NCBI RefSeq assembly: GCF_007197575.1
Contig: NZ_CP041616.1
Location: 1,240,001 to 1,304,000 of the forward strand
Length of the DNA: 64,000 bases
Source: Ornithinimicrobium ciconiae
GTDB taxonomy: Bacteria; Actinomycetota; Actinomycetes; Actinomycetales; Dermatophilaceae
Direction of reading: 5' to 3'
The position numbers and the translations under genes are program-made. The notes beneath the pieces are model-generated. The model saw nothing but the letters and a program-made list of their open reading frames with translations, made no database searches and had not been told where the DNA came from. Positions 1-64,000 of this stretch are shown piece after piece. The stretch's first letter is position 1. Every line of letters begins with the position of its first letter.

Positions 1-1636
1 CCTGCTTGAGCAGCTCAGCCTCCTGCGGGTCAGGCGGTCCGCCCTGCCCCTCCTCCGGTGCGGAACTGTCGGCAGACGGGTCGCTTGCCTCCTCCGGTGC
101 AGTGTCGTCGGCAGAGGGGGCGCTCAGGTCCACAGCGGCGGGGGACGGGTCAGCGCCCGTGGCCCCGACGGGGTGGAACATCGGGATGGGAGCCGTCACG
201 TCCGCTGCTGACACCGGCTCCAGGTGGGCTCCATCGGCAGGTGACTCCACGATGACTGCCGGCTCGTCGTCGTTGTCGGTGTCGTCGACCTCGATCGCCG
301 GGTGGTCCTCCGACTCGAGAGGGTTCTCGGTCTGCTCGTCGACCGCTGCCTCCGCCCGAGGGTCGATCGGTGCTTCAGGGTCGGTCTCTGCCTCCGCCTG
401 AGCGTCGACCGGTGCTTCAGGGTCGGTCTCTGCCTCGGCGGGTGCCTCGGAGCCGGTCTCTGCCTCTGCGGGTCCTTCGGAGTCGGACGCTGTGCGGGCG
501 TCGAGGTCGGTGCTGACGGCATCCGGCTGCGCGCTGGGGAGCAGCGGCACCGGAGCCGTGGTGTCCACGTCCGCCGTCACGGTCGGGGCGCTCGGGTCCG
601 CAGCGGGGTCACCGAACGGTTCCCCGGTGCCGGGTCCCTCCTCCTGCCGCGAGAGGTCTGTCACCGCAGTGACCGGCTCCAGTGCGGTCCGCGGGACCAG
701 GGAGTTGTCGCTTGTCGTCAACCGGTCCAACTTGCGCAGCTCATCGGCCCGACGGCGCACGAAGGCTTCGTCGCCACTGCCGACCGCTGCCGCCAGCCCG
801 GTGAGCAGTCTCATCTCCGAGGCCAGGCGGGCCCGGTGCAGCAGATAACCGTCCGGCCGCTGGGACCGGGCCAGCGAGTAACTCTCAAAGGTGCTGTCCA
901 CGGCCCGAGGGTTGGCCAACTCGACCAGCCGGGCGAAGTCCTCGGCGGGGTCCCCGACCTGTGCGCGCTCCCACCCGGAGAGGCCGACCACGCGGCCACT
1001 GGCCGCGTCGGAGTCGTCGGAGAAGGCCACCAGGAACGAGGAGCCGTCCAGCGTGCCGTGGGTCGGCGCCGTGGCGAACTTCCACATCGACACGGCATCC
1101 AGAGCCTGCTCCCACCGGGCGAGCAGACCGTTGGGCACGTGGCCGGTCTCGGCGGCCCGGTCCAGCTCGGCGAGCTTGCGGGCACGCACCTCGTCGGCGT
1201 CGAAGACCGGGACGGCGAACTCCTCGAAGAGCTCGCGCGGCATGTTGTGCACCGCCGCGATCGCGCGTCCCACGGCGCTGGCCAGACCCGGGCCCACCGG
1301 CAGGTGACGCAGGCTCAGGGCCAGCCCCTCGACATACGGATAGACCACCGCACGTCCGTCCGGGCCCAGATCGGCATAGCCCGCGGCCGCCGGCACCTTG
1401 AACGGCAGGTGGCGGCCGAGCTGGCGGATCAGGTCGTCATTGCGCTCCAGCTCCGCACCCGCCGCGGCCCCCAGCGGGGAACGGATCAGCCAGGTGCGTC
1501 CCGTCACGTCCTCGATCAGGGCGGACTGGTGCTGCGGGGTCTCCTCGCCGGTGCGGATGGCAGCGACCGACACCGGTCGCATTCCGGGCACGGCGGCAGT
1601 GGCCAGTGCGGCCAGAGCCAGGTCGCTACGAATCAC
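1..1636 (-). CDS. Aminoglycoside-phosphotransferase-like protein, probably a pseudokinase; 3' end cut by window edge
   Basis: The reading frame opens with GTG at 1636 and stays open to base 1, so the C-terminus lies outside the window. The first ~330 residues read as a protein-kinase-like/APH fold, a family commonly placed beside nudC and uvrD2 in Actinobacteria. Key catalytic residues look missing: the Brenner motif expected as HGDxxxxN reads HGTLDGSS (about residue 194), and the DxW metal-binding motif before GDPAED reads LSGW (about residue 225). From about residue 340 the protein becomes a long acidic Ala/Glu/Pro/Thr tail with internal repeats around EAETDPEAP, probably disordered. A GGGAGG sequence directly abuts the GTG, so the start is not certain. 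The gene is divergent from nudC, 81 bp away. I infer a binding or regulatory role rather than kinase activity; the substrate is unknown. Confidence 0.72.
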   Translation of the reverse strand, partial: MIRSDLALAALATAAVPGMRPVSVAAIRTGEETPQHQSALIEDVTGRTWLIRSPLGAAAGAELERNDDLIRQLGRHLPFKVPAAAGYADLGPDGRAVVYPYVEGLALSLRHLPVGPGLASAVGRAIAAVHNMPRELFEEFAVPVFDADEVRARKLAELDRAAETGHVPNGLLARWEQALDAVSMWKFATAPTHGTLDGSSFLVAFSDDSDAASGRVVGLSGWERAQVGDPAEDFARLVELANPRAVDSTFESYSLARSQRPDGYLLHRARLASEMRLLTGLAAAVGSGDEAFVRRRADELRKLDRLTTSDNSLVPRTALEPVTAVTDLSRQEEGPGTGEPFGDPAADPSAPTVTADVDTTAPVPLLPSAQPDAVSTDLDARTASDSEGPAEAETGSEAPAEAETDPEAPVDAQAEAETDPEAPIDPRAEAAVDEQTENPLESEDHPAIEVDDTDNDDEPAVIVESPADGAHLEPVSAADVTAPIPMFHPVGATGADPSPAAVDLSAPSADDTAPEEASDPSADSSAPEEGQGGPPDPQEAELLKQ

Positions 1637-1717
1637 CCTCCCACCGTATGTCGTGATGCGGGCACCGTGCCGGATGCCGCGCGACACGGGGCCCGCGGCG
1701 GCGCCTACAGTGGAGTG

Positions 1718-2686
1718 GTGAGTTTGGATTCGGAGGCACTGCTCGACCTGTCGCTCTCCCGGGGAACCCTCCACCGCAACGGAAACGGCAGACGGGACGG
1801 CGATCCGGTCTCACGTGCGCTCGCGGACGCCAGCACCCGCGTCATCGACCTAGCCGACGGGCGTGCCCTCACCTGCCGGGTCGACGGACGGTTGCGGCTG
1901 GTCCACCGGGCACCCCGGTTTGCGGACTCCAGCCTCAGCACGCTCTATCTGGGCCACGACGCCGAGGGCATCGACTACGTGGCCGTCGTCCAGGACTTGG
2001 AGGGAGGCGCCGACCCGGTGGAGAGCCCGGGGTGGCGCTCCCTGCGAGAGGCCGGCGCAGAGCTCGACGACACCGACTCCGGGGTGCTGACCACTGCGGT
2101 CGCCCTGGCGAACTGGCACGCCCGGCACGGCTTCTGCCCCCGGTGCGGCTCCACCACCGAGGTGGAGGAGGGCGGTTGGGTGCGGCGCTGCACCCAGGAC
2201 GGTTCGCAGCACTACCCGCGCACGGACGCCGCGATCATCGTGGCAGTGGTCGACCCAGACGAACGGATCCTGCTCGCCCGCGGCCCCCACTGGCCCGAGG
2301 GACGACTGTCGGTGCTGGCTGGTTTTGTGGAGGCCGGTGAGTCGTTGGAGAGCGCGGTGCGCCGTGAGGTGCTGGAGGAGGTGGGCCTGGAGGTGCACGA
2401 CCTGTCCTACAAGGGCAACCAGCCCTGGCCCTTCCCCGCCTCCCTGATGGTGGGCTACACGGCACGCACCAACGGCACGACGATCACCCCGGACCCGGTG
2501 GAGATCGTCGAGGCGGCCTGGTTCAGCCGCGGTGAGCTCTCCCTGGCCGCCCGCGCCGGCGAGATCGGTCTGCCCCCACGCGTCTCGATCGCCCGGCACC
2601 TCATCGAGCACTGGCTGGGCGGCCCGCTGGAGGCCGCGAGCGACCTGCAGGGTGCCCGCCCGGGAGCCTCCCGGGCGGTCCGGTGA
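1718..2686 (+). CDS. nudC: NAD(+)/NADH pyrophosphatase NudC
   Basis: This Nudix hydrolase is expected to cleave NAD(H) and NAD-capped RNA to nicotinamide mononucleotide products plus AMP or 5'-monophosphate RNA. The 322-aa protein has the usual layout: an N-terminal domain, a zinc-ribbon segment beginning FCPRCG (about residue 138) whose last ligand region reads RCTQDGSQHYPR, then a Nudix box GFVEAGESLESAVRREVLEE (about 200-220), followed by the NudC signature QPWPFPASLM (about 235-244). GTG at 1718 follows a GGAG; the much longer upstream open frame overlaps the phosphotransferase-like gene and is a shadow. Its stop overlaps the uvrD2 start by 4 bp, suggesting translational coupling. Confidence 0.93.
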   Translation: MSLDSEALLDLSLSRGTLHRNGNGRRDGDPVSRALADASTRVIDLADGRALTCRVDGRLRLVHRAPRFADSSLSTLYLGHDAEGIDYVAVVQDLEGGADPVESPGWRSLREAGAELDDTDSGVLTTAVALANWHARHGFCPRCGSTTEVEEGGWVRRCTQDGSQHYPRTDAAIIVAVVDPDERILLARGPHWPEGRLSVLAGFVEAGESLESAVRREVLEEVGLEVHDLSYKGNQPWPFPASLMVGYTARTNGTTITPDPVEIVEAAWFSRGELSLAARAGEIGLPPRVSIARHLIEHWLGGPLEAASDLQGARPGASRAVR

Positions 2687-4809
2687 CCCTGCCCGTCGGG
2701 GCAGTCGAGGGCCGGCCCGCCTCTGCCGACGACATCCTGAGCGGCCTGGACCCCGAGCAGCATGCGGTCGCCGCCACCCCGACGGGGCCGATGTGTGTGC
2801 TGGCCGGCGCCGGGACCGGCAAGACCCGCGCCATCACCCACCGCATCGCGTATGGCGTGTGGTCCGGCACCTACCACGCCCACCAGGTGCTGGCGGTCAC
2901 CTTCACCGCCCGCGCCGCCGGTGAGATGCGCACGCGGCTGCGCTCGCTGGGCGTGCCTGGTGTCCAGGCCCGCACCTTCCACGCCGCAGCCCTGCGTCAG
3001 CTGCAGTATTTCTGGCCCCAGGCTGTCGGCGGCGCGCCGCCAGAGGTCGTTGCCCAGAAGGCGCCTGCGGTGGCCGAGGCCGCGGGCCGTCTGCGGCTGC
3101 GTCTGGACCGACCGGCCCTGCGCGACCTTGCGTCGGAGATCGAGTGGGCCAAGGTCAACCTGATCACCCCACAGAACTATCCGCAGGAGGTGGCCGGAAA
3201 GCGGGACGGGGTCGCCGGCCTGGACCCGACGGCGGTCGCCCGCCTCATGAGCACCTATGAGGACGTCAAGGGTGAGCGGCACACCATCGACTTCGAGGAT
3301 GTCCTCCTGCTCATGGTCGGCATCCTGGACGCGCACCCCAGGATCGCGGCCTCGGTGCGTGACCAGTACCGGCACTTCGTCGTCGACGAATATCAGGACG
3401 TCAACCCGGTGCAGCAGCAACTCCTCGACCTCTGGCTCGGTGGGCGCCAGGAGATCTGCGTGGTCGGTGACCCGGCACAGACCATCTACTCCTTCACCGG
3501 TGCCTCGCCCACGCACCTCCTGGAGTTCCCACGACGCCACCCCAAGGCCACGGTGGTCCGCCTGGTGCGCAACTACCGGTCCTCACCGCAGATCGTCCAG
3601 GTGGCCAATCTCGTGCTCGGCGCCGGAGCCCGTGGTGGGATCGAGCTGCGGGCGGAGGGTGCGGCCGGCCCCGCGCCCGGAGTCACGGCATACCCCGATG
3701 ACATGGCCGAGGCTGCCGGTGTGGCAGACGCAATCCGCGAGCTCATCGGCACCGGCACTCCCGCCAGCCAGATCGCGGTCCTCTTTCGCACCAACGCGCA
3801 GTCCCAGGCGGTGGAGTCCGCGCTCGCCTCCCGCGACGTCCCCTACCTGGTGCGCGGTGGCGAGCGGTTCTTCTCGCGCACCGAGGTCCGTCAGGCACTG
3901 TTGCTGCTGCGCGGGGCCAGCCGTGGGGACAGTGGTAGCGCACCACTGGGCACGGCCGTGCGCGACGTCATCGGCGGCGCCGGGTGGAGCCCGGAGCCGC
4001 CAGCGGCCGGCGCGGCGAGCCGGGAGCGCTGGGAGTCGTTGGAAGCGCTGGCCAACCTGGCCGATGATCTCTCCGCGTCGGAGCCGGAGCTGCGGATCGC
4101 CGGGTTCGTCGCCGAACTGGACCGCCGAGCCACCGAGCAGCACGCCCCGACCGTGCAGGGAGTGACCCTCGCCTCGCTGCACGCGGCCAAGGGGCTGGAG
4201 TGGGATGCCGTCTTCCTCATCGGGTGCAGCGAGGGACTCATGCCGATCTCCATGGCCGAGGGCGCAGAGCGGATCGAGGAGGAGCGACGGCTGCTGTATG
4301 TCGGGCTCACCCGGGCACGCCGAGACCTGCGGCTGAGTTGGGCAGCCGCACGGGGAGCTGGAGGGCGGGCCGGACGCAAACCAACACGCTTCCTGCAGCC
4401 GGCCGCCCGGGTGCTGGGGATGACCACCGGTCCGGGCAGTCGGCCCTCGGCTCCCGCTGCGCGCAAACCCCGTCGACCCAAGAACTGCCGGACCTGTGGT
4501 GCGGTGCTCGAGTCGGCGGCCGAGCGCAAGATCGGTCGGTGCGCTGACTGCCCGCCCACCTACGACGAGGCAACCTTCGACCGATTGCGGGCCTGGCGAC
4601 TCGAGATTTCCCGGGAGCAGGAGGTCCCCGCCTTCGTCGTCTTCACGGACGCGACACTGACCGCCATCGCCGAGACCGGCCCGGACTCGGTGGACGCGCT
4701 GTCGCAGATCCCGGGCGTGGGACCGCGCAAACTGGCGCTCTATGGGGACGATGTCCTCACTGTTCTTGCAGGCCAGGAGGTTGTTCACACTTCAAGGAAA
4801 GATTCTTGA
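2683..4809 (+). CDS. uvrD2: ATP-dependent DNA helicase UvrD2 (SF1, HRDC-containing)
   Basis: This 3'-5' superfamily 1 helicase belongs to the actinobacterial UvrD2 branch, which is involved in DNA repair or replication and is essential in mycobacteria. The 708-aa protein shows Walker A AGAGTGKT (about 41-48), the DEYQD Walker B (about 232), the QTIYSFTGA motif III region, a late LHAAKGLEWD motif and YVGLTRARR. After the motor domains there is the UvrD2-specific tetracysteine zinc knuckle (CRTCG ... CADC, about 602-625) and a C-terminal HRDC domain. GTG at 2683 overlaps the nudC stop. It is distinct from the PcrA-type helicase at 58955. Mycobacteria carry a mycoredoxin gene in this neighbourhood; none fits between nudC and uvrD2 here. 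Confidence 0.95.
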   Translation: MTLPVGAVEGRPASADDILSGLDPEQHAVAATPTGPMCVLAGAGTGKTRAITHRIAYGVWSGTYHAHQVLAVTFTARAAGEMRTRLRSLGVPGVQARTFHAAALRQLQYFWPQAVGGAPPEVVAQKAPAVAEAAGRLRLRLDRPALRDLASEIEWAKVNLITPQNYPQEVAGKRDGVAGLDPTAVARLMSTYEDVKGERHTIDFEDVLLLMVGILDAHPRIAASVRDQYRHFVVDEYQDVNPVQQQLLDLWLGGRQEICVVGDPAQTIYSFTGASPTHLLEFPRRHPKATVVRLVRNYRSSPQIVQVANLVLGAGARGGIELRAEGAAGPAPGVTAYPDDMAEAAGVADAIRELIGTGTPASQIAVLFRTNAQSQAVESALASRDVPYLVRGGERFFSRTEVRQALLLLRGASRGDSGSAPLGTAVRDVIGGAGWSPEPPAAGAASRERWESLEALANLADDLSASEPELRIAGFVAELDRRATEQHAPTVQGVTLASLHAAKGLEWDAVFLIGCSEGLMPISMAEGAERIEEERRLLYVGLTRARRDLRLSWAAARGAGGRAGRKPTRFLQPAARVLGMTTGPGSRPSAPAARKPRRPKNCRTCGAVLESAAERKIGRCADCPPTYDEATFDRLRAWRLEISREQEVPAFVVFTDATLTAIAETGPDSVDALSQIPGVGPRKLALYGDDVLTVLAGQEVVHTSRKDS

Positions 4810-4848
4810 TTAATTCCGTTGCGCCGTCGTTGGGGACCCGCGTACGGT
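4806..4848 (+). promoter_or_regulatory. Candidate whiB7 promoter with AT-rich WhiB7-binding stretch
   Basis: TTGCGC (4819-4824) and TACGGT (4843-4848) are separated by exactly 18 bp, and an AT-rich stretch TTGATTAATT (4806-4815) lies just upstream of the -35 hexamer. Known WhiB7-activated promoters carry a short AT-rich element at that place, bound by the WhiB7 AT-hook. The placement ahead of the leader ORF fits autoactivation, but the hexamers are only moderate and this is an inference. Confidence 0.45.
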
Positions 4849-4916
4849 AGTTCCTGACCGAGCCACCGGGGGTGACAACCGGGGGTCCACAGATGTGAGC
4901 GAGAGGAGGCGGGAAC

Positions 4917-5096
4917 ATGAACAACATCAAGCTGATCGACGTGGCTGGCACCAAGGGTGCCGTGTGCCGTGATGCCGCCAGCTCGTTTGTGGAGCGTGAG
5001 CGCATCGTCCGCACCGGCCTCTTCGGGGCCGTTGCCGGCGCCGACACCATCCCTGCCACCGATGTGGCGTTCCTTGCTGTGAGGATCCCGGGCTAG
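4917..5096 (+). CDS. Leader ORF (59 aa) upstream of whiB7
   Basis: ATG at 4917 has a strong ribosome-binding site (GAGAGGAGG). The 59-residue product begins MNNIKLIDVAGTKGAV and ends FLAVRIPG, with no domain I recognise. The stop is followed after 17 bp by an intrinsic hairpin (5114-5147) and then whiB7. In mycobacteria and Streptomyces, whiB7 is controlled by transcription attenuation that depends on translation of an upstream ORF under ribosome-targeting antibiotics. The layout here fits that role: the sequence of the peptide may matter less than ribosome movement on it. It could also be a stable small protein. Confidence 0.7.
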   Translation: MNNIKLIDVAGTKGAVCRDAASSFVERERIVRTGLFGAVAGADTIPATDVAFLAVRIPG

Positions 5097-5113
5097 ATCC
5101 GACTCTCCCTCGC

Positions 5114-5147
5114 AGGCCGCGGAACCCCAACAGAGGATCCGCGGCCT
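5114..5147 (+). terminator. Hairpin attenuator between leader ORF and whiB7
   Basis: AGGCCGCGGA (5114-5123) and its exact complement TCCGCGGCCT (5138-5147) form a 10-bp GC-rich stem with a 14-nt loop, followed by TTG. Sitting after the leader ORF and before whiB7, it fits an attenuator that reduces read-through in the absence of ribosome stalling. The U-tract is short. Confidence 0.7.
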
Positions 5148-5200
5148 TTGTGCATCTCGTAGGTGCTCAAGACCTGGGTCCTCCCACAAGGAGCCAAGTC

Positions 5201-5587
5201 ATGACTGATCAGCACCGGGCCGCGGGCCCACACCGGAACTGCACACCACGTGAGAGAGGCATGAGCGTGTCAACCCACGCAGACGTCATGGACGTCGAGG
5301 ACACCGCACCATCGTCCCCCTGGTTGGTCGGGGGACCAGCCACCGACCCGGACCGGCTCCCGTGCCGGGAGCACCCAGCGGACCTGTGGTTCGCCGAGCT
5401 GCCCGAGGACGTCGAGACCGCCAAGGCCCTCTGCGGCGACTGCCCCATCAGGGCGCTCTGCCTGCAGCAGGCCTTGGAGCGCAGCGAACCGTGGGGCGTG
5501 TGGGGCGGACAACTCGTCCTCCAAGGTGTCGTGGTGCCGCGCAAGCGGCGCCGCGGACGCCCCCGCAAGAACCCTGTCGCCGCGTGA
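5201..5587 (+). CDS. whiB7: WhiB7-type iron-sulfur transcription activator
   Basis: WhiB7 binds the housekeeping sigma factor and activates intrinsic antibiotic-resistance genes. The protein has the four [4Fe-4S] cysteines (C of CREHP, then CGDC and the C of RALC), the GVWGG turn and a C-terminal AT-hook RGRPRK (about residues 117-122), which is the WhiB7 hallmark. Position next to uvrD2 matches mycobacteria. ATG at 5201 has AAGGAG at good spacing; a second in-frame ATG at 5261 has a weaker site and would give 108 aa, closer to some homologues. Expression is probably controlled by the leader ORF and hairpin upstream. Confidence 0.93.
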   Translation: MTDQHRAAGPHRNCTPRERGMSVSTHADVMDVEDTAPSSPWLVGGPATDPDRLPCREHPADLWFAELPEDVETAKALCGDCPIRALCLQQALERSEPWGVWGGQLVLQGVVVPRKRRRGRPRKNPVAA

Positions 5588-5620
5588 GGCGACAACCCAG
5601 CACCTTTCGAAGGAGAACTG

Positions 5621-5752
5621 ATGTATCACCTGATGGAACAGGAACTGGCTCGCGCCGCCCATCTGGAGCGAACCACCAACCTGGAGCTGCAGCACCGGCA
5701 GAAGCTCACGATGAGCCTGCGGCCGACCGCTCAGCGCCAGCACCGGGTCTAG
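5621..5752 (+). CDS. Small hypothetical protein (43 aa) downstream of whiB7
   Basis: ATG at 5621 follows AAGGAGAA at ideal spacing, 33 bp after the whiB7 stop. The product starts MYHLMEQELARAAHLE and is rich in Leu, Gln, His and Arg, reading as a single amphipathic helix with a basic tail (RPTAQRQHRV). I recognise no domain. Short MY-starting basic peptides of this sort are common in actinobacterial genomes. Co-transcription with whiB7 is likely, since an imperfect terminator-like hairpin lies only after it (5844-5878). Confidence 0.65.
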   Translation: MYHLMEQELARAAHLERTTNLELQHRQKLTMSLRPTAQRQHRV

Positions 5753-5843
5753 GACCCGTGGCGGCCACCCGGCGCGCGCCGGGACCGCACCAGCGGCAGC
5801 CGAGCGCGACTGACGCCCGGCTCCAGCCGCAGGACCCACCGAG

Positions 5844-5878
5844 GCGGGGTCGACGCACCCAGCGTGTGTCGGCCCCGC
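5844..5878 (+). terminator. Imperfect hairpin terminator after the whiB7 unit
   Basis: GCGGGGTCGACGCA (5844-5857) pairs imperfectly with TGTGTCGGCCCCGC (5865-5878), two mismatches in 14, followed by TTGCTGT. It lies between the whiB7 unit and the convergent gene ending at 5949. Confidence 0.5.
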
Positions 5879-5948
5879 TTGCTGTGTCCGTCCAGGAACC
5901 AGACGCGGTGGACGTGGGGTTGTCATCCCGGTGCTCTTCCCGACGGGC

Positions 5949-6788
5949 TCAACGTCTCGACGGCTCTGACAGGCACGGGCAGTGCGGGTGTCGCTCCCAC
6001 CGGCGGGTGCGCACGTCCGGCCAGGGCAGGGAGATCTGCCACGAGATCCCGACGGCGGGTTGGGGCGAGATGAGGGACTCCAGCGCCACCATGACAACGA
6101 GTGCCGCAACCGCCGCAGCCTGCGTCTCAGGAGCGGCAACCAGGCTGGTCAGATCGTCTGTGTCACAGGCAAGTTGAGACAGGATGCGCGGCCAGGCGCC
6201 GTCCCGGTCTCGACGGTGCAGGTCCAGGCAGCGCAAGCAGGGTGACTTCCCGGGATGGATCAGGGGGCCGATGACGACGGCGTCCGCCCGCAGCACCACC
6301 GGCACCTGGGCGGTGCCGGCCGCCTGCCACGCCCGCCCCGCGTCCGGGGTGAGGGCGTCGAGCGCACAGAGGACGACCAGTTCGGTCCGTTCGACACCCG
6401 GGTCCCCGTGTGCGGTCACCCGGCACCCGGCGTCCACAAACTCCTGCCGGATGCGTTCCACGATCGGCCCGGCTCCTGGTACGGCGAGCAGTGGTGGCTC
6501 CTGGACCGGTGCCAGCCGAGCAGCATCACCCGCATCCATCAGCAGGTGGTGTGCGCGCAGGGTGTTGACGAACTGGTCCACCCGAGACTGGGGAACCCCG
6601 AACCGACGAGCGAGGGCCGCGTCGCGGGAGGTGCCCGCGTCACCGGCGAGTGACAGCAACAGGTCGGACTCGGCCTCGCTCAGCCCCGCGAGGACGATCC
6701 CGTGGCCTGGTGCCAGGCCAAACTGGACCTCGCCGGGACCGCGGCGCACGGGTCGGGCGGTGGGGCGGAGTCGGACCATCGGGCACAT
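5949..6788 (-). CDS. ThiF/cyclodehydratase-like (TOMM-type) protein
   Basis: This 279-aa protein resembles the actinobacterial group annotated as bacteriocin-biosynthesis cyclodehydratase-domain or ThiF-like proteins, found near whiB7 in related genomes. It has an N-terminal winged-helix-like half (around LLLSLAGDAGTSRDAALARR) and a Rossmann-like half. The segment PGKSPCLRCLDLHRRDRD (about 179-196) is the typical CxxC-plus-basic motif of the family. There is no clear full ATP-binding ThiF glycine motif, and no peptide precursor, dehydrogenase or YcaO gene nearby, so thiazole/oxazole biosynthesis is not supported. ATG at 6788 is chosen (AAGG upstream); 6779 and 6824 are alternatives. Function unknown. 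Confidence 0.75.
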   Translation of the reverse strand: MCPMVRLRPTARPVRRGPGEVQFGLAPGHGIVLAGLSEAESDLLLSLAGDAGTSRDAALARRFGVPQSRVDQFVNTLRAHHLLMDAGDAARLAPVQEPPLLAVPGAGPIVERIRQEFVDAGCRVTAHGDPGVERTELVVLCALDALTPDAGRAWQAAGTAQVPVVLRADAVVIGPLIHPGKSPCLRCLDLHRRDRDGAWPRILSQLACDTDDLTSLVAAPETQAAAVAALVVMVALESLISPQPAVGISWQISLPWPDVRTRRWERHPHCPCLSEPSRR

Positions 6789-6861
6789 GCGGTGACCTTG
6801 CCATCCGACCCTGTCGGCGCGCACCGGCTGTCCACAGGTCCCCAGCGACGTCGGGAAACGC

Positions 6862-6899
6862 GCGAGGGCGGGTCGGTGTGTTCACCGACCCGCCCTCGC
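6862..6899 (-). terminator. Perfect 17-bp hairpin terminator after the DUF5679 gene
   Basis: GCGAGGGCGGGTCGGTG (6862-6878) and its exact complement (6883-6899) enclose a TGTT loop. On the minus strand the stem is followed by CGTTTCC. It lies 21 bp past the stop of the DUF5679 gene. Confidence 0.8.
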
Positions 6900-6919
6900 A
6901 CAGGCAAAAGTTCCTGGGA

Positions 6920-7093
6920 TCAGGCGCTGGCGGCCTTGCCGAGGATCCGGTTGAGGTTGGTGCCACACACCGGGCACACGCCCTTGGCCATGCGACGGCC
7001 GTTGGTCTCCACCACACGACCCTCAGCCTCGCGCTTCTCCTTGCACTTCACGCAGTAGAACTCGCCCTGGTAGGTCTCGTTGGTCTCAGCCAT
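6920..7093 (-). CDS. DUF5679 small zinc-ribbon-like protein (57 aa)
   Basis: The protein begins MAETNETYQGEFYCVKCKEK and contains two CxxC pairs, CVKC (14-17) and CPVC (40-43), which should bind one zinc ion. Length and motif spacing match DUF5679, a small actinobacterial family of unknown function usually found near whiB7/uvrD2. The start has GAGGAGTGAGTG-like purine-rich sequence upstream. It has its own perfect terminator at 6862-6899. Confidence 0.88.
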   Translation of the reverse strand: MAETNETYQGEFYCVKCKEKREAEGRVVETNGRRMAKGVCPVCGTNLNRILGKAASA

Positions 7094-7280
7094 GGTCACT
7101 CACTCCTCTTCATTCGCGGGCCGGAGCCCGTCTCGTGCAGGTCGTGCGACCTGCATTTCCGTTCCAGCCTAGACTCCTGCACGCACAAAACCGGCAAAAT
7201 CCGTGCTCAACTCCCTGCGTGTCGGGCGGCTGTGGACACGCGCGACTGGCTGTCGGACGATCCGGCTAACGTGACCATCC

Positions 7281-7865
7281 ATGACCCGCAGACCCCTTGG
7301 CCACGACAGCCGCGTGCCGTCAGACCCGGATCAGCCGCCGGTCGAGATCAGGCGAAGCGCGCGTCGGCGGCGCACCGTGTCCGCCCGGATGGAGGCCGGC
7401 ACCTTCGTGGTGCTGATGCCGACGGGGCTGACGCGCGAGCAGGAGCAGGGGCACGTGGAGGACCTGCTCGCCCGACACCTGCGAGCCCAGGCGCGGCGAC
7501 GTCTGGAGCGGGCCGACCTGATGGGCCGGGCGATGGCGCTGTCCGAGCGCTATCTCGACGGCCGGGCGAGGCCGGTCTCGGTCACCTGGGTGACCAACCA
7601 GCTGCGCCGGTGGGGCTCCTGCAGCCCAGCAACGGGTGCGATTCGCCTGTCCACGGACCTGGAGCGGATGCCGTCCTGGGTGGTGGACAGCGTCATCATC
7701 CATGAGTTGGCCCATTTGCTGGAGGCCAATCACGGCCCCAGATTCAAGGCCCTCGTGCACCGTTACGAGCGCTATGACGAGGCGACGACCTTCCTCCAGG
7801 GCGTCGCCTTCGGCATGGGACGGCAGATCCCGGCAGACGACGCCGACGGTGACCTCGACACGTGA
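7281..7865 (+). CDS. YgjP/SprT-type metallopeptidase (DUF45 family)
   Basis: The 194-aa protein contains HELAH (about 141-145) in the context SVIIHELAHLLEANHGPRF, the zinc-binding motif of YgjP-like (WLM/SprT-related) metallopeptidases, with a downstream H serving as third ligand. The SCSPATGAIRLS segment ahead of it is also typical. The family is common next to the Zincin_2 gene in Actinobacteria. It is predicted cytoplasmic with no signal peptide. The substrate is unknown. Confidence 0.87.
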   Translation: MTRRPLGHDSRVPSDPDQPPVEIRRSARRRRTVSARMEAGTFVVLMPTGLTREQEQGHVEDLLARHLRAQARRRLERADLMGRAMALSERYLDGRARPVSVTWVTNQLRRWGSCSPATGAIRLSTDLERMPSWVVDSVIIHELAHLLEANHGPRFKALVHRYERYDEATTFLQGVAFGMGRQIPADDADGDLDT

Positions 7866-7875
7866 GGGGCGGGGG

Positions 7876-9396
7876 TCAGGACTCCTCGTCGCGCAGCAGC
7901 CGCTGCAGCTCCTCATCGAGGTTGGTGTCGTCGGTGTCGGTGGAGGTGACCCGCGCGACAAAGCCCAGCGGGTCGTCCAGGTCGGCGGCACCCGGGGCCA
8001 GGTCAGGGTGCTCCCATGCTCGGTCGCGCGCGGCCGGTCCCGCCTCGGACTCCAGGGCGGCCCACAGGTTCGCAGCGTCTCGCAACCGTCGGGGTCGCAG
8101 CTCGAGCCCGACGAGGGAGGCAAACGTCTTCTCTGCTGGGCCTCCCGTCGCCCGGCGACGGCGCACCGCCTCAGCCAGAGCCTGGGCGTGGGGCAGGTGC
8201 TGCTCCGTCGCCCGTCCGGCCACGGTGTCGACCCATCCCTCGACCAGTGCGAGGTAGGTCTCCAGCCGGGTCAGTGCTGCGCGTTGGGCCTCGCTCGGCT
8301 CGGGAGAGAACAACGACCCGGCGAGAGCCTCCTGCATCGCCTGCGGGTCGTTCGGGTCGACGGAGCGCACGGCCTGCTCGATGCCGTCGGTGTCAAACCG
8401 GATGTCGCGTGCATAGTCCTGCACCGCCGTCATGAGCTGCGGACCCAGCCAGGACACGGCGGCGAACAGCCGCACCCGGGCCGCCTCACGGACCGCGAGA
8501 TAGAGGTGCACCTCGCCAGTGTCGATGGCCAACCCCTCGGCGAACGCGGCGACGTTGGCCGGCAGGAGCGCCACCACCTCGCCGGAGAGCAGCGGCAGGC
8601 CGACCTCGGTGCCCGAGACGGTCTCCGTGGCGAGGGTGCCGATGGCCTGACCGACCTGTGCGCCGAACATGCCTGCGCTCATCCGACGCATCATCGGCTC
8701 GATCTGTCCCAGCAGCGTGCGCGGGTCGACCCCGGCAGGCAGGCCCGGGATCTGGGGGAGCTCACCGTCGCCGAGCTCGCGCAACTGCTCCTGCATCGCT
8801 CCCGTCATCGCGGCGGCGACTCCGGCCGCCACCGGCTCGGTCAGGGTCTGCCAGGCCGGGGTGCTGAGTTCAACCCACTCCGCCCGGCTCAGGGCCCGTG
8901 CCCGCCCCTCGGGCGGTGCCAGGTCGGTGACCTGGTCGAGCCACAGCGTGGCGACCTGCACGACCTGTTCCACATCACGGACCGTGGCCTCCGAGATGCT
9001 CTGATCACCCACGGCAGCCACGGTCTTGCGCGCGGCGTCGGTGGCAACGTCACGGTTGACCGCTCTCCCGTCGTCCGATCCGGCCATCATGGCCTGGACC
9101 TGGGCCTGGACCATCTGCATCATGGCGGGGTCGATCTGACCCAGACCCATGGACTCCAGCTGCTCGCGCAGCTCCGGCGGCAGGTCTCCACCGAAGAGGG
9201 CCCCGAGGGGGTCGGCGCCGGTGTTGTCAGGGCTGCCTTCGCCAGGGGAAGAGCCAGCGTCGCTGCGGTGTTCTCCTGGGCCACCTGAGGGCGACCCGGA
9301 GCCAGCCTCACCGCGCCCACGGAAACCCATGGGCTCGTTGCCTCCGGTGTCGTTCTCGTCGGGGCCCGGGGCCTCGGGATTCGTCTCGTCCGGCAC
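7876..9396 (-). CDS. Zincin_2-family (DUF2342) putative zinc-dependent metalloprotease
   Basis: The 506-aa product matches the actinobacterial DUF2342/Zincin_2 group annotated as zinc-dependent hydrolase. It has a Gly/Ser/Pro-rich acidic N-terminus (about 1-60), then helical regions including GLPLLSGEVVALLPANVAAF and ATGGPAEKTFASLVGLELRP. In relatives, as I recall them, the helix REAAHxRLF carries a His; here the same helix reads REAARVRLFAAVSWLG (about residue 300), with Arg in that place, so metal binding may be altered. GTG start with GGAAGGA upstream. It converges with the YgjP gene, 10 bp apart, consistent with conserved pairing. Confidence 0.8.
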   Translation of the reverse strand: MPDETNPEAPGPDENDTGGNEPMGFRGRGEAGSGSPSGGPGEHRSDAGSSPGEGSPDNTGADPLGALFGGDLPPELREQLESMGLGQIDPAMMQMVQAQVQAMMAGSDDGRAVNRDVATDAARKTVAAVGDQSISEATVRDVEQVVQVATLWLDQVTDLAPPEGRARALSRAEWVELSTPAWQTLTEPVAAGVAAAMTGAMQEQLRELGDGELPQIPGLPAGVDPRTLLGQIEPMMRRMSAGMFGAQVGQAIGTLATETVSGTEVGLPLLSGEVVALLPANVAAFAEGLAIDTGEVHLYLAVREAARVRLFAAVSWLGPQLMTAVQDYARDIRFDTDGIEQAVRSVDPNDPQAMQEALAGSLFSPEPSEAQRAALTRLETYLALVEGWVDTVAGRATEQHLPHAQALAEAVRRRRATGGPAEKTFASLVGLELRPRRLRDAANLWAALESEAGPAARDRAWEHPDLAPGAADLDDPLGFVARVTSTDTDDTNLDEELQRLLRDEES

Positions 9397-9530
9397 GGCT
9401 CTGTCCTTCCGTCGTCCTGATCGGCTTGCTCATCATGCCTGTGCTGGGAGGATGGTTCCTCCGGGCCGCCTCGCGGGGGCGCGTATGCCGCTTCGGCATC
9501 CAGACACTCAGTGAACATGAGGAGACGGTC

Positions 9531-10637
9531 ATGAGTTCCCAGATGGACCGCGTTCGCTCTGGGCGTAGCCCGCGCCCGCTGCAGGTAGCCGTCACGCACG
9601 CTCGCTCCGCACTGGGCCAGGCGGTGGCGGAACAGCTCATCCGGGCGGGGGAGCAGGTGACCGGGGTGGACCAACGCTCCGGGACTGCCGGGGGCCTGCG
9701 CCTGCGCTGGCGGCTGACGGATCTGGAGTCCCCGCAGGTGGTCGACGCGCTGCGGGGCATCGAGGCGGTCGTGCACCCGGCCCACGGCGTCGACCTCAGG
9801 AACGAGTTGGCCGAGGACCCGCAGGCACGTCGAGCGAGGATGATCCGGGAGGTGCAGACCCTGACCGTCGCAGCGGCGGCCGCAGGGGTCAGCCATGTTG
9901 TCGTGCTCAGCAGCGCCATGGTGTATGGCGCACGCCAGGACAACCCGGTGCCGCTTGCGGAGGACAGCCCGCTGCGCTCCGCCGACGTCGAGGGGATGAT
10001 CGCCGACCTCGTGGAGGTGGAGGAACTGCTCGACACGGCCCGTCGGGTCCACCCCTCGGTGCGGATCACCTCGGTGCGGCCTGCCGCCATCGTCGGGCCG
10101 GGTGTGGACAGCATCATCACGCGGCACTTCGAGGCACCGCGCATGCTGGTGCTCAAGGGCACTGAGCCACACTGGCAGTTCTGTCACGTCGAGGACCTGG
10201 GGTCGGCCGTGGCCACCGTGCTGCACGACGGTCTCGGCCCCGCCGTCGCGGTGGGAGCCCCGGGGAGCCTGACGCAGGAGCAGGTCGAGCAGCTCTCCGG
10301 GCTGCGGCACGTCTCGGTGGCACCCACAGCCGCCCACGGTGCGGCCGACCGGCTCCACCGGTTGGGCGTGCTGCCACTGCCCCCGACCGACCTGGCCTAT
10401 ATCTCACACCCGTGGGTCATCGAGCCGGTGACGCTGCTCGAGCACGGGTGGCGACCGGCATACGACAATGCGGCATGCCTGGCGACGCTGCTGGAGGAGG
10501 CCCGGACAGGGGCGGGCGCGACCGTCCGCCGTCTGGAGCGCCGGGATGCCGCACTCGGAGCGGCTGGCGCCGCCAGCGCTGCGGTGGCGGTCGTGGCCAC
10601 CGCGGCGCTCCTGCGGCGTCGTCGACGACGGACGTGA
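9531..10637 (+). CDS. NAD-dependent epimerase/dehydratase-like (SDR) protein with C-terminal membrane tail
   Basis: The 368-aa protein reads as an extended SDR: a Rossmann start VAVTHARSALGQAVAEQL where the usual TGxxGxxG glycines are degraded, an active-site-like stretch SSAMVYGARQ (S and Y as in SYK enzymes but without the YxxxK lysine), and TSVRPAAIVGPG typical of extended SDRs. The end is a hydrophobic segment (AAGAASAAVAVVATAALL) followed by a run of six arginines, suggesting a C-terminal membrane anchor. ATG at 9531 has GAGGAG upstream. Degenerate cofactor and catalytic motifs make enzyme activity uncertain. Its stop codon lies inside the first copy of a tandem repeat (10630-10745). Confidence 0.78.
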   Translation: MSSQMDRVRSGRSPRPLQVAVTHARSALGQAVAEQLIRAGEQVTGVDQRSGTAGGLRLRWRLTDLESPQVVDALRGIEAVVHPAHGVDLRNELAEDPQARRARMIREVQTLTVAAAAAGVSHVVVLSSAMVYGARQDNPVPLAEDSPLRSADVEGMIADLVEVEELLDTARRVHPSVRITSVRPAAIVGPGVDSIITRHFEAPRMLVLKGTEPHWQFCHVEDLGSAVATVLHDGLGPAVAVGAPGSLTQEQVEQLSGLRHVSVAPTAAHGAADRLHRLGVLPLPPTDLAYISHPWVIEPVTLLEHGWRPAYDNAACLATLLEEARTGAGATVRRLERRDAALGAAGAASAAVAVVATAALLRRRRRRT

Positions 10638-10745
10638 GCCGGCGGACGTGAGCGGGCAGACCTGAGGGCCGACCTGAGCGCGGCGGACGTGAGCGCGGCG
10701 GACGTGAGCGCGGCGGACCTGAGCGCGGCGGACCTGAGCGCGGTG
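10630..10745. repeat. Tandem 14-15-bp repeat spanning a stop codon
   Basis: About eight copies of a unit around GGAC(G/C)TGAGCGCGGC run from 10630 to 10745. The first copy contains the stop codon (TGA 10635-10637) of the upstream gene. Copies near 10685, 10700, 10715 and 10730 are spaced exactly 15 bp, earlier ones 12-15 bp. The array ends about 50 bp before moaE. Confidence 0.9.
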
Positions 10746-10793
10746 GACGGGGACCCTCAGGGTCTTCTCGGCCCGGTGTTGGATGATGGAGCG

Positions 10794-11228
10794 GTGACAA
10801 CAGACGAGCAGCGGGTGGTCCGAGCGCAGATCGTGGAGTCCGGGCCGTCCCTGGACGAGGTCCTGGACTGGGTCAGGCACCCGGAGGCCGGCGCGGTTTC
10901 CCTCTTCGTGGGCACCGTGCGGGACCACGACGGGGGTCAGAGCGGGGTCGTGCGGCTGGACTACAGCGCCCACCCCGACGCCGAGCAGCACCTGGCGCGG
11001 GTCGCCGAAGAGATCGGGCGCCTGCCGGGGGTCCTGCACGTCGCCGCAGTGCACCGCCAGGGAGAGTTGGCGGTCGGTGACACGGCCGTGGTGTGCGCGG
11101 TGTCCGCAGCGCACCGGGCGGAGGCCTTTGAGGCATGTCGGGCCCTGATCGAGCAGCTGAAGGCCACCGTGCCGATCTGGAAGAAGCAGCTGTTCGAGAC
11201 CGGCTCGACCGAGTGGGTCGGTCTGTGA
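10794..11228 (+). CDS. moaE: Molybdopterin synthase catalytic subunit MoaE
   Basis: MoaE, with thiocarboxylated MoaD, converts cyclic pyranopterin monophosphate to molybdopterin. The 144-aa sequence shows GAVSLFVGTVRDHDGG, the HPDAEQHL region, VAAVHRQGELAVGD and the C-terminal VPIWKKQLFETG, which carries the conserved lysines of the active site. No moaD or other molybdenum-cofactor gene is adjacent. GTG at 10794 is chosen because the longer in-frame extension is translated tandem repeat (SAADVSAADL...) with no homology. The stop overlaps the next gene by 4 bp. Confidence 0.92.
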   Translation: MTTDEQRVVRAQIVESGPSLDEVLDWVRHPEAGAVSLFVGTVRDHDGGQSGVVRLDYSAHPDAEQHLARVAEEIGRLPGVLHVAAVHRQGELAVGDTAVVCAVSAAHRAEAFEACRALIEQLKATVPIWKKQLFETGSTEWVGL

Positions 11229-12352
11229 GTTACTACCGGCGTCCGGCGGATGGGCGACGTGCCGCCCACCCGCCGCACACCCGGATCGGGTGGACCACCG
11301 GGCTGGCCCTGGGGCTGGCGGTCGTGCTCGTGATCGCGATGGCGCTGCTCAACCTCGTCACCGTGGACAAGGTGCTCTATCGCCCAGCAGGGGTCCACGA
11401 CACCCTCGGTGAGATCGATGGCCAGCCGATCGTGAACGTCGAGGGTCTGGAGACCTATGAGACCAGTGGCTCCCTGGACTTCCTAACCATCATCATCGAC
11501 GGCGGGCCACGGTCCGACGTGACGGCCTGGGACTGGCTGCTTGCCGAGCTGGACCCGGCCGTCGACGTCTTCGATGCGGCAGACATCTATCCGCCTGACG
11601 TGACCGCGCAGGAGATCCAGGAGGAGAACGTCCAGCTGATGACCCAGTCGCAGCTCGGGGCCGCGGTGGTCGCGCTGCGCGCGACCGGGATCGAGGTGCC
11701 CGAGGAGGTCAAGGTCGGCCAGATCATTAAGGGTGCTCCGGCCGCTGAGGCTCTTGAGGTCGATGACCAGATCCTGTCGGTGGACGGCACCAAGATCGAC
11801 AACCCGGAGGAGGTGCGTGTCCAGCTGCAGGAGCACGAGCCCGGTGACGCGGTGTCCTTCACGCTGCTGCGCGACGGCGAGGAGATCGAGCTGGACGTTC
11901 CCACGGGGGAGAGCGACCCTGACACGCTCGAGCCGGACGCGCCGCCGCGCACGATCATCGGCGTCTATCTGGCCAGTGACTTCGATCTGCCCTATGAGGT
12001 GACGATCGACGCGGGCAATGTCGGCGGTCCGTCCGCCGGCATGATGTTCTCCCTGGCCATCTACGACAAGATCACCCCCGGACCGCTCACGGGGGGCAAG
12101 CGCTTCGCCGGGACCGGCACGATCAACTCGGACGGCACCGTCGGCGGCATCGGCGGGATCGTGCAGAAGATGTATGCCGCCGAGCGGCAGGGCGTGGACT
12201 ACTTCCTGGCCCCCGCGGCCAACTGTGCCCAGGTCGTCGGGCGGATCCCCGGCGACCTGGAGGTCATCAGGATCGAGAACTTCACCCAGGCGCGGGACAT
12301 CGTGGAGGCACTGGGCGAGGATGAGGACATCACCGTGCCCCGGTGCTCCTGA
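11225..12352 (+). CDS. PDZ-domain, Lon-like serine protease (YlbL family), membrane anchored
   Basis: The 375-aa protein has an N-terminal membrane helix (about 25-46), a PDZ domain (about 158-230, with VKVGQIIKGAPAAEALEVDD) and a C-terminal Lon/S16 peptidase domain. The catalytic Ser is in GGPSAGMMF (about 270) and the Lys in GGIVQKMYAAE (about 313), the usual Ser-Lys dyad. It is predicted to act outside the membrane on envelope proteins. GTG at 11225 overlaps the moaE stop. PDZ-Lon, PPA1309 and UPF0182 genes adjoin in many Actinobacteria, as here. Confidence 0.92.
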   Translation: MSYYRRPADGRRAAHPPHTRIGWTTGLALGLAVVLVIAMALLNLVTVDKVLYRPAGVHDTLGEIDGQPIVNVEGLETYETSGSLDFLTIIIDGGPRSDVTAWDWLLAELDPAVDVFDAADIYPPDVTAQEIQEENVQLMTQSQLGAAVVALRATGIEVPEEVKVGQIIKGAPAAEALEVDDQILSVDGTKIDNPEEVRVQLQEHEPGDAVSFTLLRDGEEIELDVPTGESDPDTLEPDAPPRTIIGVYLASDFDLPYEVTIDAGNVGGPSAGMMFSLAIYDKITPGPLTGGKRFAGTGTINSDGTVGGIGGIVQKMYAAERQGVDYFLAPAANCAQVVGRIPGDLEVIRIENFTQARDIVEALGEDEDITVPRCS

Positions 12353-12420
12353 CCCACTTCAGGAGGCGCCTCCCGGTTCAGGGGCCCGAGTCGCGCCTGC
12401 GCAGGTGGCGCCCCGGAGCC

Positions 12421-12505
12421 TGCTCAGGCGGACAGCGTGGCACCCGAGCCGCTCAGGTGGACAGGCGTGGCGCCCCTGAGCCGCTCAGGTGGACAGCGTG
12501 GCGCG
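12421..12505. repeat. Tandem ~31-bp repeat spanning the PPA1309 stop codon
   Basis: Read on the minus strand, three copies of GCCACGCTGTCCACCTGAGC (with small changes) recur every 30-31 bp from 12505 down to 12421. The first copy contains the final codons and TGA of the PPA1309 gene; the two others are in the intergenic space toward 12352. Confidence 0.88.
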
Positions 12506-13003
12506 CAGCGCCTCGACCAGCCCGGGGGCGATGTCCTTGCCGATCGCGACGGCATCGTCACTGTCGTGCTCGCGCTGGCGCAACAGGCACACCGACTCGC
12601 CGCTGCGCAGGACGGCCGCGACCAGGCGCACATCCTTGCGCGTCGGGTGGGCTGCCAGCGCCTCGGTCGCTGCGGTCGGACTGAGGGGGAGGTCGCGCTC
12701 GGCCTCCGGGGGCACGACGATCCGCTCCAGCGCGATCGCGACGCCGTCCACGGCCTCGGGCCAGCCCAGCGTGCCGAGCAGGGACTCGATGTTGGAGGTC
12801 TTGCGCAGCCCCTCCTGCTCGATCGAGGTCAATCCGTCCGCCGGAGCCTGTTCCAACTCTGCGCGCAGCGTTGGCTCGGCCTCCATCAAGGAGTCTGTGC
12901 GGACCAGGGCAAACAGCCTGGGCGCCTGGTCCCATCCGAGCCTGGCGACGTGGCGCTCCGTGTCGGCGGCAGCCTTGGTGAGGATCTCTGTCATGTCGGG
13001 CAC
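12485..13003 (-). CDS. PPA1309 family protein (conserved actinobacterial hypothetical)
   Basis: The 172-aa sequence matches the PPA1309 family: the early segment HVARLGWDQAPRLFALVRTD, then SIEQEGL, the central LGWPEAVDGVAIALERIVVP, and the RLVAAVLRSGESVCLLRQRE strand. No membrane segments or catalytic motifs are visible. The family is found beside UPF0182 and PDZ-Lon genes in Actinobacteria, as here, but its function is unknown. Its last codons and stop are part of a tandem repeat (12421-12505). Confidence 0.9.
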   Translation of the reverse strand: MPDMTEILTKAAADTERHVARLGWDQAPRLFALVRTDSLMEAEPTLRAELEQAPADGLTSIEQEGLRKTSNIESLLGTLGWPEAVDGVAIALERIVVPPEAERDLPLSPTAATEALAAHPTRKDVRLVAAVLRSGESVCLLRQREHDSDDAVAIGKDIAPGLVEALRATLST

Positions 13004-13167
13004 CCGGCCATGGTGCCACCTCGCGTCGCCCTCCCGGCAGTGCGGGTTGTCTCGTCCAGGTCACGGATTGTGACCTGAAAGCCGTTCTGCCGGGGTCGCT
13101 GGGTTAGCGTTGGGGAAACACAAACCAGGCCAGGCCGGGCCGACCGGCCATGAGGAAGCGGGTAGCA

Positions 13168-16100
13168 GTGACTGAGCGTGACGGGACGACTCCGGAGGAG
13201 CCGGACAACGACTCGGCCAAGGCGCCCAAGGACCCCTGGGACCGGGCGGCGGCGGACCCCTTCGGGTTCGGCGGGCGCGAGGAGGGCCCCCGAGAGCCAG
13301 CAGCGGGAGCGGGCGGCGGTGCCGGCGCAGGCCGACGCCCCGGAGTCGGTGGACGGGGACGCTTCCTGCCGACGGTCCTGATCCTGCTCGGTGTCCTCAT
13401 AGCGCTGACCTGGCTCGCCCAGCTGTGGACCGAGTTCCTCTGGTATGACTCGGTCGGCTTCCGCACCGTGCTCACCACTCGACTGCTCACCCAGGTCGTG
13501 CTCTTCCTGGGGGCCGGGATCGTCACGGGCCTGCTCGTGTGGAGCTCGCTGCACCTGGCCTATCGCAACCGTCCGATCTATGCCCCGAGCAGTCCCGAGC
13601 AGATCAACCTGGACCGCTACCGCGCGGCGCTGGATCCTGTCCGTCGCCTGGTCTTCATCGGCGCCCCGGTCCTGCTCGGCCTGTTTGCCGGGTCGGCGAT
13701 GGCTGCCCAGTGGCAGACCCTGCTGCTCTGGCTCAACCGCCAGCCGTTCGGCGTGCAGGACCCGCAGTTCAAGATCGACGTTGGCTTCTTCGTCTTCACG
13801 GTGCCCTGGCTGAACGTGCTGATCAGTTTTGCCACCCTCACCCTGGGTCTGGCCCTCATCGCTGCAGCGATGACGCACTACATCTATGGCGGGCTACAGC
13901 TGCAGGGTCCGGGGGAGCGCACCACCCGTGCCGCTCGCATCCACCTGGCGGTCCTGGCCGCACTGCTGGTGGGCGTGCGCGCCCTCGCCTACTGGATCGA
14001 GCGCTACTCCCTGGCCACCGCCAAACACGAGCTCATCACGGGTATGACGTACACGGACGTCAACGCCGTCCTCCCGACCCGTGGGGTGCTGGCCATCGCG
14101 GCCCTGCTCTGCGCCATCCTCTTCCTGTCCACCATCTGGACCCGCACCTGGCGTCTGCCGCTGATCGGCCTCGCCGGCCTCGTGGTCATCGCGCTCCTGG
14201 TCGGTGGCGCCTATCCCGCACTCATCCAGAACCTGCGGGTGAAGCCGTCGGAGGCGCAGCTGGAGGAGCCCTACATCCAGCGCAACATCGAGTCGACACT
14301 GGACGCGTACGGTCTGACCGACACCAAGATCACCGACTATGACGCCGTCACCGAGGCGACCCCGGGACAGCTGCGCGAGGACGCAGCCACGATCCCCGGC
14401 ATCCGCATCGTCGACCCAGCCATCGTGTCCGACACCTTCCGCCAGCTGCAGGGTGTCCGCAACTACTACCAGTTCCCGGACGCTCTGGACGTCGACCGCT
14501 ATGACGTCGACGGTGAGACCGTGGACACCGTGGTCGCGGTCCGCGAACTACGCCTCGACGGCATCCCCGCGGCCCAGCGCAACTGGGTCAACGACCACAC
14601 GGTCTATACCCACGGTTTCGGTCTGGTCGCCGCCTACGGCAACCAGCGCACCAAGGACGGCGAGCCGATCTTCTACCACCGGAACATCCCACCGGTCGGT
14701 GAGCTGGGCGACTTCGAGCCGCGGGTCTACTTCGGTGAGCACTCGCCGTCATACTCGATCGTCGGCGCCCCCGACGGGGCGACGCCCCGCGAGCTCGACT
14801 ATCCCGACAGCCTCGCCGACGCCGGTGAGACCCGAAACACCTACGCCGGCGGTGGTGGTGTCGCCATGGGGTCCTTCCCGCGCCAGCTGGCTTACGCGAT
14901 CAAGTACCGCCAGGTCGAGATCCTGCTGTCTGACAGCGTGGGTCCGGAGTCCCGGATGCTGGATCACCGCGAGCCGCGCGAGCGGGTCGAGCGGGTGGCT
15001 CCCTGGCTTCGCCTGGACGGCAACCCCTACCCGGCGGTCGTTGACGGTCGCATCACCTGGATCGTGGACGGCTACACCGTGTCCGCCAACTACCCCTACA
15101 GCAAGCTCGAGCAGCTTGGCGAGGCGACCACCGACTCGCTCGTGACGACCTCGCAGAACGTGCGCTCGATCGGTCAGGGCGACATCAACTACATCCGCAA
15201 CTCGGTCAAGGCCACGGTTGACGCCTACACCGGAGAGGTCGTTCTCTATGCCTGGGACGAGGAGGACCCGCTGCTCAAGGCCTGGTCCTCCGCGTTCGAC
15301 AACACGGTGCAGCCGCTGTCGGAGATCGACGCCGAGCTGATGGGACACCTGCGCTATCCGGAGGACCTGTTCAAGGTCCAGCGGGAGGTGCTGACGCGTT
15401 ACCACGTGAACACGGCTGAAGCCTTCTTCGGCGGCCAGGACTTCTGGGAGGTCGCGGCCGACGAGAGTGCCCCCGGTGACACCGATGTGGCGATGCCGCC
15501 CTACTACCTGAGCATCGCGATGCCGGGCCAGGAGGAGCCAACCTTCTCGCTGACGAGCACCTATATCCCAGGCGGTGACCGGCAGAACCTTGTGGGCTAT
15601 CTGGCGGTGGACGCCGACGCCGGCGAGACGGCGGGCGAGAAACGTGAGGGCTACGGACAGATGCGGCTGCTGGAGCTGCCGCGCGAGTCCACGGTGACCG
15701 GTCCGGGCCAGTTCCAGAACGAGATCGAGTCCTCCAACGCCAACTCCGAGGCGTTCACCCAGACCCTGTCGCAGTTCCTGACGCTGAACCGGCAGGCCGG
15801 CTCGGTGGTGCAGATCGGCAACCTGCTGACCCTGCCGGTCGGTGGCGGACTCCTGTATGTGGAGCCGGTCTATGTGCGGGCGGCGGGGAGCTCCTCCTAT
15901 CCGCTCCAGCGCCTGGTCGTGGTCTCCTTCGGCAACGAACTGGCCTGGTCCGACACCCTCGACGGTGCCCTGGACGAGCTCTTCGGTGGAGACTCCGGAG
16001 CCACCGCGGCCGACGAGGGCACCGGCACCGAGGAGCCAGTTGATCCCGTGGTGCCGCCCACCGACGGTGGTGAGGACCCCACCGCTGAGCCGACGACGCC

Positions 16101-16317
16101 GCCGAGCGGGGACCTCGCCGACGCGGTGGCCGACATCCAGGCGGCCTATGACGATGGCCAGGAGGCGCTGCGCAACGGTGACTGGGAGGCCTACGCCGAG
16201 GCGCAAACCCGCTTGGACGAGGCGATCTCGCGGGCGATCGAGCTGTCACCCGAGGGCGGCTCGGTGAGCGTGGAGCCGACTCCGACGGACGACAGCGAGG
16301 CGACCGCAACCCCCTGA
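13168..16317 (+). CDS. UPF0182 family large membrane protein
   Basis: The 1049-aa protein has a charged N-terminus rich in Gly/Pro/Arg, seven or so hydrophobic helices within the first ~360 residues (for example FLPTVLILLGVLIALTWLA), then a large extracytoplasmic domain and an acidic Thr/Pro/Glu tail. Length and layout match UPF0182 (the Rv3193c group), a conserved actinobacterial membrane family of unknown function. GTG at 13168 is chosen because GAGGAAG precedes it; ATG at 13150 is an in-frame alternative. A hairpin terminator follows at 16343-16373. Confidence 0.93.
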   Translation: MTERDGTTPEEPDNDSAKAPKDPWDRAAADPFGFGGREEGPREPAAGAGGGAGAGRRPGVGGRGRFLPTVLILLGVLIALTWLAQLWTEFLWYDSVGFRTVLTTRLLTQVVLFLGAGIVTGLLVWSSLHLAYRNRPIYAPSSPEQINLDRYRAALDPVRRLVFIGAPVLLGLFAGSAMAAQWQTLLLWLNRQPFGVQDPQFKIDVGFFVFTVPWLNVLISFATLTLGLALIAAAMTHYIYGGLQLQGPGERTTRAARIHLAVLAALLVGVRALAYWIERYSLATAKHELITGMTYTDVNAVLPTRGVLAIAALLCAILFLSTIWTRTWRLPLIGLAGLVVIALLVGGAYPALIQNLRVKPSEAQLEEPYIQRNIESTLDAYGLTDTKITDYDAVTEATPGQLREDAATIPGIRIVDPAIVSDTFRQLQGVRNYYQFPDALDVDRYDVDGETVDTVVAVRELRLDGIPAAQRNWVNDHTVYTHGFGLVAAYGNQRTKDGEPIFYHRNIPPVGELGDFEPRVYFGEHSPSYSIVGAPDGATPRELDYPDSLADAGETRNTYAGGGGVAMGSFPRQLAYAIKYRQVEILLSDSVGPESRMLDHREPRERVERVAPWLRLDGNPYPAVVDGRITWIVDGYTVSANYPYSKLEQLGEATTDSLVTTSQNVRSIGQGDINYIRNSVKATVDAYTGEVVLYAWDEEDPLLKAWSSAFDNTVQPLSEIDAELMGHLRYPEDLFKVQREVLTRYHVNTAEAFFGGQDFWEVAADESAPGDTDVAMPPYYLSIAMPGQEEPTFSLTSTYIPGGDRQNLVGYLAVDADAGETAGEKREGYGQMRLLELPRESTVTGPGQFQNEIESSNANSEAFTQTLSQFLTLNRQAGSVVQIGNLLTLPVGGGLLYVEPVYVRAAGSSSYPLQRLVVVSFGNELAWSDTLDGALDELFGGDSGATAADEGTGTEEPVDPVVPPTDGGEDPTAEPTTPPSGDLADAVADIQAAYDDGQEALRNGDWEAYAEAQTRLDEAISRAIELSPEGGSVSVEPTPTDDSEATATP

Positions 16318-16342
16318 CGGGCAGGGTTTAGAGCCAACCCAG

Positions 16343-16373
16343 ATCCGCCGACCGCTTCGTGCGGTCGGCGGAT
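16343..16373 (+). terminator. Terminator of the UPF0182 gene
   Basis: ATCCGCCGACCGC (16343-16355) pairs perfectly with GCGGTCGGCGGAT (16361-16373) around a TTCGT loop and is followed by TTGGTT. It lies 26 bp after the UPF0182 stop and before the tRNA gene. Confidence 0.85.
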
Positions 16374-16414
16374 TTGGTTGGGCCTGCAGGGGTGACGTAT
16401 GCTGGATGAACCGA

Positions 16415-16488
16415 CGCGGGGTGGAGCAGCTCGGTAGCTCGCCGGGCTCATAACCCGGAGGTCGCAGGTTCAAATCCTGCCCCCGCTA
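16415..16488 (+). tRNA. Initiator tRNA-fMet (CAU)
   Basis: The 74-nt sequence folds as a cloverleaf: acceptor 5' strand CGCGGGG, D-arm, anticodon stem with the initiator-specific three G-C pairs (GGG ... CCC) around loop CTCATAA, T-arm GCAGG-TTCAAAT-CCTGC and acceptor 3' strand CCCCGC. Position 1 (C) faces T at position 72, an unpaired end that marks initiator tRNAs. CCA is not encoded. A 14-bp hairpin follows at once. Confidence 0.96.
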
Positions 16489-16500
16489 CTCAGTAGCGAA

Positions 16501-16532
16501 CGAAGGCCCCCAGAGAGATCTGGGGGCCTTCG
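16501..16532 (+). terminator. Terminator after tRNA-fMet
   Basis: CGAAGGCCCCCAGA (16501-16514) and its exact complement (16519-16532) enclose a GAGA loop, 12 bp after the tRNA. The stem is strong; the downstream U-tract is poor. Confidence 0.75.
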
Positions 16533-16666
16533 CTGTGTCCTGGGGCTTCGTTCCCGTCCTGTGGGCAGGACCTGCCTGGGAAGCAGCACCTGCCTCTAGG
16601 TCGGCGCCGGATGTGGTGAGCGTGGGGCAGATCACGACACTCAGGGGCAGCAGCACGGCATACTCG

Positions 16667-16692
16667 TGGTGAGGTCGCTGTTGACCTCACCA
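16667..16692 (+). promoter_or_regulatory. 10-bp inverted repeat abutting the ndh ribosome-binding site
   Basis: TGGTGAGGTC (16667-16676) and GACCTCACCA (16683-16692) form a perfect dyad with a 6-bp spacer, touching the AGAGGAGGA ribosome-binding site of ndh. It could be a protein operator or an RNA hairpin acting on translation. No named regulator is assigned. Confidence 0.55.
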
Positions 16693-16705
16693 GAGGAGGA
16701 ACTCC

Positions 16706-18082
16706 ATGAATTCCACTGCTCAGCGCCCTCGGGTGATCATCATCGGCTCCGGCTTCGGCGGTCTCTTTGCCGCGCGTGCCCTGGCGCGTGCGGACGTCGA
16801 CATCAGGCTCATCGCGCGCACCACGACCCACCTGTTCCAGCCGCTGCTCTATCAGGTGGCCACGGGCATCCTGTCGCCTGGGGAGATCGCTCCGGCGACC
16901 CGTGAGGTGCTGGCGCACCAGGACAATGTGCAGGTCGAGCTCGGCGACGTGACAGCGGTCGACGTGACCTCCAAGACGGTCACGGCGACCACCCTGGACG
17001 TGCCGCGGACCTATTCCTACGACTATCTGATCGTCGCCGCGGGTGCCGCCCAGTCCTGGTTCGGGCACGACGAGTTCGCTGACTTCGCGCCCGGCATGAA
17101 GAGCATCGACGACGCCCTGGAGCTCCGCGGACGCATCTTCGGGGCCTTCGAGCTAGCCGAGCTCGCCGCCGCGGACGGCCGCCACGAGGAGGCGAAGGCC
17201 CTGACCACCTTCGTGGTGGTCGGCGCCGGCCCCACCGGCGTCGAGATGGCCGGACAGCTGGCCGAGCTGTCCCACCGCACCCTCAAGCACGACTTCCGCC
17301 ACATCGACCCCCGCAACTCCACGATCTATCTGATGGATGCGGCCGGGGCCGTGCTCGGTTCCTTCGACGAGTCGCTGCAGGCCAAGACCCGGCGGGCGAT
17401 GGAGAAACTGGGTGTCGACGTGCTCCTCAACGCCAAAGTCGTCGACGTCGATGCGCGGGGGCTCGCCTATCAGGACGAGGCAGGCGAGACGCACCGCATC
17501 CAGGCACTCACCAAGGTGTGGGCCGCTGGCGTGGCCGCCTCCCCGTTGGCCCGGCAGCTTGCTGACCAGGTCGGCATCGAGGTCGACCGGGCGGGCCGAA
17601 TCCCGGTCCAGGACGACCTCACGCTGCCCGGGCACCCTGAGGTCTTCGTCGTCGGAGACATGATGGCTCTCGACAACCTCCCCGGGGTCGCGCAGGTCGC
17701 GATCCAGCAGTCGCGCTACGCCGCCAAGAAGATCAAGGCAGACCTCGGCGGGAAGCCGGTCACCGAGCCGTTCGCCTACTTCGACAAGGGCAACATGGCC
17801 ACGATCTCCCGGTTCCGCGCCATCGCGGAGATTGGCAAGATCAAGGTCACCGGCTTCGTGGCCTGGCTGCTGTGGCTGGGAGTGCACCTCGTCTACATCA
17901 TCGGCTTCAAGTCGCGGGTCACGACCCTGCTGCGCTGGGCGGTCAGCTTCCTGGGCAGGGGGCGTGCTGAGCGAAACATCACCGAGCAGCAGGTCTTCGG
18001 TCGGATGGCGATGCACAGGGCCGACAACCTTCCCGGTCGGGCGGCACGCAACCTCGGCTGGAAGAGCGACGACCAGGACTGA
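16706..18082 (+). CDS. ndh: Type II NADH:quinone oxidoreductase (NDH-2)
   Basis: NDH-2 passes electrons from NADH to menaquinone without proton pumping. The 458-aa flavoprotein has the N-terminal FAD motif IIIGSGFGGLFAARAL (residues ~12-27), the quinone-side segment TTHLFQPLLYQVATGIL, a second nucleotide-binding motif VVVGAGPTGVEMAGQLAEL (~171-189), and the FAD-binding VFVVGDMM near 315. The C-terminus has a hydrophobic helix (VAWLLWLGVHLVYIIGF) and a basic patch for membrane attachment. ATG at 16706 follows AGAGGAGGA. A perfect dyad at 16667-16692 may regulate it. Confidence 0.92.
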   Translation: MNSTAQRPRVIIIGSGFGGLFAARALARADVDIRLIARTTTHLFQPLLYQVATGILSPGEIAPATREVLAHQDNVQVELGDVTAVDVTSKTVTATTLDVPRTYSYDYLIVAAGAAQSWFGHDEFADFAPGMKSIDDALELRGRIFGAFELAELAAADGRHEEAKALTTFVVVGAGPTGVEMAGQLAELSHRTLKHDFRHIDPRNSTIYLMDAAGAVLGSFDESLQAKTRRAMEKLGVDVLLNAKVVDVDARGLAYQDEAGETHRIQALTKVWAAGVAASPLARQLADQVGIEVDRAGRIPVQDDLTLPGHPEVFVVGDMMALDNLPGVAQVAIQQSRYAAKKIKADLGGKPVTEPFAYFDKGNMATISRFRAIAEIGKIKVTGFVAWLLWLGVHLVYIIGFKSRVTTLLRWAVSFLGRGRAERNITEQQVFGRMAMHRADNLPGRAARNLGWKSDDQD

Positions 18083-18175
18083 GTCCCTGGTCCGGCTGCT
18101 GTGTCCGTCGGTTCGGCAGGGCAGCCTGGGTCGTCCGGTTCGGTGCCTGACCGGAACGTGTTTACAGTGGCCAGC

Positions 18176-19501
18176 ATGCCGCTGGACTATCCCATCGCGA
18201 CCGACACGCTCCCCAACGGGCTGCGGGTCGTCGTCAGCTCCGACCACACCGTGCCGACGGTCACCGTCAACATCTGGGTCGGTGTCGGTTCTCGCCACGA
18301 GCAGCCCGGACACACCGGCCTGGCCCACCTCTTCGAGCACCTGATGTTCCAGGGGTCGGCCAACGTCGGAGAGGGAGAGCACTTCTCGCTGCTCATGGAG
18401 CAGGGCGGCACCCTCAACGCCACGACCTGGTTCGACCGCACCAATTACTTCGAGACCGTGCCGACCGGCGCACTCGACCTCGCGCTCTGGCTGGAGGCGG
18501 ACCGGCAGGGCCGGCTGCTCGAGGCCGTGACCCAGGCCAACCTGGACAACCAGCGTGACGTGGTCAAGGAGGAGAAGCGGCAGCGCTACGACAACCAGCC
18601 CTACGGCACGGCGATCGCTGACCTTGGTGCCCTGGTCTTCGAGGAGGGGCACCCGTACCACCATCCGACCATCGGCTCCATGGACGACCTGGACGCCGCC
18701 GATCTGGCGGACGTTCACGACTTCTACCGGCGGCACTACGCCCCGGGCAACACGGTCCTCACGCTGGTGGGCGACATCACCGCCGAGGCCGGGTTCGAGG
18801 CAGTGCGGCGTCACTGGGGCGCCCTGGCGGCACCGACACCCGCGCCGCAGGAGCCACGGCCCCAGCTGGAACCGCTCACCACCGCTCCCCGCCTGGACCG
18901 TGCCGATGACGTGCCCAACGACCGGCTCTACCTCGGGTTTCGGCTCCCGGTCGCGCACACCCCGGAGTTCCTGGCCTGCTCCGTGGCCCTGGACGCCCTG
19001 GGCTCGCTGCCCACCAGCCGCCTCCACCGTCGTCTGGTGCGAAACGAGGAGGTCGCGATCAGCGTGTCCGGAGCCTCCCTGGGCCTCATCGACGGTGCGT
19101 CGCTGGGCTTCCTCGGCATCGATGTGGCAGAGGGTGCTGACCCCCGCCAGATCGAGGAGGCAGTCTGTGCTGAGCTCGAGCGGTTCGCCGCCGAGGGGCC
19201 GACGCCCATCGAGCTGGAGTCCTCCCTGGCCGACACGGAGCGGTCCTGGCTGGAGGCGTTGGCCAGCCACCAGGAGCGGGCCGACCTGATCAGCCACTAC
19301 ACGCTGCTGCACGACGACCCCGAGCACATCAACACCTACCTGGACCAGGTCCGCGCAGTGACCGCAGAACAGATACGGCAGGCGGCGGCCCGCTGGCTGA
19401 CCCCCGACTCACGCGCCACCGTGTCCTTCACCACCGTGTCCTTGACCACCGAGCACCCGCTCACCGACGCGCAGCAGCCGGTCACGGAGACTGTGGCGTG
19501 A
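18176..19501 (+). CDS. M16 family zinc peptidase, catalytic subunit
   Basis: The 441-aa protein has the inverted zinc motif HLFEH (about 50-54) with the distal Glu region following (around GTLNATTWFDRTNYFETVP), diagnostic of active M16 (pitrilysin/processing-peptidase-like) enzymes. The C-terminal half contains the usual second M16 domain (RLYLGFRLPV). ATG at 18176 begins at the conserved first strand (DTLPNGLRVVV); a longer in-frame start at 18101 adds unrelated sequence. It pairs with the next gene, overlapping by 4 bp, so the two probably form a heterodimer. Confidence 0.9.
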   Translation: MPLDYPIATDTLPNGLRVVVSSDHTVPTVTVNIWVGVGSRHEQPGHTGLAHLFEHLMFQGSANVGEGEHFSLLMEQGGTLNATTWFDRTNYFETVPTGALDLALWLEADRQGRLLEAVTQANLDNQRDVVKEEKRQRYDNQPYGTAIADLGALVFEEGHPYHHPTIGSMDDLDAADLADVHDFYRRHYAPGNTVLTLVGDITAEAGFEAVRRHWGALAAPTPAPQEPRPQLEPLTTAPRLDRADDVPNDRLYLGFRLPVAHTPEFLACSVALDALGSLPTSRLHRRLVRNEEVAISVSGASLGLIDGASLGFLGIDVAEGADPRQIEEAVCAELERFAAEGPTPIELESSLADTERSWLEALASHQERADLISHYTLLHDDPEHINTYLDQVRAVTAEQIRQAAARWLTPDSRATVSFTTVSLTTEHPLTDAQQPVTETVA

Positions 19502-20877
19502 GCGCCGACGGCGTGACCACTCCCGCGGGCCCGCGTCCCGTCGTTGCGGAGCCGGCTCCCTGGAGCTTCCCGCAGCCGGACCGGTTCGTGCTCTCCAACG
19601 GTGTGGCGGTCCAGGCCTTCGACATGCCGGGTCAGCACGTCCTGTCCGTGCAGCTCGGCATCCCGGCCCCGTTGGCAGGTGAGCCGAAGGAGGTCGAGGG
19701 GGTCGGCCTGATCATGGCGCGGTGTCTCGACCAGGGGACTGCCCGGCATACCGCAGATGAGATGGCTGAACTGCTGGACCGCAAGGGGATCGCGCTGCAC
19801 GCGGGAGTGGGGGAGCGCGCTTTCCTCGTCGAGCTCGACGTCATCAGCCGCAACCTGGGCGCGGCGCTGGACCTGATGGTCGAGTGTCTGACCGAGGCAA
19901 CCTTCCCCGAGGCGGAGGTGCGCAGGGAGGTGCGGCACCGGGTGGCTGACATCGGTCAGGACCACGCCGACCCCGGGAGCCTGGCGGCCCTGCACTTCAT
20001 CGCGACCTATTTCGACTCGGCGGACCGCGCCTCGCGACCCGGTGGCGGCAGCCGTGAGACGGTGTCGACCATCACGGCCGAGGCTGTCCGCGACTACTAC
20101 GCGGCGACGGTCCACCCCGACGGTGCCGTGCTCGCGGTGGCCGGAGACCTGTCCGGCATCGACCTGCCTACCCTGCTGGAGACCGCCTTCGCGCCGTGGG
20201 CCAGCGTCCCTGGCCATCGGCCGGCGACCGTGGATCCTGGCACGCGGGCAGCCACAGCCGGACGCATCGTGCTCGTGGACCGCCCCGGGGCCGTGCAGAC
20301 CGAGCTGCACCTCGGGGGACCGGGACCGACCCGCTCGGACCCCCTGGGGTGGGGGCCCTACCAGGTCCTGTCCTTCGCGGTCGGGGGCTCTCCCCAGGCA
20401 CGGATCGACCGGGTCCTGCGCGAGGAGCGAGGTTATACCTACGGCATCCGGGCCGGTTTCCGCCCACGGACCCGCACCGGGTTGTTCACTGCCCTGGGCT
20501 CGGTGCGCGGGGAGGTCACGGTCGAGGCTGTCGCGGCCCTGCTCGACATCCTTGACCTGCAGGGGTCAGACCTGACCGACGACGAGCTCTCGCATGCTGC
20601 GGGATACCAGGCGCGCACCGCGCCCGGTCGGTTCGCGACCTGTGAGGCGGTCGCGGCAGAGGCGGTCTCGCTGGCGCTGGACGGTCTCGGTGTCGACTTC
20701 GTGACACGGACCGTGGACCAGGTGCGCACCCTGGACCCTGACGTCGCGCGCGCTGCCTGGGACCGGCACCGCGGCGAGCCGTGGACGGTGATCCTGGTCG
20801 GTGACGCGCAGCACGCCAAGGGCATCGAGGAACTCGGCCGTGGGCCGGTGGACGTGGTGTCCCAGCCGCGCGTCTGA
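19498..20877 (+). CDS. M16 family peptidase, non-catalytic partner subunit
   Basis: The 459-aa protein has the M16 fold signatures (FVLSNGVAVQAFDMPG at the start, VLSFAVGGSPQARIDRVLRE in the second half) but the HxxEH motif region reads GLIMARCLDQGTARHTADEM, so zinc ligands are absent. In bacterial M16 pairs the second protein often lacks the motif and supplies an R/Y pair for substrate binding. GTG at 19498 overlaps the preceding stop, supporting co-translation and a heterodimer. Confidence 0.88.
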   Translation: MSADGVTTPAGPRPVVAEPAPWSFPQPDRFVLSNGVAVQAFDMPGQHVLSVQLGIPAPLAGEPKEVEGVGLIMARCLDQGTARHTADEMAELLDRKGIALHAGVGERAFLVELDVISRNLGAALDLMVECLTEATFPEAEVRREVRHRVADIGQDHADPGSLAALHFIATYFDSADRASRPGGGSRETVSTITAEAVRDYYAATVHPDGAVLAVAGDLSGIDLPTLLETAFAPWASVPGHRPATVDPGTRAATAGRIVLVDRPGAVQTELHLGGPGPTRSDPLGWGPYQVLSFAVGGSPQARIDRVLREERGYTYGIRAGFRPRTRTGLFTALGSVRGEVTVEAVAALLDILDLQGSDLTDDELSHAAGYQARTAPGRFATCEAVAAEAVSLALDGLGVDFVTRTVDQVRTLDPDVARAAWDRHRGEPWTVILVGDAQHAKGIEELGRGPVDVVSQPRV

Positions 20878-20885
20878 CCGCGAGC

Positions 20886-21590
20886 TCAGCCGAGGGAGCC
20901 GAGCAGCTCCCCGATCCGCACGGAGGAGGCCGGGGCCCCCAGGTAGTCCGGCAGGAGGGCGATCCCTCGGGTATGCATGTCGCCGGCCACCGCCGGCCCG
21001 ACGTAGCGGAGGTGCCACGGCTCGTAGGCATAGCCCGTCCGTTCCCGTGCACCCTGCGGGTAGGAGAGGATGAACCCGAACTCGTGTGCGTGCTCGGCGA
21101 CCCAGCGACCCTCCTTGGTCTCACCGAAACAGGGGTCCAGGTAGCACGTGCCCGTGGTGTTGTCGAGATCGACGGCCAGGCCGGTCTGGTGCTCACTGTG
21201 CCCCGGGCGAGCGCTTGTGGCGTCGGCCGAGGCTCGGCCGTAGTGCCGCGCCCAGTAGTCATAGGTGCCGGCCTGGGTGTCGTAGGACCGGAAGCCGCTG
21301 ATCACGCGCAGGCCCAGGTCCTCCTCCTCCGCGGCGGCGAACAGCAGGTCCAACTGCTCCAGCACCTCCGCCCGGAGCTCGTAGTCCGTGCCGGGGACGC
21401 GCTCCAGGTCGTCCGGTGCGTAGTCGAGGGGGGCGACCGGCTGCTGCTTGGTGACCACGCCGAGCAGCAGCTCAGGGTCGTGGCGCTCGAGGTCGGTGTC
21501 ATCCCCGTTGGCGTGTGCGACACCCGTGACGCCGGACAGCGCGAGCAGCGCAGCAAGGCAACTGAAAAGGAGGGTGCGGGGGGTTGGCAC
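20886..21590 (-). CDS. Secreted VanY-type D-alanyl-D-alanine carboxypeptidase (M15)
   Basis: The 234-aa protein has an N-terminal signal peptide (TPRTLLFSCLAALLALSGVT, cleavage near AHA). The M15B zinc motifs are SEHQTGLAVD (about 130-139) and EPWHLRYVG (about 186-194), with FRSYDTQ upstream, as in VanY/DacB-like enzymes. It should trim the terminal D-Ala from peptidoglycan stem peptides outside the cell. It converges on the M16 pair and is 31 bp downstream of hisN on the same strand. Confidence 0.92.
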   Translation of the reverse strand: MPTPRTLLFSCLAALLALSGVTGVAHANGDDTDLERHDPELLLGVVTKQQPVAPLDYAPDDLERVPGTDYELRAEVLEQLDLLFAAAEEEDLGLRVISGFRSYDTQAGTYDYWARHYGRASADATSARPGHSEHQTGLAVDLDNTTGTCYLDPCFGETKEGRWVAEHAHEFGFILSYPQGARERTGYAYEPWHLRYVGPAVAGDMHTRGIALLPDYLGAPASSVRIGELLGSLG

Positions 21591-21621
21591 CTGTCTATCC
21601 TGCCAGGTCAGCAGCCTTCTG

Positions 21622-22425
21622 TCAGCCTGTCTGGTCAGGCAGGTCGCCTCGCAGGTGCGTCAGTATGTCGTCGTGCAGGTGTCCGTTGGAACTCACCGCG
21701 CTGGTCCCGAACGGGCCGTCGGCGCCGCTCAGGTCGGTGAAACGGCCTCCTGCCTCGGTGAGGATGGGCGCCAGGGCTGCCATGTCGTGCAGCGCCACCT
21801 GAGGCTCGATGGCCATGTCCAGCGCCCCCTCGGCAACAAGCACATGGCTCCAGAAGTCGCCGTAGGCCCGGGTGCGCCAGCAGGCACGAGCCAAGCGGAG
21901 GAAGCCGTCACGCTGGAGGTGCCCGTCCCAGGAGTTCTGGTCGGACTGGGACAGTGAGGCGTGCTCGATGCGGGAGGTGTCGGACACCCGGATGCGCGTG
22001 GCCCGGGACAGTGAGCGACCGGTCCACGCCCCGGAGCCGGAGGCCGCCCACCAGCGTCGGTTCAGCGCTGGTGCCGCGACCAGCCCCATCACGGGCTCGT
22101 CGTCGACGACCAGCCCGATCAGCGTCGCCCAGACCGGCACGCCGCGCACGTAGTTGGCGGTGCCGTCGATCGGGTCGAGGATCCACCGTCGGTTGCCGTG
22201 CCCGGTGGTCGAGAGCTCCTCACCTTGCACCACGTCGCGGGGACGGGTGCGGCTCAGGTGGTGGCGCAGCAACTCCTCGGTCTCGGTGTCTGCCTGGCTG
22301 AGCACGCTGCCGTCGTCCTTGAAACTCACCTGCAGGCTGTCGGCGCGGAACGAGTCGAGCGTGGTCCGCTCGACCGCATCCGCCAGGACGTGGGCGAGGC
22401 GCAGGTCATCCTCGAATGTGGCCAT
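21622..22425 (-). CDS. hisN: Histidinol-phosphatase HisN (inositol monophosphatase family)
   Basis: The 267-aa protein carries the IMPase metal-binding motifs: GEELS (about 68), DPIDGTANYVRGVPVW (about 84-99) and the distal ARAYGDFWSH-like RAYGDFWSHVLVAEG near 190. In Actinobacteria the homologue next to rsgA and aroA is the IMPase-type histidinol-phosphatase of histidine biosynthesis; substrate specificity is assigned from context and family. ATG at 22425 is chosen; a longer frame from 22485 has no homology. No clear Shine-Dalgarno is seen. Confidence 0.85.
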   Translation of the reverse strand: MATFEDDLRLAHVLADAVERTTLDSFRADSLQVSFKDDGSVLSQADTETEELLRHHLSRTRPRDVVQGEELSTTGHGNRRWILDPIDGTANYVRGVPVWATLIGLVVDDEPVMGLVAAPALNRRWWAASGSGAWTGRSLSRATRIRVSDTSRIEHASLSQSDQNSWDGHLQRDGFLRLARACWRTRAYGDFWSHVLVAEGALDMAIEPQVALHDMAALAPILTEAGGRFTDLSGADGPFGTSAVSSNGHLHDDILTHLRGDLPDQTG

Positions 22426-22498
22426 TTCAACCACGCTAGTGCCCTGGGGTGCGAAGTCGGTGGAGCCCGTGCCGACGCTCTCCAAGTCGGCGGGCAGG

Positions 22499-22590
22499 CC
22501 TACGAAACTTCTCTAGAAATGCGTGGGAGGCCTACGAAACCCCTCCAAGAATGCGTGGGAGACCTACGAAACCTCTCTCAAAATGGTTTA
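22499..22590 (-). repeat. Three tandem copies of a 32-bp repeat after rsgA
   Basis: Three copies start at 22499, 22531 and 22563, period exactly 32 bp. On the minus strand the core of each is (A/G)GTTTCGTAGG preceded by GCATT-like sequence. The copy nearest rsgA contains its TAA stop (22588-22590). A related two-copy array with the same period lies at 48853-48906. Confidence 0.9.
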
Positions 22591-23591
22591 GGAGTCGCTG
22601 GTCCTGCTGCGGAGCAACCGACGCAGGGACTCCAGGCGGGCCGCGCCGGAGGGGCCGGCGTGTCCGGCGGCGACCCAGGCGTCCAGGGCGCACTCCTCCT
22701 CGTCATGGCTGCACCCGCGCGGGCACTTCGCAGCTCCCTGCGCCAGGTCGGGAAAGTGCTCGATGAAGGTGCTGGGGTCCACGTGCCCCAGACCGAAGGA
22801 GCGCACGCCCGGGGTGTCCACCACCCAGCCGCCCCCCGGCACCTCGAGAGCCACGGCACTGGTGGAGGTGTGCCGACCACGGCCGGTCACCACGTTGACC
22901 CCTCCGGTGGCCCGGTGGGCATCCGGCACCAGCGCGTTGACCAGCGTCGACTTTCCGACCCCCGAGTGGCCGACAAAGACGCTCACCTTGCCGAGCAGGT
23001 GCTCGAGCACCTCCTCGACGCCAGCACCCAGCCCGGTGTCCGGGTCGAGGGAGGTGACGACAGCGGGCACGTTGAGGGGTGCGTAGATCCCCAGGAGGTG
23101 GTCGGGCGAGGCGAGGTCGGACTTGGTCAGCACCAGTAGCGGGGTGAGCCCGGCGTCATAGGCGGCGACCAGGCAGCGGTCGATCATCCGTGGGCGGGGC
23201 TCGGGGTTGGTCAGCGCCGTGACGATCACCATCTGGTCGGCGTTGGCCACGATCACCCGCTCCACGCGGTCGCTGTCGTCTGCGGAGCGGCGCAGCACGG
23301 AGGAGCGCGGGAGAACCCTGACGATGCGCGCCAGTGCATCCGGTCCGCCGGAGGTGTCGCCGACCAGGCCGACGTGGTCGCCGACCACGATGCTCTTGCG
23401 GCCCAGCTCTCGAGCGCGCATGGCGGTGGCCGATCGCTCATCCAGGCGGACGGTGTAGCGCCCTCGGTCCACGCCGATGACGAGACCCTCCACCGCGTCG
23501 TCGTGCGCGGGTCGTTCTTTGGTGCGCGGTCGGCTGCCGCGCCGGGAGGGGCGGACCCGGACAGCCGACTCGTCGAGGTGGTCGTAACGAC

Positions 23592-23595
<4 letters not shown>
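22588..23595 (-). CDS. rsgA: Ribosome small-subunit maturation GTPase RsgA
   Basis: RsgA helps late 30S assembly. The 335-aa protein has an OB-fold N-terminus and the circularly permuted GTPase order typical of the family: G4 LTKSDL first, then G1 GHSGVGKSTLVN (about 208-219), the G2/switch region with TGGVNVVTGRGRHTS and G3 VDTPGVRSFG. A C-terminal zinc knuckle (CPRGCSHDEEEC) follows. The GTG start overlaps the aroA stop by 4 bp, giving an aroA-rsgA transcription unit with hisN downstream after a 162-bp spacer containing 32-bp repeats. Confidence 0.95.
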
Positions 23596-24983
<1,388 letters not shown>

Positions 24984-24988
24984 GGTGC

Positions 24989-25489
24989 TCAGAAGGGCAG
25001 CTTGTCGGAGACCGCGGAGACCGCGTTCTTGGCCGCCAGCTGCGACTCGAGGGAGGCGATGTGAGCGGCGTTCTTGGTGCGCCACACCAGGCTCGGGTTG
25101 CCCGCGGTGTCCAGGGAGGCCAGGACGACACCACCGAGCAGTCCGAGGTTGCCGAAGAACTGCTTCTTCTCGGCCGCCTTGACCTCCGGGTCCTCCTCCT
25201 CCCAGAAGCGGTGCTCAAAGAAGGTGGCGGGCACCAGGCTGAGTGCCAGTGCGGCTCCTGCGACCCGGGGGAACTTGCCGAGGGCGAGCAGGGTGCCGGC
25301 GCCGGCCATGACCGCGCCGTTGACGCGGACCAACAGCTCCGGGTCGTTGGGAACGCCGAGGGGCTCGGCGACAGCAGCCGAGAACTTCTGGGCTGCGGGG
25401 ATGCGGGAGCCCGGGTGCTGCAGCGCGTCGATGCCTCGGGTGATGAAGGCACTGGCGAGCAGGGGACGGGCGAGCTTGCGGAAGACCAT
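24989..25489 (-). CDS. DoxX family membrane protein
   Basis: The 166-aa protein has the DoxX layout of four hydrophobic helices, beginning with LARPLLASAFITRGIDALQHP, followed by AVMAGAGTLLALGKFPRVAGAA-type helices and a conserved hydrophobic FFGNLGLLGGVVLASLD. DoxX proteins are small membrane proteins linked with redox or detoxification functions; in mycobacteria one partners with superoxide dismutase. Nothing adjacent fixes a specific role here. Stop lies 5 bp before the aroA start. Confidence 0.87.
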   Translation of the reverse strand: MVFRKLARPLLASAFITRGIDALQHPGSRIPAAQKFSAAVAEPLGVPNDPELLVRVNGAVMAGAGTLLALGKFPRVAGAALALSLVPATFFEHRFWEEEDPEVKAAEKKQFFGNLGLLGGVVLASLDTAGNPSLVWRTKNAAHIASLESQLAAKNAVSAVSDKLPF

Positions 25490-25541
25490 GGTGCTCCTCT
25501 GTTTCGGCCGGTCGTGGTGACGATCTGTCTGCCTCTGGCCT

Positions 25542-26294
25542 CTAACCTAACTGTTCGAGCCAGGACATCACCGAGTGAGTCACGAGGTCCTGGTCGCGGG
25601 AGGGGGAGTGGTTGCCGGGGACCTCGACCAGATCGAGGGAGGCCGTGTCGAGTGGGCGTCCCTCGATCCCGGCTGCCAGGGCAACGAGAATTTCAGCGGG
25701 GGAACCGAAGGGGTCCGCACCCCCCTGCACGACGAGGGTCGGAATCGTCAGGTTGATCGGAGTGGCCAGTTCGGCGCTGCGGCTCTTGTCCGGTCCGCCG
25801 GGCGGGTGCAGCGGGAAGGACAGGCACAGGACTCCGTCAGCCCGGGGCAGACCGGCGTCCGGGTCGCCGGGACTGGTGCGGCAGGCCACCCGAGCTCCAG
25901 CACTGCGACCCCCGACGACCAGGGGGCGTGGCAGTGGGTGGCGGAGTGCGCTGAGTCCGGCGGGACCGGCGTCGAGACCGGTGTCGAGACCGGTGTGACC
26001 GGCGTCGAGACCGGTGTCGAGAGCGGACAGCAACTCGGTCCAGGCCGCGTCCAGGGTTGGTGGCCTGCTGGCCACCTTGCGGCCGGCGAGGCGCCACGGC
26101 TGCTCGACCAGGACGACGGTCCACCCGTGTGCAGTCGCGGTCAGCACGCTCTGCAGATCCTTGGGCCAGGAGCCCAACGGCCCGCCCGCGCCATGTCCGA
26201 GGACGATCGTCCCGCGCGTGTCCTGCGCCGACGGGTGGACCCGCACGGCGGCTGGCCCCTCACTGGTCTGCACCGTGATGGGTTCGGCGATCAT
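25542..26294 (-). CDS. Alpha/beta hydrolase with internal repeat
   Basis: The 250-aa protein has the alpha/beta hydrolase landmarks: the oxyanion-region GHGAGGPLGSWP (about 33-44), the nucleophile elbow VVGGRSAGARVA (Ser about 132), an Asp in VVQGGADPFG and the final His in VPGNHSPS. It resembles the KANL/dienelactone-hydrolase-like group. Between about residues 88 and 112 there is a repeat, LDTGLDAGHTG then LDTGLDAGPAG, encoded by a 33-bp DNA duplication, likely an inserted loop. The stop overlaps the start region of the upstream gene (26291) by 4 bp. Substrate unknown. Confidence 0.87.
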   Translation of the reverse strand: MIAEPITVQTSEGPAAVRVHPSAQDTRGTIVLGHGAGGPLGSWPKDLQSVLTATAHGWTVVLVEQPWRLAGRKVASRPPTLDAAWTELLSALDTGLDAGHTGLDTGLDAGPAGLSALRHPLPRPLVVGGRSAGARVACRTSPGDPDAGLPRADGVLCLSFPLHPPGGPDKSRSAELATPINLTIPTLVVQGGADPFGSPAEILVALAAGIEGRPLDTASLDLVEVPGNHSPSRDQDLVTHSVMSWLEQLG

Positions 26295-27139
26295 CCGCCC
26301 AGCACCTCTCCGGTGGCTGGGTTGACCGCGCCGACCAGGTGATCGTCAGGGAGACGGTCGAGCAGCTGCGGCCCGTTGTTGCGCGTGGTGTTGACGGCGG
26401 TGCTGATCGGATAGGCCTCGAAGCGGCCCGGCCCGGGGGACTCCAGCAGGGACCTGACCTCGTCAGGGTCTGTCAGTGTCGGGTCGAGCCAGTCCTGCCA
26501 GGCGGCCCGCTCCAGCACGACGGGTTGGCGGTCGTGCACCCGGTCCAGCCCCGTTTCGGCCGCCGTCGTGATGATCGTGAAGCTGACGATCCACGCCGTG
26601 GGGTCGTCCTCGGGAGCGCTCCGATCACGCCAGAACTCGTAGACCCCGGCGAAGCCCAGCTGCTCGCCGTCACCGCGGTGCATGAAGAACGGCTGCTTGC
26701 GTGGCTTGCCCTTGGCGTCCTTGGCGACGGGGGAGACCTGCCACTCATACCAGCCGGCGGCGGGAACGAGGCAGCGGCGGGCCGTCGCCGCGCGAGCGAA
26801 GGAGGGCTTGTCCAGCAGGGTCTCGGCACGCGCGTTGGTCATCCGCAGGCCGACCTTGGGGTCCTTGGCCCAGGACGGCACCAGGCCCCACGTCAGCAGG
26901 CGCGCCTGACGGATCGGGTCGGCCTGCTCACCCCGGTCCGCAACCTCGCCACGTGGGGTGCGGGTGAGCACCACGGGTGCCTGCTTGGACGGCGCCATGT
27001 TGAAGTCCGGGGTGCCCGCAGGCGGGTCCTGGGGATTCACCAGGACGCTGCGCGAGGGCTGATCGGTGGCATCGAGATCAACCTCGAAGGCCTCGATCAG
27101 CTCATCGGGATCTGCCGTGGCCGCGTACCTACCGCACAT
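26291..27139 (-). CDS. SOS-response-associated peptidase (HMCES/YedK family)
   Basis: SRAP proteins crosslink to abasic sites in single-stranded DNA through the N-terminal Cys2, shielding them. The 282-aa protein begins MCGRYA with Cys2 in place and contains the family motifs FNMAPSKQAPVV, LTWGLVPSWAKD, NARAETLLDKPSF, GWYEWQ and VHDRQPVVL (catalytic His in the VHDRQP motif). Length is near the longer actinobacterial members, with a Lys/Gly/Pro insertion (VAKDAKGKPRKQ). The gene forms a 4-bp overlap with the alpha/beta hydrolase downstream. Confidence 0.94.
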   Translation of the reverse strand: MCGRYAATADPDELIEAFEVDLDATDQPSRSVLVNPQDPPAGTPDFNMAPSKQAPVVLTRTPRGEVADRGEQADPIRQARLLTWGLVPSWAKDPKVGLRMTNARAETLLDKPSFARAATARRCLVPAAGWYEWQVSPVAKDAKGKPRKQPFFMHRGDGEQLGFAGVYEFWRDRSAPEDDPTAWIVSFTIITTAAETGLDRVHDRQPVVLERAAWQDWLDPTLTDPDEVRSLLESPGPGRFEAYPISTAVNTTRNNGPQLLDRLPDDHLVGAVNPATGEVLGG

Positions 27140-27238
27140 ATCCCCACGATAGGACTTCCCGCCGACAGGATGGTCACCACCGGATGCCTGAGGTGGAGTG
27201 TGGCCGCCTTATGGTGCGTCCGGTCGGGTTGGGGAGGG

Positions 27239-28483
27239 CTACTGGTGATAGCTGGCCAGGAAGTTGCCCATCCGCTCCAGGGCGTCCTGCAGGTCGCGCT
27301 GCTCGGGCAGGATGACGACCCGCAGGTGGTCGGGAGTTGGCCAGTTGAAGCCGGTGCCGTGCACGACCAGGATCCGCTCCTGCTCCAGCAGGTCGAGGCA
27401 CAGTCGCACGTCGTCGTGGATCTCGTGGACCTCCGGGTCCAGCCGTGGGAAGACATATAGCGCCCCCAGCGGCTTGACGCAGGTGACGCCATCCATCGCG
27501 GAGAGGAGCGACCACGCGGTGTCCCGCTGCTCGATCAACCGGCCGCCGGGCAGCACCAGGTCCTCGATGCTCTGACGGCCGGAGACCGCGACCTGGATGG
27601 CGTGCTGGCCGGGCACGTTGGGGCACAGCCGGGTCGAGGCCAACAACTCGATGCCCTCGAGGAAGCCCGTGGCATGCGCCTTGGGGCCGGTGATCACCAG
27701 CCACCCGGAGCGATATCCCGCCACGCGATAGGTCTTGGACAGCCCGTTGAAGGTGATCACCAACAGGTCGGGGGCCACGCTGGCGATGCTGGTGTGCACG
27801 GCGTCGTCATAGATGATCCGGTCGTAGATCTCGTCGGCCAGGATCAGCAGCGAGTGCTCACGCGCAACCTGTGCCAGCTCCTCCAGGACCGCTCGCGGAT
27901 AGACCGCGCCGGTCGGGTTGTTGGGGTTGATCACCACGATCGCCTTGGTGCGCGTGGTGATCTTGGAGCGGATGTCCTCGATGGAGGGTGCCCAGTCGTC
28001 GGCCTCGTCGCACAGGTAGTGCACGGGCGTGCCGCCGGCCAGGCTGGTCGCAGCGGTCCACAGCGGATAGTCCGGGGCCGGGATCAGGACCTCGTCCCCG
28101 TCGTCCAGCAGCGCCTGTTGGACCATGGAGATCAGCTCGGACACCCCGTTGCCGAGATAGACGTCATTGACGTCGAACGGGGGGAACTCCGGGTCCTCCT
28201 CATAGCGGCTGACCACGGCCCGGCGGGCCGGCAGGATGCCCTTGGAGTCGGAGTAGCCCTGCGAGGTGGGGAGGGCGGCGATCATGTCCTGCAGGATCGT
28301 GTCCGGTGCCTCGTAACCAAAGGGCGCCGGGTTGCCGATGTTGAGTTTGAGGATGCGGTGTCCCTCGGCCTCCAACTGGGCTGCCCGGGCCGCGACGGGG
28401 CCACGGATCTCGTAGAGGACGTTCTGCAGCTTGTTGGCCTGCCGGAGCGGACGGAGCGGCCCCTCATGTGCTGACGCATTCAC
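27239..28483 (-). CDS. PLP-dependent aminotransferase (AlaA/AspC-like, class I/II)
   Basis: The 414-aa protein matches the actinobacterial alanine/aspartate aminotransferase group: the start LRQANKLQNVLYEIRGPV, KLNIGNPAPFG, the GVSELISMVQQALL helix, VVINPNNPTGAVYP, ADEIYDRIIYD, and the PLP lysine in NGLSKTYRVAGYRSGW (about 249). The final HGTGFNWP and VVILP fit the substrate Arg region. Probable reaction is glutamate-pyruvate transamination, assigned by family only. It is divergent from the SGNH gene. Confidence 0.92.
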   Translation of the reverse strand: MNASAHEGPLRPLRQANKLQNVLYEIRGPVAARAAQLEAEGHRILKLNIGNPAPFGYEAPDTILQDMIAALPTSQGYSDSKGILPARRAVVSRYEEDPEFPPFDVNDVYLGNGVSELISMVQQALLDDGDEVLIPAPDYPLWTAATSLAGGTPVHYLCDEADDWAPSIEDIRSKITTRTKAIVVINPNNPTGAVYPRAVLEELAQVAREHSLLILADEIYDRIIYDDAVHTSIASVAPDLLVITFNGLSKTYRVAGYRSGWLVITGPKAHATGFLEGIELLASTRLCPNVPGQHAIQVAVSGRQSIEDLVLPGGRLIEQRDTAWSLLSAMDGVTCVKPLGALYVFPRLDPEVHEIHDDVRLCLDLLEQERILVVHGTGFNWPTPDHLRVVILPEQRDLQDALERMGNFLASYHQ

Positions 28484-28559
28484 GGGCCTATCGTGTCACC
28501 CACGACCTATGGAATCCGCCAGCGACCCCGCGCTGTCAGGACCAGATCGAGGAGAACCC

Positions 28560-29453
28560 GTGAGCCGTCGTCTGCAGGACCTTGCTCTCACTGCCCTGGG
28601 GGTGCTGGCGGCAGTCCTTGTCTTTCTGGCCCTTCGGGGCGCAGACCCCCTGCCCCCAGGCGATGGTGCCGCCTCGGTCGGCACCCCCGTGGCCAGCGGC
28701 GCCACGACCGGTGAGGACGGTGAGGACGGTGAGGACGGGGGCGGAGCAGGGGATGAGGGAGCCGATACCGACGCGGCGAGTGGCACACAGGCGGCCGCCG
28801 ACGGGGAGAGCTCGGGGGAGCAGTCCCCGTTGGAGGTCGCGCGTGCGGTCCTGCAGTCGGGGACGCCGGTCACCGTCAGCGCCCTCGGGGACTCCACCAG
28901 CAACACCCGTCAGGAGTGGGTCCACCTGTGGGCGCAGGAGCTCGCGGCCGACCGGCCGGTGAGCATCTCGCACTGGGATGAGGGAGCACAGGATGGTTTC
29001 GTGCAGCCCGACGTGCTGAGCGCGACCGGCTCCGGCTCACCCGTCACGATCTGGTCGGGGAGCCAGGGAGGTGCGTCCGCGGCATACCCGGTCGAGCGGC
29101 TGGGCACGATCATCCCGGAGTCGCCCGACCTGGTCCTGCTCAACTTCGGGCACAACCACACCCCACAGAACGCCCGGTCAGACTTCCAGAGCCTGCTTGC
29201 TGCGATCCGCGACGCCCACGGCGACGTGCCCGTGGTGGTCTGCCTGCAGCAGCCGCAGGCGGGTGACGCCAACGCCGAGGTCCGCGAGCTGATCGACGAC
29301 TGGGCCACGGCGGAGGGGCTGGCGACCATCGACATCGCCGGGGCGTTCCTGGCCCAGGGTGAGCTCGATGACCTGCTGGAGGACCCGGTCCACCCCAACC
29401 AGGCCGGGTCCGAGCTGTGGGCCGAGACGGTGACGGTGGCGCTGTCGCCCTGA
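28560..29453 (+). CDS. SGNH/GDSL-type hydrolase, membrane anchored
   Basis: The 297-aa protein has an N-terminal membrane helix (ALTALGVLAAVLVFLAL), a Gly/Glu/Asp-rich linker with tandem GEDGEDGED (about 45-60), and an SGNH hydrolase fold: block I ALGDSTSNTR with the nucleophile Ser (about 110), block III LLNFGHNHTPQN and block V DPVHPNQAG with the catalytic Asp/His (about 274-279). GTG at 28560 has GAGGAG upstream; in-frame starts at 28431 and 28509 are upstream alternatives. It is extracytoplasmic, and may act on cell-wall or sugar esters; no substrate can be named. Confidence 0.86.
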   Translation: MSRRLQDLALTALGVLAAVLVFLALRGADPLPPGDGAASVGTPVASGATTGEDGEDGEDGGGAGDEGADTDAASGTQAAADGESSGEQSPLEVARAVLQSGTPVTVSALGDSTSNTRQEWVHLWAQELAADRPVSISHWDEGAQDGFVQPDVLSATGSGSPVTIWSGSQGGASAAYPVERLGTIIPESPDLVLLNFGHNHTPQNARSDFQSLLAAIRDAHGDVPVVVCLQQPQAGDANAEVRELIDDWATAEGLATIDIAGAFLAQGELDDLLEDPVHPNQAGSELWAETVTVALSP

Positions 29454-29498
29454 TGGGGCCGGCGCGCCATGGCTGACCTCGGTGTGCACGCGTGGGCG

Positions 29499-29524
29499 GG
29501 AATCCACGCGGGGGGTGAGATGTT
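29499..29524 (+). promoter_or_regulatory. SigR-type promoter (GGAAT-N18-GTT) upstream of sigR
   Basis: GGAAT (29499-29503) and GTT (29522-29524) are separated by exactly 18 bp, the published consensus of SigR/SigH promoters. The predicted transcript would start near 29530, ahead of an in-frame ATG at 29557 that has a strong AGGAGG site. This indicates autoregulation of sigR. Confidence 0.85.
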
Positions 29525-29664
29525 GACCGTCCTAAGAGCCAACTGCAGGAGGTTGTATGACGGTCGCTTGCCTTGCCGCCACGGAGGCTGACGCCAGACC
29601 CCGCGGTCCCATCCGTTTCGGTGGACACGCCACCCGACCAACGTCGGGGCTATCGTGGACCCCG

Positions 29665-30309
29665 ATGACTAGCGACGATGTGACCGAGGCACCGCCCAAC
29701 CCGGACCATGAGGTGGATGTAGCGGAGGAGACGCACGAGGAGCGCGCCGCCCGGTTCGAGCGGGAGGCAATGCCCCTGCTGGACCAGATGTACAGCGCGG
29801 CGCTGCGCACGACGCGCAACCCGACCGACGCCGAGGACCTGGTGCAGGAGACCTACGCCAAGGCGTTCGCCGCCTTCCACCAGTACCGTCCCGGCACGAA
29901 CCTCAAGGCCTGGATGTACCGCATCCTGACGAACACCTACATCAACTCCTACCGCAAGAAGCAGCGGCAGCCTCTGGAGTCTGATGCGGGCGACGTCGAG
30001 GACTACCAGTTGGCGCGTGCTGCCCAGCACACCTCCTCGGGCCTGCGCTCGGCGGAGGCCGAGGCGCTGGATCACCTGCCGGACTCGGATGTGACCCGAG
30101 CCCTGGCCAGCATCGGTGAGGACTTCCGCCTGGCGGTCTATCTCGCCGATGTCGAGGGCTACTCCTACAAGGAGATCGCCGAGATCATGGAGACCCCCAT
30201 CGGCACGGTCATGTCCCGGCTGCACCGCGGGCGGCGACAGCTCAGGGACCTGCTGACGGACTACGCCCTGGACCGCGGATTCATCAACGAGGCAACGGTG
30301 AAGTCATGA
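29665..30309 (+). CDS. sigR: RNA polymerase sigma factor SigR/SigH (thiol-oxidative stress)
   Basis: This group IV sigma factor responds to thiol oxidation. The 214-aa form has region 2 ([20 protein letters not shown] ... [11 protein letters not shown]) and region 4 ([20 protein letters not shown] ... [14 protein letters not shown]). ATG at 29665 matches the usual start but has a weak ribosome-binding site. An in-frame ATG at 29557, with AGGAGG four bases upstream, would add 36 residues, like the SigR-prime isoform of Streptomyces coelicolor whose extension makes it unstable. A consensus SigR promoter at 29499 precedes it. The stop overlaps rsrA by 4 bp (ATGA), so the two are translationally coupled. 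Confidence 0.95.
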
Positions 30310-30593
30310 ATGAGACCGGACCCGAGAGCGATGCCGACTGCACGCAGGTCGTCCTGCGGTTGTTTGAGTATGTCGACAACGAGGCCGCCGAGGAAGACGG
30401 TCGGCGCATCCGGGAACACCTGGACGCGTGCGGCTCGTGCCTGCGCGAGTACGAGCGGGACCTGCTGCTCAAGCAGTTGGTCAAGCGAGCCTGCAACCGG
30501 GAGGCAGCCCCGGCGGCGCTGCGCACGCAGATCATCGCCCGGATCAGCTCGATCACGGTGACCACCCAGTTGGCGACCGACGACGGAGCCTGA
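30306..30593 (+). CDS. rsrA: Anti-sigma factor RsrA/RshA (zinc, thiol redox switch)
   Basis: RsrA holds SigR inactive until disulfide formation releases zinc and the sigma factor. The 95-aa protein has the ZAS motif H38-x3-C42-x2-C45 ([13 protein letters not shown]) and an additional N-terminal Cys12, matching RsrA C11. It is co-transcribed and translationally coupled with sigR. A 21-bp bidirectional hairpin terminator lies 17 bp after the stop. Confidence 0.95.
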
Positions 30594-30609
30594 CGCGGGC
30601 GGCGTGACC

Positions 30610-30663
30610 ACCCACGACGAAGGACCCCGCGCCGGCACGGCTGCGGGGTCCTTCGTCGTGGGT
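30610..30663. terminator. Perfect 21-bp bidirectional terminator between rsrA and bL37
   Basis: ACCCACGACGAAGGACCCCGC (21 bp, 30610-30630) is exactly complementary to 30643-30663 with a 12-nt loop. Located between convergent rsrA and the bL37 gene, it can serve both. Confidence 0.88.
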
Positions 30664-30674
30664 CTGCGAGCGGA

Positions 30675-30749
30675 TCAGGCGTTCGGCTTGCGGCCGTGGT
30701 TGGCTGCCTTCTTCTTCCGGTCGCGACGCTTACGGGCGCGCTTGCTCAT
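30675..30749 (-). CDS. 50S ribosomal protein bL37 (24 aa)
   Basis: The 24-residue basic peptide begins MSKRARKRRDRKKKAA and ends NHGRKPNA, matching the very short actinobacterial ribosomal protein bL37 described in the mycobacterial 50S subunit. ATG at 30749 has GAGGAG six bases upstream. Its position near the sigR/rsrA locus agrees with other Actinobacteria. It is easily missed because of its size. Confidence 0.92.
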   Translation of the reverse strand: MSKRARKRRDRKKKAANHGRKPNA

Positions 30750-31111
30750 GGCATCTCCTCGCTGTTATGGCCTCGGACCAACTGTCCGGCGGCACTCACG
30801 GACCACCGGGTCCGGTCGTCCATTCTCGCACAACCGGTAATCCTCCCTGCCCCACCGCGACCGGCTGTCCGCGGCCGCGTCAGGGCCTGGACAGGTTCTC
30901 GTCAACCCCAGGCAGTCGTCTCCTGACCGGATCGAACTGCGGCTCCGGCAGTAAACCCGTGCGAAAGGGTAAAGATTCGTTAAAGAAAGCCTCGTTTGGC
31001 GACAACTGCCCAGTGCGTGTGACACCCTAGAGGTGCGCAGCGTATGCGCCCACACTGATGAGGGCACATGCGATGCGCAACGAGTTTCGGCCCCGGGAAA
31101 GGACTGACACC
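30750..31111. other. Intergenic region (362 bp) upstream of the micro-ORF and HD-GYP genes
   Basis: No gene is seen. The stretch 30950-31010 is markedly AT-richer than surroundings (GTAAAGATTCGTTAAAGAAAG) and probably holds promoters for the rightward genes; no riboswitch class was recognised. Confidence 0.6.
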
Positions 31112-31186
31112 ATGTTCGCAGCGATCTTCAGCCTGTTTGGCGCCTTCACTGGAGGCGTCATCGACGTCATCAGCTGGGAGGACTGA
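31112..31186 (+). CDS. Micro-ORF (24 aa) upstream of the HD-GYP genes
   Basis: ATG at 31112 follows GGGAAAGGA with acceptable spacing. The product starts MFAAIFSLFGAF, continues TGGVIDV and ends ISWED: a short hydrophobic, Gly-containing helix with an acidic end, resembling a small membrane-associated peptide. It ends 38 bp before the HD-GYP gene on the same strand. No family is recognised. It may be a functional micro-protein or a leader; coding status rests on the ribosome-binding site and composition. Confidence 0.5.
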   Translation: MFAAIFSLFGAFTGGVIDVISWED

Positions 31187-31224
31187 CCGGTCCTCGCGAC
31201 CGCGTTGCACTTTAAGCGGCGTCG

Positions 31225-32691
31225 ATGCCTGACACACACCAGGCACCGACGCCGCTAGCATCTCCGCAGCGCACCGGCGCTGAGCGGCCCCGCGCCACCG
31301 AGCGCACCTCGCTGCCGGTCGGTGTCTACATCGCGTCGGTCTGTGCCCTCGCACTGCTTCTGGCCGTTGTCGCCTGGCAGCGCACCACCGGGCCAGCCTG
31401 GGACGCGGTTGTCGTCCTGACCCTCCTGGGCGTGCTGGGATCCTCCCTGCGGGAACGAGACCTGGGCCCGCACGTCGGTGTCTCCGTCGCCACAGTGATT
31501 CTCGCCGCCGCCCTGCCCCTGGTCGGGCCAGAGGGAGCGGTGATCGTCGGCTTCGTCTCCTATCTGTGCAGCCTGCGCACCCAGCGACCACGGACGCGGC
31601 TCTTCAACGCCGCCATGACCGGTGTGATGGGCGGCATCGGAGGTGTGGTCTACCACCTGGCTGGCGGCGATGTGCCCATCGCCGGCAATGACTCGGCCAT
31701 GCGCGACGTGACGCCCCTGGGACTGCTGGGAGGGGTCGCCATCCCCCTGGTGCTCGGCTACTTCGTGATGACGCTCGTCAACTGTCTGCTGATCGGCGGG
31801 ATGGCCCGGGTGACCAGCGGTGCTCGGGTGTGGGACGTCGCCTTTAGAACATTTCGACGGGTCGGTGGGGGCTACCTGATCCACGCCCTGATCGCCTTCC
31901 TCTTCGTGGTGCTGTGGGCGCCGGTCGGGGTCGGGACCTTCAGTGCCGTGCTCATCCTCGGCCCGATGCTCATCGGGCAGTGGACCCTGGGTCGCGACTC
32001 CGTCGAGCGTCGCTCGCACCTGCGCACGGTCAAGACCATCGTGGCGGCGCTGGAGGAGGCCAATCCGTATTCGGTCGGGCACAGCGCACGGGTCGCGGAG
32101 TTGTGTGACCGGATCGCGCCGCGCCTGGGCATTGACTCCACCGGCACTGAGTCGCTGCACTATGCGGCGCTGCTGCACGACATCGGACTGATCGCGGTGG
32201 CGCCGCGCATGCCTCGCGCCAGGGGTCCGGTCGACGTCGACTATCTCGTCACGATCACCACCCACCCGGAGGCGGGTGTGCGGATGCTGGAGGGCATGCA
32301 CTTCCTGGGCGGGGCGGTGCCGGGGATCCTGCACCACCACGAACGCGTGGACGGGCGGGGATATCCGGCCGGTCTGGTCGGATCGGACATCCCGCTGTTT
32401 GCCCGGGTCATCGCCGTGGCTGACGCCTTCGACTCACTCACCACGACCCGGTCCTACCGGGCCGCGCTGGAGCAGGACGAGGCTCTCGCGGCGCTCCGTG
32501 CCCGGTCCGGCACCCACCTGGACGGCGAGGTCGTCGAGGCGTTGACGGAGTCGTTGTCCGCCCGGAGATGGTGGCCCACGGTGATCGAGGATGACGTGCG
32601 CTCCGCAGTCGGTGACGCCCACGACCACGACGACCCCCTGGTCAGCGACCTGTATGCCGAGTGGTCCCCTGACAAGGAGTCAGGCCGGTGA
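31225..32691 (+). CDS. Membrane HD-GYP domain protein (putative cyclic-di-nucleotide phosphodiesterase)
   Basis: The 488-aa protein has about six to eight membrane helices in residues 30-265 (for example VYIASVCALALLLAVVAW), then a cytoplasmic HD-GYP domain. The domain keeps HSARVAELCDR, the HDIG metal motif (HDIG, about 316-319) and HHERVDGRGYP (about 371-381), so it should bind two or three metals and may degrade c-di-GMP or a related molecule. ATG at 31225 is used. It overlaps the next HD gene by 4 bp. Substrate specificity cannot be read from sequence. Confidence 0.88.
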   Translation: MPDTHQAPTPLASPQRTGAERPRATERTSLPVGVYIASVCALALLLAVVAWQRTTGPAWDAVVVLTLLGVLGSSLRERDLGPHVGVSVATVILAAALPLVGPEGAVIVGFVSYLCSLRTQRPRTRLFNAAMTGVMGGIGGVVYHLAGGDVPIAGNDSAMRDVTPLGLLGGVAIPLVLGYFVMTLVNCLLIGGMARVTSGARVWDVAFRTFRRVGGGYLIHALIAFLFVVLWAPVGVGTFSAVLILGPMLIGQWTLGRDSVERRSHLRTVKTIVAALEEANPYSVGHSARVAELCDRIAPRLGIDSTGTESLHYAALLHDIGLIAVAPRMPRARGPVDVDYLVTITTHPEAGVRMLEGMHFLGGAVPGILHHHERVDGRGYPAGLVGSDIPLFARVIAVADAFDSLTTTRSYRAALEQDEALAALRARSGTHLDGEVVEALTESLSARRWWPTVIEDDVRSAVGDAHDHDDPLVSDLYAEWSPDKESGR

Positions 32692-34013
32692 AGCCGGGCC
32701 GTGCCTGGCCACGCCGGTCGCAGGCCGTCCTCTATGCCGCCAGCGCCGTGCTGGTCGCGGCACTGGTCCACGCCATCCTCACCGTCGAGAAGGTGACTCC
32801 GATGGGGTGGGGGGTCGCGCTCGTCTACCTGGTCACCATCGTGGTCGGTGAGCTGTGGCGGGTCACCGTCCTGGGCACGCGTGACTTCCCGCCGATCGCG
32901 CTCGCCGCGAGCCTGGCCATGCCGATGACCACCACGCTGCCGGCTGAGACGCAGGCGGACTACTCCGCCGGCTTTGTGGTCGTCGTGGTCGCTCTGGCGA
33001 CGTTGCTGGGGCACATCGTGCGCCAGTGGACCAGGACCGGAGAGTTCGTGCTGAGTCGGATCTGGGCCAGGGTGCTCGTGGTCGCGGTGGCCTCCCTGCT
33101 CTATCTCGTGATTCCGCTGGACGGCAAGCCCCTGGCCGATTGGGTCGAGGCGTGGTCCGACTTCAGTTGGCTCACCGCGCTGGCCATGCTCGCCGTGGCA
33201 GCCGTGGCGATGCTCCTGCAACTGCTCCTCATGGCCCTGCGGCACTCGGTCACGACCCACGCCATGATGTGGCAGTCCCTGGTCGATGAGGTGGGGGCCG
33301 TCGGCCCGCTGGCTCTGGCCACCGCCTCGAGCGCGACCGTGATCGCCCTGGCCGTGGGTGCCCTCGGGCCGATCGCCATCCCGATCTTCCTCGCTCCGCT
33401 GCTCCTCCTGCAGCTCGCAGTGACCCGTCAGTCCCTGGTCCGTGATGCCCAGCGGCAGACGATCCGTTCGCTGTCCCGGCTGACCGACCTGGGTGGCTTC
33501 ACGACCCCCGGTCACGCCGTGCGGGTCGCCCATCTCTCCCTGTCCATGGGTCGGGACCTGGGGCTGGCTGAGCGGGACCTGGTGGACCTGGAGTACGCAG
33601 CGCTGCTGCACGATCTGGGGCAGGTGTCCCTGCGCCGTCCCATCCCCGGGGGCGCGACGACCGCCACGGCCCCCTTGGACCAGCGACGGATCGCCCACAC
33701 GGGAGCCTCGATCCTGGCCCGCACCGCCGAGCTGAGCCGGCTCTCGCTGGTCGTCGCCGGGCAGTCCACGCCTTACCGGTATGGCCGTGAGGCGCAGGAC
33801 CTCGCCCTGGCGTGCCGCATCCTGAAGGCCAGCAACGCCTTCGACGATCTGTCGGCAGGGGCCATGCGGGGCCCGGTCACGCTGCGCTCCCTGGAGCGGA
33901 TCCGGCTCAATCTGGGCTATGAGTACGACCCCGTGGTCGTCCGCTCGCTGTGCCGGGTGCTGGTCCGCGAGGGACGCCTCACGCTGGCAGAAGTCGACAG
34001 TCTGGACATCTAA
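32688..34013 (+). CDS. Membrane HD-domain protein, degenerate HD-GYP partner
   Basis: The 441-aa protein resembles the preceding one: about seven membrane helices (residues 10-250), then an HD-type domain with PGHAVRVAHLS and YAALLHDLGQVSL (HD kept, about 306). The GYP-specific motif is missing; at that position it reads AGQSTPYRYGREAQDLA. I infer a non-canonical or sensory partner of the first protein. GTG at 32688 overlaps the preceding stop. It ends only 27 bp before tsaB, so it may be co-transcribed with the tRNA-modification genes. Confidence 0.83.
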   Translation: MKPGRAWPRRSQAVLYAASAVLVAALVHAILTVEKVTPMGWGVALVYLVTIVVGELWRVTVLGTRDFPPIALAASLAMPMTTTLPAETQADYSAGFVVVVVALATLLGHIVRQWTRTGEFVLSRIWARVLVVAVASLLYLVIPLDGKPLADWVEAWSDFSWLTALAMLAVAAVAMLLQLLLMALRHSVTTHAMMWQSLVDEVGAVGPLALATASSATVIALAVGALGPIAIPIFLAPLLLLQLAVTRQSLVRDAQRQTIRSLSRLTDLGGFTTPGHAVRVAHLSLSMGRDLGLAERDLVDLEYAALLHDLGQVSLRRPIPGGATTATAPLDQRRIAHTGASILARTAELSRLSLVVAGQSTPYRYGREAQDLALACRILKASNAFDDLSAGAMRGPVTLRSLERIRLNLGYEYDPVVVRSLCRVLVREGRLTLAEVDSLDI

Positions 34014-34040
34014 GCCCCCCTGAGCACGTAGCCTGGTGCG

Positions 34041-34736
34041 GTGCTGCTCGCTCTCGACACCGCCACCGGAGCTATCGGTGCTGCCGTCCTCGCGGACGAC
34101 CGCATCCTGGCGGAGGTGACCCATCTGGACTCTCGCCGGCACGGGGAGCTGCTCGCCCCCGCCATCGAGCAGGCGCTGGCCGAGGCCGGCGCCTCGGTCA
34201 AGGACCTCACCGGGATCGTCGTCGGGGTGGGCCCCGGCCCGTTCACCGGACTTCGGGTCGGCATCGTCAGCGCTCTCGTCCTGGGTCGGGTGCGGGGCGT
34301 GCCGGTGCACGGCATCTGCTCCCTGGACGCGATCGCCGAGGCGGCTCGGCTCGACGAGGTGGTGGACGGTCCGTTCCTGGTGGCGACCGACGCTCGGCGC
34401 AAGGAGGTCTACTGGGCCACCTATGTGGTCGAGCAGGATCGAGTCCGGCGCACCAGCGCCCCGGGGGTCGACCGGGCCGCCGACCTGCCCGACGAGGTCC
34501 GTCGCCTGCCCGCGGTGGGACGGGGACCGATGCTGTATGACGTGCTCTCTCGCGCGAGCCAGGACGCTCCGGTCGACGTCCGGCCCGGTCTGCTCGGGGT
34601 CGTCGCCCACCGTGCCCTCGCGGCCGGGCAGTCGGTCGTGCAGGACCTGGCGGACGGCATACTGCTGCCGCCTGAGCCGCTCTATCTCCGGCGCCCCGAC
34701 GCGGCTGAGCCCGGGCCACCCAAGGTGGCCTCGTGA
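34041..34736 (+). CDS. tsaB: tRNA t6A biosynthesis protein TsaB
   Basis: TsaB pairs with TsaD and TsaE to transfer the threonylcarbamoyl group to A37 of ANN-decoding tRNAs. The 231-aa protein has the ASKHA fold signature LLALDTATGAIGAAVL at the start, the RRHGELLAPAIEQ helix and GVGPGPFTGLRVG (about 55-67). GTG at 34041 is used. The stop overlaps rimI by 4 bp and tsaD follows, the standard actinobacterial order. Confidence 0.95.
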   Translation: MLLALDTATGAIGAAVLADDRILAEVTHLDSRRHGELLAPAIEQALAEAGASVKDLTGIVVGVGPGPFTGLRVGIVSALVLGRVRGVPVHGICSLDAIAEAARLDEVVDGPFLVATDARRKEVYWATYVVEQDRVRRTSAPGVDRAADLPDEVRRLPAVGRGPMLYDVLSRASQDAPVDVRPGLLGVVAHRALAAGQSVVQDLADGILLPPEPLYLRRPDAAEPGPPKVAS

Positions 34737-35194
34737 CCCGTGTGCGTGCGATGCGCTGGCAGGACCTTCCGGAGGTGCATCGCATCGAGCAGGCGGCTTT
34801 CGCCGAGGACCCGTGGTCGATGGACAGCCTGTGGGGGGAGCTCGCTGCCCGCCCACGCCGGGACTATGTGGTCCTGGAGGCCGATGCCTCTGGTGAGCTC
34901 GTGGGCTATGCCGGGCTCGACCTGGCGGGGGAGAGCTCGGACGTCATGACGATCGCGGTCGACCCGGCCCGGCGGGGAGCCGGGCACGGCACGGTCCTGC
35001 TGGAGACGCTGCTGGACCACGCCGCCGATGCCGGCGCGTCCCAGATCATGCTGGAGGTGCGCGCCGACAACGAGGGCGCCATCGGGCTCTACCAGCGCCA
35101 CGGTTTCGCGGAGCTGCACCGTCGGCGCGGCTACTACCAGCCCGGCGCTGTTGATGCGCTGATCATGAAGAAAGAGGTGGGGTCCCGTGACTGA
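34733..35194 (+). CDS. rimI: Ribosomal protein alanine N-acetyltransferase RimI
   Basis: The 153-aa GNAT protein starts [20 protein letters not shown], contains [20 protein letters not shown] (acetyl-CoA-binding R/QxxGxG/A motif, about 71-90), [19 protein letters not shown] and the [15 protein letters not shown] end, all RimI hallmarks. RimI acetylates the N-terminus of ribosomal protein bS18; some actinobacterial members have wider specificity. It sits between tsaB and tsaD, overlapping both. Confidence 0.94.
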
Positions 35195-36248
35195 TCCCCT
35201 GGTGCTGGGTGTCGAGAGCAGCTGTGACGAGACCGGGATCGGTCTGGTCCGCGGCACCACCCTGCTGGCCAACGCGGTCGCCAGCAGCGTGGAGCAGCAC
35301 GCGCGGTTCGGCGGCGTGGTGCCTGAGGTGGCCAGCCGTGCCCACCTGGAGGCGATGCTGCCCACCATCGACCGGGCCTGCGCCGAGGCGGGCGTGTCGC
35401 TCGACGAGGTCGACGCCGTCGCGGTGACTGCCGGACCGGGTCTGGCGGGTGCCCTGCTGGTGGGGGTGGGCGCAGCCAAGGCCCTGGCGCTCGGGCTCGG
35501 CGTCCCGCTGTATGGCGTGAACCACCTGGGCGCGCACGTGGCGGTCGACGTGCTGGACCACGGTCCGCTGCCGGAGCCGATGATGGCGCTGCTCGTGTCC
35601 GGGGGACACACCAACCTGCTGCACGTGCCCGACATCACCTCCGATATCCGCTCGCTCGGGGCGACCATCGACGACGCCGCAGGGGAGGCCTTCGACAAGG
35701 TGGCGCGCGTGCTGGGGCTGCCCTATCCCGGTGGTCCGCACATCGACCGGGTCGCGCGGGAGGGCGACCCGAGGGCCATCCGATTCCCCCGTGGGCTGAC
35801 CGGTCCCAAGGACCTGGTGCGGCACCGTTATGACTTCTCGTTCAGCGGGCTCAAGTCCTCCGTCGTCAGATGGGTGCAGGCGCAGGAGCGCACGGGAGAG
35901 CCGGTGCCGGTCGCCGACGTCGCCGCGTCCTTCCAGGAGGCCGTGGTCGACGTGCTCACCCGCAAGGCGGTCATGGCCTGCACCGAGCACGACGTCATGG
36001 ACCTGCAGCTCGGTGGTGGGGTCGCGGCCAACGGACGGTTGCGGGAGGTGCTGGAGGAGCGCTGTGCCGAGGCGGGCATCCGCCTGCGGGTGCCGCGGCG
36101 CGACCTGTGCACGGACAACGGTGCCATGGTGGCTGCCCTCGGGTCGCTGCTGATCGCCAAGGGCCACGAGCCCTCGTCGCTGGACCTGCCGGCGGACTCC
36201 TCCCAGCCGGTCTCGCAGATCCGACCGCTGGCCCGGGCCGCCTCGTGA
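35187..36248 (+). CDS. tsaD: tRNA N6-adenosine threonylcarbamoyltransferase TsaD
   Basis: TsaD is the catalytic subunit of bacterial t6A synthesis. The 353-aa protein has [14 protein letters not shown] (about 8-21), the metal ligands in [11 protein letters not shown] (H-x3-H, about 111-115), [31 protein letters not shown] and a late [10 protein letters not shown] with the third ligand Asp. Length is normal. GTG at 35187 overlaps rimI by 8 bp; the stop overlaps the NagZ-like gene by 4 bp. Confidence 0.96.
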
Positions 36249-38041
36249 GGCGCGGGCTGCTCGCGGCGCTAACTGTCTCGGCCCTGCTGGTGACCTCGTG
36301 CAGCGGCGGAGAAGGGACGGTCGGCGACGCCACCACGACCGAGAGCACCGCGACCTCGGGGTCCGCGGTGCCTGGCCCGACAGGTTCCGACACGGACCAG
36401 ACCACCCAGACCGGCGGTGGCGGCGACGGTGCGGGTGCCACCGACGGGTCCGACACAGGGCAGATCACAGCCGGGCCGGGAGAGGACGCGGCCACGACCG
36501 CCCCGTCCGGCGACCGCGGCATCGGACTGCCGTCGGTGGCCGAGGTGGACCGGGCCCGGGCTGACGTCGCAGCCCTCTCCGACCGGGAGCTGGCCGGCCA
36601 ACTGATCGTCGCGGCATACTCGGGCACCGACCCGGCCGAGGCCGCCGCGTTGGTCCGGGAGCAGCACCTGGGCGGGCTGATCACTCTCGGGGGCAACGTG
36701 CCGGGATCGATCGACGCGCGCGTCCCCCTGTTGACGTCGATGACCTCGCAGGTGCAGCAGGCCGTTACCGACAGCGGGCGGGACTGGCCCGCCTTCCTCG
36801 GCATCGACCAGGAGGGTGGGGCGATCACCCGGGTCGCCGCCCCGCTGGACCGGTGGCCCGCGCCGATGGCGCTCGGTGCGGCACGGGATCCTGAGCTGGT
36901 GCGCGAGGTGACCGCGGCCTCGGGGGAGCAGCTGCGCGCGCTGGGCTACACGGTCGTCTTTGCGCCGTCGGCTGACGTCACCATCGGTCCGCAGGACCCG
37001 ACGATCGGCACCCGCTCGCCCGGCAGCGACACACAGCTGGTCGCCGAGACCGCTGTCGCCGAGGCCACCGGCTTTGCTGATGCCGGCATCGTGGCCGTCG
37101 TCAAGCACTTCCCCGGGCACGGTGGCGTCACCGGGGACAGTCATCTGGGGGCAGTCGTCCTGGACCGTGACCTGAGCGAGTTGGAGGAGCAGGACCTGGT
37201 CCCCTTCCGCGCGACGGTGGACGCAGGGGTCCCGGCGCTCATGCCCGGGCACATCGTGGTGTCGGCCGTTGACCCGGATGCTCCCGCGACGCTGTCTCGA
37301 GCGGTCCTGACCGACCTGCTGCGCGAGGACCTGGGGTTCACCGGGATGGTGGTCACCGACGCGCTCAACATGGGTGCTGTCACAGACGCCGGCGGCGGAC
37401 ACCCGGCCGTCGGGTCACTCCTGGCCGGAGCCGACGTGCTCCTCATGCCGCCCGACCCGCCGGCAGCCATCGACGCGATCGTCTTTGCGCTCGAGGACGG
37501 GATCCTGCAGCGTGCGGACCTGGAGGACTCTGCGGCGCGCACGGTCGCCACGCTGCGCCACCAGCAGCAGGTGCCCGCCCCCGACCTGTCGGTGATCGGC
37601 TCGGATCGCGAGCTGTCGGTGCGCGCAGCCGCTGCCGGTGTGACCCAGCTCTCCGGCACGTGCGGAGAGCGTCTGGTCGGCGACTCGATCACCATCCAGG
37701 GCGGCACCGACGCGGACCGTGACAATCTCGTCGCGGCGGCCGGGGCCGCAGGGCTCGCGACCGGATCGGGCGACTCCGTGGTGCTGGTGGGAGGCTCGAG
37801 TTATCAGGCAGGTGGTGGGGTCGGCGGGCCGGGCACCGGGTCCGGCGACGTCGTGGTCGCGATGGACCGTCCCTACGTGCTGGCGGACAGCACGGCCTCG
37901 ACGGCGCTGATCGCTGCCTATGGCCGGGACCGGGCCACCATGGACGCGCTGGTGCAGGTGCTGCTCGGCGAGACCACCGCCCCGGGGGCGCTCCCGACCC
38001 CGGTCGGGGAGTTCCCAATCGGCTCCGGCTGCTCCTCGTAG
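36245..38041 (+). CDS. nagZ: NagZ-like beta-N-acetylhexosaminidase lipoprotein (GH3)
   Basis: The 598-aa protein has a lipoprotein signal peptide ([19 protein letters not shown]) with lipobox VTSC, a Thr/Ser/Gly/Asp-rich linker to about residue 95, and a GH3 domain: [12 protein letters not shown] (about 188-198), [14 protein letters not shown] (catalytic His of NagZ-type enzymes) and [11 protein letters not shown] with the nucleophile Asp (about 372). GH3 NagZ enzymes release GlcNAc from peptidoglycan fragments; being a lipoprotein, this one acts outside the membrane, as in other Gram-positives. A C-terminal domain follows to residue 598. GTG at 36245 overlaps tsaD; a longer in-frame extension inside tsaD is a shadow. 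Confidence 0.9.
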
Positions 38042-38139
38042 ACGGGTGAGGCGGAGGGTCACCCCAGGGCCCGCACCTCCACGGTCGAGGACCCGCCACC
38101 TCGTGGAGGAGCCTGGTGTCGCTCTGGGTCGGGGGCCGG

Positions 38140-39372
38140 TCAGTCGTCAGGCTCGACCTCGAGCAGCATCGGCCGACCGGCCACTGGAGTCAGCACCACC
38201 ACGGCCTCCCGGTTCCCGCTCAGCCGCAGGTCGGCCCGCAACCGGTCGGGGTCGATCGGCACCAGCCGCTTCTTGATGGTCAGTCGCCCGATGTCAGCCT
38301 CCCGGGCCCAGCGGCGCAGCGGTTTGATCGACAGCGGGTGCACCGAGCGCACCCGGAAGCGGCGCGCCCAGGGCACTACGGCCTGCTGCGAGCTGGTCAC
38401 ATATCCAGCTCCTGGGGCCGTCTCGCTGCCCTCGACCGCCTGGGTGAGGATGCCCGTGAGACCGGCCTGCAGCACCGCCCGGTCGGGCTCGTAGAGCCAC
38501 TCCCCGATGTCGTCAATCGTGGAGAGGACGGGGGCCGGCCCGGCGTCCCCGCCCTCGTCGCGCACCTCGAGCCAGCGCCCGCCGTCGGCGGGGCCGGTGT
38601 GGACCTGTGCCGTGCGACCCGGATGATCCACCAGGCCACCCCACCAGACGACACATTCCAGCACCTCCCCGCCGAAGGAGGTCCACTGCGCCTCCGCACC
38701 CTGCGGGACCGCGTCCCGGGGAAAGGACGGCGACAGCTTGGCCCCCACGTGTCCCAGTGCCGCAGCCACCTCCTGCACCGCCTCCCAGGTGGGGGAGAGC
38801 TGGTCCAGGGAGAACGTGCGCACCGTGCGTCCCCGGTGATCGGTGCGCCCCGGGATCCGGCGGGCCGGATCCAGCCACGCCCCCACGCCAGGTCCGGGCT
38901 CTAGGTCCAGGTCCTCGACCAGCGCCGGGTGGACCGTGGCGCCCGGAGTGTCCTGCAGATTGTGTGCCGCCATGGCTGCCGTGGCGGGGTCTGCCTCGAC
39001 GGCCTGCACCCGCACCCCCGCGGCGGCCAGCGCCAGGGCGTCACCCCCGAGCCCGCACCCCAGGTCCCACACGGTGTCCACGCCTGCTGCCGCAAAGCGT
39101 TGTGCGTGCCGGGCCGCGAGCTGCCACCGCGTGGCCTGTTCGACACCGTCGGGGGTCAGCAGCATCTGTCCGACTCGGTCGCCGAACTTCACCTGCCCCC
39201 GCAGACGCAGGCGTGACTGGGTGAGGACTGCGGCGACCAGGGCCGGGTCGTGGCCGGCCGACCGCAGCCTGGTGGTGAGCGCGAGAGCAGACCCCTCGTC
39301 ATACTCCGGGAGGGACTGCAGCAGGGCCCACGCGGACGGCTCGCGCAGGGCGGTGACAGTCTGCAGATCCAT
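38140..39372 (-). CDS. Class I SAM-dependent methyltransferase with THUMP-like domain
   Basis: The 410-aa protein has a helical N-terminus, then SAM-binding motif I WDLGCGLGGDALALAAAG (about 94-111) and motif II VQAVEADPATAAM; the C-terminal segment SIKPLRRWAREADIGRLTIKKR matches the THUMP-like domain annotated in actinobacterial members. These are predicted RNA methyltransferases, but the target is unknown. It converges with the NagZ-like gene and is divergent from the cardiolipin-synthase-like gene. Confidence 0.9.
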   Translation of the reverse strand: MDLQTVTALREPSAWALLQSLPEYDEGSALALTTRLRSAGHDPALVAAVLTQSRLRLRGQVKFGDRVGQMLLTPDGVEQATRWQLAARHAQRFAAAGVDTVWDLGCGLGGDALALAAAGVRVQAVEADPATAAMAAHNLQDTPGATVHPALVEDLDLEPGPGVGAWLDPARRIPGRTDHRGRTVRTFSLDQLSPTWEAVQEVAAALGHVGAKLSPSFPRDAVPQGAEAQWTSFGGEVLECVVWWGGLVDHPGRTAQVHTGPADGGRWLEVRDEGGDAGPAPVLSTIDDIGEWLYEPDRAVLQAGLTGILTQAVEGSETAPGAGYVTSSQQAVVPWARRFRVRSVHPLSIKPLRRWAREADIGRLTIKKRLVPIDPDRLRADLRLSGNREAVVVLTPVAGRPMLLEVEPDD

Positions 39373-39485
39373 CGGTCCATCCTCGCTGATAGGAGCCGGA
39401 CACGGGGGACACCGTGGCCGCCGCGTCCCGGTCGCTGCCGAAACCGGGTAGGGAGGAGGATGGGGGAGCGGCTAGATTGCCACCC

Positions 39486-40733
39486 ATGGGCAGATGGGAC
39501 GAGCTGGGCCGTCGAACCCGGCAGATCCTCATGGGCGCCGGAGCGCTCAGCGTCGCCACACCCATCGGGCTCGCGGTGGCCCTGACTGGCGTCGACATCC
39601 TGCGCAAGCGACGGGTGCCGGACCAGCACTCGGTGCCACCCCACGATCCGCTGCCCGCCACCGTGGACGGCAACGAGCTGACGACCTACACCTACGGAGA
39701 GCACCTCTTCGCGGACATGATCGAGGCGATCGACAACGCCACGGACTTCGTCTATCTGGTCACCTACATCTGGAAGGGTGACGAGCTCGGTCAGCAGTTC
39801 AAGGATGCTGTCATCCGCGCTGCCGAACGGGGCGTGACGGTCTGCGTGGTCTTCGACGGCTTCGCCAACCTCGTCGTGCCCCGGGAGTTCAAGCGCTTCC
39901 CCGAGTCCGTCCACCTGCTGAAGTTCCCGACGGTGCGTTCAGGGCTGGTTGTTAACGTGCGGCGCACCGGGCGGGACCACCGCAAGGTGCTCGTGGTCGA
40001 TGGCACGATCGGTTTCGTCGGTGGTTACAACATCGGCTCCCTGTATGTCGACAAGTGGCGTGACACGCACATGAGGGTCGCGGGGGACGCGGTCTGGGAG
40101 CTGCAGAACACCTTCGTCGACTTCTGGAACCGGCACCGCAAACGGCGCCACCCCCCGCTGCCGGACTCCGGCTCACCGGTGTGGAACTCCCGAATCCTGG
40201 CGGCGCGCAACGAGCCGAGCCGGCTGGTCTTTCCGGTCCGGGGGATCTATCTGGAGGCGATCGACCGGGCGATGCACCGGATCTGGATCACCCAGGGTTA
40301 CTTCATCCCCGACCGCGAGATCCTCGGTGGTCTGCTGGCGGCTGCCGAGCGCGGTGTCGACATCCGGGTGCTGATGCCGGAGGCATCCAACCACGTGGTG
40401 GCGGACTGGGTCGCGCGCTCGCACTACGGCACCCTGCTGCGCGGTGGCGTGCGGATCTTCCTCTATGAGGACGTGATGGTGCACGCCAAGACCGCCACCG
40501 TCGACGGCACCTGGACCACGGTCGGGACCGCCAACATCGACCGGCTCTCGCTCATCGGCAACTACGAGGTCAACCTGGAGATCCACGATCGGGGGCAGGC
40601 TGCCCAGATGGAGGAGATCTTCACCCGTGACCTGGCCAACGCACGAGAGTTGACGCTGGAGGAGTGGGAGGAACGCGGACTGCTCTCGCGCGCGGCGGAG
40701 TGGATTCTGGAGCCTTTGCACCCGCTGCTCTGA
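39486..40733 (+). CDS. Cardiolipin synthase-like phospholipase D family protein
   Basis: The 415-aa protein has one N-terminal hydrophobic helix (MGAGALSVATPIGLAVALTG) and two HKD motifs: DHRKVLVVDGTIGFVGG (about 161-177) and VHAKTATVDGTWTTVGTANI (about 332-351). The pair marks a PLD enzyme, and the arrangement with SLIGNYEVNLEI after the second motif is typical of cardiolipin synthases of the ClsA/B type. ATG at 39486 starts at the conserved N-terminus; a longer in-frame start at 39414 lies upstream. The stop is just before the CIRCE elements of groES. Confidence 0.9.
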   Translation: MGRWDELGRRTRQILMGAGALSVATPIGLAVALTGVDILRKRRVPDQHSVPPHDPLPATVDGNELTTYTYGEHLFADMIEAIDNATDFVYLVTYIWKGDELGQQFKDAVIRAAERGVTVCVVFDGFANLVVPREFKRFPESVHLLKFPTVRSGLVVNVRRTGRDHRKVLVVDGTIGFVGGYNIGSLYVDKWRDTHMRVAGDAVWELQNTFVDFWNRHRKRRHPPLPDSGSPVWNSRILAARNEPSRLVFPVRGIYLEAIDRAMHRIWITQGYFIPDREILGGLLAAAERGVDIRVLMPEASNHVVADWVARSHYGTLLRGGVRIFLYEDVMVHAKTATVDGTWTTVGTANIDRLSLIGNYEVNLEIHDRGQAAQMEEIFTRDLANARELTLEEWEERGLLSRAAEWILEPLHPLL

Positions 40734-40741
40734 GCGAACTC

Positions 40742-40768
40742 CTGGCACTCGGCTTGACCGAGTGCTAA
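40742..40768 (+). promoter_or_regulatory. CIRCE element 1 (HrcA operator)
   Basis: CTGGCACTC (40742-40750) and GAGTGCTAA (40760-40768) are separated by nine bases, one arm perfect and the other differing from the consensus at two bases. It overlaps the -35 box of the groES promoter. Confidence 0.93.
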
Positions 40769-40782
40769 TCCGTGCATAGATT
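40754..40782 (+). promoter_or_regulatory. groESL promoter
   Basis: TTGACC (40754-40759) and TAGATT (40777-40782) with a 17-bp spacer form a good sigma-70/SigA-type promoter between the two CIRCE elements. Confidence 0.85.
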
Positions 40783-40787
40783 CAGTG

Positions 40788-40814
40788 TTAGCACTCTGCA
40801 CCTGCAAGTGCCAA
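40788..40814 (+). promoter_or_regulatory. CIRCE element 2 (HrcA operator)
   Basis: TTAGCACTC (40788-40796) and AAGTGCCAA (40806-40814) are separated by nine bases. It overlaps the expected transcription start of the promoter at 40754-40782, so bound HrcA would block both ends of the promoter. Confidence 0.92.
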
Positions 40815-40896
40815 TACCGGCACGAGTCGACCCCCGCGACGGCGGCTCGGACCGGACACACTGACAGCTGATTACTCGCGAAGGGAAGGTCCCAAC

Positions 40897-41193
40897 GTGT
40901 CGGTTTCCATCAAGCCGCTCGAAGACCGGATCGTCATCAAGGCCCTCGAGGCCGAGCAGACCACCGCCTCTGGCCTGGTCATCCCGGACACTGCCAAGGA
41001 GAAGCCCCAGGAGGGCGAGGTCCTGGCCGTCGGTCCGGGCCGTTTCAACGACAACGGCGGCGAGCGCATCCCGCTCGACATCGCCGTGGGTGACCGCGTC
41101 ATCTACAGCAAGTACGGCGGCACCGAGATCAAGCACGGCGGCCAGGAGTACCTCATCCTGTCCGCGCGTGACGTGCTGGCCGTCGTCGGCTGA
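40897..41193 (+). CDS. groES: Co-chaperonin GroES
   Basis: GroES caps the GroEL folding chamber. The 98-aa protein starts [20 protein letters not shown] and contains the mobile-loop [22 protein letters not shown] and the final [14 protein letters not shown], all standard. GTG start with GAAGGGAAGG upstream. It is controlled by two CIRCE elements. The final codons and stop are included in a 76-bp-period duplication that extends into the groES-groEL spacer. Confidence 0.97.
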
Positions 41194-41320
41194 CAGCCCG
41201 GTGAGGACACGAGCTTGCGAGGCCCGGAACCGGGGCGCGGAAGCCGATTGTGTTCTCCTCGTCGGCTGACAGCCCGGTGAGGACACGAGCTTGCGAGGCC
41301 CGGAACCGGGGCGCGGAAGC
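41184..41320. repeat. Direct repeat (61 bp, period 76) covering the groES stop
   Basis: Bases 41184-41244 recur without change at 41260-41320. Each copy contains the last codon of groES (GGC), TGA and a small hairpin (CCCGG-AA-CCGGG). A third fragment (ATCGGCTGAC) is at 41333. The whole lies in the 239-bp groES-groEL spacer. Confidence 0.95.
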
Positions 41321-41405
41321 TGACTGTGTCTGTATCGGCTGACTAAGCCGCCACGCCCCGGGGCCCCGTGCAGTGCACAGGGGTCGCCGGGGTGTTGTGC
41401 TCTAA

Positions 41406-43037
<1,632 letters not shown>

Positions 43038-43052
43038 CCCACGGCACACGCA

Positions 43053-43089
43053 AGAGCCCGGTCCCGCACACTGTGCGGGACCGGGCTCT
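43053..43089 (+). terminator. Terminator of groESL
   Basis: AGAGCCCGGTCCCGCACA (43053-43070) and its exact complement (43072-43089) form an 18-bp inverted repeat, 15 bp after groEL, followed by CTCGTGGTTCTG. It also lies before the convergent whiB3 gene. Confidence 0.9.
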
Positions 43090-43133
43090 CGTGGTTCTGC
43101 GGTCGGTGATAGTGCCGTGATCCGCTCGCGGAC

Positions 43134-43490
43134 TCAGGCTGTGTTGCGGCTCGGGCCCTGGCGACTCTCGGCCGGCTCCTGCGCCGGGCTGATGTCGGCC
43201 TCGGCCAGGATCGTGGCGCGCTCCTCCTCGGTCATCGCCCCCCAGACACCGTAGGGCTCCCGCGCACGCAGGGCGTGGGTGCGGCACCGCTCCAGCACGG
43301 GGCACTGCAGACAGAGCATCTTGGCTCGTTCGTCCCGACGACGCCGGGCCGATCCGCGCTCCCCCTCGGGATGGAAGAAGAGTTCTGGGCTGACCGTGCG
43401 GCAGAGCCCCTCGAACTGCCAGTCCCACTGTTCTGCTACCGGATCAGGCCCGGTTGATGGGTCTCCCACCTGCGCTCCACCTCTCATCAC
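43134..43490 (-). CDS. whiB3: WhiB3/WhiD-type iron-sulfur transcription factor
   Basis: The protein has the WhiB fold: Cys in WQFEGLCRTV, then CLQCPVLERC (four cluster ligands) and EPYGVWGAMTEEER (turn plus helix). WDWQFEGLCR, FFHPEGERG and EPYGVWG are close to mycobacterial WhiB3 and Streptomyces WhiD, and the place next to groEL and guaB matches M. tuberculosis. The long start at 43490 (118 aa) has no ribosome-binding site; GTG at 43469 with GGTGGAG upstream is more likely, giving 111 aa. It is convergent with groEL and divergent from guaB. WhiB3/WhiD senses redox state and controls differentiation or lipid genes. Confidence 0.9.
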   Translation of the reverse strand: MMRGGAQVGDPSTGPDPVAEQWDWQFEGLCRTVSPELFFHPEGERGSARRRRDERAKMLCLQCPVLERCRTHALRAREPYGVWGAMTEEERATILAEADISPAQEPAESRQGPSRNTA

Positions 43491-43623
43491 TGAGGCACAT
43501 CCTGTGCCTGGTCGTGTGCTTCTGAGTTAGCCGTATGTCAGTTGCCCTGGTGCGGTGTGGTTCGTCGATCGAGTGAACTGTAACCCTAGTCCTGCAAGAA
43601 GTAGTCAAATCGTTACCCATTGA

Positions 43624-45247
<1,624 letters not shown>

Positions 45248-45250
<3 letters not shown>

Positions 45251-46036
45251 GCCGAACTGCCAGGACCGCTTCGACAGGCCATACCAGAAGCCGTCCACGG
45301 CCACCTCGTTGTCGAGCCCGCCGCTGGCGTCGGCCACCCCGAGGGTGACATAGAGCGGGGCCCAGTGCTCGGTGCGCGGATGCGCCTCGTGCGCCCCGGG
45401 TGCCTGCGTCGCAAAGTCCAGCACCGCGTCGACGTCGTGGCGGGCCAGCGCCTCGGCCGCCCAGTGGTCGAACTCCGCCGACACCTGGGGCGGAGCAGCA
45501 TCGGCCGGATTGCGCGGGTTGAACCACTTCAGGTTGTGCGTGGTGAAGCCCGACCCCACGATGAGGGTGCCCTGGTCCCGCAGCGGCGCCAGCTTGCGAC
45601 CGATCTCGAAGAGCTCGTGCGGGTCGAGGGTGGGCATCGACATCTGTAGCACCGGAATGTCCGCGTCGGGGAACATCTCGACCAGCGGCACGTAGGCTCC
45701 GTGGTCCAGCCCGCGGCCCTCGTCGCGGTGGACAGAGTCGCCGATGATCGTGCTCACCTCGTTCGCCAGGTCAGGGGCGACCGGCGCGGCATACTCCACC
45801 TCGAAGTATTTCTGCGGAAAGCCCCAGAAGTCGTAGAGGAGCGGGACCCGCTCCTGGCTCGCGCTGACCGTCAGCGGCGCCGACTCCCAGTGCGCCGAGA
45901 CCATCAGGATGTTGCGGGGTCGGGGGAGCTGGTCGGACCAGGCGCGCAGTTGAGCTGTCCAGGTCTCGTCGTCGGCCAGCGGCGGGGCGCCGTGGCTCAG
46001 ATACAGCACGGGCTGGCGATCGGTGGTCTGCCGCAC
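45248..46036 (-). CDS. DODA-type extradiol ring-cleavage dioxygenase (LigB family)
   Basis: The 262-aa protein matches the class III extradiol dioxygenase DODA group (YgiD-like): zinc/iron ligands in YLSHGAPPL (His about 15) and SAHWESAP (His about 47), GLDHGAYVPLVEMFP and TEHWAPLYVTLG. The E. coli member YgiD acts on catechol-type rings such as L-DOPA; the substrate here is not known. GTG at 46036 is chosen because GGAGG lies six bases upstream. The stop lies in the duplicated 3' end of guaB. Confidence 0.88.
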
Positions 46037-46140
46037 GGTGGTCCTCCAGAGTGTCCAGTCCACGTGGTCAAGGATTCAATTTCCAGTATGCCGGGTGGCG
46101 GCTGTCCCGGCACCTCGCCGGTTGCTTGTAGCCTGACCGC

Positions 46141-47262
46141 GTGAATGAGATCGAGATCGGCCGTGGCAAGCGCGGGCGGCGCGCCTACTCCTTTGAGGAC
46201 ATCGCGGTGGTGCCGTCCCGACGCACCCGGGACCCCGAGGACGTGTCGATCAGCTGGCAGATCGATGCCTACCACTTCGAGCTGCCGGTCATCGCGGCAC
46301 CGATGGACTCGGTCGTCTCCCCGCAGACCGCCATCATGATGGGACAGCTGGGCGGGCTCGGCGTGCTCGACCTCGAGGGCCTGTGGACCCGCTACGACGA
46401 CCCCACCGAGCACCTGGCGGAGATCGCCGAGCTGGACGCCTCGGCGAGCATCCCCCGGCTGCGCGAGCTCTATGCCGCTCCGATCCGTCCGGAGCTGATC
46501 ACCCAACGGCTCCGGGAGATCCGGGAGGCCGGGGTGACGGTCGCCGGCTCCCTGTCGCCGCAGCGGACCCAGCAGTTCTGGCGCACCGTGGTCGACGCGG
46601 GGGTCGACCTGTTCGTGATCCGCGGCACCACCGTCTCCGCCGAGCACGTCTCGAGCAGCGCGGAGCCGCTCAACCTCAAGCGCTTCATCTATGAGCTCGA
46701 CGTCCCGGTCATCGTCGGCGGAGCGGGCACCTACACGGCCGCACTGCACCTGATGCGCACCGGAGCAGCCGGTGTCCTCGTCGGGTTCGGCGGCGGTGCG
46801 ACCCACACCACCCGCACCACGCTCGGCATCCACGCGCCGATGGCCACCGCCATCGCCGACGTGGCGGCTGCCCGCCGGGACTACCTGGACGAGTCGGGTG
46901 GTCGCTATGTCCACGTCATCGCTGACGGTGGGGCGGGGCAGTCGGGCGACATCGTCAAGGCGGTGGCCTGCGGCGCCGATGCGGTCATGGTCGGGGCCGC
47001 CCTGGCCCGGGCCTCCGAGGCGCCCGGTCGTGGGTTCCACTGGGGCTCGGAGGCGCACCATCCGTTCCTGCCGCGCGGAGAGCGCGTCCAGGTCGGCACG
47101 GTCGGCAGCCTGCAGGAGATCCTCACCGGGCCGGGACGCGACGCCTCCGGCACCACCAACCTGATGGGCGCGCTGCGCCGGGCGATGGCCACCACCGGCT
47201 ACACCGACGTCAAGGAGTTCCAGCGCGTCGAGGTGGTCGTCGCGCCCTACACGCGCCACTGA
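46141..47262 (+). CDS. guaB3: GuaB3-family IMP dehydrogenase-like protein
   Basis: The 373-aa protein starts NEIEIGRGKRGRRAYSFEDI, the GuaB3 signature, and has the IMPDH barrel motifs VIAAPMDSVVSPQT, VIVGGAGTYTAAL and ADGGAGQSGDIVKAVACGAD. It lacks CBS domains, like other GuaB3 proteins. In place of the canonical catalytic-loop Cys (GxICTTR) it reads FGGGATHTTRTTLGI; the Cys is absent at this place. Family members have been reported with or without IMPDH activity, so I would not assign the reaction with certainty. GTG at 46141 is used. It is 77 bp after the divergent dioxygenase start; the gene end carries stop-spanning repeats. Confidence 0.92.
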   Translation: MNEIEIGRGKRGRRAYSFEDIAVVPSRRTRDPEDVSISWQIDAYHFELPVIAAPMDSVVSPQTAIMMGQLGGLGVLDLEGLWTRYDDPTEHLAEIAELDASASIPRLRELYAAPIRPELITQRLREIREAGVTVAGSLSPQRTQQFWRTVVDAGVDLFVIRGTTVSAEHVSSSAEPLNLKRFIYELDVPVIVGGAGTYTAALHLMRTGAAGVLVGFGGGATHTTRTTLGIHAPMATAIADVAAARRDYLDESGGRYVHVIADGGAGQSGDIVKAVACGADAVMVGAALARASEAPGRGFHWGSEAHHPFLPRGERVQVGTVGSLQEILTGPGRDASGTTNLMGALRRAMATTGYTDVKEFQRVEVVVAPYTRH

Positions 47263-47295
47263 TCCACACGCCACCGATCCACGCGCCATTGGGTG
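47251..47295. repeat. 15-bp tandem repeat spanning the guaB3 stop
   Basis: ACGCGCCACTGATCC (47251-47265, containing the TGA of guaB3), ACACGCCACCGATCC (47266-47280) and ACGCGCCATTGGGTG (47281-47295) run in tandem with period 15. Confidence 0.9.
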
Positions 47296-47366
47296 CAGAT
47301 GCACTGTGGCCGCCCTGCCGGTGGTGAGAAAGATTGTGTCCAGATGCACCGTGGCCGCCAGGAGAG
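47291..47366. repeat. Direct repeat CAGATGCAC(T/C)GTGGCCGCC downstream of guaB3
   Basis: The 20-bp sequence CAGATGCACTGTGGCCGCCC at 47296 recurs at 47341 with two differences, period 45, in the 235-bp space between guaB3 and the lipoprotein gene. Confidence 0.75.
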
Positions 47367-47497
47367 TTGTCCGGGGGGCGTCTGGCGCGCGCCTGGCCGG
47401 TAGCGGGCGCCGATCCGCTTACCCTTGAGGGGTCGTCGAGTCAGGGAACTCTGGGGTGTGCGAGCAGCGCGCGCCGGAGTGGTCGGAGGAGCAGAGC

Positions 47498-48847
47498 ATG
47501 CACGTGCGCAGTGAAGCCAAGTTCAAGCGTCGCCGGGCGATCGTCGCAGGAGCGCTGGCTGTAGTGCTGGCGGGATCACTCACCGCGTGCCTGACCACCG
47601 GTGACGACGACGCCGACAACACCCCTGCGGCTCAGACCGGCACCGCCGGGGATGACGCAGCGACCACCAGCGGCGGTGCGGCGGAGGGCTTCAAGAACGC
47701 CACGGGCGGTGGCAAAGGCGCCGACTCTGATCCTGGCTCCGACGCGGACTCTGAGTCTGCGACTGCGCCAGACGACGCGGAGGTCAGCGAGGCACCCGTG
47801 GCCGGGCCACCTCCGATTCCCTCCGCAGAGTCCTATATGGAGCGGGTCGACTACATCACCGGCGGCATCACCCCGAAGTCCGTGGTGGCCTCCAACGCGG
47901 GTCTGGTCATCGCCAACAACATGATGTACAGCCACACCTCGACGGTCTACGACGCTGAGTCGCGCGAGTTGGTCAAGACCCTCTCGGACGAGGTCGTCCC
48001 GAGCGAGCTGGGCGTCGAGGGGCACCCCGGGACGGCCAAGGGCTCCCCGGTCGAGGCGGCCTGGACCGACGACGGCAAGTACGCCTACGTCTCGCAGTAC
48101 ACGATGTATGGCGAGAGCTTCGGCAAGGAGGGCTTCGACGCGTGCACCCCGGCCGACGGCGTCGGACCGTCCCTGCTCTACCGCTTCAACGCCGAGACGA
48201 TGGACTGGGACCAAGCCATCGAGGTCGGCGCGGTCCCGAAGTATGTTGACATCACCCCCGACCAGAAGACGATCCTGGTCAGCAACTGGTGCGACTCGAC
48301 CATCTCGGTCGTGGACGTCGAGACCGCCCAGGAGGTCAAGACCATCCCGATCGCGGCCGCGCCGCGGGGGATCGAGGTGCTCCCGGACAACCGCACGGCA
48401 TACGTCGCGGCGATGTATGCCGACAAGCTGTTCAAGGTTGACCTGGAGACCGGCGAGTCCGAGGTGATGATGGAGACCGGCCGCAAGCCGCGTCACCTCA
48501 ACCTCTCTGCGGACGGCAAGTACCTCTTCATGGCCGTCTCGGGCAACGACACGATTTACAAGATCGACACCGAGACCGAGGAGATCGTCGACCAGGTGGA
48601 GTCGGGCCGGGAGCCCCGCTCGATGATCCTGTCCTCGGACGGCACCGCGCTCTATGTCGTGAACTACTACGAGCCCTCCGTCGCCAAGATCAGCACCGAG
48701 GACATGGAGGTGCTGCAGAAGGAGCCGACCGACGCCAACCCGATCGGCATCACCTATGAGCCGGTCACCCACACGGTCTGGGTCGCCTGCTACGGCGGGT
48801 CGATCTACGTCTTCGACGACACCCTCGCGAGCGACCCCGACGCCTGA
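47498..48847 (+). CDS. Beta-propeller (YVTN-type) lipoprotein
   Basis: The 449-aa protein has a lipoprotein signal (RRRAIVAGALAVVLAGSL, lipobox LTAC with Cys about 28), an acidic Gly/Asp/Ser-rich linker to about residue 115, and then repeats of the YVTN/propeller type: VDITPDQKTILVSNWCDST, NRTAYVAAMYADKLFKVDLE and GKYLFMAVSGNDTIYKIDTE, giving a predicted seven-bladed propeller. It should be an extracytoplasmic binding or scaffolding protein. ATG at 47498 has GGAGGAG upstream. No substrate is suggested by neighbours. Confidence 0.88.
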   Translation: MHVRSEAKFKRRRAIVAGALAVVLAGSLTACLTTGDDDADNTPAAQTGTAGDDAATTSGGAAEGFKNATGGGKGADSDPGSDADSESATAPDDAEVSEAPVAGPPPIPSAESYMERVDYITGGITPKSVVASNAGLVIANNMMYSHTSTVYDAESRELVKTLSDEVVPSELGVEGHPGTAKGSPVEAAWTDDGKYAYVSQYTMYGESFGKEGFDACTPADGVGPSLLYRFNAETMDWDQAIEVGAVPKYVDITPDQKTILVSNWCDSTISVVDVETAQEVKTIPIAAAPRGIEVLPDNRTAYVAAMYADKLFKVDLETGESEVMMETGRKPRHLNLSADGKYLFMAVSGNDTIYKIDTETEEIVDQVESGREPRSMILSSDGTALYVVNYYEPSVAKISTEDMEVLQKEPTDANPIGITYEPVTHTVWVACYGGSIYVFDDTLASDPDA

Positions 48848-48852
48848 CCCCA

Positions 48853-48906
48853 ATTTTGAGAGTGGTTTCGTCGGCGGTTAACGCATTTTTGTCGTGGTTT
48901 CGTCTG
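48853..48906 (+). repeat. Two copies of a 32-bp-period repeat after the beta-propeller gene
   Basis: ATTTTGAGAGTGGTTTCGTC (48853-48872) and GCATTTTTGTCGTGGTTTCG (48883-48902) put the shared GGTTTCGTC exactly 32 bp apart, starting 5 bp after the stop. They match the array after rsgA (22499-22590) in sequence, period and orientation relative to the upstream gene. Confidence 0.85.
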
Positions 48907-48997
48907 TCACGGACGCTGTCACCCCGCATTCTCGTAGTGGCCTTGGGAGTCGACCCTCGCTGACGGTCGTGCAGGGGAGGTCACCTACCCTGGGAGG

Positions 48998-49807
48998 GTG
49001 TTGCGCACCCTGTTCACCCCACGTTGGCTCACGCTGCTCGGCGTCGTCGTCGCCATCTGTGTGGCCTTCGTGTGGCTGGGGCTGTGGCAGCTGGCCGTGG
49101 CGCAGGACTCGGCGATCGCCGAGCTGCAGGCCGAGCGCGACGCGCTCGTCGAAAAGCCGCTGGACCAGGTGATGGAGCCGCATGCGCCCTTCCCCGCCGA
49201 CGGCGCCGGTCACCCTGTGGTCGTGGAGGGGGAGTATGACGGCACGCGCCAGTTCCTGGTCCCCGACCGCATCCTGGGGCAGGAGAGCGGGCTGTGGGTG
49301 GTCACCCCCCTGGTGACCGGGAACGGCGCGGAGGTGATCCCGGTGCTGCGCGGCTTCGTCACGGACCCGGCCGACGCCGACCTGCCCCCCAGCACGCCGG
49401 TGACCGTGCGCGGCGAGCTCGCCCCGGGGGAGTCGCCCTACTTTGGCGAGGAGGAACTGCCCGCGGGCCAGCACGGCACGATCGACCTGTCGGTGCTGGC
49501 CAACGAGTGGCCGGAGTCGCTCTACAACGGGTTCATCTTCAGCACCGCCGAGGAGCCTGCCCTGAGCTCTGCGGACCTGCAGCACGTCCCGCCCCCAACG
49601 CTGCAGGCCGGCGACATCGACTGGCGCAACCTCGGCTACGCCCTGCAGTGGTGGGTGTTCGCCGCCTTTGCGGTCTTCATGTATCTCAAGCTGCTGCACG
49701 ACGCGGCCCGGCACCGGGAGGTCAGCGGAGGACGCTCAGGGTCTGGGCCTACAGTGAGCAGCGCCCCCGCACCCGCCGACGAGAGGATCGAGCCCCACCA
49801 TGTCTGA
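48998..49807 (+). CDS. SURF1 family protein
   Basis: SURF1 proteins help assemble the heme a site of cytochrome c oxidase. The 269-aa protein has the two flanking membrane helices expected: TLLGVVVAICVAFVWLGLWQLA near the N-terminus and YALQWWVFAAFAVFMYLKLL near the C-terminus, with the soluble part between carrying VEGEYDGTRQFLVPDR and LWVVTPLV...PVLRGFV. A Ser/Pro/Ala-rich C-terminal tail follows. The GTG start at 48998 has GGGAGG directly before it. It overlaps the DUF3817 gene by 8 bp. Confidence 0.9.
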   Translation: MLRTLFTPRWLTLLGVVVAICVAFVWLGLWQLAVAQDSAIAELQAERDALVEKPLDQVMEPHAPFPADGAGHPVVVEGEYDGTRQFLVPDRILGQESGLWVVTPLVTGNGAEVIPVLRGFVTDPADADLPPSTPVTVRGELAPGESPYFGEEELPAGQHGTIDLSVLANEWPESLYNGFIFSTAEEPALSSADLQHVPPPTLQAGDIDWRNLGYALQWWVFAAFAVFMYLKLLHDAARHREVSGGRSGSGPTVSSAPAPADERIEPHHV

Positions 49808-50132
49808 CCGCGCCAAGCTGAAGTTCTTCCAGGTGATGGCGTTCGTCGTCGGTGTCGCGCTGCTGGTCCTGACGACGCACATGGTGCTGCGCTACGGCTT
49901 CCAGAACCACGCCCTCGACTGGTGGGCGATGCCGCACGGCTTCCTCTACATGATCTATCTGGTGTCCGTCGCCCTGCTCGGCTTCGCGCTGCGCTGGGAG
50001 ATCGGACCCATGGTGCTCGTCATGCTGGCCGGGTGCGTGCCCTTCCTGTCCTTCTGGGTCGAGCACCGGGTCACCCGGATGGCACGGGCCCAGATCGAGG
50101 CCAGGGAGAGCGGAGCCGGGGTGCGGGTCTGA
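49800..50132 (+). CDS. DUF3817 membrane protein
   Basis: The 110-aa protein has three hydrophobic helices and the DUF3817 pattern: FQVMAFVVGVALLVLTTHM, then WAMPHGFLYMIYLVSVALLGF (with the conserved HG) and MLAGCVPFLSFWVEHRV. The family is common in Actinobacteria as a short three-helix membrane protein of unknown function, often next to SURF1 or guaA as here. Start overlaps the SURF1 end. Confidence 0.92.
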   Translation: MSDRAKLKFFQVMAFVVGVALLVLTTHMVLRYGFQNHALDWWAMPHGFLYMIYLVSVALLGFALRWEIGPMVLVMLAGCVPFLSFWVEHRVTRMARAQIEARESGAGVRV

Positions 50133-50185
50133 CCGAACCCAGCCCTCCGGCATACGGAAGGGCCGCAGGCAGATAACCTGTCCCG

Positions 50186-51763
50186 GTGACCGACGCCCTC
50201 CAGCAGCGCCCTGTCCTCGTCGTCGACTTCGGCGCGCAGTATGCCCAGCTCATCGCCCGACGGGTCCGCGAGGCTTCCGTCTACAGCGAGATCGTGCCGC
50301 ACGACATGCCGGCCGAGGAGGTGCTCGCCAAGAACCCCGCGGCCCTGATCCTCTCCGGTGGACCCTCGTCGGTGTATGCCGAGGGGGCGCCGTCGCTGGA
50401 CGCCGACCTGCTGACGGCGGGGGTGCCGGTCCTGGGCATCTGCTACGGCTTCCAGGCGATGGCCAGCGCGCTCGGTGGGACGGTGGAGAAGACAGGGCTG
50501 CGGGAGTTTGGCGAGACCAAGGCCCGGATCTCCGACACCTCCAGCACCCTCTTCGACGGTCAGCCGGATGAGCAGCCGGTGTGGATGAGCCACGGGGACT
50601 CCGTCTCCGAGGCCCCCGAGGGGATGCGGGTGACCGCGACGACACCGGGGGCGGAGGTGGCGGCCTTTGAGGACGACGAGGCCCGCCGCTACGGCGTGCA
50701 GTGGCACCCCGAGGTCCTGCACTCCACCTTCGGCCAGCGCGTGCTGGAGAACTTCCTGGTCCGGGGGGCCGGCCTGGAGCAGACCTGGACCAGCGAGAAC
50801 GTCGTGGAGGACCTGGTCACCTCGATCCGCGAGGAGGTCGGGGACGCCCGGGTCATCTGCGGGCTGTCCGGGGGTGTCGACTCCTCGGTGGCCGCAGCCC
50901 TGGTGCAGCGCGCTGTGGGGGACCAGCTCACCTGCGTCTTCGTCGACCACGGTCTGCTGCGTGAGGGAGAGGCCGAGCAGGTCGAGCAGGACTTCGTCGC
51001 GGCGACCGGCGTGGACCTGCTCGTCGTCGACGCCCAGCAGCGTTTCCTCGACGCGCTCGCGGGAGTGACCGACCCCGAGACCAAGCGCAAGATCATCGGC
51101 CGTGAGTTCATCCGGGTCTTCGAGCAGGCCGCCCGGGACGTGGTCGGCCACGCCGACGCCGAGGGCCACCCGGTCAAGTTCCTGGTGCAGGGCACGCTCT
51201 ATCCCGACGTCGTGGAGTCCGGCGGAGGCAGCGGTGCGGCCAACATCAAGAGCCACCACAACGTGGGCGGGCTGCCGGACGACCTGCAGTTCAGCCTCAT
51301 CGAGCCGCTGCGCACGCTCTTCAAGGACGAGGTGCGCCAGGTCGGCCTCGAGCTGGAGGTCCCAGAGGCCATCGTGTGGCGCCAGCCGTTCCCCGGGCCG
51401 GGCCTGGGCATCCGGATCATCGGTGCCGTCGACGCCGAGCGTCTGGCCATCCTGCGGCGGGCTGACGCCATCGCCCGCGAGGAGCTCACCAAGGCCGGCC
51501 TGGACCGCGACATCTGGCAGTGCCCCGTGGTCCTGCTCGCCGACGTACGCTCGGTGGGCGTGCAGGGCGACGGACGCACCTATGGGCACCCGGTCGTGCT
51601 GCGTCCGGTCAGCAGTGAGGACGCCATGACCGCCGACTGGAGCCGGGTGCCCTATGACGTGCTCGCCAAGGTGTCCAGCCGGATCACCAACGAGGTCGAG
51701 GAGGTCAACCGGGTGGTGCTCGACGTGACGAGCAAGCCGCCGGGGACCATCGAGTGGGAGTGA
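50186..51763 (+). CDS. guaA: GMP synthase (glutamine-hydrolysing) GuaA
   Basis: GuaA converts XMP to GMP with glutamine and ATP. The 525-aa protein has the class I amidotransferase domain (nucleophile Cys in GICYGFQAM, about 86, and HPEV), then the PP-loop ATP pyrophosphatase motif [14 protein letters not shown] (about 228-241), [15 protein letters not shown] and the C-terminal dimer domain ending [14 protein letters not shown] start. It completes the guanine branch with guaB and guaB3. Its last codons and stop are duplicated (51755-51796). Confidence 0.97.
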
Positions 51764-51796
51764 GCCGACGGGTGTTGGGAGTGAGCCGGCGGGTGT
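51755..51796. repeat. 21-bp tandem duplication at the guaA stop
   Basis: TGGGAGTGAGCCGACGGGTG (51755-) and TGGGAGTGAGCCGGCGGGTG (51776-) form a tandem pair with one mismatch and 21-bp period, each containing TGAGCC. The first TGA is the guaA stop. Confidence 0.9.
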
Positions 51797-51834
51797 GAGG
51801 TAAGAGACACCGGGAAAGTGGAACTTCGACACGG

Positions 51835-51855
51835 TGTAGTACTACACTCTGTAGT
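51835..51855 (+). promoter_or_regulatory. Overlapping palindromes; BlaI/CopY-like operator candidate
   Basis: TGTAGTACTACA (51835-51846) is a perfect palindrome and ACTACA-CTC-TGTAGT (51841-51855) is a second, sharing the half-site ACTACA. Such TACA...TGTA half-sites are typical of BlaI/MecI-family repressor operators. The site is upstream of the DoxX gene (start 51903). The regulator identity is an inference from motif shape. Confidence 0.5.
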
Positions 51856-51902
51856 GGAGGTCGAGAACGACCTCCACCTCGCAGAATCCGAAAGGCATCG
51901 TC

Positions 51903-52499
51903 ATGAGCGCGAATCTCCAAACCCCCGCACAGGACGACGTTGTTGTGGGCCGCGGTGGTCGCGGCGACGACACCGTCTACCAGACCGACATCGTCCACTC
52001 CAGCTTTGTCCGCAAGCTGCTGGCCGGCATGCGGATCCTGATCGGTTGGACCTTCATGTGGCCCTTCCTCGACAAGCTGTTCGGTCTCGGCTATGGCACT
52101 GAGTCCGCCCGCGCCTGGATCGAGGGTGGTGCACCGGCACAGGGCTACATGATCAACGCCACCTCCGGTCCGTTCAAGGAGGTCTTCGTCTGGATGGCAG
52201 AGACCTTCGGTGGTCTGACGGACTTCGTCTTCATGTTTGGTCTGTTCGGCATCGGCCTGGCCATGCTCGCCGGCGCGGGCCTGAAGCTCGCCGCCTGGGG
52301 TGGCACCCTGCTGATGGCCTTCATGTACTTCGCCGCACTCCCCATCGGCGCGGCCAACATGGGCTTCACCAACCCGATCACCGACTCGCACTGGATCGAG
52401 GCCGCGGTCCTGCTGGTCGCCGCCTACACCCTCTCGGGTGACACCTGGGGCCTGGGCCGCTGGTGGGGCGAGAAGGTCGGCAACAGCTGGCTGCGGTGA
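51903..52499 (+). CDS. DoxX/TQO small-subunit-like (DoxD) membrane protein
   Basis: The 198-aa protein has an N-terminal soluble segment and four membrane helices: FVRKLLAGMRILIGWTFMWP (with the DoxX start pattern RxxLGxxFL), GGLTDFVFMFGLFGIGLAML, LAAWGGTLLMAFMYFAALP and WIEAAVLLVAAYTL. It resembles thiosulfate:quinone oxidoreductase subunit DoxD and DoxX-like proteins. It is distinct from the DoxX at 24989. A strong dyad operator lies upstream (51835-51855) and a good terminator follows. Confidence 0.86.
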   Translation: MSANLQTPAQDDVVVGRGGRGDDTVYQTDIVHSSFVRKLLAGMRILIGWTFMWPFLDKLFGLGYGTESARAWIEGGAPAQGYMINATSGPFKEVFVWMAETFGGLTDFVFMFGLFGIGLAMLAGAGLKLAAWGGTLLMAFMYFAALPIGAANMGFTNPITDSHWIEAAVLLVAAYTLSGDTWGLGRWWGEKVGNSWLR

Positions 52500-52525
52500 C
52501 CTCCTGGTCGACCGACTGACGTGAC

Positions 52526-52560
52526 CTGCCCGTCATACTCCACGCGAGTATGACGGGCAG
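52526..52560 (+). terminator. Terminator after the DoxX-like gene
   Basis: CTGCCCGTCATACTC (52526-52540) and its exact complement (52546-52560) enclose a CACGC loop, followed by TTCC. Confidence 0.85.
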
Positions 52561-52580
52561 TTCCGTGTGCGGTGCGCGTC

Positions 52581-52623
52581 TGTGGTGGCGGAGCGACGGG
52601 TGGGGTGTGGTGGCGGAGCGACG
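52581..52623. repeat. Direct repeat TGTGGTGGCGGAGCGACG
   Basis: The 18-bp sequence occurs at 52581-52598 and again at 52606-52623, period 25 bp, in the 205-bp space upstream of murT. Confidence 0.85.
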
Positions 52624-52704
52624 CGTGAGGCGCAGGGGTGCCACGTGAGGTGGTCGGGACGTGAGGTGCGTGGCGGTGGGGGCGCGGCCGATTAGAGTTG
52701 CCCT

Positions 52705-54009
52705 GTGATCCGCTCCTCTGTCGCTATCGCCGCCGGCAAGCTGGCCCGGGGTCTGTCCCGTCTGCGTGGTGGCGGCTCCGCCCTGCCCGGCCTGGTGACG
52801 GAGACCCTGGACCCGCAGGTGCTGGCGCACGCCCTCTCGGGTCTGCCCGGGGGGATCGTCGTGGTCAGCGGCACCAACGGCAAGACCACGACCACCAAGA
52901 TGGTCGTCGCCCTGCTGCGGGCGCACGGCCAGCGCGTCTTCACCAACCCGACGGGCAGCAACTTCACCCGCGGCGTGATCTCAGCGATGCTCGCCGAGGT
53001 GCCGCTCAACGGGCGCCTGGACGCAGACTGGGCGGTGCTCGAGCTCGATGAGGCGCACGCCCTGCACTTCGCCGCCACGGTCGCCCCGACCCACGCGCTG
53101 CTGCTCAACGTGGCCCGCGACCAGCTCGACCGGTTTGCCGAGATCGATCAGACCGCCCAGCTGCTGACCCAGCTGGCCGAGCAGACCACCCTCGGGGTGG
53201 TCCTCAACGTCGACGACTCCTTCATCGCACGGATCCGGCGCCGGGTGGCGGACGGGGTGCAGGTGAACTGGTTCGGCGTCGACCCCTCCTGCGCCGACCG
53301 GCTGCCCGAGTTGCAGGAGGCGGATGTGCGCGCGCCCGAGGCGGACGGTGCGGCAGCGCTGCCGGACAGTGCCGACACCTCCCTGCTGCTGGTCCACGAC
53401 GAGCGCTCCTTCACCGTCACCGGCTCCGCCGACGTCGGGCCGCTGACCCTGCAGCAGCGCGGGCTGGCCGCGATGATCAACGCGACGGCCGCCACCGCCA
53501 TCGCTCGTCTGGTCCTGGCCGACGACTTCGATCCGGCCGTGGCTGCCTCGGCACTGGCCACGGTGACGCCCCCGTTCGGGCGGGGTGAGGTGATCGACGT
53601 CGACGGGCATCCTCTCGAGCTGGTCCTGGTCAAGAACCCGGCCGGGTTCACGGTGGCGCTGGGCACCTACGGCTCCGAGCCTGTCGACACCCTGATCGCG
53701 ATCAATGACAACTATGCCGACGGGCGGGACGTCTCCTGGCTCTATGACGTCTCTTTCGAGAGCCTGGCCGAGCACGGGGTCGCCCTCACCAGCGGGGTGC
53801 GTGCCTTCGACATGGCCCTGCGGCTGCAGTATGACGGGGTGCCGGTCGGCGATGTCGAACCCGATCTCGACGCCGCCCTCGATCGGTTCCTGACCGAGCA
53901 CTCCGGTCGGCCGACCCGGATCTTTTGCACCTACACCGCGATGATGCACCTGCGACGCCGTCTGGCGGCCCGCTACGGTCTCGCGCGCTTCGGAGAGGAC
54001 GCCGCGTGA
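52705..54009 (+). CDS. murT: MurT, lipid II isoglutaminyl synthase ligase subunit
   Basis: MurT-GatD amidates the D-Glu of lipid II. The 434-aa protein has the Mur ligase P-loop SGTNGKTTTTKM (about 53-64), LLNVARDQLDRFAEID, INATAATAIARL and the C-terminal DUF1727 region with KNPAGFTVALG. The zinc-ribbon cysteines described in Staphylococcus MurT are not visible; the matching stretch has only one Cys (DPSCADRLPELQEAD). GTG start. GatD follows with 4-bp overlap, which makes the assignment firm. Confidence 0.93.
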   Translation: MIRSSVAIAAGKLARGLSRLRGGGSALPGLVTETLDPQVLAHALSGLPGGIVVVSGTNGKTTTTKMVVALLRAHGQRVFTNPTGSNFTRGVISAMLAEVPLNGRLDADWAVLELDEAHALHFAATVAPTHALLLNVARDQLDRFAEIDQTAQLLTQLAEQTTLGVVLNVDDSFIARIRRRVADGVQVNWFGVDPSCADRLPELQEADVRAPEADGAAALPDSADTSLLLVHDERSFTVTGSADVGPLTLQQRGLAAMINATAATAIARLVLADDFDPAVAASALATVTPPFGRGEVIDVDGHPLELVLVKNPAGFTVALGTYGSEPVDTLIAINDNYADGRDVSWLYDVSFESLAEHGVALTSGVRAFDMALRLQYDGVPVGDVEPDLDAALDRFLTEHSGRPTRIFCTYTAMMHLRRRLAARYGLARFGEDAA

Positions 54010-54770
54010 GCAAGGGCACCGTCCACATCGTCCACCTCTATCCGCGTGAGATGAGCATCTACGGCGATCTGGGCAACACCCGGACGCTGGCCAGCAGGCT
54101 GCGCTGGCACGGCTACACCCCGGTGGTGCACGACCACCATCCCGGGGAGCCCTGGCCGGAGGAGGCGCACCTGCTGCTCGGCGGCGGGGGCCAGGACTCC
54201 GGGCAGGCCCGGGTCCAGGACGACCTGGGCACCCATGCTGACCGGCTCCGGGCGCTGGCCGAGGACGGGGTGCCGATGCTGATGATCTGCGGCATGTATC
54301 AACTCTTCGGCCAGGCCTTCACCACGGTGGAGGGCCAGCGGCTGCCGGGGCTCGGCATACTCGATGTCACCACGACCGGCGGGAGCACGCGGATGATCGG
54401 TCCCGTGGTCCTCGACACTGCGGTGGGTCAGGTCGTCGGTTATGAGAACCACTCCGGCTCCACTGTCCTCGGTCAGGGGCAGGAGCCCTTCGGGCAGGTG
54501 CGTGTCGGACAGGGAAACAACGGCTCGGACGGCACGGAGGGGGCCCGCACCGGCAACGTGATCGGGTCCTACCTGCACGGACCGATCCTGCCCGCCAACC
54601 CCGCGCTGGCCGACTACCTGCTCGAGGCCGCCGCGACCCGGGCCACGGGAGGGTGGGAGCCCGGGGAGCCGGACGACGCGCTCGCCGACCAGGCCCGCCG
54701 TCGGCAGGTGCTCCGCCTGATGTCCCAGGGGCGGCAGGTCAGCAGGGTGCGGCAGCTGCTGCGACGCTGA
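54006..54770 (+). CDS. gatD: GatD, glutamine amidotransferase subunit of lipid II amidation
   Basis: GatD hydrolyses glutamine and feeds ammonia to MurT. The 254-aa class I amidotransferase-like protein starts VHIVHLYPREMSIYGDLGNT, and has LLLGGGGQDSGQ, the nucleophile Cys in MLMICGMYQLFG (about 96) and the catalytic His in GSYLHGPILP (about 190). As in CobB/CobQ-type GatD, the usual Glu of the triad is not expected. GTG at 54006 overlaps the murT stop. Confidence 0.94.
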   Translation: MSKGTVHIVHLYPREMSIYGDLGNTRTLASRLRWHGYTPVVHDHHPGEPWPEEAHLLLGGGGQDSGQARVQDDLGTHADRLRALAEDGVPMLMICGMYQLFGQAFTTVEGQRLPGLGILDVTTTGGSTRMIGPVVLDTAVGQVVGYENHSGSTVLGQGQEPFGQVRVGQGNNGSDGTEGARTGNVIGSYLHGPILPANPALADYLLEAAATRATGGWEPGEPDDALADQARRRQVLRLMSQGRQVSRVRQLLRR

Positions 54771-54840
54771 CGCCAACCCGACCGCCAGCGCGCGTGCGGG
54801 CCGTCGGCGCACTGTGCGCCGGAGGTCGGCCCACGCCCGG

Positions 54841-56016
54841 TCAGGCGCTGGGCTGCTGCGGACGTGGGTGCGGGTCCTGATGCGTCTCGTGCTGCGCGGG
54901 TCGTGCCTGATCACTGGGTGACGCGGGGTCCTTTGGCGCGAGGTTGCGCTTGAGCTGACCGGCGGCCCGCGAGGTGTTCTTGGGGCCGAACCACCAGATG
55001 CCCCAGGCCGCCAGACCCAAGGGCACGGACAACAGGTTGGTGAAGATCGCATAGAGCAGTGCGGCGGCTGAGGCCGCTCCCGGGTCGCCGCCGAAGGCGA
55101 CCAGGATGCCGGCCGTGCCGACCTCCGTGATGCCCAGGCCGCCCGGGGTGATGGCGATGACTGTGAGGAACTGCCGGAAGGCGTAGGCGGCGAAGAGCAT
55201 GTAGACCGGCAGGCCCAACCCCACGGTGCGAGAGGCCACCCAGTAGAGGATGAAGAAGAAGCCAAACATCCCCACCAGGCCCAGCGTCATCTTGATGCTG
55301 TGCTTGCCCACCACGGTGGACATCCGGGCCCGCTGGTCCTGGATGATGCGGTCCATGTCGACGCCGGAACGGATCTTCTTGGAGAAGGGCCGCAACAGCT
55401 TGCTGATCAGGTGCCCCAGGAAGGTCGAGACCCGGTCGGAGTAGATCGCCAGGGCGAAGAGCACGATGAGCCCCGTCCCGGCGGCTCCGGCGATGACGCT
55501 GACGGCGATGATCGCGGTGGGTGCCTCGACGGGACCCCAGATGACCACGGCCATGCCGAGCACCGGGAGCGCCACGCGGGCCAGGATGTTCCAGACCCCG
55601 GTCACCACCAGGGAGGTGGAGATGTTGCTCCGGGAAAAGCCCCAGGACCGATACATCACATAGGAGATCGCCACCCCGACAGCACCGCCACCCGGAAGGA
55701 TGTTGCTGACCATCGAGCCCGCCGCGTTGACCATGAGGGCACGGACGTGGCTGAGCCCGGGCAGCGACCCGATGAGCGTGAGGGTGTAGCAGTAGAGGCC
55801 CACCAGCATCAGGCCCAGCATCACCGCGGAGGCCTCCCAGCCCACCATGCTCAGCTGGGTGCCGATCTGGGTCCACGTGGTGTCAACGACCAGCGGCATG
55901 CCAAAGATCAGCAGCGCCAGGGCGATCGCGAAGCCGAGCAGCGACTGGATGATCTCCCGGCGCCCGAGGCGCGTGAGCTTCGGCTCCGGCAGCGACTCGT
56001 CCCCGACGGACGTCAC
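54841..56016 (-). CDS. Flippase-like (LPG synthase transmembrane region, UPF0104) protein
   Basis: The 391-aa protein has about seven to eight membrane helices (for example LLGFAIALALLIFGMPL, GLIVLFALAIYS, AFRQFLTVIAITPGGLGITE) and matches the membrane part of lysylphosphatidylglycerol synthase (UPF0104/AglD-like). Conserved AAGSMVSNILPGGGAVGVA and TPGGLGITEVGT are the usual gate signatures. There is no aminoacyl-transferase domain, so it is likely a lipid or glycolipid flippase-type protein. The cytoplasmic C-terminus is rich in Pro, Gln and His. Substrate unknown. Confidence 0.86.
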   Translation of the reverse strand: MTSVGDESLPEPKLTRLGRREIIQSLLGFAIALALLIFGMPLVVDTTWTQIGTQLSMVGWEASAVMLGLMLVGLYCYTLTLIGSLPGLSHVRALMVNAAGSMVSNILPGGGAVGVAISYVMYRSWGFSRSNISTSLVVTGVWNILARVALPVLGMAVVIWGPVEAPTAIIAVSVIAGAAGTGLIVLFALAIYSDRVSTFLGHLISKLLRPFSKKIRSGVDMDRIIQDQRARMSTVVGKHSIKMTLGLVGMFGFFFILYWVASRTVGLGLPVYMLFAAYAFRQFLTVIAITPGGLGITEVGTAGILVAFGGDPGAASAAALLYAIFTNLLSVPLGLAAWGIWWFGPKNTSRAAGQLKRNLAPKDPASPSDQARPAQHETHQDPHPRPQQPSA

Positions 56017-56440
56017 GTGTCGACACCTCGCTGGTGCGATCGAAGCGCCGACGCGTGGTCAACCCTCTCCTGAGGGATCCGACGTCCCGGCACCCGGAGG
56101 CAGCCTGGGGTAGGAGGGCGCAGCACAGGGACAAGCGTACGTCCCCCGAGGACCACACTGGCAGCAATTTCGCTCGGGCGTGCCCCCGGACGTCTCGACC
56201 CGCCTGCCCCGGACCCGCGCCCCAGCGCCCTGGGTATCCGTCCTGTCACCATCATCTCCCACCTGCCCCGATCGCCCGTGTGTCGGGCACGTGTCCGCAC
56301 ACCCCTGCTGTCACCAGCACCCAGCGCCCTTGCTGTGCACCCCGTCCGCTGACCCCGACCCGGCCCGGGGCTGTGCCTTGGAGCACGATACCCGCCATGG
56401 CAGTCTGACCCGGTGAGGACGGGTCTGCAGGAAGGTTGCG
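56017..56440. other. Intergenic region (424 bp) between the flippase-like and Nudix genes
   Basis: No convincing gene, tRNA or repeat is seen; the small open frames here have no start site or family match. It holds the 5' regions of the two divergent genes. Confidence 0.6.
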
Positions 56441-57055
56441 ATGGTCAGGGTGCGCGCCGTTGACAGGGCCGGGACAACGCTCGTGGAGGATGTCGTGCCG
56501 CACGGCATCGACCCCGCAGCAGTCCTTCAGGCGCACGGCCACGAGCCGTTGTGGTCCGGCACCGAGCTGGTGGACGGGGAGGTGGTGCTGGTCTACCTGG
56601 TCGAGCCAGGAGAGCGCCCAGAGCCCCACCAGCGCCTCGGGGCGTATGCCGTGGTCGTCGCCGAGCATCTCGGCATACCCTCCCTGCTGCTCACCACCTT
56701 TGCCAACACCGACGACGACGTCTGGGGCCTGCCCGGTGGCGGCGTCGATCCAGGGGAGGACCCGGCAGCGGCAGCGGTCCGGGAGGTCTGGGAGGAGACC
56801 GGCCAGCAGGTGCAGGTCACCGCGCCACTACAACTGGTCAGCCGGCACTGGACCGGCCAGGCCCCGTCCGGGCGCCTCGAGGACTATCACGCCATCTCCG
56901 CGGTCTATCTCGCTGCCTGCTCAGAGCCGGTCGTCCCGGTGGTCCACGACGTCGGTGGCAGCACCGCGCATGCGGCCTGGATCCCCCTGTCCGAGCTGGC
57001 GGTCACCCCGTTGCTGGACTGGCAGCGGAGGATCCTGCCGCGCAGCCTAGGCTAA
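56441..57055 (+). CDS. Nudix hydrolase
   Basis: The 204-aa protein contains a Nudix box GGGVDPGEDPAAAAVREVWE plus ETG (about 104-127), preceded by TTFANTDDDVWGLPG. A separate N-terminal strand domain precedes it. The family hydrolyses nucleoside-diphosphate-linked compounds; the substrate cannot be told. ATG at 56441 has a purine-rich AGGAAGG upstream. It is followed after 4 bp by a small membrane protein gene. Confidence 0.88.
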   Translation: MVRVRAVDRAGTTLVEDVVPHGIDPAAVLQAHGHEPLWSGTELVDGEVVLVYLVEPGERPEPHQRLGAYAVVVAEHLGIPSLLLTTFANTDDDVWGLPGGGVDPGEDPAAAAVREVWEETGQQVQVTAPLQLVSRHWTGQAPSGRLEDYHAISAVYLAACSEPVVPVVHDVGGSTAHAAWIPLSELAVTPLLDWQRRILPRSLG

Positions 57056-57059
57056 GGAC

Positions 57060-57425
57060 ATGGAATTCGTTTACGACCTGACTGTTGCTGCCCACATGCT
57101 CGGCCTGGCCTCCCTCATCGGTGGCTACCTCGTGGCGGTGACACGCAGCTCCCAGGGTCTGGTGCCCAACACGGTCATGGTGTGGGGCGCGCGGGTGCAG
57201 GTGCTCACCGGCCTGATCCTGGTCGGTGTCGCCCAGGGGGCGCTGGACGCCGAGGTCAACAACACCAAGATCGCCGTCAAGCTGGTCATCGCGCTCGCGG
57301 TCGCCGGCCTGACCGAGGTGGCCGCCGCCCGGGCGCGCAAGGACAAGCCCGTCGCCGCGGGGATGGTGCACGGCGCCGGCCTGCTCGCCGTGGTGAACGT
57401 GCTCGTCGCGACGCTCTGGAACTGA
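57060..57425 (+). CDS. Small conserved integral membrane protein (121 aa)
   Basis: The protein has four hydrophobic helices (VYDLTVAAHMLGLASLIGGY, VQVLTGLILVGVAQGAL, IAVKLVIALAVAGLTEVAAA, GAGLLAVVNVLVATLW). It matches the many short actinobacterial four-helix membrane proteins annotated only as hypothetical. It starts 4 bp after the Nudix stop and may be co-transcribed. The stop lies at a small 14-bp direct repeat (CTGAGCCGG at 57422 and 57436). Confidence 0.8.
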   Translation: MEFVYDLTVAAHMLGLASLIGGYLVAVTRSSQGLVPNTVMVWGARVQVLTGLILVGVAQGALDAEVNNTKIAVKLVIALAVAGLTEVAAARARKDKPVAAGMVHGAGLLAVVNVLVATLWN

Positions 57426-57455
57426 GCCGGGTGACCTGAGCCGGAGGGCTCGCCG

Positions 57456-57886
57456 CTAGCGCGCCAGCCGCGCCGGGCGGGTGCTCCACAGCCACCACAG
57501 GCCGAGCACCGGCAGCACCAGCGGGATGTAGAGGTAACCGCGACCGAAGTTGGACCACACCGTGGCGTCCGGGAAGGCCGCCGGGTCCAGCACGCTCCAC
57601 AGCCCCACGGCGAGGACCCCCAGGAGCTCGGTGCTGATCGCCACAACAGAAACCCACCAGGCGCGGGGGCCGCGCAGCGCCAGGGACACTGCGGCCACCA
57701 CATAGATCACTCCCGCGACCGCGGAGAGGGTGTAGGCCAGCGGTGCCTCGTGGAACCGGGTGGCGATCTGAAAACCCGCCCGGGACAGCGATCCCACGAC
57801 GAACACGGCATACAGCGCGATGATCAGGCGGCCCGGACCGGAGGTGCGGGGATTGACCTCGCGGTGCGTGGTGGCGTCCGTGGAGG

Positions 57887-57890
<4 letters not shown>
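57456..57890 (-). CDS. Four-helix membrane protein (144 aa)
   Basis: The protein has membrane helices at about 20-40 (LIIALYAVFVVGSLSRAGFQ), 55-75, 80-100 and 120-137 (LYIPLVLPVLGLWWLWS). Pattern RAGFQIATRFHEAPLAY and FGRGYLYIPLVLPVLGLWW are conserved in Actinobacteria. No catalytic motif is visible. It overlaps the next upstream gene on the same strand by 4 bp, and the two together with the GNAT gene form a unit. Confidence 0.8.
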
Positions 57891-58338
<448 letters not shown>

Positions 58339-58342
<4 letters not shown>

Positions 58343-58818
58343 GCGTCGGCCCCCAGTGCGGCCAGGGCGTCACCGGTGAGGCGTTGGGTGGTCCACTCAT
58401 TCATCGCCTCCGCCCCGACGTGGCGGTAGACCTCCAGGGCGGGCGTGTTCCAGTCGAGGACGGTCCACTCCATGCGCGGGTAGCCGCGCTCGGTGCAGAC
58501 CCGGGCGAGCGTGGCCATCAGCGTGCCGCCGATCCCGCTCCCGCGGTGGGCGGGGGAGACGTAGAGGTCCTCCAGCCACAGCCCGTTGCGTCCGGTCCAG
58601 GTGGAGAAGGTCAGGAACCACACCGCGATGCCGACGACCTGTCCGTCCACCTCGGCGACATGGGCCCACGCCGTCGGGGAGCTGTCCTGGGGGAAGAGGA
58701 CCTGCCGGTAGGCCTCGACGGTGCCGACCGCCGCCTCCGGCTCCTTCTCGTAGTCGGCCAGCTCCTGGACCAGACCCAGGATCGCGGGGATGTCCTGCTC
58801 TGTTGCTTCGCGGATCAC
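58339..58818 (-). CDS. GNAT family N-acetyltransferase
   Basis: The 159-aa protein begins VIREATEQDIPAILGLVQEL and has LWLEDLYVSPAHRGSGIGGT (acetyl-CoA-binding motif A, about 90-110) and MEWTVLDWNTPALEVYRHVG (motif B). It resembles diamine/spermidine-type acetyltransferases (SAT family, with ADYEKEPEA near the start), but a substrate cannot be set. GTG at 58818 is chosen; a longer frame to 59232 overlaps the pcrA gene and is a shadow. Confidence 0.88.
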
Positions 58819-58954
58819 GCAGACAAGGGTACGTCGGCAGAGGTGGGGTGGGTGCCGGACGGGCGGGTCCGGCATACCTCGTCCCCTGCGGTGTCCGGGC
58901 TCGGTGGACAGAGCCGGGAAGGTGTCAGTGTCTCGACCTAGACTGAGCCGCACC

Positions 58955-61384
58955 ATGAGCACGCTCTTTGACAACGTCCCCCTGCCCCCCATGTCGCCCT
59001 CCCAGGCCAGCGGGAGCGTGCCGGTGGACGAGTCCGGAGTGCCGTTGTGGGCTCTGGAGGAGGCACCGGCCCCCGACTTCGCCGACGAGGAGCCGACGTC
59101 CCACGCGGACGCCGCCACGCTGCTGAAGGGTCTCAACGGGCCGCAGCGCGAGGCCGTCGTCCACGAGGGCTCGCCCCTGCTGATCGTGGCCGGAGCCGGC
59201 TCGGGCAAGACCCGGGTGCTGACGCACCGCATCGCCTACCTGCTGGCGCACCGGGGGGTGCAGCCGGGCCAGGTGCTGGCCATCACCTTCACCAACAAGG
59301 CCGCCGCAGAGATGCGCGAGCGGGTCGAGGGCCTGATCGGTCCCCGGGCCAAGGCGATGTGGGTGTCCACCTTCCACTCGGCGTGCGTGCGCATCCTGCG
59401 CCGCGAGGCGGCGACTGTCGGGTTGAAGTCGACCTTCTCGATCTATGACGCCGCCGACAGTCAACGGCTGATGGCCATGGTGATCCGGGACCTGGACCTG
59501 GATCCCAAGCGCTATCCGGCCCGGGTCTTCTGCCACAAGGTGTCCAACGCCAAGAATGAGCTGATCGACGAGGAGACCTTCGCGGCGCAGGTGGGCAACA
59601 ACCCCTACGAGGCGGTGGTGGCGCAGGCCTACACCGACTACCAGCGACGCCTGCGCCAGGCCAACGCGCTGGACTTCGACGACATCATCTCTCTGACGGT
59701 GAACATCCTGCAGGCCTTCCCGGCGGTGCGCGAGCACTACCGACGCCGCTTCCGGCACGTGCTGGTGGACGAATACCAAGACACCAACCACGCGCAGTAC
59801 ACCCTGGTCCGCGAGCTCGTCGGCACCGAGGACGAGGAGGTGCCACCCGCCGAGCTGTGCGTGGTCGGTGACGCCGACCAGTCGATCTACGCCTTCCGGG
59901 GAGCCACGATCCGCAACATCGTGGAGTTCGAGAAGGACTACCCGCAGGCGCGCACCATCCTGCTCGAGCAGAACTACCGGTCCAGCGAGCGCATCCTGCG
60001 GGCGGCCAATGCGGTGATCTCACGCAACCCTGGCCGGCGGGACAAGAAGCTGTGGTCCGAGTTGGGTGAGGGGCCGATGATTGTCGGCTACGTCGCCGAC
60101 GACGAGCGTGACGAGGCGTCGTTCGTCGCGCAGACCATCGACCGGCTCGGCGACGAGCACGGGGTGCAGCCCAAGGACGTCGCGGTCTTCTATCGCACCA
60201 ACGCCCAGTCCCGGGCGCTGGAGGAGGTCTTCGTGCGCACCGGCCACCCCTACAAGGTGGTCGGCGGCACCCGGTTCTACGAGCGCCGTGAGGTCAAGGA
60301 CGCACTGGCCTACCTGCGGGTGGTGGCCAACCCCGCTGACGACGTCAACCTGCGCCGCATCCTCAACGTGCCCAAGCGCGGCATCGGTGATCGTGCTCAG
60401 GCCGCCGTCGCGGCGCTCGCGGCACGTGAGCGGATCCCCTTCGTGGCGGCCCTCGCTCGCCCTGAGGACGCACCGGGGATCGCGACGCGCTCGGTGACGG
60501 CGATCCAGGCGTTCACGGCCATCCTGGAGGACGTCGGCAAGGTCGCCGCCGATGAGGAGGCCGGGGTCGCCGAGCTGCTCGAGGCGATCCTGGACCGCTC
60601 TGGCTACACCAAGGAGCTGCGGGCCAGCCACGACCCGCAGGACGAGACGCGGCTGGAGAACCTCGCGGAGCTGGTGGCTGTCGCGCGGGAGTTCGACGAG
60701 AACTACCCCGAGGGGACGCTCGTCGACTTCCTGGAGCAGGTCGCCCTCGTCGCGGACGCCGACGAGATCCCCCAGGGCGGTGACGGCACCGAGGCGGGGG
60801 TGGTGACGCTGATGACCCTGCACACGGCCAAGGGCCTGGAGTTCCCGGTGGTCTTCCTCACCGGTCTCGAGGACGGCACCTTCCCCCACATGCGCTCGAT
60901 GGATGACCCTGTGGAGCTGGAGGAGGAGCGGCGCCTGGCCTATGTGGGCATCACCCGCGCCCAGCAGCGCCTGCACCTGAGTCGGGCCGGCACCCGGGCC
61001 GCCTTCGGGGCGCCGCAGTACCACCCACCCTCGCGCTTCCTCGACGAGATCCCGCCCGAGGTGGTCGACTGGGAGCGTTCCGACCGCGATCGGATGAGTG
61101 TCGCGGGCCGGCCCAGCGCTTCGGTCCAGCAGGGCTGGGGAGGCGCGGACCGGGGACGGACCGGCGGTGGCGTGGTCCGCCTCAACCCCCGCGGTTCCGC
61201 AGCGCCCAGGACTCTTGCGCCGATCTCGGTGGCCGCCGGGGACCGGGTCAGCCACGACTCCTTCGGCCTCGGCACCGTCATCCGGGTCGAGGGCACCGGA
61301 GACCACACGATGGCGCACGTGGACTTCGGTGACGCGGGGGTCAAACGTCTCCTGCTGCGCTATGCGCCGCTGGAGAAACTCTGA
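58955..61384 (+). CDS. pcrA: ATP-dependent DNA helicase PcrA (UvrD1)
   Basis: PcrA/UvrD is the SF1 3'-5' helicase of nucleotide excision repair and fork maintenance. The 809-aa protein has Walker A IVAGAGSGKTRVLTHRIA (about 78-95), TFHSACVRILRR, LVDEYQDTNHAQY (about 269-281), DQSIYAFRGA, TLHTAKGLEFPVVFLTGLEDG and RRLAYVGITRA. The end carries the PcrA C-terminal Tudor-like domain (DRVSHDSFGLGTVIRVEGTGDH), which binds RNA polymerase. ATG at 58955 is chosen; the long frame to 58790 crosses the GNAT start. This is the second UvrD-family helicase in the window, besides uvrD2. Confidence 0.96.
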   Translation: MSTLFDNVPLPPMSPSQASGSVPVDESGVPLWALEEAPAPDFADEEPTSHADAATLLKGLNGPQREAVVHEGSPLLIVAGAGSGKTRVLTHRIAYLLAHRGVQPGQVLAITFTNKAAAEMRERVEGLIGPRAKAMWVSTFHSACVRILRREAATVGLKSTFSIYDAADSQRLMAMVIRDLDLDPKRYPARVFCHKVSNAKNELIDEETFAAQVGNNPYEAVVAQAYTDYQRRLRQANALDFDDIISLTVNILQAFPAVREHYRRRFRHVLVDEYQDTNHAQYTLVRELVGTEDEEVPPAELCVVGDADQSIYAFRGATIRNIVEFEKDYPQARTILLEQNYRSSERILRAANAVISRNPGRRDKKLWSELGEGPMIVGYVADDERDEASFVAQTIDRLGDEHGVQPKDVAVFYRTNAQSRALEEVFVRTGHPYKVVGGTRFYERREVKDALAYLRVVANPADDVNLRRILNVPKRGIGDRAQAAVAALAARERIPFVAALARPEDAPGIATRSVTAIQAFTAILEDVGKVAADEEAGVAELLEAILDRSGYTKELRASHDPQDETRLENLAELVAVAREFDENYPEGTLVDFLEQVALVADADEIPQGGDGTEAGVVTLMTLHTAKGLEFPVVFLTGLEDGTFPHMRSMDDPVELEEERRLAYVGITRAQQRLHLSRAGTRAAFGAPQYHPPSRFLDEIPPEVVDWERSDRDRMSVAGRPSASVQQGWGGADRGRTGGGVVRLNPRGSAAPRTLAPISVAAGDRVSHDSFGLGTVIRVEGTGDHTMAHVDFGDAGVKRLLLRYAPLEKL

Positions 61385-61440
61385 GTCCGGTCCGGTCCGC
61401 TGGCCCTGGAGGCCCGACAAGGCTGAGTCGGGGTGACGGC

Positions 61441-62661
61441 TCAGCCGCGGCGTGACTCCAGCCACGGGGTCGGGTCGATCGGACCCTGCTCCGTGTGCAC
61501 CTCGAAGTGCAGGTGAGCCCCGGTGGACCGCCCGGTGTTACCCACGGCGCCGACCGTGGTGCCTGCCACGACGGCGTCGCCCTCTGAGACGTCGATCCGG
61601 GACAGGTGACCGTAGACGGTCAGTTCGCCGGTGTCGAGGGTGATCTTGGTGTGATAGCCGAGTCCGGAGTTCCACCCGGTGGTGGTCACGGTGCCCTGCC
61701 CCACGGCATACAACGGAGTGCCGATGTCGGCGCCGTAGTCGAGGCCGTTGTGCATCCGCCCCCACCGCCAGTCGAACCGCGAGGTCTGGCGTGCGTCCAG
61801 GATCGGCTCGTGGAAGGCCTGGGTCTGGATGATCTCGCGGACCTGTTCCCGGGCGCCCTCGGTCAGCTCGACCCCGGTGGTGACCGAGGATTCCATGAGG
61901 GAAAGTTGGGCACTCATCAGGCGGTGCCCCTCGGTGACCGCTGTGGTGCCCCACGCCAGGCTCATCCGCCCGATCGAGCCTCGCGCCGTCGCCGTGGTGG
62001 AGCGATCCGCGATCAGGGCGGCCCCACCCGCCCCGGCAGGCAGGAATCGCCCGGTGCCCTCCTGAGCCGCTGACGAGACGGGCTGGTCGCGCAGCACAGC
62101 CGCCCGCGCCGCATGGTCAGCGTGAGTGCCGGCGCACACGCTCTGGGGGATTCCCACCACTCCCGTCGAGGCTCCGGCGGCCACCAGGGCCGTGGCGACC
62201 AGCGGACTGATCAGACGCCGGTTGGCCAGCGAGCGCTGGAGACGTGCGGCCGCCTCCCGGGCCTCCCTGCGGGTCTGGGGTGCCTCCGGCGCCGCGGACG
62301 GGGCAGGAAGGGGATCACGGGCTCTGCCGAGACTCCGGCCCCGTGCGGCCTCCCGGGCCTCCCTGCGCGAGCGTGGCTCGGTCGGATGGTCGACGACCTG
62401 CCGGGCCTCGCGTGCCTGCCGAGCCTCGCGTGCCTGCCGAGCCTCGCGTCGGGTCCGGGGTGGACTGACCTGGCGGGCTTGCCGGGCCTCGCGGCGCGTG
62501 CGCGGCTCCGCAGCCTCCGGGGTCTCGCCGTGCGTGCGAGGCTGTCCGTGAGTCACGTGGACCGTGCGGTGACGTCCGCTGGTCGCAGCGCTGCCGGTCT
62601 GGTCCTGGCGCACCGCAGGCCGCGACACCGACCGCAAACGGTCGTCAGGAGACTCGCGCAC
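61441..62661 (-). CDS. M23 family peptidoglycan hydrolase with Arg-rich repeat N-terminus
   Basis: The 406-aa protein has a C-terminal M23 peptidase domain: MHNGLDYGADIGTPLYAVGQ (His and Asp zinc ligands), VYGHLSRIDV and GAHLHFEVHTEQGPIDP. Upstream is one membrane helix (LISPLVATALVAAGASTGVV, about 165). The N-terminal ~160 residues are cytoplasmic and highly basic, with repeats of RREARQAREARQAREARQ (about 60-85). GTG at 62661 is chosen (GGAG five bases upstream); GTG at 62556 is an in-frame alternative. It should cleave stem-peptide cross-links, perhaps in cell-wall growth. It converges with pcrA. Confidence 0.87.
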   Translation of the reverse strand: MRESPDDRLRSVSRPAVRQDQTGSAATSGRHRTVHVTHGQPRTHGETPEAAEPRTRREARQARQVSPPRTRREARQAREARQAREARQVVDHPTEPRSRREAREAARGRSLGRARDPLPAPSAAPEAPQTRREAREAAARLQRSLANRRLISPLVATALVAAGASTGVVGIPQSVCAGTHADHAARAAVLRDQPVSSAAQEGTGRFLPAGAGGAALIADRSTTATARGSIGRMSLAWGTTAVTEGHRLMSAQLSLMESSVTTGVELTEGAREQVREIIQTQAFHEPILDARQTSRFDWRWGRMHNGLDYGADIGTPLYAVGQGTVTTTGWNSGLGYHTKITLDTGELTVYGHLSRIDVSEGDAVVAGTTVGAVGNTGRSTGAHLHFEVHTEQGPIDPTPWLESRRG

Positions 62662-62922
62662 ATCAGCTCCGATGGGACATCGAACGGGTCCAGACAGGGG
62701 GCCAGCGCGCCGGGCGGGGGGTTCCCGGGGCTGTTGGACGTGCGAGCACTTTACCCTTCCTTGACCCACTGGCGGATGTGGCACTGATCACGCTGTGGAC
62801 GGTGCGCTAATCTGCAACGGACATCCGGTCAGGACCTGGGCGCCTCCCAGAACCTCAGCCCGGCCGCCCAGCAACACACACGCACAGACCCACAACCAAC
62901 ACGCAGATGGGATAGCTGACTC

Positions 62923-64000
62923 GTGGACCTTTTTGAGTACCAAGCGCGGGATATGTTCGAGGCGCACGGCGTGCCGGTTCTAGCCGGCGAGGTGATCACC
63001 GACCCCGGTGACGCAGCCGCGGCAGCAGAGCGCATCGGTGCCAACAGCGGCGGTGTCGTCGTGGTCAAGGCGCAGGTGAAGACCGGCGGTCGGGGCAAGG
63101 CCGGTGGCGTCAAGCTCGCCAAGAGCGCCGAGGAGGCCGCGACCGCGGCAGAGCAGATCCTCGGGATGGATATCAAGGGTCACACCGTGAACACCGTCAT
63201 GATCGCCCAGGGAGCCAGCATCGCCGAGGAGTACTACTTCTCGGTCCTGCTCGACCGCGCCAACCGTTCCGTCCTTGCCATGTGCAGCAAGGAAGGCGGC
63301 ATGGAGATCGAGCAACTCGCCGTCGAGCGTCCCGAGGCCCTGGCCCGCGTCGCTGTCAACCCGTTGACCGGCATCGACGCCGCCAAGGCCCGCGAGATCG
63401 TCGACGCCGCCGGCTTCACCAGTGACCAGGACGCGCTCGCTGACGTGATCGTCAAGCTGTGGGGTGTCTACCAGGGTGAGGACGCGACCCTGGTCGAGGT
63501 GAACCCGCTGGTCAAGACCACCGACGGGCAGATCATCGCCCTGGACGGCAAGATCACCCTCGACGAGAACGCCGAGTTCCGCCACGAGCACCACGCCGCG
63601 CTGGAGGACAAGGACTCGACCGACCCGCTGGAGGCCAAGGCCAAGGAGATGGGCCTGAACTACGTCAAGCTCGACGGCCAGGTCGGCATCATCGGCAATG
63701 GCGCGGGTCTGGTGATGAGCACCCTCGACGTCGTGGCCTATGCCGGCGAGCAGCACGGTGGGGTCAAGCCGGCCAACTTCCTCGACATCGGCGGTGGCGC
63801 CAACGCCCAGGTGATGGCCAACGGTCTCGACGTCATCCTCGGTGACGAGCAGGTCAAGGCCGTCTTCGTGAACGTCTTCGGCGGCATCACCGCCTGCGAC
63901 GAGGTCGCCAACGGCATCAAGGGAGCGCTGGAGATCCTCGGTGACAGCGCCACCAAGCCCCTCGTGGTCCGTCTCGACGGCAACAACGTCGAGAAGGGTC
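62923..64000 (+). CDS. sucC: Succinyl-CoA synthetase beta subunit (ADP-forming), 3' end cut by window edge
   Basis: SucC with SucD makes ATP from succinyl-CoA in the TCA cycle. The 359 codons present begin [19 protein letters not shown] and show the ATP-grasp segment [20 protein letters not shown] (about 42-61), [20 protein letters not shown] (about 190-210) and [11 protein letters not shown]. About 30 residues are missing at the right edge. GTG at 62923 matches the conserved start. A weak promoter candidate lies near 62761-62813. sucD is expected downstream outside the window. Confidence 0.97.

Follow-up and report, generated by a model that had tools for sequence, protein, structure and literature searches.

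Tandem arrays at gene ends in Ornithinimicrobium ciconiae: apparently private duplications, a MIRU-like element and a stop-phased repeat family

The six tandem arrays noted at gene ends in a 64,000-nucleotide stretch of the Ornithinimicrobium ciconiae genome (the window, i.e. the whole of the DNA analyzed) are of at least two origins. Very probably, private tandem duplications in 3' flanks occur here side by side with a MIRU-like dispersed element at groES (element A) and a further repeat family phased on the stop codon (element B). Stop codons are a recurrent anchor for small repeats in Ornithinimicrobium; what surprises is that family B is phased on the stop codon. Family A resembles MIRUs, which serve as mycobacterial typing markers, yet it has a covarying hairpin. 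Both families afford a testable system for the way in which short elements may move into operons while leaving the genes intact, and perhaps also for a signal at 3' ends; the private arrays appear to be a clean case of duplication being tolerated in 3' flanks and not at starts.

A preliminary description of this DNA had reported arrays at six gene ends, and Tandem Repeats Finder (TRF) recovered all six, each including the stop of an open reading frame (Table 1). A weak seventh array, claimed at 57425, was not reported by the program even at score 30. When the window was shuffled 20 times with its dinucleotides preserved, the best TRF score did not exceed 67 (mean of the best scores, 55.6), with 1.35 arrays per shuffle at a score of at least 50 and a period of at least 10. 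Since 67 was the shuffle maximum, five of the six arrays outscore every shuffle; the guaB3 array falls within the shuffle range and is borderline if taken alone. Gene identities were confirmed by NCBIfam for the PPA1309 family, GroES, IMP dehydrogenase, GuaB3 and GMP synthase, and the "SDR" gene gave a match to Pfam Epimerase only. Based on gene calls made with a custom script, arrays cross 6 of 56 called stops in the window compared to 16 of 698 in the sampled remainder of the genome (Fisher P 0.004), in a comparison for which the window had been picked after the fact.

Table 1 Repeat features of the window, with positions counted from its first nucleotide
Feature	Position	Strand	Unit × copies	Gene end and further details	TRF score
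Array, apparently private	10629..10749	+	15 bp × 8.4	spans stop 10635-10637 of epimerase/SDR-like gene 9657-10637	158
Array, apparently private	12405..12504	-	32 bp × 3.2	spans stop 12485-12487 of PPA1309-family gene 12485-13003	143
Element B array	22496..22590	-	32 bp, three units	begins at stop 22588-22590 of RsgA-like gene 22588-23595 (NCBIfam/Pfam)	
groES array (two element A copies)	41183-41329		76 × 1.9, 97% match	stop 41191-41193	280
Element A copy 1	41184..41249	+		hairpin 5' arm containing last groES codons and T of stop (41191-41193); core 41203-41224	
Element A copy 2	41260..41325	+		76 bp downstream of copy 1; core 41279-41300	
Array, apparently private	45210..45258	+	20 bp × 2.4	spans guaB stop 45229-45231	84
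Array, apparently private	47250..47288	+	15 bp × 2.6	spans guaB3 stop 47260-47262	64
Element B array, diverged and weaker	48848..48903	+		directly behind stop 48845-48847 of beta-propeller gene 47498-48847	
Array, apparently private	51755..51796	+	21 bp × 2.0	spans guaA stop 51761-51763	77

The arrays had been described as differing in sequence, which is mostly borne out. All-against-all BLAST was applied to the 87 non-CDS arrays found in an 864-kb sample of the species' own genome. Nine of them link to B, the groES array is element A, and the other 77 link to neither; the SDR-gene array showed no link to any other array of this sample. One repeat family for all six was rejected, as the comparison joins no more than the nine B arrays and, separately, two further arrays with each other. 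The statement that the arrays are not one repeat family is right in that no single family exists, but it missed that the array at groES is part of a dispersed family and overlooked both arrays of the stop-anchored family B.

Placement was said to be what the arrays share, and it is indeed non-random, since arrays abound in 3' flanks and are nearly absent from starts. With non-coding arrays placed at random, 17.2 arrays crossing a start were expected (plus 8.9 over both a start and a stop) and only 1 was found (plus 1 over both), while 22 arrays cross a stop (plus 1 over both) compared to 16.6 (plus 8.9) expected. Array density amounts to 2.38 per kb in convergent, 0.93 in co-directional and 0.34 in divergent gaps. 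A preference for crossing of the stop itself, in contrast, is not supported: in samples of four genomes (the own genome without the window, G009, G014 and G024, with B arrays taken out in the own genome only), 37 of 133 arrays cross a stop, whereas random sliding of each array within its own gap predicts 55.1. Array coverage in the own genome is maximal 45–75 nt past the stop and not at the stop. In G009, G014 and G024, coverage likewise rises behind stops, which, together with a single-contig genome of 99.99% completeness and lengths of merely 39–147 bp for the six arrays, renders assembly errors an exceedingly improbable source of the arrays.

Alternatively, stop-crossing duplications might have been selected gene by gene as back-up stops or 3' structures. 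In favor of such selection, all six testable arrays of the window cross a stop with 3.5 expected (P 0.009), which leaves room for a local stop preference, and families A and B show that a stop codon can be a specific site. An in-frame second stop, however, calls for a period that is a multiple of three, and the period is divisible by three for 15 of the 37 stop-crossing arrays outside the window (own genome, 6/16; G009, 3/9; G014, 6/10; G024, 0/2) and for 3 of the 6 inside, close to one in three, so that the back-up stops raised previously were not borne out. Since stops are also crossed less often than sliding predicts, the arrays look tolerated and not selected as back-up stops.

Comparison of the five arrays other than that at groES with 48 orthologous 3' flanks, using TRF and BLAST, revealed not a single similar flank (SDR gene, 0/4 relatives; PPA1309, 0/4; guaB, 0/14; guaB3, 0/14; guaA, 0/12); groES of G003 and a truncated guaB of G023 were omitted from the flank comparison, and for guaB of G002 the stop position was taken past the usual gene end. 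This result argues against long-term sequence maintenance and, hence, against selection. Different arrays do recur behind the same stop, for PPA1309 farther downstream in 3 of 4 relatives, a point in favor of selection, and for guaB and guaB3 in 1 of 14 and 2 of 14 relatives, respectively, with the guaB3 array of G027 crossing the stop. Such recurrence is compatible with a duplication-prone flank as well as with selection. On balance, gene-by-gene selection appears highly improbable. Judged from sequence, the arrays at the SDR gene, PPA1309, guaB, guaB3 and guaA look private to the species and situated in tolerant 3' flank DNA. They would represent recent tandem duplications, most likely generated by replication slippage; duplication across a stop could be tolerated because it does not alter the first copy, which lies within the gene, or the stop of that copy, while duplications across starts would be removed. 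As one genome per species was compared, we infer both slippage and neutrality of these arrays. They correspond to ordinary short tandem arrays as known from VNTR or minisatellite loci, differing from those in nothing beyond their stop-adjacent location. The earlier notion of the stop codon as a special site holds for families A and B.

Element A is a dispersed unit of about 75 bp with a near-invariant core and a hairpin with covarying arms. Its core occurs in 10 of 31 genomes of the genus, and a search of GTDB species genomes for the exact core gave matches in Ornithinimicrobium, two MAGs titled Actinomycetales and Acidobacteria, and one Flexivirga. Part of the core conservation follows from the search itself, which collected copies via the core; a profile search across the sequences gathered for this analysis returned 3 distinct matches without the exact core compared to 25 with it. 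At 33 of 34 loci, a gene on the same strand ends 2–17 nt ahead of the core. The 34th locus (L148) is a viral-contig match without a called gene at the core, which was left out of the pairing analysis; as it is the only viral-contig match, a phage origin of the element was rejected. In the outer stem, 87.5% of arm positions pair, whereas re-dealt arms reach 58.8% (maximum of 2000, 75%). This count covers 37 of 43 copies with 26 distinct arm pairs and demanded the loop motifs GACA/GCGGA, for lack of which six copies were dropped. Covariation of the arms rests on this anchored pairing and not on the automatic alignment, from which RNAalifold derived a weak consensus (-3.83 kcal/mol, 7 pairs), attributed to a one-base offset between two classes of A. 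Three Rfam matches of element A, with E values of 0.068–0.57, all lie far below the gathering score, and the window as a whole yielded one tRNA only at gathering score.

Occupied and empty sites can be compared at two nuo junctions, for which plus-strand loci were considered. Element A is present between nuoD and nuoE in G009 and G014 and absent in G000, G018 and G019; at the second junction, where a NuoC-like gene precedes a nuoH-type gene, it is present in G009, G014, G018 and G023 and absent in G000 and G019. The element thus occurs inserted at operon stop/start overlaps that are empty in relatives. At 16 of 22 junction sites, its frame and the next start share 4 or 1 nt; at three others the frame carries on, in phase, through to the following gene (PyrC at L003), and at L136, L157 and L165 no overlap with the next start is seen according to the custom gene calls. 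Eleven further loci lack an ATGA/GTGA overlap, and at 8 of these a conserved frame, EDTSLRGP, lies in zero frame 9 nt behind the UGA. Tandem copies spaced 74–78 bp apart are found at groES, ftsY and other loci. At operon junctions, element A would insert at the stop/start overlap and add an open frame, often along with ribosome-binding-like sequence; in most copies, the end of the host gene itself could serve as the outer arm of a hairpin. The groES array would then be a tandem pair of such an insertion, sitting on a stop codon.

MIRU copies of about 50–100 bp occur in tandem. MIRU is presented as a short element of mobile appearance that is located at gene junctions and contains an ORF coupled to the gene by a -4 nt spacing (PMC12548453). 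Element A is likened to it by layout: it shares the gene-junction site and the tandem copies, and at the 16 of 22 junction sites mentioned above its frame overlaps the next start. In contrast to MIRU, it carries a covarying hairpin with the end of the host gene as one arm, includes a second class of copies that sit at gene ends and lack a start overlap (groES, ftsY), and has its exact-core matches in Ornithinimicrobium and the other genomes named above. By this analogy, element A is a new, MIRU-like family; the literature searched gave no description of either element A or element B.

Element B was located at 40 sites. No gene was called to end in the 80 nt upstream of 13 of them; of the other 27, 20 have the first motif 13–16 nt behind the stop (P 3e-13 against uniform phase). 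Two of 18 sample sites fall inside called genes, and 11 of the 15 intergenic sample sites are situated in convergent gaps. Behind the orthologous stop of the RsgA-like gene, no element B was found in G007, G012 and G018, and the same applies to the beta-propeller gene in G007, G009, G014 and G018. In some cases, B is shared at the same stop by two species; of three sites from relatives for which the unbiased sample of the own genome holds an ortholog, only one carries B in both species. The exact pattern is confined to three genomes, but a profile search adds diverged B in G009, so exact-pattern negatives do not mean absence. In Rfam, element B gave no match at E <= 1, and membership in a described RNA family was rejected for both A and B. 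Enterobacterial REP/BIME elements are dispersed, often in tandem, at gene ends and between convergent genes, with REPs being palindromic. Element B resembles them in these positions and in its tandem arrangement, but it shows no excess folding and usually keeps a fixed distance from the stop. The direct TAACTGA repeats of Beggiatoaceae are 7-nt units mostly just upstream of start codons (PMC4679880), whereas B consists of 32-nt units behind stops.

The spacing of B behind the stop suggests either a 3'-end signal or site-specific insertion at stops. As a functional 3'-end element, B might act just beyond the terminating ribosome, e.g. as a protein-bound terminator or an mRNA 3'-end signal, which can be put forward only tentatively. 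The stop spacing, the enrichment in convergent gaps and the 32-bp period point in this direction, as does a called gene end shortly upstream of 9 of the 14 diverged profile matches in G009 and G014. Folding, on the other hand, shows no excess (mean z -0.24 sense and 0.02 antisense, 27 arrays), which also led to rejection of a hairpin terminator. Further points against such a function are the sites lacking a called upstream gene end and the low sharing between orthologous sites, and no trans factor emerged from the analysis.

An equally tentative explanation regards A and B as purely selfish, with stops as safe harbors and the arms of A matched by quasi-palindrome repair instead of selection. 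In such repair, copying between hairpin arms keeps them matched. Clean insertions, lineage-restricted spread, tandem copies and arm matching that tracks the end of the host gene are all consistent with selfish spread, whereas three observations are at odds with it, namely the stop spacing that B keeps, its occasional presence behind one and the same stop in a pair of species, and the A frame ending on the next start at 16 of 22 junction sites. Rather unlikely, finally, is a joint reading in which B would be a lineage-specific regulatory array phased on translation termination and A a second stop-codon system. The 32-bp units of B, with their first motif just past the terminating ribosome, would be bound by a putative protein that affects either the 3' ends of mRNAs or transcription between genes that converge; B would change in sequence from species to species but stay in place. 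In A, the host gene end would serve as hairpin arm and the EDTSLRGP frame behind UGA would be open to read-through. Helical phase was rejected as the cause of the 32-bp peak in the periods of all arrays, since 9 of 12 period-32 arrays belong to family B.

Tandem arrays were collected with TRF (score ≥ 50, period ≥ 10) from 40 stretches of 20 kb of the single-contig genome (4,092,907 bp) together with the window (bases 1240001-1304000), giving an own-genome sample of 864 kb with 786 genes, 58 of them in the window, as called by a custom hexamer-based script. All six arrays described earlier as spanning the stop codons of SDR, PPA1309, groES, guaB, guaB3 and guaA are reported by TRF at these stops, and five of them exceed in score all 20 dinucleotide shuffles of the window, the guaB3 array being the exception. 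A weak seventh array, likewise proposed earlier, is absent from the TRF output. Strong arrays whose period is divisible by 3 are also found within called genes of the window, and most in-gene arrays across the own sample have periods of this kind.

Positions of further arrays and elements
Feature	Sequence	Position	Remark
In-gene array	window	346-486	period a multiple of 3
In-gene array	window	24064-24117	period a multiple of 3
In-gene array	window	62397-62449	period a multiple of 3
Proposed weak seventh array (absent from TRF output)	window	57425	
B array	window	22496-22590	stop-anchored, period 32 bp
B array	window	48848-48903	stop-anchored, period 32 bp
Diverged A copy without exact core	L192 (locus in relative G014)	19698-19749	at a stop

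Among the 188 arrays of the 864-kb sample, 101 lie in genes, 22 cross a stop, one crosses a start, one crosses both and the remaining 63 are located between genes or at an edge. For the non-coding arrays, the expectation under random placement is 16.6 crossing a stop, 17.2 a start and 8.9 both; without the window, stop crossing (16 vs 15.0 expected) and crossing of both (1 vs 7.9) behave similarly. By these counts, starts are avoided and stop crossing is near expectation. In the own genome, array coverage is 3% over the final 15 bases of genes, increases to 9% immediately past the stop and reaches 17% at a distance of 45-75 nt; near starts (up to 15 nt away) it is under 1%. Array density is 2.38 per kb in convergent gaps, 0.93 in co-directional and 0.34 in divergent ones. 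The rise behind stops recurs in the relatives' genomes G009, G014 and G024; none is seen in G034, where just six arrays lie outside genes. Under a stricter null, each array was slid within its own gap, with stop crossing allowed and start crossing barred (arrays of family B, described below, were taken out for the own genome only). Here, 16 of 59 arrays of the own sample without the window cross a stop (24.8 expected), as do 9 of 35 in G009 (13.1), 10 of 26 in G014 (12.9) and 2 of 13 in G024 (4.4), pooled 37 of 133 vs 55.1; within the window, it is six of six vs 3.5. Hence, of the stop as the shared place of arrays, the preference for the 3' flank holds, but stop crossing itself is not generally favoured, and the window is an array-rich stretch picked after the fact. 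For the single place seen in the preliminary description, one cause was sought; the evidence instead gives private duplications that are tolerated and two families, A and B, for which the stop does serve as an anchor.

For the private arrays, the 160 nt that follow the stop of the ortholog were searched in relatives, and no match to the window array was found for SDR (0/4), PPA1309 (0/4), guaB (0/14), guaB3 (0/14) or guaA (0/12). Since the protein ends are recognisably conserved across most relatives examined, the copy inside the gene is regarded as the older one, and duplication would thus be directed outward. Other arrays do occur in the orthologous flanks, namely in three of four relatives for PPA1309 (none stop-crossing), one of 14 for guaB and two of 14 for guaB3, the one in G027 being stop-crossing. 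Behind the PPA1309 stop, G014 and G018 (loci L123 and L124) carry differing 14-bp arrays; array formation therefore recurs there with new sequence. Selection for a back-up stop, suggested earlier, is counted against by the periods of stop-crossing arrays, which are divisible by 3 in 15 of 37 cases outside the window and three of six within it (six of ten in G014 by itself).

The groES array consists of two copies of element A, a dispersed sequence of about 75 bp, whose unit is found repeatedly in the own genome (22-nt core exact at six places) and whose core, allowing ≤3 mismatches, is present in 10 of 31 genus genomes. Altogether 43 copies at 34 loci were collected, several loci being mutually orthologous. 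The core is preceded at 33 loci by the end of a same-strand gene, at a distance of 2-17 nt (14 nt in 18, 9 in ten, 17 in three, 10 and 2 in one each). Around the core, an outer stem, which incorporates the gene's own final bases, an internal loop GACA/GCGGA and an inner stem are arranged. In the 37 of 43 copies with both loop motifs, 87.5% of outer-arm positions are paired vs 58.8% in re-dealt arms (maximum of 2000: 75%; 26 distinct arm pairs), and 89.5% vs 67.3% in the inner stem (maximum 79.8%; 19 distinct pairs); the mean folding z is -2.44 (42 copies). Behind the groES stop of 14 relatives, A matches occur in G014, G018 and G023, just 12-base matches in G006 and G016, and none in the other nine. 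A single A relative outside Ornithinimicrobium, in Flexivirga endophytica (L131), keeps the peptide frame EDTSLRGP and misses one outer-hairpin loop motif.

Comparison of nuo junctions (plus-strand loci only) reveals A as an insertion: between nuoD and nuoE, the occupied junction of G009 is 74 bp longer than the empty one of G000, G018 and G019, through an insertion at the ATGA overlap; G014 is occupied as well. At the NuoC-type/nuoH-type junction, no copy is present in G000 and G019, one in G009 and two each in G014 and G018. G023 (L230) carries a single copy, upstream of the nuoH-type gene, whose conserved loop holds a nested insert containing a GGGGGTACC...GGGGGC stretch. Of 22 junction loci, 20 have an ORF that shares the frame of the core and 16 an ORF overlapping the next start; at the remaining 11, groES and ftsY among them, the core stands in zero frame 9 nt behind UGA in eight, which is an observation and not evidence of read-through. 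Tandem copies 75 bp apart share one frame at L151 and L168, so that two repeats are fused into a single ORF of 50 codons. Judged by the features of MIRU described in PMC12548453, A is most like MIRU.

Family B makes up 9 of 87 non-CDS arrays and is placed by BLAST at 46 or more sites of the own genome (75 candidates, of which 40 were scored). In the orientation of the gene, the stop is followed by CCCATTTTnGAGnGGTTTCGTAGG, recurring every 32 bp; the two B arrays of the window were not listed in the preliminary description. A gene ends to the left of 28 of 40 distinct sites in the own-genome sequence examined. Where a gene end is no more than 80 nt away, the first motif resembling GGTTTCG begins 13-16 nt past the stop in 20 of 27 (14 nt in 13), the other seven being at 3, 4, 4, 4, 9, 21 and 78 nt. 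Thirty loci were chosen for their resemblance to B, so the proportion of genes carrying B is not readable from them. In an unbiased count over all 439 stops with free flank in sample and window, selected independently of B, 19 of 21 motif hits again fall at the two phases, 11-14 and 42-46 nt behind the stop (the motif being reckoned one or two bases earlier than in the 13-16 nt count); upstream of 489 starts, six hits occur. As to function, a possible 3'-end signal and a possible site-specific selfish insertion are given similar weight. No B lies behind the stop orthologous to 48847 in G007, G009, G014 and G018, nor behind the one orthologous to 22588 in G007, G012 and G018. Exact B patterns occur in three of 31 genus genomes and one of 396 genomes of the order, and diverged versions were found in G009 and G014 by profile search. 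Where the own ortholog of the gene upstream of a relative's B site was examined, three of five carry B in both species; two of these three shared cases involve own loci picked by B similarity, so the unbiased count is one of three.
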